From positions 36,572,001-36,636,000 of the forward strand of contig NC_091667.1 in assembly GCF_042453785.1 (NCBI RefSeq): a stretch of 64,000 nt of DNA, written 5' to 3'. The notes under the pieces were generated by a model. That model saw nothing but the letters and a program-made list of their open reading frames with translations. It was not told the DNA's origin and ran no database searches. Shown here one piece after another: positions 1-64,000 of this stretch; the first letter of the stretch is position 1; every line of letters starts with the position of its first letter. The stretch is from Malus domestica. Taxonomy: Eukaryota > Streptophyta > Magnoliopsida > Rosales > Rosaceae. The position numbers and the translations under genes are program-made.

Positions 1-1571
1 CACCCATGCAAGTCCCATGCTTGACATCGTTCGCCGCCTAGCTGCCGCCCTTCCAAACACTCTCTTCTCGTTCTTCAGCACTTCGAAATCCAACAGCTCT
101 CTCTTTTCCAACAACAGCAATAATAACATGCCGCCTAACATAAGGGTGTACGATGTGGCTGACGGGGTGCCCGAGGGGTATGTTTTTGTTGGTAAGCCCC
201 AGGAGGACATAGAGCTCTTCATGAAAGCGGCACCGGAAAACTTACGGAGGAGCTTAGACGCCTCCGTGGCGGACACCGGGAAGCATATCAGCTGCTTGAT
301 CACCGACGCCTTCCTTTGGTTTGGAGTCCACTTGGCTGACGATTTGGGAGCGCTTTGGGTCCCTTTCTGGCTCTCCGGGCTTAACTCCCTCTCTGTTCAC
401 GTGCATACCGATCTCATCCGGGACACTATCGGAACTCAAGGTGCGTACGTTTATACTTATCCTGTCTTTAAAGGTGAAACTTTAAAAATATAATTAATAA
501 ATGAGATGATTAAATGTAGTAGGGACTAAAATTAGATTTTTAATCGTACAAGGTTATAATCTAAAACTCATCTGTTTTAAGGATTAAAATGAAATTTTCT
601 GTACTTCTATTAGAAAAAGTAAGAAATTTAATTTTATGTTCTAAGCATTAAAGTTTGGTCATGCAGGTATTACAGGCCGTGAAAACGAGCTCATCGTCGA
701 CAAAAATGTGAACATCCAAGGACTGTCCAAGGTGCGGATCAAAGACTTACAAGAAGGAGTCATTTTCGGAAACTTGGACTCGGTATTTTCCCGCATGCTA
801 CTTCAAATGGGTCGGCTCCTCCCCCGCGCCACCGCAGTTTTTATGAACTGCTTCGAAGAACTCGACCTCCCCGTAACAAACGACCTAAAGTTCAAATTCA
901 ACAAACTCCTCAACGTAGGACCTTCCAACGTAGCATCCCGGCTGCCACCGCTGCCGCCATCAGACGCTTTGATCTTGTCGTGGCTTGACAAGCAAGACGC
1001 TCCATCCTCCGTCGTGTACGTCAGTTTCGGGTCGGTGGCGACCCCGCCGGAGAAGGAGCTGCTAGCAATAGCGGAGGCCCTGGAAGCCACAGGGGCTCCC
1101 TTCTTGTGGTCGCTCAAGGACAACTTCAAGACACCGTTGCTGAACGAGTTCTTGACAAAAATATTGTCAAAGGTGAACGGGATGGTGGTGCCGTGGGCTC
1201 CTCAGCCGCATGTCCTGGCCCACGCTTCGGTCGGAGCTTTCGTGTCACATTGCGGCTGGAACTCGCTGCTGGAGACTATAGCCGGAGGGGTGCCCATGAT
1301 TTGTAGGCCATTTTTTGGAGACCACAGGCTTAATGCAAGGATGGTGGAGGACGAGTTGGAGATAGGGGTAAATGTGGAGGGAGGAGTTTTTACCACGGAG
1401 GGGCTGGTAAAAAGTTTGGAAGTGGTTTTGTTGGCAGAAAGTGGGAGGAAATTCAGAGACAATATAAAGAAGGTCAAACAACTCGCAGTAGAGGCGGTTG
1501 GACCACAAGGGAGCTCCACTCGGAACTTCAAATCGTTGTTGGATGTTATATCAGGATCCAATAAAGCGTAG
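1..1571 (+). CDS. Flavonoid/anthocyanidin 3-O-glycosyltransferase (UGT78-type), 5' partial
   Basis: This family-1 glycosyltransferase moves a sugar from a UDP-sugar to the 3-OH of anthocyanidins or flavonols in the cytosol, the late step that stabilises anthocyanins. The window opens inside exon 1, and family alignment suggests only about 20 N-terminal residues are missing. Exon 1 runs to 440, a GT-AG intron spans 441-666 (phase 1), and exon 2 runs 667-1571 with a TAG stop. Visible signs are the THASPML start of the acceptor domain, the catalytic-relay Asp in CLITDAFLWFG, and a full 44-residue PSPG box from WAPQ (about 1195) through HCGWNS to the final FFGDH. The last PSPG residue is His, where glucosyltransferases usually have Gln; His there has been linked to UDP-galactose use. 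Only one intron is seen, as is usual for this subfamily. The product could be a galactosyltransferase rather than a glucosyltransferase; the family call is firm. Confidence 0.93.
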
Positions 1572-2489
1572 TGCGAGGGCAGTAAATGCAGCACCATAAA
1601 TAACAACCTTATAATACCTGTATCTTGCTCAATGATTATGCACCATCTACGGGCGGACATATTTATTTATTTGGAATGATCTCTCGCGGATCAATGTTAC
1701 TCTTCTCTGCGTCATTGTCATTTACTAAAACCTTGATCTTATTATTGTTCTGCTTTCTCGGTCTGAAAAGTGCATTGTTGGAATTGAATTGGAACGACAA
1801 GTAGCTTTAGATTATGGAGTTATTGCTAGAGCCGAACATGAGGGAAAGGTCATTTATACCGATACTGAGAAGGTCAATTCCTACAGTTAGTAAAGCAACC
1901 AAGCAGAAAAGAGACATCACATACATAACTGATGAACCCAACAAAGACTTGGGAGAGGATTTCTAAATGAAATAGAAACATATATTAAGCACAATCAAAT
2001 TACAGAATTCACACAACTCTTGACAGGAAACAAAAAAATCTGCACCCTAAACCTCATGAAATCAACGGGACAACCACGTTCTATTGAGAACCGAAACAAA
2101 ACAAATATAATATGAGGTACTTGTGCGCAACCAAGCGTGGGTAGTATATATTACACCTATGACAAATAACATAAATGTTACCCCGCCTGGCGAGTTCAAA
2201 CTACACATGATTAATTTTGATCCAGCAAAACACTCCTCATTATCTCCCTCCCTAAATCAGCACCAAAAATACTCTACAGCCATCCCAATAGACTTAAAAG
2301 GCAACAGAGTGCAAACACCACTCTACGGGCGCCTTCGTGATCTAAACTAATTTTGAACTAAGAAACAAAATGGAAACTAATTAGGGGAAAAAAAATGCCG
2401 TACTTGCATTTGAAAGATTCCGAGGATTGAATCCATTTGCATCTCCATCTATTGTCCATGAAATTAGCTTCATCATTAAAATCAGCCGC
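1572..2489. other. Intergenic region between convergent genes
   Basis: It lies between the stop of the glycosyltransferase gene (+) and the stop of XPO1 (-), so it should hold both 3' UTRs and poly(A) sites. Short frames here are unconserved and AT-rich. I see no gene, RNA or repeat. Confidence 0.6.
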
Positions 2490-5400
2490 CTAGGAATCAA
2501 CCATTTCGTCCTGTATCTCATTGGGGGCAATAAGCCCAGGAATAGAAAGCATTCGTTGCCGGTCTCTCTCTCTCTGAGCAGCAGCCTCCTCTGCATAAAG
2601 ATCTTTGTTGTCCTGCACAATCACAACATACCGTTTAACATCCATATTAGCCTCATCCCAGCAAAAGACTACGAGAATGGAAGATGCAACATTTAACATC
2701 AACATTAAAAACTAGTCAACGTAGATGAATATCTAATCTTCCTTGACTGAATGGGAAACTAATAATAAAATGCACATCTCTGTTAATTTGGGAGTCCAAA
2801 CAACTGATGCTTCTGGTATCCTACCTGTGCTGAAAATTCTTTGGATTGCACTAGGAAGTCTCGGATGTGATTTTTAAAAGTGGGTATGTCAGCCGTTGAT
2901 TCAAATAGTCCATTCACAAATTGAGCAACCTGTAAAAAAACCTTCAGGTAAGTGATATACCTAGAAAAAAAGAGACATAAACATAATAGTATTCATAGTT
3001 ATATACCTCCGCCCCAGTCATATTCGGGAATGAAGTACTCAAAAGCTTTATTGTATATTCACGAACAAACATTCCATTATTAGGATATTGATAAGGAACA
3101 GCTGCAACATCCCATAAAGGCTCCTTCAACAGATTACTTCCCACCTGTAAACAGTAAATATGTAACTTTTAATTTATGTAAGCTTATGAATCAAGGAAAG
3201 AACTTGAAGGTATGACAAGATACATTACCAGGCTAAACAAATGTTGGAGAACCAAGACATGCAACTTGAACCCAGGCTTATGAAATGTATCAGTCAAGAC
3301 AGCAAATATTTCTTGCTCAATTGTCAGAAAGTATGTACGGTAAAACTGATTGCAGAACTCTGAATTCTGTCAAATCAACCAAGACAGTGTGAGCTTAAAT
3401 GGCATTACAACATGGCTAATGAAAAAATGCACGATATCACACCTGAAAGTTTCTCAGCATTTCCAACAACAGGTTCAGCCCAGTTTCAGCAATATTTCTT
3501 TCAGTGTGCCGAAACGCCCATATAATTGAATCCATGACAAGCTTCAGTTGCTGAAGTATACAAAAAATTTAATTATAACAGAAGCCAATCCTTCATAACC
3601 AGCTGACATAGACAGTAATGGCAGACAGACAAGTGCACATACCGGACTCGATAATCGAATCAATGCAGCAAAGCAGTGTGCAGCAATGGCACGAAGCAAA
3701 GAAAAGAACTTCAATCGATGCTCTGGGTAATCTTCAAAATTTTTGGTGATCATCTGCAAGGGCACAGAATAAAGATATGTAAGAAAACAACTAAGGTACA
3801 AATCGAATTTTCAAAATTTTAGCTGTCACTCCAGAGGTTCTTTGGCATCAGACCTCAGAGGATGCAACATAGACATAACACCAACACCAAGATGCTAAAA
3901 TCCCTCTTCAGCAATGCATTATGGAGAAGGGGATGCCGAAAAAGGACTTGGTAAGAATACTAACATGTTTAGCCAAATCATATTTAATGAATTTAAGATT
4001 TAGCCATCACTCCAAACGCTATTTGGTATCAGAGGATATGCAAATAAACATATCACCAACAGATCTATCCTCTTCACCAATGCTTATGGAGAAAGGGATA
4101 TCGAAAAAGAACTTGGATATATAGTAAAATGTTCAGCCAGAAATGTAGTGCGACTGTTATGGAAGTAGAAACCAAATTAACTGATTTATGCTACTTGATG
4201 ATCACATCAACTCCAAAAAATGAACACATAATTTGATACGCTACTTCTAAAATTTTATACAGGATGGCACATGACCAGACTTTCAAATGTTTTGGCAAAA
4301 ATACATACATACATTCATACAACATGTATATAGGGAGTAGACGCGTGTGGCATCTAAATGTGTGGCAGTATTATTGATATTGCTTCGAATATTAATAAAA
4401 AAATCACAATTGTTCAGGACCATTGCTGAATGGGCCACATTCTTACCTCCAATGTGCACTGGAAAACAGCTTCAAATATTCTTGGCACATCATCTATCAT
4501 TGCACCCTTGTACCTAAAGGCAAGGGGTACAAATATAAGGCACTGGAAGACACTAAAGAAAACAAATAGCAAATTCTTTAGCCAGAAGAAAAATGCAGGC
4601 AGCAGCTTACTGGTCCTTTTAGTTGGCTGTGGTTTTTAGCAAGATACTATCATATCTAGTTGTAATCAAAGCAAAAAAGACAAGATAATGAAAGAAAGAT
4701 AACATACTTATTTATGATAGTGGCAAAAAGTGACAAAACCTCCGACTCTCTAGCATCAGGCAAATTCCTGGCATAGTCACCTAGGACCGGATCCAACATG
4801 GGAGGCACAATTTGTTTTCCTATGTGTGGTTGGTCTTCTGCCTTGTCCAAGAATGTCTCAATCAACTTGAGAGTCTCCCTCTTCACCGACCTGTTGGAGG
4901 ACTAAATCAAAACATGGTATTTGAGGTTTAATTGTTAAACTGAAAAGAAATTTGTACAAAAGGTCCCACCGAAGAAGTTTCACATAGGATGTTTTGGAAG
5001 CATAGGGACCCCCTTCTGCAATGTTACTAGATACAAGCTCACTGTACATCCTGTACAAAATAAATAGTGCCATGCATAACTATATTAGTTAAAAAGAAAC
5101 CAAATTAAACATCCGAAAATCTTTCGACGCCTGAAAACATTGGTCATACCTGTACACATTAAGCATGTCCAGAAATATCATTGAGATCTGAGACAGGAAA
5201 AACGTTCCAAGGGAGCTCGCAACGCTAGTATTTGTCTGCAAATCAACAACAGAATCACACCCGGTACTCACAATCCTTTCAAAAGCAAAACAACAGACTA
5301 AAATATAATCAAAAGTGGCTACAGCCACAAGAACAATCACATTTTATATTGATATGACACAAAAGGATGAACAATCCTTGCAAAATAGAAGTAAAGGATT

Positions 5401-8400
5401 CACCAAGTACGTAAAGGAAAGAATAAAAGGTCGACATATATAAGGGGCCACTTTGGATGCAGTAAAGTTCACAGAAAGATGCTGCTACAAAAACAACAGC
5501 TCACCTAACAGAAACTGCACAATCTAACATAAACAAGTTCAACTGACAACAGAACAGTAAGAAAAAGAACAGAGAAAACAAGATACAATAAAGCTACATC
5601 AATAATATCTCCATGATCCATGATATGGTCGACTACAGAATACCTAAGTAACAAAATTTGAAAATCATACCTGTAATATATTAAGCACAGTCCGAATTAC
5701 CTCCTGATCCTTCAGGAAATCAACACTTAGGCGTGCTTGCCCTATAATCTCGGCCCATTTCTGGTGAACAAGCTAATATAATAAGCAACAAGCTATTTTG
5801 AGCACTTGCAAGTAGTCATGCACATTGCACATATATCGAAATATACCTGATTTGGGAGACCCATCAATCTCTGTAGATATTCTTCTCTCTTCTTGGGATC
5901 AGACTCTGCTTGAATCATATGACCAACCTAAGATAACCAAAAGGCAATTGTTTATAACAAATTTTTATGTATAAGACCAACTCAAATGGTTGGGTTAAAA
6001 CTCAAAATTTAGGTTTTAAACTTGCCCAAAGCTTCTCCAATCATTGGGCTAAAAAGGTTTTGGGTTGAAACTTATTTTTGGGCCAAATTGAGCCCAGAAA
6101 ATGAACCAAGGTTAGTGGCTGGACTCAGCGCTGGGACCCAGATGTTGTCGGCTTGCGGAAAGACCAACTCCTATTTTTTTTTATGGGACAGCCCACGTGG
6201 TTGGACCATTGGTTCAATTTAAAAAAAATAAAAAATTCAAATCTATAAATACATTAAATCTAACTGTTGAAATCGAATATGAGCAAATCTATCGGTAAAA
6301 AGAAGATCAACCAACCCAAATTTTGGCTAAAACAATTAAAAGAAATTATTTAAATCAAAATTCATCCAAAGACTCTATAAGTATATGTATTTGTTCAAAC
6401 ATCGACACAAAATTCACTTTCGTCATACAGTTCTTCCTTTTTTTCTTTCTACCCACCTATGTGTTTGTGTTTAAGAATGGACTAGGTTGTGGTTTTCCAT
6501 GTTCTTTCATGTGGTGCATATGTGTAAGAATGAGGTAGGTTTAGTGTTTTTTCATTATTTATCGGAATTTAAATATTTTAAGGTTAAAATGTTCAAAAAA
6601 ACAAATTAGGAAAATCTACATATATTTTATTTTTAAAAAAGTTACCAAAAATAAATTAGCCTAAAATCATTCTTTAATAATTTCAGGCTAAAATTTTAAG
6701 ACAAAACCACTGAAGGAGAAAAACTATTTTGGATTAGAACCTAAATTGTCTGGGCTAAATATTTAGGTTTTAACCCCAACCATTGGCATTGGTCTAACTA
6801 TGTAGAAAAAGGAACATAAGAAAGACATACAGCTTCATAGAAAGTATGAATCTGGTGAGGTTGAAGATCGCCAACAGTACTCGGCAGGCTTGTCAGGAGT
6901 TCAGAAACAAATGGTTCATTTTCTCCAACCTAAAAATCACAGAAGCAGTCAATTAGAAAACAATCTCAACATCTATGACAAGGACGATTCTAATGCCAAC
7001 TTATAAGAGAAAACACCTGTACAATAACAAATTTACGCTTGCACTTTTGAACAATTTTCAAGAATGTGTCGCAGGCCATGTCCTGAAACAAATGCAACAA
7101 CAGTTATAGAAGACTGATATTAATAAAACATGTGCATATAACTGAACACCCAGGACCAAACCAGACCACCCCAATAAAAAAGATAGTCCCAGATTATCAT
7201 AAATACTTAAATAACACTAGCAATAAAAAACTTTGCAACAGTTAACATGTACATTTTAAGTTTAAAATTTTAAAAGCAACCTTAAACATGATTATAAAAA
7301 AATCACCTGAACTCCAGGATGCGTTTCATGCATAAACTCAAACAACTTATTCACAACAGTCTTTAAGAACTTCCAATGAGCTCTTAAGAACCTTGGGTAC
7401 TGTCCGACAACATACCTGAAAACCAAGCAAAGCTTCACTTTATTATACTATAAAAATACAGGTCATTGAAACCTATTGGTAACACATTTAGGCAAGTGAA
7501 ACCTTTAGCTTAAGCTGAAAAAAACTGGTAGGACCACAAATACTTACATGATGTTGCTTGCAATAACTGCTTTATTATCTTTCCCCTTTATGATTTCACA
7601 CAAGTTCAGCAGGTCGCGAATGACCATCACCAAAAATCTATTTTCCTGCGAAGAGCAAAGGGTAAGAAGCATCAAACCACATTTTGAGACAATAACGGTA
7701 TAAAAAGCCTAAGACATAATGAAATCATCATAAAAAAAAAAATTTTAAATTTAAAAAATCCTTCAGTCAATTCTTCAAATAATAAAAATGATTAAAGACA
7801 AAGCATACCTGTTCTTCCATCATGGAACCAGATATAGACCCTATTGCCCAGCATAATGTGTTTAAGTTGTTCCATGCCCAATCCTCACCAGTCAGTTGTT
7901 TGTTTAATTTCTTTAGCATCTGTTTCCAAATGTCAGTGGAAAGAGAAATATTAGATAGAAATACAAAATAGGAAAAATTAGTCCCCACAACAGAGATTAT
8001 ACTAAAAGGAATATTCTCGGTGCATGATGAGTTATAGATCACATATGAAAGATGATTATTTCAAATTATATGAAAAATTATCTAGGCAAGATAACATAAT
8101 GCTAAAAGCATCATCTTGCAGGGTTATGCGTCAAAGGAATCAGCAAGTAGAATGAAGCATGGTTATTGTTTAATTTTACTTCAAAGAAAAACTACCCTTT
8201 ACCTGCTTCTCGGTGTCGTCGTGGTCAAGGTGTGACAAATATATCAGTGTCTCCCTCATGATCTGCAAGATCATGAACAATAACAATATCAGAACAAAAT
8301 ATGAAAAAACTGAAGGGAGAAAACCATAAATAATTCAATAATTTTCTATTATTCAGACAAAGAAGCATATCATAGAAACTGAGTTTGTGCCAAAATCAAA

Positions 8401-11400
8401 TCATATCAAATACACTAAGCTAAAACGCCCACTATATCACACCGACTCAAAATGACAGGAACACCCCTACAATGTTTTGACAATGACACCTCCAATTCTT
8501 TAGAATCCCCCACCTTGTCAACAAATTTTATATTATTTCTTCATATACAGAAATGCCAAATAAACTTCATCTAGAAGAGACTAGCACCCATATTTTCATT
8601 ACAAGAAAAGATTAACATGAACTTGATAGCTTAGAAAGTTATAAATATATCAGCTATACAAGATTTATCACCTTATATTGAACTAGAACATCATTGTCCT
8701 TCAAGGTCTCACGAACAATGTTCCCGTTCTCATCTTCAACAATGAGAACCTCTTCTGGCTTAGCCATACGACAGATCATGAGCAACCTCAACTTTGACAT
8801 AATACCAACATATATTTGCCGCCTTTGCAAAAGTTGTGAGCCAAGGCCATCAACCATACTAGGAAGCAAATTCATCTGCATATCGATGTATGACACAGGT
8901 TATTCTTGCAATGGAATTAAAAGGAAATCTACAAAGTACAACATAAAAAATAAAAAAAAGGACAAATTTGCAAGTGAACTAGAATACACTAATGTAGGTA
9001 TAAAACGGAAACTCAAAGCAACAAATAGTATACATATGGAAGTATTCGAATACCTGCAACCCCATCATATTGGCAGATACTGCAGGGTTATCCAGATTAT
9101 GATTTGCCTCAAACAGTTCCAAAACCAAGGCATTCCAATAGTCTAAGCAAACCTGATTGAAACAACGAAGTCCAAGTCAAATCTTAAAATCATCTGTTCA
9201 AGGAGGGGGGAGAGAGAGAGAGAGAGAGAGAACAAGTCACAATTAATCATACCTTAAAAACTTCGGTGTCATCCACATAGGAGATGTTTACAAGATATTC
9301 AAGACCCATCAGCAATGCAGCTATAGTCTCTGGTGTGGTTTCAAGAACACGAATATGCGACTGCAAAAATATAAGTAGACAATCAGCAATGTCTTCACTC
9401 CTCAACAGATGCTTAAGGATTAATATAAAGCTCGTGAAGGCAAGGCAGTACATCAACATATTCATCTGAAAGAGAAGAAACTTGCCTTGTAAAACGAAGT
9501 GAGAAACAGTGCCAAGTTCTGAATGAATGCCTAACAAAACAACACCATAAGAAACTAGTTCAATACACAAACACGAACAATAGGGAAGCCCACAATCATT
9601 AGATAAATTGTACCTGTTCCTCGCCAGATCCATTTGCATAAGCTTCAGGGATGTTTGTGGTGGATGGGAGAATAGTCTAATTGTTTCATTAAAAAAATTC
9701 AAAAGCATTAAGGAAAGAATAAGAAAATGATGAAAGTCAAATTATATTGCAAGAGTAAACGAATCAGAAAATTTGCCCAAGGATATGTCCATTAAAATTA
9801 TGCACAATTTATGTGAGTAAACATACTCCAGCAATCCTTATGCCTTTATAGTTTTCAATTATTGGTCCTTTTCTTCAAAACATTAGAAATCTAATAAAAA
9901 GGGAACTATTATTGGCACCCCAAAAATCCAATTGTGCACTCCCCATAAGAGTATTTTTCTTTCTAAACATAGAAAGTTTGGAGTCCAAAATTAGATTTTG
10001 GGAGTGCCAATAACAATTCCCTATAAAATGATTAAAAATTGAATGCTTCTTTAAGTACTTTAAACCCATAAACTAGATACTAAATTATAAATCAGCAAAC
10101 CAAGTTAATAAACTTGCCACTTTCATATTTGGCTGAAACTTTAACCATTTTTTTTACAATAAACTTATCAAATTAGACGTGTGTTTCTTAAATGTATTTT
10201 TCTCATTCCATGTATTCATAACTACACATTAAACACTGAATGTGGAGCTAAAACTAGGTGTAAGAACTAAGAATACAAAAGAAAACTGATATATTTTCAC
10301 ACCTGTAACTGCACCATGAATATATTGTACATCTTAACATATTGTGCATTATAGAATTCACCGAAACTAAGTGCTGCAACCTGAAAACCAAAATAGCAGA
10401 TATAAATACTAAATAATTGGAAGCAGCAATATCACACGATCTCCTCGTTGCTTTTTGCATACGTGCAACAAACACATAATTGCTTAATAGAAATGGAACA
10501 ACAATGTACCTCCGTTAGACATTGAAGGGCAAGATTCCGATATAAAGGCATGGGAAAAAACTTCAGAAGGGTTTCAAGCTGTAAAATACAGACACAATAT
10601 AGAAAGATAAGGATAAATCATTTGGAAGGGTAATCAAGAACCACACAACAGTGTTATACGCACCAAAGGGGACTCGAAAATATATCCCAGGGGAATCCAT
10701 GAAAGGAAAGCATGCAGTGTGGATAATGTTGCACGTATCAGCTCGGTTCGTTGAGAGGCTGATAGTACATATAAGCACAACTCATGAATGAGTTGAAACT
10801 CACTGCAAAAATGAAAAAAGAATATCAAACACAATAGAGAGTAAATAAACACATTAAACACACCCAATAAATCGACAAGTAAAAGTATGGCATGTCAGAA
10901 ACAGAATAAATTGACACCCCCACCCAATTAAGAACAAAGATACCAAATTGAGCAGCCAATTACCTGTTCAATGATTGTTTAAGCTCTTTAATCTTTAACT
11001 GTGTCATTTCCCCCCTTGAGAAATCAAAAACCTCTTCACTTAGGAGCTGAACGTAACACATTTAAGCAATTAGTACCGACCCAATGAAGCCATAATCAAT
11101 TGGATTTCAATCTTTAACATTCAACATTAAAAACACTTACCTTCAATATGGCCATACAATTCTCGCAAATGGTTTCACTAGTTTTAGCTGCTGATACAAG
11201 ATCTGGAATAAAGCTTCGCCATTTAGTGGGCCAATCATGCTTCAAAATCTGTAAATGGAGTAATGTCGATATATTACATCACAAACATATCCAAAGCAAG
11301 CAATTACAGATTTGAATATAACAAGTAAATTTCAGAAACTATCAAATAGAAAAAGACAACAGACAAACGGGAAAGAAAACAAAGTGCTTGATACAACAAA

Positions 11401-13068
11401 CTAACCAAAAAAAATCAACAAATGCAATAATCCTAATGGGAGAGAAACAAGGAAATACCTGAACGAGTATAATATTGAGTTTGCTGACATAAAGTCTTTC
11501 CATTCGAAAAGAGGCCTCATTACTTGATAGCTTCACAATAGGAACCAAAGGTAAGAAAGGAAATTTACTACATGACTATCTAAACAAGCAAAACTTGCAA
11601 TCCTCATATATTTACTGCCTGATTCATACCTGTACAATGACATCAGAAATATAATTTTTCATTCCGTCTCGCTGTTCAACAGGCAATGCATTCCACCTAT
11701 ACTTGATAACCCCTTCTAGGACCTGAATGTGGATGCAAAGAAAACCCTCATAATATCAGCACCTTAAAATACGAACAGAAAGATTTATACAGGTTGTAAT
11801 GAAAACCTGTATAGAATTTTTTCCAAAGCACCAAACCATGAGAAAGCTAATGAACATGCAACAAGATTAGATGGTATAAGCATTATGTAGACTTTATCTG
11901 ATGCCTTGTTTAACAAAAAAAAAACAAAATCTACACCTAAGCAGTCAACTTGATTATTATTGTTGTTGTTGTACCCACATAAAGGCATTCTATTTTTGGC
12001 TATTTTTGAAAGGCCCGTCTGAAGCCTGCTTCAGCCTTGCTGCCCTACTGCAAGGACCATCTGGGCATCTGACAGTGGCCTTGTTAGACAAAAAGTAAAT
12101 GCACTGGTCATAGATTGTTATGCAACACAACTGACCTGCAGGGCAAAGAACTTGGTGTTTAGGTTCTTTGCGCTCTGTAAAATGTGCACAACTTGGAGCC
12201 ACATATCGGGATTGTTTTGCAAGTCCCTCAATATCTGGTCTGCAGCTGTCCTCTGTATTGTCAACACATGGAGCAAAATTACTCTTAGAACATAAAATAC
12301 TTGGAGAACTAAGGGCCACAAAATTACAAGTTAAGCATATAATTTACCAACACCTCCGTTATTCAAATACCATATGAATACTAATAATGAGGCTACAAGT
12401 GAATCCATAAAGCATTACTCATTTTATTTGTTAATCGTTTTGGTAAGGGAAGCTGAAATGTTTTCGTAAACCTAGTTCGTCTAAACAAAGAGAAATCCTG
12501 GTATTAAGTATTCAATAAACATTGCAATGCATTCATATTTTTTCGAACAGAAAATGTACTGCAGTCACAAAATAACCAGTTCACCATCATTACTCAATCA
12601 CGGTATGTTTAGTTCCGGAAGTGTTGAGGATGAAAGATTGATTATTCCAAATTTTACACTGAAACCGATTACCAATGCAACCATTAAAATATCTCTCTTC
12701 CAAACCCACGGAACCAAACAACCCAAAAATAGGCAGATAGCTAATGTCCAGTAATCCATCAAACGCTCAAACGTAAAAACTCCGCCAAATGAAGGTTTTC
12801 AAGTGTTAAACCCTAGGGCTGAGAGCTTCAATTTCCCCTCAACCTCTAAGAACCCAAACAGAAAGCTTAAACCCTCGGGCACAAAAACCCCGATTGCAGT
12901 AGCAAATTGGGCACACTTGGTCGGAAAACAAACAGAAAGTAAAGAGAGAAAGAAGCAGCAATCGCTCACCTCCTCCTTAGATCCGGTGCCGTAGAAGGCG
13001 ACGACGGTGGCATCGAGCAAGCCAACGTCAATCGGCTGGCTCAAGTCCCTTAGCTTCTCAGCCGCCAT
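2490..13068 (-). CDS. XPO1: Exportin-1 / CRM1 nuclear export receptor, complete 32-exon gene
   Basis: Exportin-1 binds leucine-rich export signals with Ran-GTP and carries proteins and ribonucleoproteins through nuclear pores. I traced 32 exons whose phases all join: 13068-12970, 12252-12136, 11722-11630, 11530-11459, 11248-11141, 11046-10964, 10802-10664, 10578-10510, 10380-10303, 9676-9614, 9530-9486, 9360-9253, 9152-9054, 8875-8672, 8262-8203, 7919-7809, 7645-7548, 7415-7307, 7082-7017, 6929-6831, 5927-5847, 5760-5671, 5235-5150, 5050-4970, 4890-4708, 4513-4447, 3753-3643, 3550-3443, 3366-3229, 3144-3007, 2929-2825, 2612-2490. They total 3231 nt, or 1076 residues, the usual length for plant exportin-1. 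The start is [16 protein letters not shown] and the end is [10 protein letters not shown], both typical. The leptomycin-B-target cysteine is present in [11 protein letters not shown] (residue 532). The NES-groove cysteine, an open frame and normal length indicate a working gene. Exon 11 uses a GC donor. The 5' UTR is GA-rich. Confidence 0.96.
3817..4131. repeat. Diverged tandem duplication inside an XPO1 intron
   Basis: Two similar blocks (about 3817-3970 and 3998-4131) share TCACTCCA, TTTGG(C/T)ATCAGA, TATGGAGAA(A/G)GGGAT and CGAAAAAG(G/A)ACTTGG in the same order, with a period near 181 bases. They lie between exons 27 and 26 and show no coding potential. Mismatches and small gaps indicate an old duplication. 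Confidence 0.75.
5972..6798. mobile_element. Inverted-repeat (MITE-like) element filling an XPO1 intron
   Basis: The left end (TAAGACCAACTCAAATGG, then TTGGGTTAAAAC) is matched in inverted orientation at the right end (GTTAGACCAATGCCAATGG, then TTGGGGTTAAAAC). Both sides are flanked by TATGTA (5966-5971 and 6799-6804), a candidate 6-bp target duplication. The element occupies most of the 903-bp intron between exons 21 and 20. It has no transposase frame, so it is a non-autonomous DNA element of unassigned superfamily. Confidence 0.7.
9207..9231. repeat. (GA)n microsatellite in an XPO1 intron
   Basis: A G-run is followed by about ten GA units between exons 13 and 12 of XPO1. It is likely to vary in length between individuals. 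Confidence 0.9.
9900..10022. mobile_element. 123-bp MITE in an XPO1 intron
   Basis: Ends AGGGAACTATTATTGGCAC and, inverted, AGGGAATTGTTATTGGCAC form terminal inverted repeats that extend to about 42 bases, so the element is nearly a hairpin. ATAAAA flanks both sides (9894-9899 and 10023-10028), a likely target duplication. It sits between exons 10 and 9 and has no coding capacity. Confidence 0.82.
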
Positions 13069-13280
13069 AGCCACTGAGTGAGCAAGAGAGAAAGATAGGA
13101 AGGACGATCGTAGAGACCCAAACCGATAAACCCTAGAGGGCGATAGCTGGTGTGGAGACGACGAAACACAGACACCTGAAACCACCCAAACCCTAGGAGA
13201 GAGAAGGAAAGAGAATAGTGCCGAGGAAGCAGCGAAAGGGTGTGTGGGTATTTATTTATAAATTAATTAGAGGAAAGAGG

Positions 13281-13284
<4 letters not shown>

Positions 13285-13313
<29 letters not shown>
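13285..13313. repeat. (GA)n microsatellite upstream of XPO1
   Basis: About 14 GA units lie some 220 bases upstream of the XPO1 start codon. On the gene's own strand it is a CT-repeat, a common feature of plant promoters and 5' UTRs. Confidence 0.9.
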
Positions 13314-13316
<3 letters not shown>

Positions 13317-13996
13317 GGGAGGGAAATAAAGACAGCTTGAAAATGAAGCAGTAGAGAGAGAAGTAGAATGACGAGGAGCGTACGAGAGCGAGAGAGCGAG
13401 AGAGCGGGCGACTGATCGAGCGAGTAGCGAGTTGGATTGCGTTTGTAATTGTAGAGTAGAATAGGGTGGGGGGTTTTGAATTTTGGGTTTCTCTTCTTGT
13501 TTTTTTGGGTTTTGTTTGTGTGTGCGCGGGTGTATAAATGTTGTTGGTGCGTGCGTGACCAAAAGTAAAAGTTCGTTTGAGGGGGCCTAAGAATATGGTG
13601 AATATAACAAATTCTTGTGATTGGCTTTCGTTTCAGGTTATTCGTCCGCTCACGACTCACAAAAAACGAACCTCTGATATTTGATATTGGAATCCAACAA
13701 AATGGATTTGAATTTTTAATACAGTTGCTTTTTTTAGGATAGCTCTCAAAAAGAGAATGATAAACGTTAAGTCGTGTAGAATAAGATCAAATACAAGAGT
13801 CTTCATACTTTTTAAAAAATGTTTTACGGTTAACGTGATCAAGATTTTCTTACTTAAGTTTTTCTCATGAAAAAATGGGGATATGACACCTAAATGTATG
13901 TGTGTTAGCAGACAAGTGACGTGTCACATAAGTTTCTACCCATAACGAGAAAAAGAAGATGGAGCCAAATACAGGTATAGATTTATATATACTAAG

Positions 13997-14332
13997 GGTT
14001 GATTTGGTATTACTGTGCTTTGAAAAAAAACTGTTTCTGCTGTGCTGTGAGAATAAGCGGCTGTGAAATAAAGCTGTAGAATGTTTAGTAAATTTTTTTG
14101 TAAAAATGCTTTTGAAAAAAAAAACAGTATTATAGTGTTTGGTAAACTTTTATATAAAACAGATGTGAAAAAAACTGATTTTTCAAAGTTGGGTTTTGCA
14201 GCTTCTTGTTTTTTGCTTTTTTCACCCAAAATTGTGAAAAAAATTGAAGCTGAATGTTTACCAAACACAAAAAAACTCCCAACTTTTGTTTATACTATCT
14301 TTTTTCAGAATCACTTTAATACCAAACCAGGC
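13997..14332. mobile_element. Inverted-repeat element, possibly hAT-type MITE
   Basis: The left end GGTTGATTTGGTATTA and the inverted right end GCCTGGTTTGGTATTA match well, and both continue into A-rich, poly-purine interiors. CTAAG lies on both sides (13992-13996, 14333-14337), but five bases is short for hAT, so the superfamily is uncertain. The many small frames inside are chance A/T-rich translations. Confidence 0.7.
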
Positions 14333-15439
14333 CTAAGCGCGTCACTGTGTTTGTAACTGATAACATAACACATAATCATGTAAGAAATTATACATAACGA
14401 TGTAATATTGTAATTTTTTGTTCGCTTATTTATCAAATAATATTTTTATTATAGCGGATGAATTTAAAAATACAATAAAAAGTAAAGGGTGGGGCCGGTG
14501 TGCGTGACCGTGACGCTATAGTTGAAGCTGCCCGTGTTGTCACTCTGTGATCGGCCCACTCATTTTTTAATTGGGTTTGAACTTCTTTTTACAGGGTGGA
14601 AAGAAGGAATTTTCTTTTTGTTTTTTTCTTTTTACAATTTCTGTTTGAAGGTTGGAAGGGATATCTGATCTGGGTTAAGCCTCGAGAATCTGCTCGAATA
14701 TTATTAGATCCGAGTTGGCACCGATTGCCGGCACTTTAACTCGGGCTGACACTTTTGGGCTTTTGAAAGTAGTGATTTATTACTTGGGCTTCATGAGATT
14801 TTAGCCCGATTGTCAGCTACGACTTGTGTTCTTAAAATTACGGGCCTGTTTGAGATTGGAGTGAATCGCTTTCTACTTCTACCAGTGAACATGATTTTCT
14901 AGCCACGTCGAAAACTTGAAGATGCCTATGACTTGTACAAGCACTATTTATATAAGCACTTATTAACATGTTTAAACACGTTTATAATACCATCTTACAA
15001 AACCAGCGTGTTCGATTCAAACTTCAACCTCAGAACGTTGTCAAACTGAACTGTGTCTGTACTTAAAAAGAATAAACGAAATGAGAAAATATTGTGCCGA
15101 ATTTGGGGCCCAAACCCAAATACGTGTGCATGTAATGCACTTCCCTACCAGCCCTTCTCACAATAAGTAGTTAAGGGAAGAATGACAGTTAAAGGGAGGA
15201 AGATCAGACGAAGTATACGGTATGTGTTTTTGTCTTTTTTGGCCATTTTCAAAGACCTGGGGGAAAAGTCAATGGCCAATCTTAGACAAACAGGGGAAAA
15301 AATTCTTACATTGTTGGTATTGAAAGTCCGATAACATTTCTGCTCTGCTGAAGGAAAACGAAACCCAACAAGGAAAGGAGCAAGAAAGAAGCAACGAAAT
15401 CCGAAACGAAACGGAGAGTTTCGAGTTAGAGAAGAAGCC

Positions 15440-17318
15440 ATGAATCTGTTTAGGTTGGCTGGAGACGTAACCCACTTGTTCAGCATATTGGTCCTGTTCC
15501 TTAAGATCCGCTCCACCAAATCTTGTGCAGGTATCAAAATGTTCAAATGTATATTTTAGCTGAGAGTTAGTGATTGGCATTTAGCATGCATTGTGTTGTG
15601 TGTCTTGTCCGCTGTGAATGAAGTAATGAAACTTGGACTAAAGATATGTACTGCTGAAACTTGTAATCCCCAATTGATCGATTCTCGTTTCTTAAACATT
15701 TGTGCTTTCAGAATTAGAAGGGTGACTCGCTACTTCGTTACTCATTTGAAATGTTCAATTCTCTTTGTGATTGTTTTAATTAGTGCTAATTTGCAAATGT
15801 TTTGATTAATTAATTTTTAACATCGTTCATTCATGATGCTTATTCAGTTGCAATGGAGGATCCGTTAGCTTGAAAGTTTGAACTTCTTCATATGCTGATG
15901 GACATATAGCTTTTCAATACTAATTTGATAGAGGAAAGAAGGTTTATCAGTTTCAAACACTCTTGGAACATTGATGTCAAAACTCAACTTTCTTAATTTT
16001 CTGAATTCCTTTGTAATCCTTTAAGTTATCACAAGCGGCCTCGGTCTTAGTTGGAGTAGGGTTAGGATATTTAAACTCTTCTTTCTTTCTCTAGGCGATG
16101 TGGGATTTCAACAGATTATAGGTCGTTTGCAGAGCTAATTATTCCCATGCCTCTATAGAAATGGAATGTTCGATCTGTTCCATGCCTCTCTTAAGTCTAA
16201 TACTAGTTCACTTGCACCAGGAATTTCACTCAAAACTCAAGAACTCTATGCGTTGGTCTTTCTTACTCGATACCTTGACTTGATCGTCAAGTATTACTCA
16301 GTGTATAACACTCTGGGGAAGCTCATATTTATCGGAACTTCTTTTGCCACGGTCTGGCACATGAGGTACCATAAAGTAGTGAAGCAAACCTACAACAAGG
16401 ATCAAGATACTTTCAGACATTACTATCTCATACTTTTATCCTTGGGGCTGGCTCTTCTGATTCCGCGCGCTTTTACTGCAATTGATGTACATTGCATTTA
16501 TTTTGCCCTTTCTTTTGCCTTAAGTTACCAGTTTTGTACGATGATGCTCCTTTTTACACCCGTCTGATTAGAGCTTGATCTATTGTAATAGGTTCTGTGG
16601 GCATTTTCAATATATCTTGAAGCTGTGGCAATCTTACCACAGTTGGTATTACTGCAGAGGTCAAGAAACATTGACAACTTAACTGGAAATTACGTTTTCC
16701 TTCTCGGGTATGTTCCAACTCCGCCGAGTCATCAATGCATTTGCTCATTATTCTTGGATTTCTGCTCATGTGATTATCTGTGGTGTTATTTTTGTTTGGT
16801 AACATTGTGCAGTGCTTATCGTTCTTTATATCTTGTCAACTGGATTTACCGTTTCTTCACAGACCTCCACAGAGTTCGCTGGATACGTAAGTTCTCTTTG
16901 TATATAGCTTGCACTTAATAATCATTTAGTGCATTTTCAGCCACAGTGATATAACTAATTTGTTGTAAAATGCCCAACGCACAGCTTGGATTTCAGGCCT
17001 AGTTCAGACTGCTCTTTATGCTGATTTTTTCTACTACTATATCAAGAGGTAACTTTACTCAACTCTCACGTCTCCCCATAAGAGTAGTTTGTATCATACT
17101 GTGCGTCGAAACAAGAAATATGAATACGGAGCAATGGCTTTGGTCTTGTAACATATTTCCATACGCTGTGGTGTAACAAATTATGACACTAATTCGATGT
17201 TGACACAAATTATGATACCGAATCATCAACTTTGGTAGATGTTGTTGTATCCTAATAACAAGCTGGTCTGCTTTTCTTCAGCTGGAAGGAACACGAGGAG
17301 CTTAAGCTTCCCGCTTGA
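15440..17318 (+). CDS. ERD2: KDEL/HDEL receptor (ER lumen protein-retaining receptor), complete
   Basis: This seven-helix Golgi membrane receptor returns escaped H/KDEL-tagged ER proteins to the ER in COPI vesicles. Six exons join in frame: 15440-15530, 16221-16486, 16592-16707, 16813-16886, 16985-17048, 17282-17318. They total 648 nt, or 215 residues, exactly the family length. Hallmarks are MNLFRLAGDVTHLFS at the start, SLKTQELYA, the central YLEAVAILPQLVLLQRSRN, NWIYRFF, YADFFYYYIKSWKEHE and the end LKLPA. The exon 2 donor is GAT|GTAC rather than the more usual G|GT. The region before YLEAVA (LLIPRAFTAID) looks divergent from the usual family sequence recalled for this helix. It stands head-to-head with XPO1. 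Its downstream exons are repeated as a pseudogene at 48013-49009. Confidence 0.93.
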
Positions 17319-17968
17319 CGTGGATCATGCTGCATGTGTAGTTTCCACCCCACCGGAAGGCAACAGAAGAGGAATGTATTATGCATACGTACTTGAGGAC
17401 ATACAGAGCCGAAAGTTAACCATTGCTGTCACTGTTGGGGGATTTTCTCCACATTAATGGATTAGATTCTGATAAGATCTTGTTAATTATTTACTAATTT
17501 AACGAACCACTCTCACCTTATCGTAAATAAGGTAGATTTTTATTTGGTTGTCAATTTTGGAATGTGTATTATATTTCTCAGTATATATGTATAATATAAC
17601 AATGTTGAAACATATACGTCAGTTACGATATATCAGATCTCTATCAACATATTATATACCTCCATATTTCAAGCAAGAAACCAAGAGGGAACAAGTGTAT
17701 TCTGGTCACTCTAAACCATTGACCTCCGAATTAAAAAACCAGCGATTCAAATTCAATGCCGCGTTAAAGGAAGGAGCGCAGAAGGAGGGCAGGTTGATTT
17801 TGTTAAACACATGAGATTGATGTTCCCTCAAAGTTGTTCTATAAACCAAAATTTTAGGTAGGAGCTGATCAGAATTGGGAATGAGCTAATCCCAAGTCAA
17901 GTTATAAGTCTTACAAATTACAACCACGTTGCTGTTGAGAATAAGTTGAGGAAGGGAAGATAATTAAG
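17319..17968. other. 3' flank of the KDEL receptor and upstream region of the WAK-like gene
   Basis: It has no gene. The same sequence occurs at 49010-49660 and, from its middle onward, again at 53446-53932. It is therefore part of the segmental duplication and gives three alignable copies. Confidence 0.7.
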
Positions 17969-20670
17969 ATGGAAGGGATGCGCAAACTCTGTTGGTTTAC
18001 TTTAGCTTTCCCTTCATTGTTTTTGTTGGCAGCATTATCAGAAGCCGACGCCAAGCCCGTTTCCAGAAAGGAAAAGTATCATGTTCTGTGGTCGAATACT
18101 GGTCTGCGAGTTCCCAAGGATCATGTTCTTTTATCCTACCATATCCAAGACGATTCTCAGTGGGAAAAAGTGAACTTGAGGTATGTGTAAACAACGAAGT
18201 TTCTACTAATAGCTGCAACACCACTAAAACTGGAGCAGCACTATTTATGTTGCGCTTTGGTCCTGCCACCCACAACACTACCTCTGAGACCGAGTACTTG
18301 ACTGCCACACCGCATGCAATCTCCGACACTGCAAACAAGTTCACAATCATACGCATGGGTTGTTGCAATTCTTCCACTCCCAAAGGGGAGGGCAATGTTA
18401 AGTCTCTGGTGCCTGAGGCAGTGAGTACTGGAAACATAACTGTTGCGGCTACTTTTATTTTCTGGTTTGTTACGGGATTGGGTGCCACAGCATCCAAGTC
18501 CAGGCTGATCTGTCCTCCGTTGACAGTAACAAACATCACCAGCACGCGACAGAACGTGTACTTCCAATACACGCTCCCGTACATGGATGCATCTGATGAG
18601 AGTATCAATGTCATGTCGGAAAAAGAAGGGATTTTGCATATACTTATAAGTAGTTGGGTTACTTCTAATATTGTCAAGTGGTTTTATGACGGAACTTCAA
18701 CTTTTTTTATAGTAGCAGAGCAGGTTGTCCCGCGTTTGAAGTCCAGTGGGCACACGTGCTCTATGTCACCCAATTTAGGTTGTTTACTTGCTAAGCTTAA
18801 AAATACGTCACACATAAGAAGGCGTGTTGAGAGTATGTTGCCTGACTTGTGTTGTCCATATGTTAGCCTTCAAAAGAGTATCGGTAAGAGTAACAGTCGC
18901 TCATGGTTTGAAATCTCAACTACAACCAATACTCTGTACAAAGTCGAAGATTTAAGTGGCTTTTCATTGTCAACCAAAACCCAGGAATATATTTGCCATA
19001 GGAAAACTGGTACAGGTTACATCCCAGTTCCACACATCAGTGTCTTTCCGATAAAGCTCACTTTAGGTACGTAATCCTCTCTACTCTTTAGTGTTTATTA
19101 CTTGATAATTGCTATGCTCCCTGTAAATTAAATGTAAACCTTTATGGATTGTTTGATATTTTACTTGAATAAAAACTTTTGTACTTAAAAACATTTTTTG
19201 AGTTTTGCAATTTGAACGATTATTTGGTATGACTGTTTTGAAAAATTGAATTCAAAATTAACTTAAAAATTAGCATACTTCCAAAAACATTAAAAAAAAT
19301 GCTACACTTACTATATATATATCATCTCTCTAATAGAAATGAGACCCACATGTGTTGTGGGCTCTTATTCTATTATAGAGATAGTACAAATATGTGATAA
19401 GTGCAGCATTATGACTTATTTGGAAATTATTTCAAAATGACTAAAAACATTTTTAGACGAAACTTTGTTGGGTTTCATAAGCACTTGAAGTGTAATTCTT
19501 CTAGGAAGCACTTCAAGTGTTTTTCTATAATTTATTTGTATTTTTACCAAAGATTAGTTCCAAAAATATTTTCACCAAAAACGTTTTTAGTCATTTTAAA
19601 AGCATTTACAACCTCTTGTTGTTTTTAAACTTCAAACCTATTATTTTCTCTCTCCTCCTCTTCTCCCGGTCTTTCTTTGGTGGCTCTCTTTTTCTATGGT
19701 ATCTTTTTATCTCCTCTCCTCATATGGTCCTCTCTCTCATTTCTTTCGATATCTCTCTTGATTTGATCATTTCTCTACTTTCTTTCTCGCCCCTCCTCTC
19801 TGAATCTCTCTCCTCTTTTTTTTTTCTCTCCTACCTTCCTCCTTCCCTCCGAATATTTCTCCTCTTTGTCTCCCATTTCTCTTTTGATCTTTATGTCTGT
19901 TCAATTGAACTTAGTAGTAATTCCTGAGCCGTGAGGAGTTGCCCCTCCTCTCTGAAGCTCTTGGGCTACTGTTTAGAGACTGAAGCACCCATGTTGGTCT
20001 ATGTACTCGCCCGCAACGGGACCTTGTTCGACTACATTCATCATGTTAATGGGAAAAAAGCATTGTCTTGGCATATTCTTTTAAAGATAGCCTCAGAATC
20101 TGCAGCTGCTCTTGCTTATCTGCATTCTGCAGCAGAGACATCAAAACCAATGATCATTCATGGAAATGTCAACTCTTCCAACATATTATTAAGCGATTGT
20201 TTTGTGGCCAAGGTCTTCGGTTTCGGATCTTCAAGGTTGGTCCGGGTCCCTAGTAATGAATCCCAGATGAACACATTGGTACAGCAGACGGTTGGTTATC
20301 TAGACCCCGAATATCTCCAAACAGGCCAGTTGACAGATAGAGTGATGTCTATAGCTTTGGAGTCGTCTTGTTATAACTTTTGACGGGAGAGATGCCATTG
20401 TCCTTCAACAGACCAGAAAATCGAAGAATCATAACATCCCATTTCGTTTCTTCTGTAGAACAAAACGACATATTTCAGATCGTTGTGCCACAACTAGTAA
20501 ACGAGGGTAACAGAGAGCAACTCAGAGCTGTTGCGGAGCTTGCAAAGAGTTGCCTCAAGTTGAGTAGTGCCGAAAGGCCTGCGATGGAAGAAGTGGCAAG
20601 GGAATTGAGGAGGTTGTGTGGCAGGGCAGCACACATTCTTCCTAAGCTAGTTCACGCCGACAACTATTGA
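17969..20670 (+). pseudogene. WAK-like receptor kinase, copy 1 (broken)
   Basis: Copy 2 (53933) shows the original design: signal peptide, cysteine-containing ectodomain, membrane helix and WAK-like kinase domain. Copy 1 starts with MEGMRKLCWFTLAFPS, but after AAGCCC it has one base fewer than copy 2 (near 18060). The starting frame therefore stops at 18190, while the rest of the ectodomain stays open in another frame to 19074. The exon for the membrane helix and kinase N-lobe is missing: at about 19945-19957 the sequence jumps into the middle of the kinase domain (LLGYCLETEAPML). A frameshift and stop near 20345-20384 then break the C-lobe, leaving a last open piece (20380-20670) ending RRLCGRAAHILPKL. 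No full product is possible. Extra pyrimidine-rich sequence (about 19635-19810) is absent from copy 2. Confidence 0.85.
19291..19412. mobile_element. Short palindromic MITE-like hairpin
   Basis: AATGCTACACTTAC at the left pairs with GTGATAAGTGCAGCATT at the right, and internal arms (TCTCTAATAGAA with TTCTATTATAGAGA, and ACCCACA with TGTGGGCT) extend the pairing. The same hairpin occurs at 55258-55378 downstream of copy 2, so it predates the duplication. Confidence 0.65.
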
Positions 20671-21341
20671 AAGTATATGTTTTGGCCAACGATCTAATGG
20701 TTAAAACTTCAGAGTATAGAATGAGCTTACTACTAGAGTTGTTTTCGATAATCCATTGCGTATGGGCTGTGGCTGTCAGCTTTGTTTTTTTTTTTCATGA
20801 ACCATGTATATATTTGAAAGTTGAACCAATCTTTGAAAATAAGGCTTTAGTGCTAATATAATGCGCATTATCGTCATTTCTTGGATGGAAAATTTTCATC
20901 TTGTTCTTGAGTCGTCGACGGCCACCAAGTTGGTGACAAGACAAAACCAGGTAAATTTTTATGACATTTATATCCTGGCCACGGCCACTGCCAGTCAGAG
21001 TTCCTAGTACAAAATGGTATTGAAAGGACCGACTACATGTAGTCCAATTTTATTGCCATTAACAAGTTCAACAATAGAGTACTACAAACCAACGGAAGAT
21101 AAACTATGAACACTATTTTATTAAACAGAAAACAAATAATTAAGGTTGCCGAGATGGCTACAAACTGAAGCCACCTATATAAACATTAATATATATATAT
21201 ATATAGTGAAAACTAAAGCAAACTCAAGCCTTAACAGGTAAGAAACTATAATATCCTTAACCCACAAGAAATCATAAATAATAATAATTTTTAATAATTA
21301 AATTTCCAACAGAATCCAACTCGAAAGCTTTATAACAGTTG
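20671..21341. other. Spacer between WAK-like copy 1 and laccase copy 1
   Basis: Both genes point towards this spacer, so it should hold two 3' ends. A short (TA)n run lies near 21190-21205. Compared with copy 2 (57070-58534), it lacks the 0.8-kb insertion found there. I see no gene. Confidence 0.6.
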
Positions 21342-23949
21342 TTAACATGGAGGCATTCCTTGTGGCGGAGGTAACATTTGCGCTCCTGGGCCCTTTCCAT
21401 TTTTCACTATGAACGTCATGTCCATACCCCATGACATATGTCGATCCAGATGACAGTGCATAAACCAAACGCCTACACACAACAAGAAGAAGAACAACAA
21501 TTTACACGATCTAATTATCATTCATTAATATATAACGAATTAGGGGCTGTTAACTAAAACTGGAAACTGGAAATTGATATGGTTATTATCAAATGGCCCC
21601 TTATGATAATATATGCACTAAAGATGATGAACGTCTTCATTAATTACGTACCAGGATTGTCTGCCTTGAATCTAATGGTAGTCCAACCATTTATAGGGAC
21701 AGCGACGGTGTTTTGAAGAGGAGGATCAACAAGATTATACGTCAAAGGGTCCTTGTCCTTGTCAAAATTCCCAAGCCCCCGTCCCACAACGTAGAAACTG
21801 AATCCGTGGAGATGCATCGGATGGTCATCTCCTCCCACCAAATTTGTCCCCTGAAACACAATTTCCACAGTTGAGTTGTACTCCAGTATCTTCACCTCCG
21901 TCGCTTGCTTCGGCGTCTGTAGGTACAACGGCAAGTCCTGAGCTGTAAAATTAAACAGCAAGGGCGGGGAATTTGGAAAGCGAGTTCCAAATGCCCCATT
22001 GACATGGAAATAGTAAGCTTGCAATATGTCAATGGTAGGGTCAACAAAGCTAATGTTGTTGATACTGGTGGCAAAACGTGTCCCATTAGGCCCAGTACAT
22101 GAATTACTCGGGCAGGGTAGTGTGTTGATGGATAGTGTAAAAAACAAATGAGTTGTTATCTTGTGTGGCACGTCAACAGGGTGGTTTTTATCAGCCAAGC
22201 TTTTGAGTTTACTGGTAAAGTGAACTGATGCGTTGGTGTCGTTATGGGAAGGAAGATTAGGCAACGAAGTAGGGGTTGAACTAGAATTTCTGTTGTATCG
22301 GAGTAATGCGGTGGTGGTTGTGTTGTCGTAGGGAATTCCAGCCGAGGCAACATAGGCTTTAGCAGCAATGTAGTAGTTGTTGGGGCTTTGGTCGGCATTT
22401 AACAAGAGATCAATAGTTTGCCCGGGAGATATGGTTACATAATCTGTTGAAAATGGCTTGGTGTAGCTAGCATCTGAGCCTACAACCGTGACGTTGTGAT
22501 TGGCAATGGCGAAAAACATCATCTCCTGCACGGCAGAGTTGATTAGTCTGAGCAGGTAGGTTTTGCCGTAATCAACTATGAGCTTGAATGTGTCTGGTTT
22601 TGAGCAAGGATAGAGATCGCCGGGTTGACCATTGATGAGGTAAGCATTTGAATTATTAGGGTCCCCTCCACTTTGAATCGTTTCATCGTAAAGTTGTCCA
22701 ATATCTTCCTTCCACCACTCTCCTACAATTTTCAAATATAACGATTTGCAGAAAAATAAGGATCGTAAGTTGGAAATGTTTATATAGAAATCACTTATAT
22801 TCATAAGCTCTTTTACGAGAAATTCTTTCATTAGAACACATCGAAATTTTTAATTAATAAAAATACAAGTAAAAAATTCCCAAAAAAAAACCTTTTTAAC
22901 TTTAGCAACCAACGTTGTCACAAGCGTTTTTAGTTATTTAAAAGCGTTAGCTATCCTATAAGCGGTTTTGGAAGATTGAATTGATTTGCATACCCAAGAT
23001 GATTGGTAATTCTGCGTGAGGCTTAGTAAAAGGGTAAGTGGCTCCCTTCTTGGGGTATATGACTATAGCACCGTGGACGGTGGCTCGATCCCACTCACTG
23101 TGAGCATGCCACCATAGGGTCCCTTCCTCTGAGGAAAATATAATGGTTTGGGTAAACCTAGCTCCTGGTTGAATAGGACATTGCGTGATGTAATCAGGAC
23201 CGTCCGACCATGGGTTCCTCGGTTGCTTAACTCCATGCCTGAAATATAGATGGATCAGAACTGTACTGGTGTCATGAAAGTAACTAAAAGCCGCATGAGA
23301 TTACATGCACAGTATAAAGTTGATGAATTACCAATGGAGGGTAATGTTACGATTGCCCTTGTTATAGACATCCACTATGACAGTATCTCCAGCACGAGCA
23401 TACAATGTTGGTCCCGGAAACTGGCCGTTTACAGTCAAGATATTCTTTGTGCTACACAGTCGTTTGTATGAAGTTTCTTCGACCTACAATTAATTTTTGC
23501 AGACAAACAGAAGATATCATCAATTCATTAATATTTTTGAAATCAGCATCCATGATGCATGAATGCAAAATATATGTATAATTATAGCCATGCATGCATG
23601 CAATTCATAAATATGCATCAGAATTTAAAGCTGAACTGCAAACAAACACAAGATATGAGTTCATTAATATTTTTGAAATCAGCATACATGCATGAGCATC
23701 GTTTATAAAGTGTATATACATATATATCACACACACAGAGATATATATAACCATAGGCATGCATGCATGATGCATGCAATTCATACATATGCATCAAAAT
23801 TTAGAACTGAACTGCATCGAAATTAAGGAAATAATGAGCTAGGTAATTACCACAAAAGTGTACCGAGGAGACAAAGCTTGGCAATGGAAGATGCCAACAG
23901 TAGACAATAGCAAGCCGACTGCAAGTTGCAAGCTAGTTAAAATATTCAT
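21342..23949 (-). CDS. Laccase (multicopper p-diphenol:oxygen oxidoreductase), copy 1, complete
   Basis: Laccases oxidise phenolics such as monolignols or flavonoids in the apoplast and reduce O2 to water. Five exons join in frame: 23949-23851, 23483-23332, 23238-22994, 22722-21652, 21472-21342. They total 1698 nt, or 565 residues, a normal laccase length. A signal peptide ([19 protein letters not shown]) is followed by cupredoxin domain 1 with the copper motifs HWHG (split across exons 2/3) and WWHAH, then domain 2. Domain 3 has HPMHLHG and the C-terminal [12 protein letters not shown], which supplies the T1/T2/T3 copper ligands. The protein ends GMPPC. Many N-x-S/T sites fit a secreted glycoprotein. 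The subgroup (possibly LAC7/LAC14-like) is uncertain. A near-identical copy lies at 58535-62288. Confidence 0.94.
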
Positions 23950-25363
23950 GTTGATCGACGACGATATTGATGATTGCTTTCCAATCGATCGTCTTTATAG
24001 CTGTATCTGTTACAACTACTAGTGATGATCACGGATTCACAGGAGTTGTGTAACTATTATTTGGTCTCTATATTTCTGTTACTGATGCAGTTCGCAGGAG
24101 TTGAGGACGGATATATATAGAGACAGAGAGAGCTAAATAAAGCCCAGGTGGCGATTATACGTAATAAAATTAAAAATTAATTAATTAATTAACTGGTGAA
24201 GGTTAGTCAAGCTATGCTAAGTAACAATTAGTATGCTTCATGAAACACGTGCGCTTAATATCTTCACTATACAATGTTCTCTCATGTTTTTTCATTCCAT
24301 GCAATCACAAATGTTTTTACTGTTTATTATGTTGATCAATTAAACTTGGATTATATTTCTAGATTAGTTCGAAGCTTATGTCAGCACGCCATATATTTCA
24401 ACTTGTTGAGATTGAGAAGTCAGATCAAGGTTGATTTGGACAAGCATGATAACGAGAAATACCATTTTTCACACCGAAATTTTTTCTCCATATATAGTGT
24501 TTCATACCTAACAAATTTGTTAGGAAAACATCATCAATTTAGTTAACATTCAATGAAGAAGAAGAAGACGAATATGACTATTCAAATTAAACATGATAAC
24601 GAGATTTGAGCAATTAATACAAATTGCAAATTGCAGCATGCCAAGCCAAACAGTTATTGGCCTCCACGGCATTGACTGTACTAGGTTCATTCGTCTTTTT
24701 CTTTCGAGTTAATTGTAATATGAACCTTGGGATCAATCGAAAACAAGAATAAAAAACAAGGGAAGGTCAATTGTTGCGGGCATGGGTTTGGGTTAGGTCA
24801 CGAATCAGCAAAACACAATACCAACCTTCTACGCCAATGATTACTAGAGATCAAAGATCAATAAGGTCAAGGAACACTCACGACATTCTGATGTGGAGGA
24901 GAAATTCTCTTTTGCAACTATTTTATAGTTTTAGTAACATCACCTGTCTAGCTAATAAATATTTGTCACTTTTTCAAGAAGTGTACATATCAAAATTTCC
25001 AATGAAAAAACTCCCGCATGGTCAAATGGTTGAAAGAGAGACTCTGCGCGTGGAGGTGGCGATGACTGGCTATTGCATCTTATACGATTTTGATTAGTTT
25101 TTTTTCGTGGAAGATCTAGAGGGCGTTACGGATGGAGCAAGCTACTATTTTACTATTTTACGGTATTGGTAAATGTTATAAGTACAAAACGATAAGAAAA
25201 TTATTTTTCAACAAGAGGAAAAGAGCGTAACTTGTACAATAATATGCTCAAACTCCAGTTATTCACTCATCCCTAACCTATTTTTCTCATCCCTTGTTAT
25301 CCACATATATTGTGTCTTACAATATACCTAAAGTTATGCCATGTCTACGAATCGACCCGATCT
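23950..25363. other. Laccase copy 1 promoter region and spacer to HRD1
   Basis: About 23950-24130 should be the laccase 5' flank. The rest is AT-rich with no recognisable gene. The end of the window (63660-64000) matches 24480-24830 here, which places that end inside the second duplication unit. Confidence 0.6.
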
Positions 25364-26632
25364 TCATGACGTCCACAGTCCGAAACAGATGAAGAAGCTG
25401 CGATACTCTTTCCTTTGCCATGCCATTGTTGGGCCCATGTCCTCACTTTCCTTTGGTTTTGGTTTCTGTAAAACTTGGAGCTGATTCTGCAGGATCTGTA
25501 CAAGAAAAGCAGTTACTAAGCAGGAGAAATTGGGGGTAACGACCGCGAGGTCACAACAAAAGTTATACATCTTCTCTTTAATACCTCAATCCGGTGCTGA
25601 AGAAGCTTTTTCTGGGCCTCCAGCGGAGAAGCTGTCAGATTTGGATCGCTGCCCAACCTCTCCCCATAGGCCAAGTTGGCTCCGGGGACAAACATGTAAG
25701 GTGGAAACTGAGAGAAGGACAAGTTTGCAGCTCCACCTTGGGCTGCAAGTTGTGGCTGTGATTGTCCAATAGAAGATTCTCCACCAGATTCAGTATTAGA
25801 GGAGTCAGCCGTATGTCTTTGAACCTGAGGAATCACCGTATATCCAGGAGACCTGCATACAAGAGGACATAGTTTGTAAGGCTCTGGCATGCAGCATTCT
25901 ATGCAGTGCAACATATCCAAAGTTTATGTATCAAGCACACTCTCACAAGCAACCTAGAAATAAATTAAAATACAATGGACACATATGATCACTCCACCAA
26001 TAAAAATGTAAACCTTAACTTAGGATACAGGTGTCATTACCATACTAGTCTGTTTGCAGAAGGATATACATAAGACTTCTCATATATTGATGCAGCAGCA
26101 GCAGCTCGGAGCCTGGCTTCATGTTGGCTCACATTATCACCCGCAACTCCACCACCCTGAGCCGTTGTGCCTGTCCCTGTTCCCAATTAAAATCATCAGT
26201 CAACTCGCCACAATTTTATACTGAACAAAAGATCAGAGTCTCAAATGATCAAAATATATTACATAAACAAAGAGCATGAAATCCAACTGGCATTTTATTG
26301 GTGCCTTCGTTTTTCTTTACCCTCAATAATTATCTTACATAAAGGAAAAGGAAATGTAAGTTTAAAAACTACAAAGTTCAGCAATTAAAAACTACAAAGT
26401 TCTTTTCCTTTAATAACCAAATATCGGACCTTATGGTTGTCACACAGAAACTAAAAGATACAACACAAATTGCACTGCTCAGAAGTTTACCCTGTTGATG
26501 AACATCTGACTGTGAACCCCTATGTCCAGCTGTACCTGTCCCACTGTCAGGAGGTACAACTAGGGCTCTGCAAGTAGGGCAGGTATGCTGTCGCTCTAAC
26601 CATGATCGTAGGCAAGCGACATGAAAAAGGTG
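25364..26632 (-). pseudogene. HRD1: HRD1-type ER E3 ubiquitin ligase, 3' part (second half of the RING exon to the stop)
   Basis: HRD1 is the membrane RING ligase that ubiquitinates misfolded ER proteins for ERAD. This part starts in mid-RING: LFHVACLRSW, then CPTC, then RALVVPPDSGTG. Exons are 26632-26491 (the rest of the interrupted exon), 26176-26041, 25852-25585 and 25495-25364, all in frame with GT-AG introns, ending in TGA. The tail is Ser/Gln-rich with a predicted coiled segment (AQKKLLQHRIEILQNQLQ), as in plant HRD1 C-termini. The first half of the same RING exon lies at 46984-47052, beyond 20.35 kb of transposons. The open frame suggests the break is recent. Without the rest of the RING and all membrane helices this piece cannot act as a ligase. 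Confidence 0.92.
26628..26632. repeat. Target-site duplication AGGTG (left) of the Copia insertion
   Basis: AGGTG immediately precedes the TGTAAGAATA end of the Copia LTR and recurs at 46984-46988 directly after the other LTR ends in TTTTACA. Removing the insertion and one AGGTG rejoins the RING codons. Confidence 0.95.
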
Positions 26633-27167
26633 TGTAAGAATAACCCAAGAACTTAACAGCATGGTATTAAGATTACTGGAAAACCAATATGCAGACTAAA
26701 CCTGCATATGCATACTGCATGGCGTTAAAGATATGCATGCATACTAATGTCAGATACTTACCTGTCGCCATTATGCTTCTGGTGCAGGGATGAAGCAATC
26801 TTCTACTTCCAATACCTCCTTTATGAATTCTACTAACGAAATAGGTCTGTAGTGTTGTAATTCGAACAGTATGGAAGCAGGGACTGCTTCTTGGTTTTAT
26901 ACCTAGGGTTTCTATCGATTCCCCCCTATTAACGGAAAGGATATCCACCCTGATATTCTCTAATCAATCAGAGTCCCATCATGACTCTTATTATTTATAT
27001 TCTCTTAATAAAAGACCCCGAAACTGATTGCAAACAATCAGGACTCCAAATATATTCATTCCTTTAAGGTTTCCGAGAATAAAGATTTCATTTGACTTGA
27101 TTACCAAGTCAACTACTTTCTCAAAGATTTTCGGCACAATTCATTGTCCATTCACAAATGTTTTACA
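26633..27167 (-). repeat. Copia 3' LTR (535 bp)
   Basis: It begins TGTAAGAATAACCC and ends GTTTTACA. Against the split 5' LTR I counted three substitutions and one single-base indel by eye. A purine-rich stretch beside it (AAGTGGGAGAA on the minus strand, 27168-27178) is the likely polypurine tract. Confidence 0.93.
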
Positions 27168-28765
27168 TTCTCCCACTTGAATGGCAATGAGAACCCCTTA
27201 ACGAAATAAATATATATGGTGATCACTAGAGTCCTTTCAGGCTTGCAACCATGTCCTTTTAAAGCAACCTGTCACTCTTGAAATTAAATGCAGAACCAAG
27301 GAAATAAAAATACAAGTGAAACTGTATTTTTCCTCCATGATCACATACACACTTAACTTAAGAGCACTGTGTTACTAAAGAGATCATGATGTATAGAACT
27401 GGCAGTCAAAAGTCCAATTCCTCACAACACAAACTGAATCATTTATCAGTACAAAATTATATGTCAAAGAAACTTCAAATATTAATTCTCAATACAATAG
27501 CCAAATAACAATCCAAAATAAATCTGAAAGAAACGGTTATCAATTAATCGAGTGCTTACTCCCACTCATTAACTGAATCAAAAGTCTCTCTAACGCCCAT
27601 GTTGTAGACATGCCGCTTAAAGACTCCCACTGATAAAGCCTTTGTCATAGGATCAGCTATCATCAACTCAGTGTTGATATGTTGAATGTCCACCGTCCCC
27701 TTTCTCACTTCATCTCTAACCTTTAGATACTTTATATCCATCAGTCTGCAAGCCAACGACCTTTTGTTGTTCTTTGAGAAGAACACTGAAGCCTTGTTGT
27801 CACAATATATTCTTAATGGTTTCTCAATGTTGTCAACAACCCTCAGTTCTTTCACCATATTTCTTAACCAAATAGCTTGTTTGGTTGTTGCATAACATCC
27901 AATAAACTCAGCTTCCATAGTGAAGGACGCAATAGAGCCTTGCTTCGCGCTTTTCCATGAGACAGCTCCACCCGCGAGTAAGAAAATATAACCATTGGTT
28001 GATTTTCTGTCATCCACGCATCCAGCTAAGTCCAAATCTGTGTATGCCACCAGCTGCAGGTTATCAACATAGCTATAAGTCAGCATATAATCCCTTGTCC
28101 TCTTCAAATACCTAAGAACCTTCTTGGCTGCAATCCAATGAGATGTGCCAGGATTTGATTGAAATCTTCCTAGTACACTCACTGCAAATGCTAAGTCGAG
28201 CCTAGTGCATACTTGAGCATACATTAAACTGCCAACTAAAGACGCATAGGGCTTGTCCTTCATGCTTTCCTTTTCCAACTCATTTTTGGGACTTTGTTCA
28301 GTACTCATTTTATCCCCTTTCCCAATAGGTAATTCTCCACTAGAGCACTTCTCCATGTTGTATCTTTTGATGACTCTATCAATGTATTGTTTCTGAGAAA
28401 GACCAAGAACCCTTTTGCTATGATCTCGTATTATCTCAATACCAAGCACAAACTGAGCTTCTCCCAAATCTTTCATATCAAAGCTTTCTGTTAACAGTTT
28501 CTTGGTTGCATGTAACAATGATATATCCGAGCTTGCCAATAGTATATCATCGACATATAAGACCAAGAATATGAACTTAGAATCACTGACCTTTAAATAC
28601 ACACATTCATCCATCTTGTTCTGTTGAAAACCTGCTGCCATTATAACTTGATCAAACTTCTTGTTCCACTGTCTTGAAGCCTGTTTTAGCCCATAAATGG
28701 ACTTGTTCAATTTGCAGACCAATGATTCCTTCCCCCTTTCAACAAATCCTGGTGGTTGTGCCATG

Positions 28766-29981
28766 CAAAGAATTAAATATCGATATTATCGGCGAAATAT
28801 CGCCGATAATATCGTTTTTTTCCAACAGCGATATTTTCAGAGTATTCCAATTGATTATCGTGATAATATCACGATATTATCGATAATATCGATAATATCG
28901 CGATATTATCAATAATATCGATAATATCGCTCTCTCTATCCGTCGTCGGAACGGCAGCCGAGCTCCGTCGTCGCAGCTGCCAAGATCTGCGCCTCTCACA
29001 GGTGGTGATGGTGCTCGCCGGAGTGTGCGCCACAGTGGAGGTCACGGTGTCATCTGCCATTATCGCAGAGGCTGGAGAGAGAAGACTGATGATGTGTGAT
29101 GATGGTGGTGTCGTCCTCGAGCTGCTCGAGTCGAGCAGATGGTGCTGCTGCTGTGTGTGTGTGTGGTCACGGCAAGAGAGGGAGAGAGGTAAGAGGATTT
29201 TGAGAGAGAGAGAGAGAGACAGTGCAGAGAAGAGAGAGAGAGAGTCGAAGTGAGTGAGAGAAGGAAATGGCTTGGTCCCTGGTGTGGATTTGCACTTTGA
29301 AGTGTGTCTGTGCGTGTGTGTGTGTGTGTGTAGAAGTGTGTGTTTGTGCGTGTGTGTGTGTTATCCGAGAGAAATCCACACTTTGAAGTGTGTGTCTGTG
29401 CGTGTGTGTGTGTGGAAAGGAAAGAAATAATAGAAAATGAGGGAGTGGGGTGTGTCTGTGTGTGTGTGAGTGTGTGTGTGTGTGTGTGTGGAAAGGAAAG
29501 AAATAATAGAAAATGAGGGAGGTACTACATCCCACGTGAAGAAGGAAGAAAGGTAGTAAAGAAATGATGGGTGCGGCAGTATGTCAGAATTAGGGTAGAT
29601 TTAAAAACTAAAATATGAGTTTTACTTGAAAGTTGTAGTAAATCATTATATATAAATAATTATGGTGTGTTTAATTTTTTTTTCATTAATTACTATATAT
29701 TTTATTCACTCACAGTGTTTGCCAGCTCGCTGTATAATCAACTTAAATCAGTTAAATCCATCATGTAATGCATTTTCTTCCAATTTTTTGTGATAAACTA
29801 ATAGATAATTGACTAAATAAATATCCTGCAAAGTTTCAATAAAAATTTCCAAGTTTTTCTTACAATTTCCGTGGTTTCCATGTAATTTTTATCGATATCG
29901 ATATTATCCCGATATTTCCATCGATATTTCCGTGTTTTCGGACTACCGATATTTCCGATATTACCGATATTTTCTTCCTTG
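28766..29981. mobile_element. hAT-like non-autonomous element (1216 bp) in the Copia RT
   Basis: GTGCCATG flanks both sides (28758-28765 and 29982-29989), the 8-bp target duplication typical of hAT. The ends are inverted: CAAAGAATTAAATATCG at the left and, inverted, CAAGGAAGAAAATATCGG at the right. Next to both ends are arrays of ATATCG/CGATATTATCG motifs. The centre has GC-rich sequence, GA runs and TG runs, and no transposase. Removing it restores the RT frame YMAQPPGF. Confidence 0.9.
29289..29492. repeat. (TG)n-rich repeat with an internally duplicated block
   Basis: Several TG runs lie inside the hAT-like element. They are separated by repeats of CACTTTGAAGTGTGT and of GGAAAGGAAAGAAATAATAG (29413 and 29491). 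It is likely replication-slippage DNA and is non-coding. Confidence 0.75.
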
Positions 29982-32900
29982 GTGCCATGTATATGTCTTC
30001 CTCCAAGTCTCCATTGAGGAAAGCAGTCTTGACATCCATCTGATGAAGCTCAAGATCAAAGTGTGCAGTGAGAGCTAAAAGAACTCGCATGGAATCCTTG
30101 GTAGATACAGGAGATAAGGTTTCATTGTAATCGAATCCTTCTCTCTGCGTAAACCTTTTAGCCACCAGTCTTGCTTTATGTTTGTCAACTTGTCCATGAG
30201 AATCCCTTTTTGTTTTGTAGACCCATTTGCAGCCTATCACTTTAGTAACTTGCTGATCATTGGGGACTAAGGTCCATACATCATTCTTGTGCATTGAATG
30301 CAGCTCTTCTTCCATAGCTGCATACCATAGTTTGGACCGAGCACTCGAAACTGCTTGATTGAAAGAGATAGGATCATCATCATCTCCTACATTATGCTCA
30401 GCCTCATTGAGGTATACAAAGTCTGAGGAAATGTTTGCCTTTCTTGTTCTTTGAGAGCGCCTTATATGTTGTGCATCTTGTTGAACCTCATTTGGTACCA
30501 GGACGGATACATCTGCTGCCTCATTGATGACAATAGAAGGCGATACCATAGTATTCTCAGTTGGTGGCATCACGTTTTCATCATTGTGATCTGGAAGCAC
30601 TGTCTCAGCCTCTTGAAAATTGTGTGTGTCACTTTGGAGCAACAGTGGTTGTGGTATCTCAGTGACGTCGACAGTGTCGTTTGGCAGATCAAGTAATGAA
30701 GGACTTATGGTTTCTTCAAATTCAGATGTTGGTCGAGCTGATGTACAAATGGAACCCTCTTCAACAAATTTTGCATTATTAGTTTCCATAATGCGTGTGC
30801 TAGAATTGGGACAGTAAAATCTGAATCCTTTGGACTTATCTGGATAACCAATAAACCAACAGCTAGTTGTTCTTGGATCCAACTTCTTCTCATTTGGGTT
30901 ATAGAACCTGGCCTCAGCTTTACACCCCCACACATGGAAATGATTAAAGCTAGGTTTCCTCCCTGTCCAACATTCAAAAGGTACTAACTTCACTGACTTG
31001 CTTGGAACACGGTTTAGGATATAATTAGCAGTTTTCAAAGCTTATCCCCAAAGAAAAATCGGCAATTGTGAGTGTGCAAGCATTGATCGAACCATATCCT
31101 TGAGAGTCCTGTTCTTTCTTTCTGCTACTCCATTTTGATGTGGAGTGCCAGGGGTTGTATATTGGGCAACAATGCCATTTTGTTCAAGGTAAGTTGCAAA
31201 AAGTCCCTTGTGCTGTCCAGTTTCAGTATACCTGCCAAAATACTCACCACCTCTATCGGATCTCACAATCTTAATTCGTTTTTCAAGTTGTTTTTCAACC
31301 TCCAAATGAAAATTTTTAAAACAGTCAAGTGCCAAAGACTTATCAGAAATAAAAAACACATGAAAACCTTGAAAAATCATCAATAAAAGTTATGTAATAA
31401 CTGTTCCCACAAATTGTTTTATTCGGAAATGGTCCACAAATATCAGTGTGAATTATTTCTAGCAAGTTTTGACTTCTATTCGAACCCATCTTTCTGGTAT
31501 TCGTGAGCTTTCCCTTAAAACAGTCAATACAATCCTTAAAATCACTGAAATCTAGCTGTGGCAACAAAAGCTGTTGTGAAAGTGCTAACATTCTTTCTTT
31601 TGAAATATGGCCCAGCCTTTTATGCCAAAGTATTGATGATTTTTCAGAAGTTATGTTGCTTTTAGAACTATTTAGTGACACATTAAAACACTCATTGTAG
31701 TAGCTACAATCCATTTGCCACATATCAGTTTTGAGAAAAGCACTTCCAAGCAAGGTGTTCATATTATTCGAATGGAAAAATTTTACACTTTCATTGTCTC
31801 CAACAAAAGTGATTCCTGACTCAACTAACTTTGATGCTGAAATTAAACTCATTCGCATTGAAGGTACAAATAAAACTGGACTCAAAGACAAAACAAAACT
31901 CGATGCTAAAACTAATTTAACACTGCCCACAGACTCCACAGCCACCTTGCTCCCATTTCCCACAAAAACGTTGTAGACCTCATTGTTTATTTCCCTTGTT
32001 TTTGAGAACCCCTGCAAATAATTGGTTATGTGGATGGAACATCCAGTGTCAAACCACCAGCTTTGAGGAGGAATGATAATTAAATTCGATTCAACACAGA
32101 CAAAAACATTAATAATTTTACCTTTCCTAACCAGCCAGTTTTTGAAACCAATGCAATTCTTCCTCATGTGGCCTGTTTCTTTGCAGAAATAACACTCCTT
32201 ATCTTTATCATTTTCAGTGTTTATAGGTTTAAGTTTGTGAGATCCTTTAAAAGTGTTAGTATTCTTAATTGAAGGGTAAGAGTTGACCTTCTTTTTCTTC
32301 TTGTTGGCAGTATTCATAGGACTAGTACTTGGAACTCTATTGCCTTTTTCAGTTTGAACAAAATGCACTTCTGCATTCTTATCAGTTTTCAGCCTGTCTT
32401 CTTCTTGAGCACACATTGAAATTAATTCATCAATACCCCACTTGTCTTTCGAAGTGTTATAAGACACCTTGAGTTGACCATATTTCGCAGGGAGCGAATT
32501 CAGTGCCATATGCACCAGAAACTGATCAGTCACAACCACTTCAAGATCTTTGAGCTTTAGAGCAAGGTCTGCCATTTTTAGAATGTGCTCACGCACACTC
32601 CCAACTCCATCGAACTTTATGGAAGTGAGTTGAGTGAGAAAAGTCCCAGTCTCAGCCTTCCCAGATTCTATGTATTTTTCCCCAATGGCAGCAAGAAAAG
32701 CCTTGGCATTGGTGTGCTTTGGAATTCCTCCTTTCACCGACTGAGCCATGGCCTTCTTCATGATCATTATTGATATTCTATTGGCTCTCTCCCATTTTTC
32801 AGACTTAATCCTTTGATCTGTAGTGCTTTCAGTAGTGATTACTGCAGCCTGATATTCTCTTAAGGCCAGATCCAGATCCATCAGTCCCAACACTATCTCA

Positions 32901-33153
32901 ATATCCTCTTTCCATTTTTTAAAATTCGAACCAGTCAATGTTTCAATGTTAGTAAAATTGAGTGACGTGGTTTGAGTAGCTGCATTCAGCAAACAAACAA
33001 TTTATTAACATTTCATACAAAAGTTTATAACAGATATAAAGAAGAAGCTTATGACAAGTTTCTTCATCCTCTCAATAGCATATAAACACAACAACATCTT
33101 TGGACTGAAGTTGCTTATATTAGTTTTGCATAATCCAAACATAGAACACAAGG

Positions 33154-33184
33154 GTAATATATATATATATATATATATATATAT
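33154..33184. repeat. (AT)n microsatellite in the Copia leader
   Basis: About fourteen AT units lie between the Copia primer-binding site and gag. A second run is at 33511-33554. Confidence 0.9.
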
Positions 33185-33505
33185 CCAACACTTTTGAGCA
33201 GATGGATTACACAATCTTGTCAGTTCCATGTTCCATTATACACTAACTCATTCGAATTTCAACAATAGTAATTAAACACCTTTAGGCAGATTAATAATTT
33301 TTACATATATCAAATGAGTCAGATCCAATCACTTGGACAATAATCAACCAAAGCACACTAAACACTTTTGAGCAGATTAACGTTTATGAGTCTTGAAATT
33401 ATATTCATTAGTATAACTTTGATGAATAAATGTTCTTGTAGTCAGGTTATGACCCACGTACATTGTCTCTCTGTTTCCTACCTGAACCTGTCGAGGATTA
33501 CGCAG

Positions 33506-33510
<5 letters not shown>

Positions 33511-33554
<44 letters not shown>
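33511..33554. repeat. (TA)n microsatellite in the Copia leader
   Basis: About 22 TA units, the longer of two AT runs in the untranslated leader of the Copia element. Confidence 0.9.
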
Positions 33555-33558
<4 letters not shown>

Positions 33559-33677
33559 ATTTATCATTTATACATGTCAGGAATTATCAGTGCAGCGGAA
33601 GTTTATTATCACATGAATTTTATTGTCTATGGATCATATCTGTAAGTCCTTATATTGAATCCTAACCATACTGTGTG

Positions 33678-33689
33678 GCTCTGATACCA
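33678..33689 (-). other. Copia primer-binding site (initiator tRNA-Met type)
   Basis: The minus strand reads TGGTATCAGAGC just inside the 5' LTR (33692). This is the standard plant Copia site for priming by the initiator methionine tRNA. It fixes the element's orientation and the inner LTR edge. Confidence 0.95.
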
Positions 33690-33691
33690 CA

Positions 33692-33803
33692 TGTAAGAAT
33701 AACCCAAGAACTTAACAGCATGGTATTAAGATTACTGGAAAACCAATATGCAGACTAAACCTGCATATGCATACTGTATGGCGTTAAAGATATGCATGCA
33801 TAC
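33692..33803 (-). repeat. Copia 5' LTR, fragment 1 (inner end)
   Basis: These 112 bases match 26633-26744 with one difference (TGTATGG for TGCATGG). The Gypsy element begins at 33804 and interrupts this LTR. The last five bases, CATAC, are the target duplication. Confidence 0.95.
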
Positions 33804-34324
33804 TGTTGATGCACAAAATCTGCGAAGACTTTGGTACAACAGAAAGTGTCAGGTTTTGTGACCTTCGCTTGGTTGCTTGGTTGCTTCAGTCACTAGTGAG
33901 GATAAGTACGTAAATGAATAGAGACAGAGAAGCAAACACAGGATGTACGTGGTTCACCCAGATTGGCTACGTCCACGGAGTAGAGGAGTTCTTATTAGTA
34001 GTGAAGGGCTTACACAAGTACAAAGGATCAAGCTCTCAATTTAGTGAGTTCTTGTGAATGATTTAACACAAAATGGCATTAGGCAATATTGTGGGGGAAT
34101 GACCCCTATTTATAGAAAAACTTGTAGCTTTGTCACATTGACATGTGTCATGTTATGATTGGTTCTTGATGTTGACACGTGCTGCGCTCTGATTGGCTTC
34201 TAATCTTGACACGTGTCGAGTAGTGATTGGCCTCCTGGTCGGAGGGGAACTCTTCTGGGTCCTTGACAGTATAGCGTTGGCCGGTGCTCGGTAGTTTCGG
34301 GATTGGTCAAGTATGGTACAAACA
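33804..34324 (-). repeat. Gypsy 3' LTR (521 bp)
   Basis: On the element's strand it runs from TGTTTGTACC to GCATCAACA. I found no difference from the 5' LTR in a by-eye comparison. Next to it (34325-34336), the minus strand reads TTAGGGGAGCAC, the probable polypurine tract. Confidence 0.95.
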
Positions 34325-36216
34325 GTGCTCCCCTAAGTTCCCGAGTGAGGGAAACTCCTCGGTTGGGGACTTGCAAGATCCAATCCCTTGAGTAATCACG
34401 AAACTTCTAAGTACCGAAGTGTGGTCTGATCTTCATCTGCCCTTCTCTGGAAGTACCTTTCCTCCATCCGGGAATGGTGTACTTAGCTGATGTTGACGCA
34501 CAAGGTAATGTATCAATTTCACTTGAAGCTTAGTTGTAGTTTCGGGCTTAGTCAAGTGTGATACAAACCCTATAGTAGGAGTCCCCCAAGTCGCCGAGCT
34601 AGGAGATCTGCCGAAAGAGGTGACAGACAAGGTAAGCAGTCAAACTTCCAAGTAAGCAACCCAGGATCAGAGGTTTGACGTCGGCTTCCGGTTGATTGTT
34701 CTCATTCTCCTTGTCTCTCATTCAACTGCCAGGATAAGGAGAAGCAAATGGATAAGAGATGATATGAGATACTTTTGCTTTTGAAGAAGTAACTTTCCAC
34801 AGGCTTATTCTTGAACTGTGCTGGAGGGTTTTCTGGTGCCCTTCAGAGTATAAGGCCGACTCAAAAATTTGAGGGTCAAAACAAGTCCATCAAATCTAGA
34901 GTACGTTCGACCTTGATGATATGGGATACTTTTGCTGTTGACGGAATAATGAATGTGGTATGGAAAGGTGTCGTGCTGTAGTGATCTGTTTCAGCTCACC
35001 GTTGAACCTTCTGCTTCAATCTTTTGCATGGCAGAAGTGGTGTGCAACCTTTGCATTTAAATGGTCCTTCAGAACATTCCTTCATAGTGACTCATCCACG
35101 CTTGGCAGCTTCAGTGTAAAGAGCCAATATCTGATCAACTGTCATGAGGTATTTGCCGGTGGAATTCGTGACCTTGACAGCAGTTGAGGATGAGTACTCG
35201 AGAGCAATGCTAAGTAAGCAACCAGGCAAAGGCTCCAGGCAGTCAGTTCCAAATTGGAGGTTTGATTTCAGGTTCCGACTGACTGCTCTCTTTCTCCTTG
35301 TCCTGCAGGTGTGGACAAGGACAAAGACAAAGACAGGGAGAAAGCATGATATGGGATACTCTTGCTTTCGACCCTGATGATATGAGATACTCTTGTTCTT
35401 GGTGTGGCTTATTTGCTGAGGTATTATCGGGGGGAAATAAAGCTGAGTATTTCGAGAGGTTATGTTGAGGGTGCCTTTTCGAATGTGAGAAAGGGTTGAG
35501 CATTTTTGCAGGTTTGCCTGTCCGTTGAGGAGGGAGGTCAATGTATATAGGGATTTCCCAATAACAAGTAGTAATGCTATTCCTTTACCCTTCTTGGTCA
35601 CAGCAATGTAGTGGGAGCTGCCAGCTTCACGTGTTTTAATTTTGTCAGAGCACTTTGAAAAAGTGGTATGTGGTATCTGGAAAGCTGATATTACGTGTGG
35701 AGATTACAGACAAGCTTTATCTAAGGAAATCTGGCTCTCGAAGTTCTGAGAGTTGTGCCTCTTCGGTTTTCGAACAAGCAATCCCGTCGAGGATCTGACT
35801 CTCGAGATTCGGAAAGCGGTGCTACTCCGGTTTTTGAGAAAGTAATTATGTTGGGAGTCTTTTCTCGAATGTGAGTAAAGGTTGGTCGTTATTGCCAACC
35901 TGTCTTGCCACAAAACACGGAGGTCGACACACATAGGGACTTTCCAGTTGTCAAGCAGTGGTGCTGTTCTTTTACCCTTATGGGTAATAGTAGGGTAGCT
36001 GGCACTTCGAAATTCTCGTGCCTAAACTTTGTCAGAGATCTTTGACAAAGTTATATGTGGTACCCGAGGAGTTGATGGTGCATATGGAGAGCGGTGATTG
36101 ATCAGTAAGATTCACGTGCTTTCTACTTCACCAGAAATCTTCGACAGATTGCCCGTAATTTCCGCAAAGCTGATTGTGCATGTGACAGGTGCTGACGAGG
36201 CTGCAAAAGCAGGTGC

Positions 36217-36360
36217 TTCTTCGATTTCTGAGATCGGCCCTCGTGGTCTCTGAGCAGCCCAGCTTTTGAGAAAGCATTCGCCTCTTCGATTTCTGAGATC
36301 GGCCCTCGTGGTCTCTGAGCAGCCCAGCTTTTGAGAAAGCAAACGCCTCTTCGATTTCTG
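36217..36360. repeat. 65-bp tandem repeat in the Gypsy 3' region
   Basis: The unit starting TCTTCGATTTCTGAGATCGG recurs at about 36218, 36283 and 36348 (the last partial). The two full units are almost identical, indicating recent slippage. Confidence 0.88.
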
Positions 36361-36494
36361 AAGCTCCGTCGAGTACAGATTTTTATAGAGGCTGACATTA
36401 AGTTCCACAGCACACTTGAATCTCTACCAGTAGAAGCTCATTTCTTGCACTTCTAAGATCTTGATTTGTCTGACCTCTTCCTTCTTCAACACAT

Positions 36495-37175
36495 TTGAAA
36501 ATGTCTGGACCCTCCGACCGTCGTTTTGACTTGAACCTTGGAGAAGAGACAGCCACGCCTTCTCCAGACAACATATGGCGCCCATCCTTCATATCCCCTA
36601 CTGGTCCTCTTACCGTTGGGGATTCTGTGATGAAGAATGATATGACCGCTGCAGTGGTGGCCAGGAACCTTCTCACTCCCAAAGATAACAGACTACTTTC
36701 CAAACGGTCTGATGAGTTGGCTGTTAAGGACTCTCTGGCTCTTAGTGTTCAGTGTGCAGGTTCTGTGTCTAATATGGCCCAACGCCTATTTGCTAGAACC
36801 CGCCAAGTTGAATCATTGGCTGCTGAAGTGATGAGTCTCAAACAGGAGATTAGAGGGCTCAAGCATGAGAATAAGCAGTTGCACCGGCTCGCCCATGACT
36901 ATGCTACAAACATGAAGAGGAAGCTTGACCAGATGAAGGAATCTGATGGTAAGGTTTTACTTGATCATCAGCGGTTTGTGGGTTTGTTCCAAAGGCATTT
37001 ATTGCCTTCGTCCTCTGGGGCTGTACCTGGTAATGAAGCTTCAAATGATGAACCTCCAATGCCTCCTCCTTCTGGGGTTTTGTCAAGTACTGAGGCTTCG
37101 GATAACCACCCTCCGGTGCTTTCTCTTTCTGGGGCTCTACCGACTGCTGAGACTTCCCCTAAGCAACCTTTGTGA
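36495..37175 (+). CDS. Antisense extra ORF of the Gypsy element (coiled-coil protein, unknown function)
   Basis: This 226-codon frame runs opposite to gag-pol, between the integrase end and the 3' LTR. Tat-lineage retrotransposons often carry additional ORFs here, including antisense ones such as that of maize Grande; their role is unknown. The likely start is the second Met (36501), giving MSGPSDRRFDLNLGEE. FDLNLG resembles an EAR-type repressor motif, although that could be chance. Residues about 105-155 form a probable coiled coil (VESLAAEVMSLKQEIRGLKH and on, with Leu heptads and Lys/Glu). The C-terminal 60 residues are low-complexity, with three Pro/Ser-rich repeats of the type SSGAVPGNEASNDEPP, SGVLSSTEASDNHPP and SGALPTAETS. 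No domain is recognised. No TATA-like promoter was identified for it. Confidence 0.7.
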   Translation: MKMSGPSDRRFDLNLGEETATPSPDNIWRPSFISPTGPLTVGDSVMKNDMTAAVVARNLLTPKDNRLLSKRSDELAVKDSLALSVQCAGSVSNMAQRLFARTRQVESLAAEVMSLKQEIRGLKHENKQLHRLAHDYATNMKRKLDQMKESDGKVLLDHQRFVGLFQRHLLPSSSGAVPGNEASNDEPPMPPPSGVLSSTEASDNHPPVLSLSGALPTAETSPKQPL

Positions 37176-37685
37176 AGGCTCCCTTTTGTTTGTTTATTTT
37201 GACTCATGTATATGTACATATTTGTGGCTTATCGAAAATATTAATAAATAAGCTTTGCTTCATTTCAACATATTGTGTTAAATACACCAAAGCCTTCTTC
37301 ATAAAGTTCTTTGAATTTTTGCTTTTGTTGAAACCTGTATTGTTGAAGCTTTGTGAGTGAAGCATGTAATTTGAGGTAGTGTTCCCTTAATTTCCCGAGT
37401 GAGGAAAACTTCTCGGTTGGAGACTTGAAAAATCCAAGTCACTGAGTAGTCACGAACTTTTGAGTACCAAGGCGTAGTAGCATATGGTGGGAGTCCCCCA
37501 AGTCTCTAGTCGAGGGAGTTGACGAATGAGGTGTCTTGCTAATAGTCCATGTCGTAAGTACCAAAACTTCATTCTTTTGTTTTCTAAGTGGTAGCCCCGG
37601 ACTTTTTCTTCATAGATTTTGTTGATGAAGGTTGCTAGGCCCGAATAAGTGGAATTGCAGAAGGTGTAACCGTTGGTGCATTAAC

Positions 37686-37780
37686 ATCATAATGGAAGCA
37701 TCACAATGATGGAAGCATCACAATGATGAAAGCATCATAATGATGAAAACACCATAATGATGAAACATCATAATGATGTT
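37686..37780. repeat. Short tandem repeat (about 18 bp) in the Gypsy 3' region
   Basis: Degenerate units of the type AATGATGGAAGCATCACA / AATGATGAAAGCATCATA repeat about five times. Confidence 0.85.
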
Positions 37781-37839
37781 TCTTTGGTGGAATTGTTTTT
37801 CATTTCCCCTAACAACCGGAATTGTTTTTCAACATAACA

Positions 37840-38640
37840 CCATCATCTGTAGGTTGAATCACAAAGTTGTCTTCATGAAAGTTGTTCGTTAATTCCTTAA
37901 CTACAACATATCCAAATTGGAGAGCCATCGGAGCAGTACAACTCCAGAAATCCAGGTATGATGAGTGACTGTTTATCATTTGTCTGTCAACCCGTCAGAT
38001 TTGTTGTGAGCTTTGAAACTCTATTTTCTCTTGCTCAGATCAGCATGCTTTCTTCATTGAAGTTGTTCCTCAGCTTGTGAACTACAACATATCCAAATTT
38101 GAGATCCCTCGGAGCTGTATAACTCAAGAAACTCAGGTATGATGAATGACTGGTTATTATTTTTCTGTCAACCCGTCAGATTTGTTGTGAGCTTCGAAAC
38201 TCCATTTTCTCTTGTTCAGATCGGTATGCTTTCTTCATTGAAGTTGTTCCTCAGCTTGTGAACTACAACATATCCAAATTTGAGATCCCTCGGAGCTGTA
38301 TAACTCAAGAAACTCAGGTATGATGAATGACTGGTTATTATTTTTCTGTCAACCCGTCAGATTTGTTGTGAGCTTCGAAACTCCATTTTCTCTTGTTCAG
38401 ATCGGTATGCTTTCCTCATTGAAGTTGTTCCTCAGCTTGTGAACTACAACATATCCAAATTTGAGATCCCTCGGAGCTGTATAACTCAAGAAATTCAGGT
38501 ATGATGAATGACTGGTTATTATTTGTCTGTCAACCCGTCAGATTTGTTGTGAGCTTCGAAACTCCATTTTCTCTTGTTCAGATCGGTATGCTTTCTTCAT
38601 TGAAGTTGTTCCTCATCGACTCTTTCATAACATATCAAAA
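37840..38640. repeat. 181-bp tandem repeat array in the Gypsy 3' region
   Basis: The marker TCTGTCAACCCGTCAGATTT occurs near 37983, 38165, 38346 and 38527, a period of about 181 bases, giving roughly four units with a degenerate first copy. Inner units are nearly identical. The unit has no long frame. A satellite-sized repeat inside a retrotransposon is a possible satellite source. Confidence 0.88.
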
Positions 38641-39182
38641 ATTCAGGATGAACTAACGGTTAAATATTTCCAGATCTTCGAAACATCACAACAGCTTCGA
38701 AATCTGCAAGAAGCCGACTATCATGTTTGGAGCTTCAACACTTTAATTTCCGTCGCTCAAACAGAAATGGTTCCTTCTTGAAAGTTGTTCATATGCTCAA
38801 GAACTATAGGGTGTCCAAAATTCAGCTCCATTGGAGAAGAGCAGAGGTTGCAGAAATTTGATAGATGAAAGGAGGCGGAAGAGGGAGAGAGAGAAAAAGT
38901 CTCTTGGGTTGGATTTCTATTTTGGGGCAGATTCCAATTTTTGTAGCACCTTCATTATTGATGAATTGCTTGTACTTTTGTCCATTATGAAATTTGGGAC
39001 TTTGGCTTGTTGTTGGATCTATTATAATATGTTTGGGAACATATATAAGTGAATAAATAAGAAGGAAAATTTTGGGCCCTTGTGGGTGTAAAACAAAAAA
39101 TGTTTATGTTTACCCAAGTGTTTTTGTACAAGTTCAAGGGCATCTTGGGTTTTGTGAACAAAATTTGTTTATTTGGAGCAAG

Positions 39183-39672
39183 GTTTTGTGTTGAAGCTTT
39201 GTAGGTGAAGCTTTGGTGTTGAAGCTTTGTGGGTGAAGCTTTGGAGGTGAAGCTTTTTGGGTGAAGCTTGTTGGGTGAAGCTTTTTAGGTGAAGCTTTGT
39301 GGGTGAAGCTTTTTAGGTGAAGCTTTTCGGGTGAAGCTTTTTGGGTGAAGCTTTTTTAGGTGAAGCTTTGATGGTGAAGCTTTTTGGGTGAAGCTTTTTA
39401 GGTGAAGCTTTTTGGGTGAAGCTTTTTAGGTGAAGCTTTGATGGTGAAGCTTTTTGGGTGAAGCTTTTTAGGTGAAGCTTTTTGGGTGAAGCTTTTTTAG
39501 GTGAAGCTTTGATGGTGAAGCTTTTTGGGTGAAGCTTTTTAGGTGAAGCTTTTTGGGTGAAGCTTTTTAGGTGAAGCTTTGATGGTGAAGCTTTTTGGGT
39601 GAAGCTTTTTAGGTGAAGCTTTGTGGGTGAAGCTTTGGAGGTGAAGCTTTTCGGGTGAAGCTTTTTGGATGA

Positions 39673-39708
<36 letters not shown>

Positions 39709-39709
39709 G
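39183..39709. repeat. GGTGAAGCTTTTT(A/G)G minisatellite with a poly-T end
   Basis: About thirty units of roughly 15 bases vary only in the T-run length and in variants such as TTTGTGG and TTTGATGG. Higher-order blocks with GATGGTGAAGC are visible. It ends in a run of about 35 T. It lies directly downstream of gag-pol in the element's own direction. Confidence 0.95.
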
Positions 39710-39919
39710 CGCTTGACACGGTCTTCATTTGCTTGTTTTGTAGTGACTGTGGAAGACAGATTGCTTTCTGATTGAGAAGGGTTCCGGCATCGCTTGCTAT
39801 GAATGTAAAAGAGTGAGGGCTGAGTTGGCTAAATTACCTCTTTATTGAATTCATTGCCAAATGGCCTTCATTACATAGGATGCCGAACGGCTATAGCTCA
39901 ACACTTGTACATCGTGAGT

Positions 39920-42900
39920 CTATTTGTAGTAGTACTTCAAGTGATCAGCGTTCCATGGATGGCCAAGGGTCTTGCCATCGGAGCTTCTAAGTGTGTAAGA
40001 GCCAGGGCGACTGATGCCAATGACTTCATACGGTCCATCCCAGTTTGGACTAAGTGTGCCTTCACTCGGGACTCTATCGCAGAGTAATCTTTTCTTTAAG
40101 ACCCAGTCTCCTATTTTGAAAGAACGAGGCTTGACCCTAGAGTCATAATAGTTGGAGATGCGCTGCTTGTAGGCGACATTCCTCAAGTGAGCTTGGTTTC
40201 TGTGTTCCTCGACTAAATCCAAGTTGAGGGTGAGTTGTTTGTCATTTTCACTTTGAATGTAGTTCTGGACTCGGAATGTTGCTTGCTCGAGCTCAACAGG
40301 GACAACCGCCTCTGTGCCAAAGGCAAGTGAGAATGGAGTTTCTCCTGTTGAAGTCCGATATGAAGTGCGATATGACCAAAGAACTTGGGGTACAAATTCT
40401 GGCCAACAGCCTTTAGCTTTGTCCAAGCTGGTTTTCAAAGTGCGCTTGATTATTTTGTTGATGGCCTCAACTTGTCCATTAGACTGGGGATGAGCTGGAG
40501 AGGCAAAGCATAAGTTGATGTTGAACTTAGAGCAGAACAACCTGAACTTCTTGTTGTCAAACTGTCGCCCATTGTCAGTGACTATCGCATTGGGAATGCC
40601 GAATCTACAAAGGATGTTCTTCCACACGAAGTCTTCTATCTTTGCCTCAGTAATGGTTGCCAAGGGTTCTACTTCGGCCCACTTTGTGAAGTAGTCCACT
40701 GCAACGACTGCGTAACAGACTTTGCCCTTCCCTGCCGGCATTGGGCCGATCAAATCAAGTCCCCACTGGGCGAAGGGCCAAGGGCTGATCATAGGAGTAA
40801 GAGGCTCTGGAGGGGAATGAGGAATAGCCGCATATCGTTGACATTTGTCACATGAGCGGGATACTTTGATGGCATCCTGGTGGAGTGTTGGCCAGTAATA
40901 TCCTTGGCGAAAAGTCTTGTGTGCTAGGGACCGAGATCCAGCATGATCTCCACAGACTCCCTCATGTATTTCCCGAAGGACGATTTCCGCCTCGGCAGGC
41001 GTAAGACACCTTAAGTATGGCAGGCTAAAACCTCGCTTATAGAGTTGATCATTGATGATCAGGTAGCGGGTAGACTTGTATCGAATTTGCTTAGCCTGGA
41101 CTTTATCATTTGGGAGGGTGCCATGAGCAAGGAAATTATAGATCGGGGTGATCCAACTATCCCCCCGTTGTAAGTTGCATACTTCTGCGGCCATGGTGCT
41201 TGGTGTTGCCAACAGTTCGACATGAATTTTTCTTCCAATCTTGTCTTCCACAGCTGAGGCGAGGCGAGCCAGGGCGTCTGCATGACTGTTTGCCGCTCGA
41301 GGAACTTGGGTGATCTGGTAGTGGAAGTGCTTGAGCAAAAGTTGTGTTTGCGCAAGATATGCTGCCATGGAGCTGTCCTTAGCATCAAAGTTGTTGGTAA
41401 CCTGGTTGACCACTAATTGGGAGTCACTGAAAATATCAATTTGTTTAACCCCGAGGTGTTTGGCCAAACGTAATCCTGCTAGAAGGGCTTCATACTCGGC
41501 CTCATTGTTTGATGCCTTGAATTTGAAACGAAGAGCATACTCCATTGCTACTTTGTCGGGCGTAGTCAAGACTAGTCCCTCTCCACAGCCCTGTTGGTTG
41601 GATGAGCCATCAACATACAGACTCCATGCTGAGGTCGTTGATTCTACTTTCTGAGCTTCCGATGGTAATGAAGCTACTGCTTCAGGTGTAGAATCAATGT
41701 CAACATGATATGTGAAGTCAGCGATGAAATCTGCTACTGCTTGGCCCTTCTCAGCTGGCTTTGGTTGGTAGGAGATGTCAAACTCACCCAACGCTATTGC
41801 CCATTTGATCATTCGCCCTGAAGTGTCAGGACTTTGGAGTATCTGTCGAAGAGGATAATTGGTAAGCACGATGATGGAGTGCGCTTGGAAGTAAGGGCGG
41901 AGTTTTCGAGCAGACATGACCAATGCCAGAGCCAATTTCTCAATGTTAGAGTACCGTGTCTCCGCATCTTGTAAGGCTTTGCTAGCGTAGTAGACAGGTC
42001 GCTCAATATTCCCATCCTTTCGAATGAGAACGGAACTTACGGCTGAAGCTGATACCGATAGGTAGATAATGAGAATGTCTCCTACCTCGGGCTTGGAGAG
42101 TAGAGGGGCTTTACTCATGTACTCCTTGAGGTTTTTGAATGCCTCGGCACATTCATCAGTCCATGTAATGTACTTCCTACTTCCCTTAAGTGCTTTAAAA
42201 AAGGGAGCACATTTGTCTGTGGCCTTAGAAATGAACCTGGTTAAGGCTGCCACCTTGCCAGTAAGGCTCTGGATGTCCTTTGAAGTTACCGGTTCCTTCA
42301 TGTCGAGGATTGCTTTGATCTTCTCGGGATTAGCTTCAATGCCTCGTTGGCTAATCATGAAACCTAAGAATTTGCCAGAGCCTACGCCGAAGGCACATTT
42401 GTTGGGGTTTAACCTCATTCGATACCTCTTCAAAATAGTGAAAGTTTCATATAGGTTGGTGATGTGTTGGTCAGCATGTTTGCTCTTGACTAACATATCA
42501 TCAACGTAAACTTCCATGCTCTTCCCAATCTGATCGGCGAACATTGAGTTGACTAGTCTCTGATAAGTCGCTCCTGCATTCTTTAGGCCGAAAGGCATGA
42601 CTTTGTAGCAGTATAGTCCTCTGTCGGTAGTGAAGGCTGTGTGTTCTTGATCCGAAGGGTTCATGAGGATTTGGTTGTATCCTGAGTAAGCATCCATGAA
42701 GCTCAGGAGTTCACACCCGGCCGTAGAGTCTATAAGTCTGTCAATAAGAGGAAGAGGGAAGCTATCTTTCGGACACCCTTTGTTTAGGTCGGTGTAGTCA
42801 ACACACATTCTCCACAAGACCTTTTGAAGCAAAAGACTTTCTTTGGTCGGATTTTTCTTAACAAGGACCACATTTGCTACCCATGTCGGGTAATTGACTT

Positions 42901-45900
42901 CGCGGACAAAGCCTATGCCTTTGAGTTTTTCAACTTCTGCTTTCATTGCCTCGTATCGTTCAGCATCATAAGATCTTCGCTTCTGTCTCACCGGCTTGAT
43001 CTTGGGGTCAATACTCAAACGATGACAGATGACATCGGGAGAGATGCCTGGCATGTCCTCGTATGACCAGGCGAAGACTTCAGTGTTCTCTTTCAAAAAA
43101 GATATCAATGCTAACCGAAGGGGTGGTGACAATGTGGTGCCAATCTTCACCATGCGATCTGGATAATCTCTTGAGATAGGTACCTTCTCCAACTCTTCAG
43201 CAGGCTGGGCTTGCTGGGTGAAAGAGTCATCTCGAGGATCATCGGGTTGATTGTTGCTATCAGGAAGATCCAAGTTCGCTTCATCTAAGCTGGTCTTTGT
43301 GACTTGGTCATGTACAGACAGGGTTTCCTTGGGTCCGGGCAAGTGTTGTTGCTTAACTGAAGTGTTGTAACATGATCGTGCACTAAGCTGATCTCCTCTG
43401 ATGTAGCCGTTGCCATGGGGGGTTGGAAATTTCATCAACAGCATATGCGTGGATACCATAGCCTTGAGATCATTGATGCCTGTGCGCCCAAAGATGACAT
43501 TGTATGCCGTTGGGCAGTCAACCACTAGGAAGTTAGTGGTAATGGTAGCCGTGTAAGGGCCTGTACCAATAGTAAAGGGTAAATGTATGCTCCCTAAGGG
43601 TTGCACGATATCACCGGAGAAGCTTATCAGAGGAGAAATCGAGCGATCGAGCAAGTGTTCAGCTACACTGAGCGCCCTGAAAGCTTCGGCAAACATGATA
43701 TTGACCGAAGCCCCTGTGTCTACGAGGATTCGTCGAACATCAAAGTTGGCTATGTGAGCCTCCACGATCAATGGGTCGTTATGAGGGTAGATGATGCCTC
43801 TTTCTTCCTCAGGGTAGAAACATATCGGATCCCAGTTAGGTTTTTGACACTTCCCTCCCCTGATGTCTTCCACGTGAAACACTTGGTGACCAGGCCTCAG
43901 ACTTCGTTCACTGTTTTTCATGGCCCTATTGGAAGATTCAGATATGGGTGTGCCGCCGCTTATGGAATATATGACATTCACCTGGCGTTGGTTACGGTTA
44001 TCCCTTTGAGGGTGAAGAAGGAATTGATCAATTTTTCCTTCTCGTGCCAAAGCTTCAATACGATCACGGAGGATGATACATTTCTCGCTATCATGGCCGT
44101 TATGCTCATGGTAGCAACAAAACGTGCCCGCGTTATTCGGGGGCGTGTAATCTGGGTGCCTCGGCTTTGGTTTTGGTATCAGGTGAGCTATGCTGGGGTA
44201 AATGGCCGCGCATGTGGCATTCAAGGGCGTGTATGTCTCATACCTTGGGGTAGGGGGTATCTTGACGCGGGTTTGACCCACTGCATTGACTGCCTGGGGG
44301 CGAGCGTTATTGTGGCGATACCCTTGGTTATCGGGATAGTGTCCCTTACTCTTTTTACTGAAAGGAGAGTGGTGAGGATGGAAATCCTTCCTCTTGCCTT
44401 GAAATTGATATGTCTGTTGATTCGGTGAAGCATTATGCAAGGCATGGGGAGGTGCCACTGCTGTTTGGGAAGTCGAGGTCTTCTCATTTAGGTGAGTCTG
44501 GCTTCCACCTCCCACTTGTTGATAAAGGATGGTTGTAGGGGGTTTCTCCTGATATGTCTTTGCCTCGGCGGAGGCATGGTTATAAGCCTGCGCCATCACC
44601 TCAGAGTAAGTCTTCCAAGTATTGGCATTGATCATGTATTTAAAGAAACAATCACGTAGGCCTGCCGTGAAGGCTTTGAGGGCAGTCTTGTCATCTGCTT
44701 CGGCACACCGGGAGTATTCATGGCTGAAGCGGCCAGCATACATACGTAATGACTCGTCTGGCTTCTGGCGGATAGTGTACAAGTCATCTGCAGAGTGCAA
44801 GCGATCGGTTTGGAAAATGTGTTGGGAAACAAATAGTTTCCTCAATTCCTCAAATGAGTCTACCGTCTCAGGTGTAAGACGACAATACCAATTTAGAGCT
44901 CCACCAGAGAGGGTGGAGGGGAAGAGAAGACATCGCTCTTCGTCGGTGTGCATCCGGTATGCCATGGTGGACTCAAAGAGGTTAAGGTGCTCAATCGGGT
45001 CCTCTTTTCCAGTATAAAGTTGCAAGCCAAGCTTTTGCTTTGTCTTTGCTTGAAGGGGGGTGTTGAGGATCCTCCTTGTAAGAGGGCCAGGCCTGGGTTG
45101 GTTCCAGTCAGGTATTTCAGCCTGACGTTCAGCCTTCAACTTGTTTACTTCCTCAAGAAGTTGTAGGACAAGGGGGTCCTGAGCGGAGTTATGTGTCACT
45201 AGAGCTTTCTTTCGTAAATCTCCATCTCCTCTTGGAATTAGGAAGGTTTGATCAAGGGCATGTGATTTTTCCCTGGACTCGCTGTACTGGCTTCCAGGGT
45301 ATGTCTGTCGGAACACCTCTGAGTCCCCTGTACCCTCATGTCTCTCTGGGACTTGTTGCCCCTTCCCCAAATTGGTGGCCGGCTTGGGCCGTGGCAGGGG
45401 ACCGAGTCTCTCAGAAATCCTTGGGTCATTAATCTTTGAGCTTATATGGATGGAATTCTCTCGACGTTGCTTCAGGAAATCCCGACAATCGCGAAAGACG
45501 GCTTTCGATCCTTCTGCCCCTTCAGTAAAGAGGTGTCTCCCTCCACTTCTCATGGTTCGGGTTGAAGCAACTGGGTTAAGAGAAGCCTCATGTTGATTAT
45601 CAAGTCGAGGGGTAATCTGTTCCCTATCAGGGATATCTATGTCGAATACATGTGACCCTCCATGTTGGAGGGCACCCAGTTGATGGTTGACTTCCACGGG
45701 GGCAACAAGCTCGCGTGTCTGAGCTTGCCTAGCTTCGTGGAGTGTCTCGAAGAGCTTCTCATATTGCTCCTGGAGGACCTCATTCTTCATTGCTATCTTG
45801 TTGTTCTGAGCTTCCAACTCATCGACTTTAGCTTGAAGAAGAACTCGTTTTCCTTCCTTCTTTCGTTGTTTCGCACTATGTGCAAGGGGGGTGTCATTCT

Positions 45901-46048
45901 GTGTGTTGTGGCTTCCTTCGCTTCCCATGTTGGAGAGGGATGCCTGGTCAAAAGAAAGTGTACGAATGATAGAAACCAGCTTGACACAGCTGAAGAGAGT
46001 AGGAATAAGTGTCGTTTCCCACAGACGGCGCCAAATGTTGATGCACAA
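39920..46048 (-). CDS. Gypsy gag-pol polyprotein, uninterrupted 2042-codon frame
   Basis: One open frame encodes all retrotransposon functions. Real translation probably starts at MGSEGSHNTQ (about residue 41), because the frame's first codons lie in the LTR and primer-binding site. In order: an N-terminal coiled coil (KVDELEAQNNKIAMKNEVL), retrotransposon gag (about residues 350-500), and aspartic protease with ILVDTGASVNIM (about 775). Then follow reverse transcriptase with MPFGLKNAGATYQR and YVDDMLVK (about 1183), RNase H, and a second RNase-H-like domain (LYVDGSSNQQGCGEG, about 1480). Integrase has its zinc module (HAGSRSLAHK and CDKCQRY, about 1700) and DDE core (WGLDLIGPM, VTDNGRQFD). 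The end (DHLKYYYK) follows a GPYEVI-type segment. Protease and polymerase motifs are intact, and with identical LTRs the element may be autonomous. Confidence 0.95.
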   Translation of the reverse strand: MCINIWRRLWETTLIPTLFSCVKLVSIIRTLSFDQASLSNMGSEGSHNTQNDTPLAHSAKQRKKEGKRVLLQAKVDELEAQNNKIAMKNEVLQEQYEKLFETLHEARQAQTRELVAPVEVNHQLGALQHGGSHVFDIDIPDREQITPRLDNQHEASLNPVASTRTMRSGGRHLFTEGAEGSKAVFRDCRDFLKQRRENSIHISSKINDPRISERLGPLPRPKPATNLGKGQQVPERHEGTGDSEVFRQTYPGSQYSESREKSHALDQTFLIPRGDGDLRKKALVTHNSAQDPLVLQLLEEVNKLKAERQAEIPDWNQPRPGPLTRRILNTPLQAKTKQKLGLQLYTGKEDPIEHLNLFESTMAYRMHTDEERCLLFPSTLSGGALNWYCRLTPETVDSFEELRKLFVSQHIFQTDRLHSADDLYTIRQKPDESLRMYAGRFSHEYSRCAEADDKTALKAFTAGLRDCFFKYMINANTWKTYSEVMAQAYNHASAEAKTYQEKPPTTILYQQVGGGSQTHLNEKTSTSQTAVAPPHALHNASPNQQTYQFQGKRKDFHPHHSPFSKKSKGHYPDNQGYRHNNARPQAVNAVGQTRVKIPPTPRYETYTPLNATCAAIYPSIAHLIPKPKPRHPDYTPPNNAGTFCCYHEHNGHDSEKCIILRDRIEALAREGKIDQFLLHPQRDNRNQRQVNVIYSISGGTPISESSNRAMKNSERSLRPGHQVFHVEDIRGGKCQKPNWDPICFYPEEERGIIYPHNDPLIVEAHIANFDVRRILVDTGASVNIMFAEAFRALSVAEHLLDRSISPLISFSGDIVQPLGSIHLPFTIGTGPYTATITTNFLVVDCPTAYNVIFGRTGINDLKAMVSTHMLLMKFPTPHGNGYIRGDQLSARSCYNTSVKQQHLPGPKETLSVHDQVTKTSLDEANLDLPDSNNQPDDPRDDSFTQQAQPAEELEKVPISRDYPDRMVKIGTTLSPPLRLALISFLKENTEVFAWSYEDMPGISPDVICHRLSIDPKIKPVRQKRRSYDAERYEAMKAEVEKLKGIGFVREVNYPTWVANVVLVKKNPTKESLLLQKVLWRMCVDYTDLNKGCPKDSFPLPLIDRLIDSTAGCELLSFMDAYSGYNQILMNPSDQEHTAFTTDRGLYCYKVMPFGLKNAGATYQRLVNSMFADQIGKSMEVYVDDMLVKSKHADQHITNLYETFTILKRYRMRLNPNKCAFGVGSGKFLGFMISQRGIEANPEKIKAILDMKEPVTSKDIQSLTGKVAALTRFISKATDKCAPFFKALKGSRKYITWTDECAEAFKNLKEYMSKAPLLSKPEVGDILIIYLSVSASAVSSVLIRKDGNIERPVYYASKALQDAETRYSNIEKLALALVMSARKLRPYFQAHSIIVLTNYPLRQILQSPDTSGRMIKWAIALGEFDISYQPKPAEKGQAVADFIADFTYHVDIDSTPEAVASLPSEAQKVESTTSAWSLYVDGSSNQQGCGEGLVLTTPDKVAMEYALRFKFKASNNEAEYEALLAGLRLAKHLGVKQIDIFSDSQLVVNQVTNNFDAKDSSMAAYLAQTQLLLKHFHYQITQVPRAANSHADALARLASAVEDKIGRKIHVELLATPSTMAAEVCNLQRGDSWITPIYNFLAHGTLPNDKVQAKQIRYKSTRYLIINDQLYKRGFSLPYLRCLTPAEAEIVLREIHEGVCGDHAGSRSLAHKTFRQGYYWPTLHQDAIKVSRSCDKCQRYAAIPHSPPEPLTPMISPWPFAQWGLDLIGPMPAGKGKVCYAVVAVDYFTKWAEVEPLATITEAKIEDFVWKNILCRFGIPNAIVTDNGRQFDNKKFRLFCSKFNINLCFASPAHPQSNGQVEAINKIIKRTLKTSLDKAKGCWPEFVPQVLWSYRTSYRTSTGETPFSLAFGTEAVVPVELEQATFRVQNYIQSENDKQLTLNLDLVEEHRNQAHLRNVAYKQRISNYYDSRVKPRSFKIGDWVLKKRLLCDRVPSEGTLSPNWDGPYEVIGISRPGSYTLRSSDGKTLGHPWNADHLKYYYK
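46018..46035 (-). other. Gypsy primer-binding site
   Basis: Directly inside the 5' LTR the minus strand reads TTTGGCGCCGTCTGTGGG. TGGCGCC starts are typical of plant Gypsy elements primed by tRNAs other than initiator Met (tRNA-Asp type is my guess). The gag start follows after about 110 bases. Confidence 0.75.
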
Positions 46049-46556
46049 AATCTGCGAAGACTTTGGTACAACAGAAAGTGTCAGGTTTTGTGACCTTCGC
46101 TTGGTTGCTTGGTTGCTTCAGTCACTAGTGAGGATAAGTACGTAAATGAATAGAGACAGAGAAGCAAACACAGGATGTACGTGGTTCACCCAGATTGGCT
46201 ACGTCCACGGAGTAGAGGAGTTCTTATTAGTAGTGAAGGGCTTACACAAGTACAAAGGATCAAGCTCTCAATTTAGTGAGTTCTTGTGAATGATTTAACA
46301 CAAAATGGCATTAGGCAATATTGTGGGGGAATGACCCCTATTTATAGAAAAACTTGTAGCTTTGTCACATTGACATGTGTCATGTTATGATTGGTTCTTG
46401 ATGTTGACACGTGCTGCGCTCTGATTGGCTTCTAATCTTGACACGTGTCGAGTAGTGATTGGCCTCCTGGTCGGAGGGGAACTCTTCTGGGTCCTTGACA
46501 GTATAGCGTTGGCCGGTGCTCGGTAGTTTCGGGATTGGTCAAGTATGGTACAAACA
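46036..46556 (-). repeat. Gypsy 5' LTR (521 bp)
   Basis: It is identical by eye to 33804-34324. As the upstream LTR on the minus strand it should contain the promoter for gag-pol (see 46340-46457). Confidence 0.95.
46336..46457 (-). promoter_or_regulatory. Probable Gypsy LTR promoter: G-box/CCAAT repeats and TATA box
   Basis: On the element's strand, CTATAAATAGGGG (about 46336-46348) is a good TATA box. Upstream are three imperfect repeats of about 33 bases, each with a (G)ACACGTG or ACATGTG core next to ATTGG/CCAAT (cores near 46374, 46406 and 46440). CACGTG is the G-box/ABRE core used by bZIP and bHLH factors. The same arrangement is in the 3' LTR (34106-34225) and, diverged, in the LTR at 49708. 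Confidence 0.65.
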
Positions 46557-46561
46557 CATAC

Positions 46562-46983
46562 TAACGTCAGATACTTACCTGTCGCCATTATGCTTCTGGT
46601 GCAGGGATGAAGCAATCTTCTACTTCCAATACCTCCTTTATGAATTCTACTAACGAAATAGGTCTGTAGTGTTGTAATTCGAACGGTATGGAAGCAGGGA
46701 CTGCTTCTTGGTTTTATACCTAGGGTTTCTATCGATTCCCCCTATTAACGGAAAGGATATCCACCCTGATATTCTCTAATCAATCAGAGTCCCATCATGA
46801 CTCTTATTATTTATATTCTCTTAATAAAAGACCCCGAAACTGATTGCAAACAATCAGGACTCCAAATATATTCATTCCTTTAAGGTTTCCGAGAATAAAG
46901 ATTTCATTTGACTTGATTACCAAGTCAACTACTTTCTCAAAGATTTTCGGCACAATTCATTGTCCATTCACAAATGTTTTACA
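46562..46983 (-). repeat. Copia 5' LTR, fragment 2 (outer end)
   Basis: It continues the LTR interrupted at 33803 and matches 26745-27167, apart from two substitutions and one C-run indel. It ends TTTTACA, followed by the target duplication AGGTG at 46984-46988. Confidence 0.95.
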
Positions 46984-47746
46984 AGGTGTCCACATAATAG
47001 TTTCTTGGCTGTTGTCATCTCTTCACGGCAAATGATACAAGTTGCATCACTTCTGCATATTGATAATCAACAACTAAGACTCCAAATGCAGAATTTGATA
47101 ATTACAACACTTGAAACTAATTAGACTTTAAACTTACGCATTAAGTTCTTCAGGCGTAGCATCTGGGAATCGATCATTCATGTTTGATGTGAGCTTTCGA
47201 TAACGAATATAATCAGCAATGCGAATCTTAAAGTTCCTAAATGTTTCATAGAGCTCACGTATCAAGTGCAATGGCACACCATAGTACCTGGGATGGGACA
47301 ATACTCCATGTCAATCAAGATAGAATAACCTCAGCTTATGCACGTCAACAAGCAAAATTCTCCCCATGCTTAAAATTTAAATTGGTAGGATTTTGGTCCA
47401 ACTACTGTATCATATTCTAACTTCATGCCCACAGCTTCTCTGCCACTACGGAGCCGTTGCATTCAACACAGATTGAGCCCAACATGTTCTCCAAATTGTG
47501 TCATATTTAGCGAAAAAAATGTGTGTGTAAGCAACTTATCTAAACCTAAAGATAAACAGAAATACTCACGTGAAAATCACGAGGAAGAAGCACAAATACA
47601 GAGACAAGTGAAGCAAGTCCCGAATAAGTTCCAAGTAGAACGTGTAGACAGGCTTCTTCTCCCATTGTCCCTCCATAAGCATGTCAGTAACATAGAAAAC
47701 ATATTTCACAAATGTTGACACTGTTGTTGTTGCTAGTATCATGTAC
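46984..47746 (-). pseudogene. HRD1: HRD1-type E3 ligase, 5'-truncated part up to mid-RING
   Basis: Exons 47746-47570 (YMILATTTVSTFVKYVFYV and on, the last membrane helices), 47287-47138 (YYGVPLHLIRELYETFRNF to PEELNA) and 47052-46984 (SDATCIICREEMTTAKKLLC, then GHL) match plant HRD1 and join in phase. The last exon stops at the Copia insertion between Cys-x-His and Phe-His of the RING-H2. The reading frame resumes at 26632 with no codon lost apart from the 5-bp duplication. The N-terminal exons (roughly the first 180-190 residues, including most membrane helices) are absent. Upstream of 47746 there is intron-like sequence to about 48010 and then a KDEL receptor fragment. This copy is dead on two independent counts. 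Confidence 0.92.
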
Positions 47747-47999
47747 CTGAGATACAAAATCATGGACACTGTTAAATGAGAAAGACGGAAGAATGCAGAA
47801 ATTCATGACTTGTCCATATTATTGGTTTTCATAACTAATGTTTTCTGTATAATCCCATCACAACTATTAGTTCTCCCCTATTGCCTTTCGTACTCGACAT
47901 AAATCATTCAATGCACCTTCATATCATTCGCCCTATCAACCACTTTCCATGACAACATAATAGACTTGCTCCGCTCGTTTCCAATATAATGAAGCTTAA

Positions 48000-48022
48000 T
48001 GCAATATTAACCATCGGATTTA
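48000..48022. other. Breakpoint of the tandem segmental duplication
   Basis: Sequence left of about 48012 is HRD1 intron. From ATTTATCGGAACTTCTTTTG onward it matches KDEL receptor exon 2 (16326 onward). No transposon end is visible at the join, so an illegitimate or microhomology-type crossover is likely. Confidence 0.75.
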
Positions 48023-49009
48023 TCGGAACTTCTTTTGCCACGGTCTGGCACATGAGGTACCATAAAGTAGTGAAGCAAACCTACAACAAGGATCAAGATA
48101 CTTTCAGACATTACTATCTCATACTTTTATCCTTGGGGCTGGCTCTTCTGATTCCGCGCGCTTTTACTGTAATTGAGGTACATTGCATTTATCTTGCCCT
48201 TTCTTTTGCCTTAAGGTACCAGTTTTGTACGATGATGCTTCTTTTTACACCCGTCTGATTAGAGCTTGATCTATTGTAATAGGTTCTGTGGGCATTTTCA
48301 ATATATCTTGAAGCTGTGGCAATCTTACCACAGTTGGTATTACTGCAGAGGTCAAGAAACATTGACAACTTACTGGAAATTACGTTTTCCTTCTCGGGTA
48401 TGTTCCAACTCCGCCGAGGCATCAATGCATTTGCTCATTATTCTTGGATTTCTGCTCATGTGATTATCTGTGGTGTTATTTTTGTTTGGTAACATTGTGC
48501 AGTGCTTATCGTTCTTTATATCTTGTCAACTGGATTTACCGTTTCTTCACTGACCTCCACAGAGTTCGCTGGATACGTAAGTTCTCTTTGTATATAGCTT
48601 GCACTTAATAATCATTGAGTGCATTTTCAGCCACAGTGATATAACTAATTTGTTGTAAAATGCCCAACGCACAGCTTGGATTTCAGGCCTAGTTCAGACT
48701 GCTCTTTATGCTGATTTTTTCTACTACTATATCAAGAGGTAACTTTGCTCGACTCTCTCGTCTCCCCATAAGAGTAGTTTGTATCATACTGTGCGTCGAA
48801 ACGAGAAATATGAATACGGAGCAATGGCTTTGGTCTTGTAACATATTTCCATACGCTGTGGTGTAACAAATTATGACACTAATTCGATGTTGACACAAAT
48901 TATGATACCGAATCATCAACTTTGGTAGATGATGCTGTATCCTAATAACAAGCTTGTCTGCTTTTTCTTCAGCTGGAAGGAGCACGAGGAGCTTAAGCTT
49001 CCCGCTTGA
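48013..49009 (+). pseudogene. KDEL receptor, 5'-truncated duplicate
   Basis: It matches 16326-17318. Parts present: the second half of exon 2 (to 48177), and exons 48283-48397, 48503-48576, 48675-48738 and 48973-49009. Exon 1 and the first half of exon 2 are missing, so there is no start and no first helices. Exon 3 lacks one A (CAACTTACTGG for CAACTTAACTGG near 48370), a frameshift. Exon 2 ends GAG|GTAC here and GAT|GTAC in the intact gene. Splice sites are still recognisable. Confidence 0.92.
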
Positions 49010-49176
49010 CGTGGATCATTCTGGATGTGTGGTTTCCACCCCACCGGAAGGCAACAGAAGAGGAATGCATTATGCATACATACTTGAGGACATACAGAGC
49101 CAAAAGTTAACCATTGCTGTCACTGTTGGGGGATTTTCTCCACGTTAATGGATTAGATTCTGATAAGATCTTGTTA

Positions 49177-49705
49177 ATTATTTACTAATTTAACGAACCA
49201 CTCTCACCTGATTGTAAATAAATTGGATTTTTATTTGGTTGTCAATTTTGGAATGTGTGTTATATTTCTCAGTATATATGTATAATATAAACGATGTTGA
49301 AACATATACGTCACTTACGATATATCAGATCTCTATCAACATATTATATACCTCCATATTTCAAGGAAGAAACCAAGAGGGAACAAGTGTATTCTGGTCA
49401 CTCTAAACCATTGACCTCCGAATTAAAAAACTAGCGATTCAAATTCAATGCCGCGTTAAAGGAAGGAACGCAGAAGGAGGGCAGGTTGATTTTGTTAAAC
49501 TCATAGACATTGATGTTCCCTCAAAGTTGTTCTGTAAACCAAAATTTTAGGTAGGAGCTGATCAGAATTGGGAATGAGCTAATCCCAAGTCAAGTTATAA
49601 GTCTTAGAATTACAACCACGTTTCTGTTGAGAATAAGTTGAGGAAGGGAAGATAATTAAGATGGAAAGGATGCGCAAACTCTGTTGGTTTACTTTAGGCT
49701 TTCAT
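49177..49705 (+). repeat. WAK-like upstream region and first codons, extra copy
   Basis: It matches 53446-53970 and 17490-18010. The last 45 bases (49661-49705) are the start of the WAK-like gene (MERMRKLCWFTL). The match stops near 49705, where a Gypsy LTR begins at 49708. It is therefore an additional truncated copy of the gene's 5' end. Confidence 0.88.
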
Positions 49706-49707
49706 TT

Positions 49708-50222
49708 TGTTTGTAGCATACTTGATCAATCTCGAAACTACCGATTACCGGTCAATATTATACCGTCAATGACCCAAAAGAGTTTCCCTCCAACCAGGAG
49801 ATCAATCACAGCGCAACACGTGTCGACATCAAAAGCCAATCATAGCGCAACACATGTCAACATCAGAAGTCAATCACAACACGACACGTGTCAATGTCAG
49901 AACAAAGTTAGAAACTCTCTTCTATAAAAGGAGATCATTCTCCCACAATATTGCCTAATGTCATTTGTATTAAATCATTCACTAATACTCACTAAAGAAG
50001 AGCTTGAATCTATGTACTTGTGTAAACCCTTCACAATTAATGAGAACTCATTTATTTCGTGGATGTAGTCAATCTGGGTGAACCACGTACATCTTGTGTT
50101 TGCTTCCCTGTCTCTATCCATTTACATACTTATCCACGCTAGTGACCGGAGCAATCTAGCAAATGTCACAAACTTGACACTTTCTGTTGTACCAAAATCT
50201 TCATTGATTTTGTGCATCAACA
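49708..50222 (+). repeat. LTR of the Gypsy fragment
   Basis: It begins TGTTTGTAGCATACTTGA and ends GTGCATCAACA, and is alignable throughout with the inverse of 46036-46556. It keeps CACGTG repeats and a TATA-like CTATAAAAGG. No partner LTR was found in the window. Confidence 0.85.
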
Positions 50223-50329
50223 TTTGACGTCGTCTATGGTAACGACACTTATTCCCACTCTATTCAACTTTGTCAAGTTGGTTTCCATCATTCGTACATT
50301 CTCTTTTGACCAGGCATCCCTCTCCAACA

Positions 50330-51960
50330 TAGGAAGCGAAGGAAGCCACAATACATAGAATGACATCCCTCTTGCACCTAGTGCGAAGCAACGAAAGAAT
50401 GAAGGAAAAATGGTTGCTCTTCAAGCTAAAGTCAATAAGCTAGAAGCTCAGAACAACAAGATAGCAATGAAGAATGAGGTCCTTCAGGAGCAATATGAGA
50501 AGCTCTTCGAGACATTCCATGAAGCTAGGCATGCTCAAACACATGAGCTCGTTGCCCCCGTAGAAGTTAACCATCAACTGGGTGTCCCCCAACACGGAGT
50601 GTCACCTGCCTTCGACATAGATATCCCTGATAGGGAGCGAGTTACCCATCGATCTGATAATCAACATGAGACTTCTTTCAACACAGTTGCTTCAACCCGA
50701 AGCAGGAGAAGTGGAGTAAGACACCTCCTTGCAGAATGAGCGGAAGGATCGAAAGCTGTTTATCACGATTGTCAAGACTTCCTGAAGCAACGTCGAGAGA
50801 ACTCCATTCACATAAGCTCAAAGATTAATGACCCAAGGGTTTCTGAGATACTCGGTCATCTACCACGGCCTAGGCAGGCTGCCAATCTAGGGAAGGAACA
50901 ACAGGTCCCAGAGGAACATGAAGGTACATGGGACTTGGATGTATTCCGACAGACTCACCCTAGAAGTTAGTACAACGAGTCCAAGGAAAAACCACATGTT
51001 CTTGCTCAAACTTTCCTACTTCCAAGAGGCGATGGAGACTTACGGAAGAAAATTCCAGTGGTACATAACTACACTCAAGACCCCCTTGTCCTACAACTCC
51101 TTGAGAAAGTAAACAAGTTGAAGGCCGAACGTCAGGCCGAGATACCTGACTGGAACCAACCCAGGTCTGGCCCTCTCACAAGGAGGATCATCGACACCTC
51201 CCTTCAAGCGAAGAAAAAACAAAAGATTGGTTTATAACTCTATACTCTCTATACTGAAATGGAGGACCCGATTGAACACATTAACCTCTTTGAGTCCACC
51301 ATGGCATATCAGATGCACACCGACGAAGAGCGATATCTTATCTTCCATTCCACCCTTTCTGGCGGAGCTCTAAACTGGTATTGTCGTCTTCCACCCGAGA
51401 CACTAGACTCATTTAAGGAATTAAGGAAACTGTTTGTCTCTCAACACATATTCCAGAACGATCGCTTACATTCTGCAGATGACTTGTACATTGTTCACCA
51501 GAAACCAGACGAGTCATTACGAGAGTATACTGGTCGCTTCAACCATGAGTATTCTCGCTACGCTGAGGCAGATGACAATACCGCCCTCAAAGCCTTCACG
51601 GCAGGCTTACGTGATTGTTTCTTCAAGTACATGATCAATGCCAACACTTGGAAGACTTACTCTGAGGTGATGGCATATGCTTACAACCACGTCTTCGCCA
51701 AAGCAAGGACATACCAAGGGAACCCCCTTATGGTTAACCCCTATCAACAAGTGGGAAGTGGAAGTCAAGTTATACCAAGTGAGGAGATCTTGGCCATTCA
51801 GACACCCATTGCATCATCTCTTGCTTCATTTAGCTACTTGCTAAGTCACCAAACGTATTTGTCTCTTGGTAAGAGGAATGCTTTTTACTCTCAGTAAGCC
51901 CATTACAGCAAAAGGGATAAAAGTTCGTATCAAGACAACCAGGGGTGAATGTACCGTCGA
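50330..51960 (+). pseudogene. Decayed Gypsy gag
   Basis: It is similar to the N-terminal third of the intact Gypsy polyprotein: KVNKLEAQNNKIAMKNEVL, MAYQMHTDEERYL, SGGALNWYCRLPPET, AFTAGLRDCFFKYM. Several in-frame stops interrupt it (for example after LLAE near 50737, near 50968 and after AFYSQ at 51897). Sequence homology ends near 51960, before the protease. Confidence 0.88.
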
Positions 51961-52509
51961 CTATTATGACCATAAGGCCAAGCCTCACTCTTTCAAAGTG
52001 GAGGACTAAGTACTGAATGAAATGCTATTATAAGAAGGCATACACATTACAAATGTTTTGACCTTTAACCGCTTGAGATCTTTTGTCACATAAGTCATTC
52101 GGCAAATATTTAAAGAAGAGGGAATTCAAACAACTTCTTCTGAGTCTTTTGCATTCCTAGCACTGGAACACTTGGTCTACGTTGATCTACTCAGAGCTTC
52201 AACATGTGTACTTTGACACAAAGTATGTGATACTAAGTGTTACAACCAACATGATTCACATATCGAAAGCATGGATCCCTTTATGCATAGCAAAACATTC
52301 ATAAACATCACTCATGTCAATCAACATAAACATTATACATTCCAACATATTCATACATAAACATCATACATTCTAATACACTCATACATAAACTTCATAC
52401 ATTCTAACACATTCATACATAAGCCAAATGTGCTTCGAAAGGGTTCAACATACTTTGTGTCATTCGACACTTGCTACAATGTGCCTCGACACCTTACCCT
52501 TATTCTCAC

Positions 52510-53035
52510 CAACTAGGTGAAGAATGAACTCACATTCGTGCCACCAACCAGGTGATGAAATGTGAAAAATGAACTCATCTTCATGCCACCAACCAGGTGA
52601 TGAAATGTACAACCCATACTCTCTTTCATGCCACTAACCAGGTGATGAAATGTACAACCCGTACTCTAATATTATTTGGCAACTTGCCACTCTTATCACC
52701 AACCAGGTGAAGAAGAAACTCACATTCGTGCCACCAACCAGGTGATGAAATATGAAGAAGGAACTCATATTCATGCCACCAGCCAAGTGATGAAATGTAC
52801 AACCCGTACTCTCCTTCATGCCACCAACTAGGTGATGAAATGTACAACCCGTACTCTAATATTATTTGGCAACTTGTCACTCATGCCACCAACCAGGTGA
52901 AGAAGGAACTCATCTTCGTGTCACCAACCAGGTGATGAAATGTGATGAAAGGTGATGAAGGAATTCACATTCGTACCACCAACCAAGTGATAAAAGCAAC
53001 TCACAATTCGTTCCACCAACTAGAAGATGAATGGT
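52510..53035. repeat. Irregular repeats of ACCAACCAGGTGATGAAATG
   Basis: About twelve units of roughly 35-60 bases share CACCAACCAGGTGATGAA followed by ATGTACAACCCGTACTCT or AAGGAACTCACATTCGTG. They resemble the repeat-rich 3' region of Tat-type Gypsy elements. Translated frames here are repetitive artefacts. Confidence 0.82.
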
Positions 53036-53420
53036 ACAACTTGTACATGTGAACTCCTAGCATTCGCAAATAATAAAAAACCCTCAAGCTTTACAACTCA
53101 ACTAGGGGATCATTTATGCCTAATAAGAGTTATAGTCACCAACAAAGTCTTATTGCAAGCCAACAACAGCTTCAGTTCATGGTATACGAAGATCAAACTC
53201 TTCACCCAACGCATTTATCCACTCAGTGAATATTGATAAACCCCAATGAACAGTAATATATCACATGCATCTCCACCCCTACCAAAAAATAGAATAGTCA
53301 ATTTTATTAAAATATTATTATTTTTTATTATAAAATTGCAAAGCACACCATCCCAAAAAGTAGAAGTTCCCCTTCCCGATTTTGGGAAATTTTCTTTGTA
53401 ATTTTGTTGCATTTCTTTCC

Positions 53421-53445
53421 TCCATATACGTCACTTACGATATAT
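53421..53445. other. Filler DNA at a rearrangement junction
   Basis: CATATACGTCACTTACGATA-type sequence here is a displaced copy of sequence found at about 49304-49327 and in the next unit at about 53573. Immediately after it the main duplicated block resumes at TATTTACTAATTTAACG. Copied filler of this kind is typical of template switching or end joining. Confidence 0.6.
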
Positions 53446-53932
53446 GTATTTACTAATTTAACGAACCACTCTCACCTGATTGTAAATAAATTGGAGTTTT
53501 ATTTGGTTGTCAATTTTGGAATGTGTATTATATTTCTCAGTATATATATATATATAATATAAAGATGTTGAAACATATATGTCACTTACGATATATCAGA
53601 TCTCTATCAACATATTATATGCCTCCATTTTTCAAGGAAGAAACCAAGAGGGAACAAGTGTATTCTGGTCACTCTAAACCATTGACCCCCGAATTAAAAA
53701 ACTAGCGATTCAAATTCAATGCCGCGTTAAAGGAAGGAACGCAGAAGGAGGGCAGGTTGATTTTGTTAAACACATAGAGATTGATGTTCCCTCAAAGTTG
53801 TTCTATAAACCAAAATTTTAGGTAGGAGCTGATCAGAATTGGGAATGAGCTAATCCCAAGTCAAGTTATAAGTCTTACAAATTACAACCACGTTGCTGTT
53901 GAGAATAACTTGAGGAAGGGAAGATAATTAAG

Positions 53933-56900
53933 ATGGAAAGGATGCGCAAACTCTGTTGGTTTACTTTAGCTTTCCCTTCATTGTTTTTGTTGGCAGCATT
54001 ATCAGAAGCCGACGCCAAGCCCAGCTTCCAGAAAGGAAAAGTATCATGTTCTGTGGTCGAATACTGGTCTGCGAGTTCCCAAGGATCATGTTCTTTTATC
54101 CTACCAAATCCAAGACGATTCTCAGTGGGAAAAGGTGAACTTGAGGTATGCGTAAACAACGAAGTTTCTGCTAATAGCTGCAACACCACTAAAACTGGAG
54201 CAGCACTATTAATGTTGCGCTTTGGTCCTGGCACCCACAACACTACCTCTGAGACCGAGTACTTGACTGCCACACCGCATGCAATCTCCGACACTGCAAA
54301 CAAGTTCACAATCATGCGCATGGGTTGTTGCAATTCTTCCACTCCCAAAGGGGAAGGCAATGTTAAGTCTCTGGTGCCTGAGGCAGTGAGTACTGGAAAC
54401 ATAACTGTTGCGGCTACTTTTATTTTCTGGTTTGTTACGGGATTGGGTGCCACAGCATCCAAGTCCAGGCTGATCTGTCCTCCGTTGACAGTAACAAACA
54501 TCACCAGCACGCGACAGAACGTGTACTTCCAATACACGCTCCCGTACATGGATGCATCTGATGAGAGTATCAATGTCACGTCGGAAAAAAAAAGGATTTT
54601 GCATATACTTATAAGTAGTTGGGTTACTTCTAATATTGTTAAGTGGTTTTATGACGGAACTTCAACTTTTTTTATAATAGCAGAGCAGGTTGTCCCGCGT
54701 TTGAAGTCCAGTGGGCACACGTGCTCTATGTCATCGAATTTATGTTGTTCACTTGGTAAGCCTAAAAATACGTCACACATAAGAAGGCGTGTTGAGAGTA
54801 TGTTGTCTGACTTGTGTTGTCCATGTGTTAGCCTTCAAAAGAGTATCGGTAGGAGTAACAGTCGCTCATGGTTTGAAATCTCAACTACAACCAATACTCT
54901 GTACAAAGTCGAAGATTTAAGTGGCTTTTCATTGTCAACCAAAACCCAGGAATATATTTGCCATAGGAAAACTGGTACAGGTTACATCCCAGTTCCACAC
55001 ATCAGTGTCTTTCCGATAAAGCTCACCTTAGGTACGTAATCCTCTCTACTCTCTAGTGTTTATTACTTGATAATTGCTATGCTCCCTGTAAATTAAATGT
55101 AAACATTTATGGATTGTTTGATATTTTACTTGAATAAAAAATTTTGTACTTAAATTTTTTTTTTTGAGTTTTGCATTTTGAACGATTATTTGGTATGACT
55201 GTTTTGAAAAATTGAATTCAAAATTAACTTAAAAATTAGCATACTTCCATAAACATTAAAAAAAATGATACACTTACTATATATATATCATCTCTCTAAT
55301 AGAAATGAGACCCACATGTGTTGTGGGCTCTTCTTCTATTAGAGAGACAGTACAAATATGTGATAAGTGTAGCATTATGACTTATTTGGAAATTATTTCA
55401 AAATGACTAAAAACATTTTTAAACGAAACTTTGTTGGGTTTCATAAGCACTTGAAGTGTAATTCTTCTAGGAAGCACTTCAAGTGTTTTTCCATAATTTA
55501 CTTGTATTTTTACCAAAGATTAGTTTCAAAAATATTTTCACCAAAAGTGTTTTTAGCCATTTTAAAAGCATTTACAACCTCTTGTTCTTTTTAAACTCCA
55601 AACCTATTATTTTCTCTCTCCTACCTTCCTCCTTCCCTCCGAATATTTCTCCTCTTTGTCTCCCATTTCTCTTCTGATCTTTATGTCTGTTCAATTGAAC
55701 TTAGTAGTAATTCCTGAGCCATGTGGAGTTGCCCTAGGATATTTTTCCTTTTCTTTTAATTATTAATTAAAAAAATCCCATATTAAACAAGTTTTTAAAT
55801 CTTAAAAAATTGTCTTTAAATGATGTTCTTAAGAAATCTTTTGAAAAATTATGAATTTTTTTTAACACAATACCAAACAAGTCCTTAGGGTCTCAGCTAA
55901 CAAGATACTGCATATATCGTGTATATAAATATATAATTAAATGTAACCTTGCAGGTCTTGGACTTCTTTGCGCATTTCTTATGTTTGGGATCTCTGGGGT
56001 TTATCTCAGTGTGAAGAAACATAAGTTCATTAATCTCAAAGCCAAGTTCTTCCAGAAAAATGGAGGTCTATTATTAGAGCAGCACATTTCTTCACATGGA
56101 AGCCCAAAAATTTTTACGTCCGAAGAGCTAAAGGTGGCCGCTGACTATTACAACCAGATTCACACTTTTAGTCCAGTAGAGAGTGGAAAGGTTCACAAAG
56201 GACTTCTGTCAAACGGTGCGATTGTGGCCATAACGGAAACAGTAGTGGAGGAGGGCCAAATCGGGCGTTTTATAAATGAGGTTGTCACTCATACCAAAAT
56301 CAACCATGAAAATGTGGTGAAGCTCTTGGGCTACTGTTTAGAGACTGAAGCACCCATGTTGGTCTATGTACTCGCCCGCAACGGGACCTTGTTCGACTAC
56401 ATTCATCATGTTAATGGGAAAAAAGCATTGTCTTGGCATATTCTTTTAAAGATAGCCTCAGAATCTGCAGCTGCTCTTGCTTATCTGCATTCTGCAGCAG
56501 AGACATCAAAACCAATGATCATTCATGGAAATGTCAACTCTTCCAACATATTATTAAGCGATTGTTTTGTGGCCAAGGTCTTCGGTTTCGGATCTTCAAG
56601 GTTGGTCCGGGTCCCTAGTAATGAATCCCAGATGAACACATTGGTACAGCAGACGGTTGGTTATCTAGACCCCGAATATCTCCAAACAGGCCAGTTGACA
56701 GATAGAGTGATGTCTATAGCTTTGGAGTCGTCTTGTTATAACTTTTGACGGGAGAGATGCCATTGTCCTTCAACAGACCAGAAAATCGAAGAATCATAAC
56801 ATCCCATTTCGTTTCTTCTGTAGAACAAAACGACATATTTCAGATCGTTGTGCCACAACTAGTAAACGAGGGTAACAGAGAGCAACTCAGAGCTGTTGCG

Positions 56901-57009
56901 GAGCTTGCAAAGAGTTGCCTCAAGTTGAGTAGTGCCGAAAGGCCTGCGATGGAAGAAGTGGCAAGGGAATTGAGGAGGTTGTGTGGCAGGGCAGCACACA
57001 TTCTTCCTA

Positions 57010-57013
<4 letters not shown>
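53933..57013 (+). pseudogene. WAK-like receptor kinase, copy 2 (degenerate kinase, truncated frame)
   Basis: Exon 1 (53933-55031) and exon 2 (55955-56748) join in phase (TTA G|GT CTT) into a 630-codon frame. Visible are a signal peptide (LCWFTLAFPSLFLLAALSEA), a roughly 330-residue ectodomain with many Cys and N-glycosylation sites that I cannot assign, a membrane helix (LLCAFLMFGISGVYLSV), a WAK-type juxtamembrane KFFQKNGGLLLEQ and a kinase domain. The kinase lacks key residues: the glycine loop is replaced by FSPVESGKVHKG, VAIK is VAIT, HRD is HGN and DFG is GFG. After LQTGQLTDR a one-base loss and a TAA (in LLYNF/ELL context) end the frame. The remaining C-lobe continues out of frame to PKL, followed by a poly-T run. 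It may encode a truncated pseudokinase, or be dead. Confidence 0.8.
55258..55378. mobile_element. Short palindromic MITE-like hairpin, second copy
   Basis: It is the counterpart of 19291-19412, with the same inverted arms around ACCCACATGTGTTGTGGG. It lies in the intron of WAK-like copy 2. Confidence 0.62.

Positions 57014-57049
<36 letters not shown>
57014..57049. repeat. Poly-T run
   Basis: About 35 T follow CCTAAGCT at the end of WAK-like copy 2. Copy 1 has AGTTCACGCCGACA at this point (20649). The run and the following AATTGGAGAACCTCGG are therefore an insertion, possibly a retroposed tail, specific to copy 2. Confidence 0.8.
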
Positions 57050-57053
<4 letters not shown>

Positions 57054-57255
57054 GGAGAACCTCGGCGGTACGAGGGAACTATTGAAAGTATATGTTTTGG
57101 CCAACGATCTAATGGTTAAAACTTCAGAGTATAGAATGAGCTTACTACTAGAATTGTTTTAGATAATCCATTGCGTATGGGCTGTGGCTGTCAGCTTTGT
57201 TTTTTTTTTTCATGAACCATGTATATTTGAAAGTTGAACCAATCTTTGAAAATAA

Positions 57256-58046
57256 GGCAAAGTAAATTTTAATTGGGACACTTTAGATGCGGTCCCTAGC
57301 TATCAATATTCTTTGATTGAAACCTTGTTAGTTTTTAGTTTTTGATTGAGGTCCCTGACATTAATGTAATAATGTAAGTTACTATATTTTTTTAATTAAA
57401 AATTAAAAATTGAAATTTGTAATTGTTTATATTAATGAGATTTTAAATAAAACCTATAATTTATGGGATTAAAAATAATAAAATATAAATTATACTCTCT
57501 ATTATATTGTGTGTGTGTGTGTGCATATATGTATGGGTACATTAACCAAAATTAACAAAAAAAGTTATTGTACCAAAACATGGATACATTCTCAAATCAA
57601 TGAAAAAGAATGTACCAATATAAGTTTAAACATGAATTAAAAAATTTGAATGGATTTTTTATTAAAAAAAGGGTACATTTTACATATAACAAATTGATAT
57701 ATTTGAGAATGGGTACATTTAAGATTAAAAAAATTGAAAAATTATATGAATGGGTACATTTAAGATTAAAAAATTGAGAATCTTTTTATATAAAAAAAAA
57801 ACTAATAGGTACAAACTTAATTTAATTTAATTTTTTATTATTTTGGAAATGTTTGAATTGAAAATTCATTAGAAGTTTAATAGAGGTGTGAGTATTAAAC
57901 CCTAAATTAATTACTAATTTTTATATTAAAAAATTATTATCATATTAATGCTAAGGACTTGAATCAAAATTTGAGAACTAATAAGGTCTTAGTCAATGAA
58001 CCCTAAAAACTAGGGACCGGATACTAATTTTTCCATTTTAATTTTA
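57256..58046. mobile_element. Inverted-repeat insertion specific to copy 2
   Basis: Copy 1 reads AAGGCTTTAGTGC uninterrupted at about 20842. Here nearly 0.8 kb separates the two halves. The ends pair imperfectly over about 90 bases (GCGGTCCCTAGCTATC and, inverted, CCGGTCCCTAGTTTTTAGG, then GGTCCCTGACATTAATG and, inverted, AAGTCCTTAGCATTAA). It is AT-rich with no frame and of unassigned family. Confidence 0.75.
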
Positions 58047-58534
58047 GTGCTAATATAATGCGCATTATCGTCATTTCTTTGATGGAAAATTTTCATCTTG
58101 TTCTTGAGTCGTCGACGGCCACCAAGTTGGTGACAAGACAAAACCAGGTAAATTTTTATGACATTTATATCCTGGCCACGGCCACTGCCAGTCAGAGTTC
58201 CTAGTACAAAATGGTATTGAAAGGACTGACTACATGTAGTCCAATTTTATTGCCATTAACAAGTTCAACAATAGAGTACTACAAACCAACGGAAGATAAA
58301 CTATGAACACTATTTTATTAAACAGAAAACAAATAATTAAGGTTGCCGAGATGGCTACAAACTGAAGCTGCCTATATAAACATTACCATATATATATAGT
58401 GAAAACTAAAGCAAACTCAAGCCTTAACGGGTAAGAAACTATAATATCCTTAGCCCACAAGAAATCATAAATAATAATAATTTTTAATAATTAAATTTCC
58501 AACAGAATCCAACTCGAAAGCTTTATAACAATTG

Positions 58535-61500
58535 TTAACATGGAGGCATTCCTTGTGGCGGAGGTAACATTTGCGCTCCTGGGCCCTTTCCATTTTTCAC
58601 TATGAACGTCATGTCCATGCCCCATGACATATGTCGATCCAGATGACAGTGCATAAACCAAACGCCTACGCACAACAAGAAGAAGAACAACAATTTACAC
58701 GATCTAATTATCATTCATTAATATATAGGGCTGTTAACTAAAACTGGAAACTGGAAATTGATATGGTTATTATCAAACGGCCCCTTAAGATAATATATGC
58801 ACTAGAGATGATGAATGTCTTCATTAATTACGTACCAGGATTGTCTGCCTTGAATCTAATGGTAGTCCAACCATTTATAGGGACAGCGATGGTGTTTTGA
58901 AGAGGAGGATCAACAAGATTATACGTCAAAGGGTCCTTGTCCTTGTCAAAATTCCCAAGCCCCCGTCCCACAACGTAGAAACTGAATCCGTGGAGATGCA
59001 TCGGATGGTCATCTCCTCCCACCAAATTTGTCCCCTGAAACACAATTTCCACAGTTGAGTTGTACTCCAGTATCTTCACCTCCGTCGCTTGCTTCGGCGT
59101 CTGTAGGTACAACGGCAAGTCCTGAGCTGTAAAATTAAACAGCAAGGGCGGGAAATTTGGAAAGCGAGTTCCAAATGCCCCATTAACATGGAAATAGTAA
59201 GCTTGCAATATGTCAATGGTAGGGTCGACAAAGCTAATGTTGTTGATACTGGTGGCAAAACGTGTCCCATTAGGCCCAGTACATGAATTGCTCGGGCAGG
59301 GTAGTGTGTTGATGGATAGTGTAAAAAACAAAGGAGTTGTTATCTTGTGTGGCACGTCAACAGGGTGGTTTTTATCAGCCAAGCTTTTGAGTTTACTGGT
59401 AAAGTGAACTGATGCGTTGGTGTCGTTATGGGAAGGAAGATTAGGCAACGAAGTAGGGGTTGAACTAGAATTTCTGTTGTATCGGAGTAATGCGGTGGTG
59501 GTTGTGTTGTCGTAGGGAATTCTAGCCCCGGCAACATAGGCTTTAGCAGCAATGTAGTAGTTGTTGGGGCTTTGGTCGGCATTTAACAAGAGATCAATAG
59601 TTTGCCCTGGAGATATGGTTACATAATCTGTTGAAAATGGCTTGGTATAGCTAGCATCTGAGCCTACAACCGTGACGTTGTGATTGGCAATGGCGAAAAA
59701 CATCATCTCCTGCACGGCAGAGTTGATTAGTCTGAGCAGGTAGGTTTTGCCGTAATCAACTATGAGCTTGAATGTGTCTGGTTTTGAGCAAGGATAGAGA
59801 TCGCCGGGTTGACCATTGATGAGGTAAGCATCTGAATTATTAGGGTCCCCACCACTTTGAATCGTTTCATCGTAAATTTGTCCAATATCTTCCTTCCACC
59901 ATTCTCCTACAATTTTCAAATATAACGATTTGCAGAACAATAAGGATCGTAATTTGGAAATGTTTATATAGAAATCACTTATATTCATATATAAGCTCTT
60001 TTACGAGAAATCCTTTCATTAGAATAGAACACATCGAAATTTTTAATTAATAAAAATACAAGTAAAAAAATTCCAAAAAAATAAACCTTTTTAACTTTAG
60101 CAACCAACATTGTCACAAGAGTTTTTAATTATTTAAAAGCGCTAGCTATCCTATAAGCGGTTTTGGAAGATTGAATTGATTTGCATACCCAAGATGATTG
60201 GTAATTCTGCGTGAGGCTTGGTAAAAGGGTAAGTGGCTCCCTTCTTGGGGTATATGACTATAGCACCGTGGACGGTGGCTCGATCCCACTCACTGTGAGC
60301 ATGCCACCATAGGGTCCCTTCCTCTGAGGAAAATATAATGGTTTGGGTAAACCTAGCTCCTGGTTGAATAGGACATTGCGTGATGTAATTAGGACCGTCT
60401 GACCATGGGTTCCTCGGTTGCTTAACTCCATGCCTGAAATATAGATGGATTAGAATTGTACTGGTGTCATGAAAGTAACTAAAAGCTGCATGAGATTACA
60501 TGCACTGTATAAAGTTGATGAATTACCAATGGAGGGTAATGTTACGATTGCCCTTGTTATAGACATCCACTATGACAGTATCTCCAGCACGAGCATACAA
60601 TGTTGGTCCCGGAAACTGGCCGTTTACAGTCAAGATGTTCTTTGTGCTACACAGTCGTTTGTATGAAGTTTCTTCAACCTACAATTAATTTTTGCAAACA
60701 AACAAAAGATATCATCAATTCATTAATATTTTTTAAATCAGCATACATGATGCATGCATGCATAATATATGTGTAATTATAGCCATGCATGCATGCATGC
60801 AATTCATACACATGCATCAGAATTTAAAACTGAACGACAAACACAAGATATGAGTTCATTAATATTTTTGAAATCAGCATACATGCATGAGCATCGTTTA
60901 TAAAGTGTATATACATATATATCCCACACACACAGATATATATATATATATACACACACATAGTGGCGAAACCATGATTTGTCGAAGGGAGGGGCGAAAT
61001 TCAAAAGAGTGCAATGTTTAATTGAAGCAGTTGCTTTCACATTGGAGAGTGCAAAGTTTTGAGTCAATATTTATAGTAGAAAATAGTCTCTTCACCAAAG
61101 CGTTTGTAAGCAAAAATATTAAAGCCAATGTAAAAAGCTTAAATTGGCTAGGATTAGATCCTAAAAAATGTTAAGCGCTAATCAAACAGTGTACTAGAAC
61201 TTAGCAGCTAGGTGCCTAGGCGAGATCTAGGTAGGAGCCCATATGGATTTAAATTAGGGAGTCTTAACGAAATACTTATGATACTGTTCACTTTTAACGT
61301 TAGAGACATTTTTACTTTTAAAAGTCACTCTTAATACTATTCATTTACAACACATTTTTGTTCTTTTGGTTAAAACTCAAATTTTTTCAAATCATTTCCA
61401 TTAGTTTTCATATTATTTAAAACATGAAACAAGTCCTCAAAGTGAAAATTCATTGAAAGTAGTGATGGCTAGAAGAAAAAAAAACATAAATTTGAGTATG

Positions 61501-62052
61501 AAATAACCTCCTCCATATTGTATTAACAACATTAAGGTAATTTTAGTATTGAAAATCTTATTTTATGTGGTATTTTGTGGGTATGGTTTATCTAAAATAT
61601 TTTATTGAAGCACTTATGTTTTTAAAGTGTAATTAGGGACCAATTAGAAGATCAAACCAAAAGAAGGAGAGACCAAGCCAAACCATTTAACCAAAAGCAA
61701 AGGAACCAAGTCAAACGGAAAAAAGATAGAAGGAAAAAAAAAAGGGGAAAGGAAAAATGGAGAAAAGCAACAAAAGAATGATAGAAGAAAAAATAACAAA
61801 TCGCAATGTTTCATTTAAAAGGAATGCTTAAACGACGTCGTCCGATTAAAGATATTTTTAAAACAACTTTTCTTTTCTTTTCTTCTTCCTCGTGCAGGAG
61901 TTGCCCTCCTCTGCAATAGGCAGCCCGCCGACACCATGGCTCTTTATGTGGCTTTTTGACGACCGAAGGGGTGGATTCCTTGCTCTGCATGTGAATTTCC
62001 GACGATCGGAGGGGCAGCCGCCCCTCCTTGCCCTGTTGTGGCTTCGCCACTG

Positions 62053-62083
<31 letters not shown>

Positions 62084-62288
62084 GTATAACTATAGGCATG
62101 CATGCATGATGCATGCAATTCATACATATGCATCAGAATTTAGAACTGAACTGCACCAAGATTAAGGAAATAATGAGCTAGGTAATTACCACAAAAGTGT
62201 AACGAGGAGACAAAGCTTGGCAATGGAAGATGCCAACCGTAGACAATAGCAAGCCGACTACAAGTTGCAAGCTAATTAAAATACTCAT
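58535..62288 (-). CDS. Laccase, copy 2, complete
   Basis: Five exons of exactly the same lengths as copy 1: 62288-62190, 60678-60527, 60433-60189, 59906-58836, 58665-58535 (565 residues). All copper motifs are kept ([28 protein letters not shown]). In the large exon I counted about eight amino-acid differences from copy 1, for example SDAY for SNAY, GARIPYD for SAGIPYD, TTPLF for TTHLF and NFPP for NSPP. The first exon gives [19 protein letters not shown]. Both copies therefore remain open, in contrast to the neighbouring duplicates. Intron 1 carries a 1.1-kb insertion absent from copy 1. The promoter side (62289 onward) resembles copy 1. Confidence 0.93.
60961..62052. mobile_element. Inverted-repeat DNA element in intron 1 of laccase copy 2
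   Basis: The left end TAGTGGCGAAACCATGA and the inverted right end CAGTGGCGAAGCCACAA match. Copy 1 (about 23715-23760) has only a short AT/CA-repeat at this place, which proves insertion after the duplication or loss from copy 1. Target duplications are hidden in the flanking (TA)n. It has no transposase. Confidence 0.8.
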
Positions 62289-64000
62289 GTTGATCGACGA
62301 CGATATTGATGGCTGCTTACCGATCGATCGTCTTATAGCTGTATCTGTTATTACTACTAGTGATGATCACGGATTCACAGGAGTTGTGTAACTATTATTT
62401 GGTCTCTATATTTCTGTTTATAACTGATGCAGTTCGCAGGAGTTGAGGACGGATATATATAGAGAGAGAGCTAAATAAAAGCGCAGGTGGCGATTATATG
62501 TAATAAAAATAAAAATAAATTATTTAATTAACTGGTGAGGGTTAATCAAGCTATGCTAAGTAATAATTAGTGTGCTTCATGAAACATGTGCGCTTAATAT
62601 CTTCACTATACAATGTTCTCTCATGTTTTTTCATTCCATGCAATCACAAAATTTTTACTGTTTATTAATATTATGTTGATCAATTAAACTTGGATTATAA
62701 TCTTTAATTACGCAGCGCTATATTTCTAGATAAGTTTGAAGCTTATGTCAGCATGCCATATATTTCGGATTTGAATAGAATCCTCAGGGAAGAGATCTGG
62801 CGAGGATCCAAATCCATATATTTCAACTTGTTGAGATTGAGAAGTCAGATCAAGGTTGAATTGGACAAGCCCAAAGACGAAGAGCCATTATTCAATTATT
62901 AATTAATAAGGAATTTTAACGAAAAATTAGTGTTGTATCCTAATCCATCAATTATTAATCCAGAGGGCGAAGAGCCATTATTCAATTATTAATTAATAGG
63001 GAACTTCAATTATTCAATTATTAATTAACAGGGAACCGTAATTAGAGGAGGACTTGTAAAAGTTAGTGTTGTGTCCTAATCCATCATAAGAAGAGAAATA
63101 CCGCTTTTTAAACTGCATGACCATTATTCAATTATTAATTAATATGAAACTTTAACGAAAAATCATATTTTTACACTAAAAGGTCAATCATGGTACAATT
63201 CATTTTACCTTTTATTTTGTCCTTATCATTAAAACTCAAAGTTTTCAAGTCATTATCATTAGTTTTCCTTAATTAATATCTATATGATGTCATAAATGGA
63301 TTTGGATCCCATCCGATCCAAATGGTGGGAATCCTAGGAATTTTCACATCTTAGTCATTCATTGTACATTGTGCGGTCATAAATTATTTGAATTTTTTAA
63401 TTTAAAATTAAACTCAAATAGTACGTGACGAAACTGACCGCACGATGTACGATGAACAACTATAATGTGAGGATTCCTAAGATCTCCACAAAGAGGATTC
63501 AGAGAGGATCCTCATCCATCAGAAATGATCATATATATGGAGATTTTTTTAGTGTGCTTACAATACGGCCATGTACACCAAGTGTCATAGACTCACAATA
63601 CAAATGGTTGGAAGTTTTTTTTTCTTTTCCAAGGGTCGTGTTCCTAGTAATACACTGAATTTTTTTGTCCATATATAGTGTTTCATACCTAACAAATTTG
63701 TTAGGAAAACATCATCAATTTAGTTAACACTCAATGAAGAAGAAGAAGCGAATATGATTGTTCAAATTAAACATGATAACGAGATTTGAGCAATTAACGC
63801 AAATTGCAGCATGCCAAGCCAAACAGTTATTGGCGTCTAAGGCATTGACTGTACTAGGTTCATTCGTCCTTTTCTTTCGAGTTAATTGTACGATGAACCT
63901 TGGGATCAATCGAAAACAAGAATAAAAACAAGGGAAGGTCAATTGTTGCGGGCATGGGTTTGGGTTAGGTCACGAATCAGCAAAACACAATACCAACCTT
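62289..64000. other. Laccase copy 2 promoter region and spacer with copy-specific insertions
   Basis: It is collinear with 23950-24830, but extra blocks interrupt the match at about 62768-62820, 62877-63087 and 63110-63655. One block has repeats of GAAGAGCCATTATTCAATTA. From 63660 to the end the match to 24480-24830 resumes. I see no gene. Confidence 0.65.

Follow-up and report, generated by a model that had tools for sequence, protein, structure and literature searches.

A nest of transposons in a truncated, probably dead tandem copy of HRD1 in apple

The window analysed here, i.e., the whole 64-kb stretch of apple DNA, contains the RING-H2 exon of an HRD1 copy, which is split by 20,356 bp of inserted sequence when one copy of the target is counted. 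The best solved-structure match for the HRD1 sequence was 'E3 ubiquitin-protein ligase synoviolin' (E 5.6e-18). On the minus strand, the upstream half of exon 4 (46984..47052) carries the RING up to Cys-Gly-His-Leu, and the downstream half (26491..26632, including the duplicated target) carries it from Phe-His-Val onward. When the host flanks are joined (SDATCIICREEMTTAKKLLCGHL followed by FHVACLRSWLERQHTCPTCRAL), the break falls between the His of Cys-Gly-His and the His of Phe-His, which, under the ligand order that we assume for RING-H2 domains, is a position between zinc ligands. The joined flanks thus support the first-pass annotation in placing the insertion in a coding exon and between ligands of the RING, and the boundaries that it gave were right nearly to the base. 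Phe-His-Val does continue after the nest as it described, but not from 26632; the Phe codon begins at 26626, and 26632-26628 is the duplicated target.

The base of the nest is a Copia LTR retrotransposon on the minus strand (26633..46983), delimited by its edges, LTRs and Pfam domains, with a length of its own of approximately 6.4 kb once the inner elements are subtracted. The AGGTG reported at both of its edges was recovered at 26628-26632 and 46984-46988 as a 5-bp target duplication of the kind expected for Ty1/Copia, and each of the two junction strings occurs only once in the window. The left (3') LTR (26633..27167, 535 bp) and the right (5') LTR, which is divided by a Gypsy element into two pieces (33692..33803 and 46562..46983), all on the minus strand, are direct repeats with TG...CA ends; a comparison of 534 bases of the two showed 3 mismatches and a single 1-base gap. 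The sequence TGGTATCAGAGCC adjoins the 5' LTR and is presumably the primer site. Copia-type gag and reverse transcriptase domains were detected by Pfam: Retrotran_gag_2 (1.4e-17), RVT_2 (1.4e-37 and 2.1e-29) and also gag_pre-integrs.

Two further elements reside within the Copia element, as had been recognized previously. The hAT-like element (28766..29981, 1216 bp) lies in the Copia reverse transcriptase region between two copies of an 8-bp duplication, GTGCCATG (28758-28765 and 29982-29989), and has short, imperfect terminal inverted repeats; it fully contains just one ORF of 120 aa or more, which is simple-repeat sequence. Among the 40 of 780 genome candidates scored, the complete Copia/hAT junction was found at the window's own place only, with six places matching the Copia side and the remaining rows matching the hAT side, some of them with a few flanking bases. 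The Gypsy element (33804..46556, minus strand, 12,753 bp) is flanked by the 5-bp duplication CATAC (33799-33803 and 46557-46561), and its placement inside the Copia element can now be refined to the right Copia LTR. Its LTRs are 521 bp long with 0 mismatches between the pair, and Pfam searches in three pieces gave the domain order RVT_1, RT_RNaseH, RVT_3 and rve, an order of reverse transcriptase, RNase H, second RNase H and integrase that we take to mark the Tat lineage. The internal region spans 11,711 bp, and the 5,595 bp between pol and the 3' LTR contain tandem repeats and an antisense ORF (36495..37175, plus strand, 226 aa) for which no Pfam family scored above the cut-off. Ranges for the lengths of the LTR, the internal region and the pol-3' LTR region of the Retand lineage of Ty3/Gypsy (Tat) have been published (PMC11963269), and all three values obtained here fall inside them; the tandem repeats, the antisense ORF and the domain order add to the likeness. 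The same paper names a TRP28 domain; a scan of one antisense ORF did not recover it here. Judged by these sequence features, the element is best classified as a young Retand-type Gypsy.

The description of the host as a whole HRD1 gene split by transposons was not borne out. The first surviving exon is exon 2 (47570..47746), followed by exon 3 (47138..47287), the divided exon 4 and exons 5-7 (25345..26176), all on the minus strand; the last exon carries an 8-bp frameshifting deletion after 25419. Exon 1, with the start codon and 177 of 543 residues, is missing, leaving no complete transmembrane domain with a start codon, and only approximately 270 bp of intron 1 remain between exon 2 and the point at which the sequence is fused to an ER-retention-receptor (ERD2)-like gene (48017/48018). 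With a plant HRD1 query sequence, exons 2-5 of the remnant were matched at E 1e-8 or better, while residues 1-170 of the query found no match (best E 0.25). As a control, spiked exons with lengths of 20, 30 and 45 residues came back at E <= 0.01 in 23-25 of every 25 trials when their identity was 75-85%; at 60% identity, the corresponding counts were 12, 24 and 24 of 25. On PF25563, remnant exon 2 spans positions 176-232 and exon 3 positions 235-268; positions 1-174 are covered by the exon-1 part of a plant HRD1 sequence. A whole HRD1 gene with a new insertion was rejected because exon 1 is absent.

The fusion point is the junction of a tandem duplication. At 48012..48026, HRD1 intron 1 is joined to the middle of exon 2 of the ERD2-like gene with only three shared bases, ATT, common to both parents. 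Self-comparison of the window showed that 16327-24828 is repeated at 48018-64000, defining a first unit (16327..48017, approximately 11.3 kb without the nest) and a second unit (48018..64000) that continues beyond the window as far as about 66942. An ERD2/KDEL-receptor-like gene with exon 1 is present at 15440..17318 (plus strand; exons matched piece by piece, unspliced), and an ERD2-like remnant without exon 1 begins in the middle of exon 2 at the junction (48018..49006, plus strand); relative to the left copy, its exon 3 has lost one base at 48371. The right unit also holds a 368-aa ORF (53933-55036), for which a Pfam search gave no family.

A whole HRD1 gene to the right of the window was first inferred from the window and was then shown by the genome sequence, in which a search located a second HRD1 copy at C7:36637902 (99%). 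This copy lies just beyond the window, approximately 18.9 kb to the right (window coordinates 67582-64609), and, with the splice sites that we assigned, comprises 7 exons and 543 open codons, with exon 1 at 67582-67050. Its RING exon is uninterrupted, and the insertion site reads GAAAAAGGTGTCCAC with a single AGGTG; the empty site that had been anticipated is thus present in this very genome, in a paralogue. HRD1 exon 1 had two matches in the 651-Mb genome (both candidates scored), on C7 and on C1, which is the apparent homoeologue of this locus and harbors an HRD1 tandem array of its own with exon-1-less remnants. Neither the complete C7 gene nor either of the two last exons recovered from C1 has the 8-bp deletion. 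Had the insertion split the sole HRD1 gene and caused a natural loss of an ERAD ligase, the RING exon would be interrupted just as first described, and it is; nevertheless, with a complete 543-codon gene just outside the window and an exon-1-bearing copy on C1, we give this reading almost no credence, and removal of HRD1 from the plant by the insertion is refuted for this genome by these two copies. Arabidopsis HRD1A and HRD1B are two functionally redundant Hrd1 homologues (PMC6677890); the two exon-1-bearing copies of apple resemble this pair, with the difference that three further exon-1-less remnants were observed beside them.

Exonic LTR elements were observed in two of the three HRD1 remnants, the two that were examined for insertions (the present one and C1 remnant 1), versus neither of the two exon-1-bearing copies, counts that are too small for a test. 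The element of C1 remnant 1, likewise a copy without exon 1, is the sole further case observed.

Could the duplication be an artefact of assembly, with two haplotypes joined end to end and the nest lying in one allele of a whole HRD1 gene? False duplications arising from divergent haplotypes are a documented class of error (PMC9516828), and a 525-bp stretch occurs twice in the right unit (49179-49703 and 53447-53974), its three copies showing 13-19 pairwise differences over about 523 sites. However, the join is exact to the base with a 3-base overlap, unlike an overlap join; no N is present anywhere in the window or in the fetched flanks; both truncated copies are damaged in frame (by the 8-bp deletion in HRD1 and the one-base deletion in ERD2), while the outer HRD1 is open and the outer ERD2 is unspliced; and C1 possesses its own tandem array with such remnants. 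We consider this explanation highly unlikely.

With a close complete paralogue, common flanks and disabling lesions, the HRD1 remnant has the features of a tandem-duplicate pseudogene and appears, from its sequence, to be without function. As exon 1 is missing, the last exon is frameshifted, a complete HRD1 adjoins and a similar remnant exists on C1, the copy was most likely dead by the time the nest entered it. Very probably, then, the nest occupies a dead partial HRD1 copy created by tandem duplication, with the Copia element arriving later. A duplication of the end-joining type, broken in ERD2 exon 2 and in HRD1 intron 1, would have added a second 3' part of both genes, comprising for HRD1 exons 2-7 without a start codon, with one exon-1-bearing copy of each gene kept at the outer edges. 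The HRD1 remnant, no longer under selection, may then have acquired the 8-bp deletion and the Copia element in its RING exon; the hAT-like element lies in the Copia body, which it may have entered before or after the Copia element moved, and the young Retand-type Gypsy would have landed in the right Copia LTR.

We infer that the duplication came first and the Copia element second. The two units diverge at 181 of 7646 sites (2.4%) versus 3 of 534 for the Copia LTRs (Fisher p 0.0036). Beside the nest, however, only 21 of 2479 sites (0.85%; non-coding, 17 of 1391) separate the remnant from the complete gene. These values are indistinguishable from that of the two LTRs (p 0.79 and 0.31, respectively), and thus the local clock alone does not place the duplication first. 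Divergence is also uneven along the unit, from 0 of 696 in one block to 36 mismatches over 719 aligned columns in another, making gene conversion or mixed origins within the unit likely. The Copia element could be older if the duplication came from an exchange between Copia-bearing and Copia-free chromosomes. In that case, it would have entered a complete HRD1 allele, the 3' part of which was later set beside an intact copy; the 2.4% could then be divergence between haplotypes, and the low value beside the nest, near that of the LTR pair, would fit as well. Such an exchange is nonetheless unlikely, as the junction, with only three shared bases, is not that of a homologous exchange, and as both a heterozygous HRD1 null and another rare event would be required, neither of which is needed by the simpler order. 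It is distinctly unlikely that the Copia element broke a complete allele and that an illegitimate exchange restored the locus with an intact copy alongside; if true, then together with the C1 array, in which exon-1-less HRD1 remnants likewise build up and one has also received an LTR element, this end of the two duplicated chromosomes would repeatedly make, break and back up ERAD-ligase copies.

Under the main reading, the locus is an ordinary case of transposons accumulating in an apparently dead gene copy, and it offers a clear example of transposons gathering in the remnants of a tandem duplicate while the exon-1-bearing copies stay clean. Neither a whole HRD1 gene nor an HRD1 loss nor a very long HRD1 intron should be annotated here. 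The locus also illustrates that an observation exact to the base may still mislead if the neighboring sequence is unchecked, the split exon being part of a truncated duplicate. Among the papers listed by our literature search (HRD1 insertion, pseudogene, Malus tandem duplication), none dealt with this locus, and we make no wider claim of absence. In a five-plant survey, tandem and proximal pseudogenes were in excess over functional loci, grape excepted for tandem, and tandem pseudogenes were not found to be preferentially fragmented (PMC7935947); a truncated copy is thus atypical for a tandem duplicate, which counts against the main reading. The HRD1 remnant resembles non-processed plant pseudogenes from tandem duplication in its neighboring copy, retained introns, homologous flanks and disablements, but it is truncated, a feature that the survey did not link to tandem pseudogenes, and its point of truncation, its fusion partner and the insertions that followed are peculiar to this locus. 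In the nested LTR retrotransposons described for a 22-Mb maize region (PMC2773423), elements are inserted in each other with the oldest at the base of the stack, as here; the apple stack differs in that its base lies in a coding exon, albeit that of a truncated copy.

The transposon nest that divides the RING-H2 exon of an HRD1 copy lies in a truncated member of a tandem pair, and the most likely explanation is that transposons piled up in this truncated copy while a complete HRD1 persisted adjacent to it. The first-pass annotation had described a 20-kb nest splitting the RING-H2 exon of an HRD1 gene. That observation stands, but what it implied for the gene as a whole does not, as the host is a truncated tandem copy with a complete HRD1 beside it, and the meaning of the split exon is ordinary.

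The annotated element edges were also borne out when the sequence was re-checked. The outer element, a Copia (26633-46983), carries AGGTG at either edge, with a left LTR of 535 bp and a right LTR in two pieces (33692-33803 and 46562-46983) that are split by a Gypsy element of 12,753 bp (33804-46556) bordered on either side by CATAC. A hAT-like element of 1216 bp, with GTGCCATG at either edge, lies within the Copia reverse transcriptase region, and the Copia coding region is disrupted by this element and by a frame change between 31343 and 31038. Once the host flanks were joined across the nest, the RING-H2 sequence was unbroken, and its top match among solved structures was a synoviolin (HRD1) chain.

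The interrupted copy (approximately 25345-47746, minus strand) is a remnant: about 270 bp of intron remain upstream of exon 2, followed by a junction at 48018. The HRD1 membrane domain has lost approximately two thirds of its length; exons 2 and 3 correspond to PF25563 positions 176-232 and 235-268, while positions 1-174 are matched by a plant HRD1 exon-1 sequence. HRD1 residues 1-170 were not found in the window with a plant HRD1 as query (best E 0.25). As a control for this search, exons of 20-45 residues were spiked in; at 75-85% identity, each setting recovered 23 to 25 out of 25 at E <= 0.01, against 12/25, 24/25 and 24/25 at 60%. Relative to the complete copy on the same contig (C7), the last exon of the remnant carries a deletion of 8 bp that changes the frame, and exon 5 has lost 3 bp. 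The 8-bp deletion is absent from both last exons recovered on a second contig, C1, and is thus derived. Apart from these changes, no more than 4 out of 1088 exon sites are different, and the splice sites look normal; judged on its sequence, the remnant is little decayed so far.

In a self-comparison of the window, 16327-24828 recurs at 48018-64000, insertions included, with main blocks 92.8-100% identical. On its right side, the first unit (16327-48017) ends within the HRD1 copy. From 48018 the sequence equals that starting at 16327, a point midway through exon 2 of a gene that resembles ER lumen retention receptors (ERD2; Pfam, 8.2e-25). Mirroring the HRD1 remnant, the right-hand ERD2-like copy is without exon 1, and its exon 3 carries a one-base deletion; the left-hand copy has exon 1 (unspliced match), and a second one-base difference between the two lies at the last-exon edge (17271). 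A simple tandem duplication predicts outer copies with first exons and cut inner copies, which is the pattern observed. A haplotype misjoin in the assembly is an unlikely alternative to a real duplication, false duplications being a recognized error class as outlined in PMC9516828. However, the remnant matches the complete HRD1 intron up to ...GATT, with two substitutions close by, and ERD2 from ATTTATCGG onward, ATT being common to both parents; read from these bases, the junction is of an end-joining type and not like an assembly overlap.

Within the second unit, a 525-bp stretch is present twice (49179-53974), flanking 3.7 kb in which a Gypsy LTR and gag come first (82-85% to the window Gypsy) and a second LTR was not found. 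With a third copy at 17488-18010, pairwise differences number 13-19 in about 523 sites; the repeat may represent an insertion that was rearranged, or the remains of a third unit. Both units also carry laccase-like (multicopper oxidase) copies (21644-22831 and 58828-59988), assigned by Pfam on the right and by alignment on the left, with proteins nearly identical where aligned.

Given the missing exon 1 and the self-repeat, a second HRD1 was therefore expected just beyond the window end, intact and with an empty site. This expectation was made from the window alone, and a later search of the genome (651 Mb, 19 contigs; window at C7:36572001-36636000) located the gene there. The right edge of the insertion had five genome matches, with 5/5 candidates scored: three lie on C1, one is the window itself and one is at C7:36637902 (99%). 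The complete C7 copy (window coordinates 67582-64609) has seven exons, 543 open codons, an unbroken RING exon and a single AGGTG at the corresponding site. Exon 1 had two genome matches, this copy and C1:32146319 (96%).

The units differ at 181/7646 sites, or 181/6950 leaving out one identical 696-bp block (aligned blocks within the window). For the Copia LTRs the count is 3/534; compared with the units by Fisher test, this gives p 0.0036 with the block and 0.0012 without it. At a Rosaceae rate of 4e-9 per site per year, as quoted in PMC11197308, this dates the units to ~3 My, the Copia to 0.7 My and the Gypsy to less than about 0.7 My. Beside the nest, however, the count between the remnant and the complete gene falls to 21/2479 sites, indistinguishable from that of the LTR pair, and divergence is strongly uneven along the unit. 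The main ground for the order is thus the sister copy, whose unoccupied site fits Copia insertion after the duplication; an exchange between unlike chromosomes is a possible alternative. The units otherwise differ by 2.6%, yet the 696-bp block (19953-20648 and 56318-57013) shows no difference between them, an outcome with a chance of about 1e-8 at that rate; recent gene conversion is its likely source.

Collinear matches suggest that C1 and C7 are homoeologues. C1 holds three HRD1 copies, about 85-92% alike in aligned blocks, with exon 1 in the rightmost, which was matched exon by exon, without a spliced reading frame. The first C1 remnant (C1:32111873-32119084; 11873-19084 of the joined stretch L011-L016) has stop codons in the RING exon, and its exon 6 is interrupted by a 5.3-kb LTR element (12259-17560; duplication GTTTG, LTRs 13/289 different). 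The second has LLFGYLFH for LLCGHLFH in the zinc-ligand stretch. Exon-by-exon matching found no exon 2 in the C1 remnants, so their breakpoints differ from that on C7. An exonic LTR element was seen in two of three HRD1 remnants (insertions were looked for in the C7 remnant and the first C1 remnant) and in neither of the two exon-1-bearing copies.

Outside the window, the top matches to the Copia LTR reached 89% (40 of 101 candidates scored), and this family looks sparse in the genome. The Gypsy belongs to a numerous, young family: of 2183 candidates 40 were scored, and all of these match its LTR at a rounded 100%. In structure it agrees with the Retand lineage outlined in PMC11963269: between pol and the 3' LTR lie an antisense ORF and arrays of tandem repeats. 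The single antisense ORF scanned with Pfam (36495-37175, plus strand, 226 aa), a Retand-type extra ORF, had no family above the cut-off, and the Retand TRP28 domain was not detected in it. Elsewhere, an ORF piece at 12799-13185 (minus strand), for which a Pfam family match was not found, holds a 15-residue stretch that is presumably the start of exportin 1.
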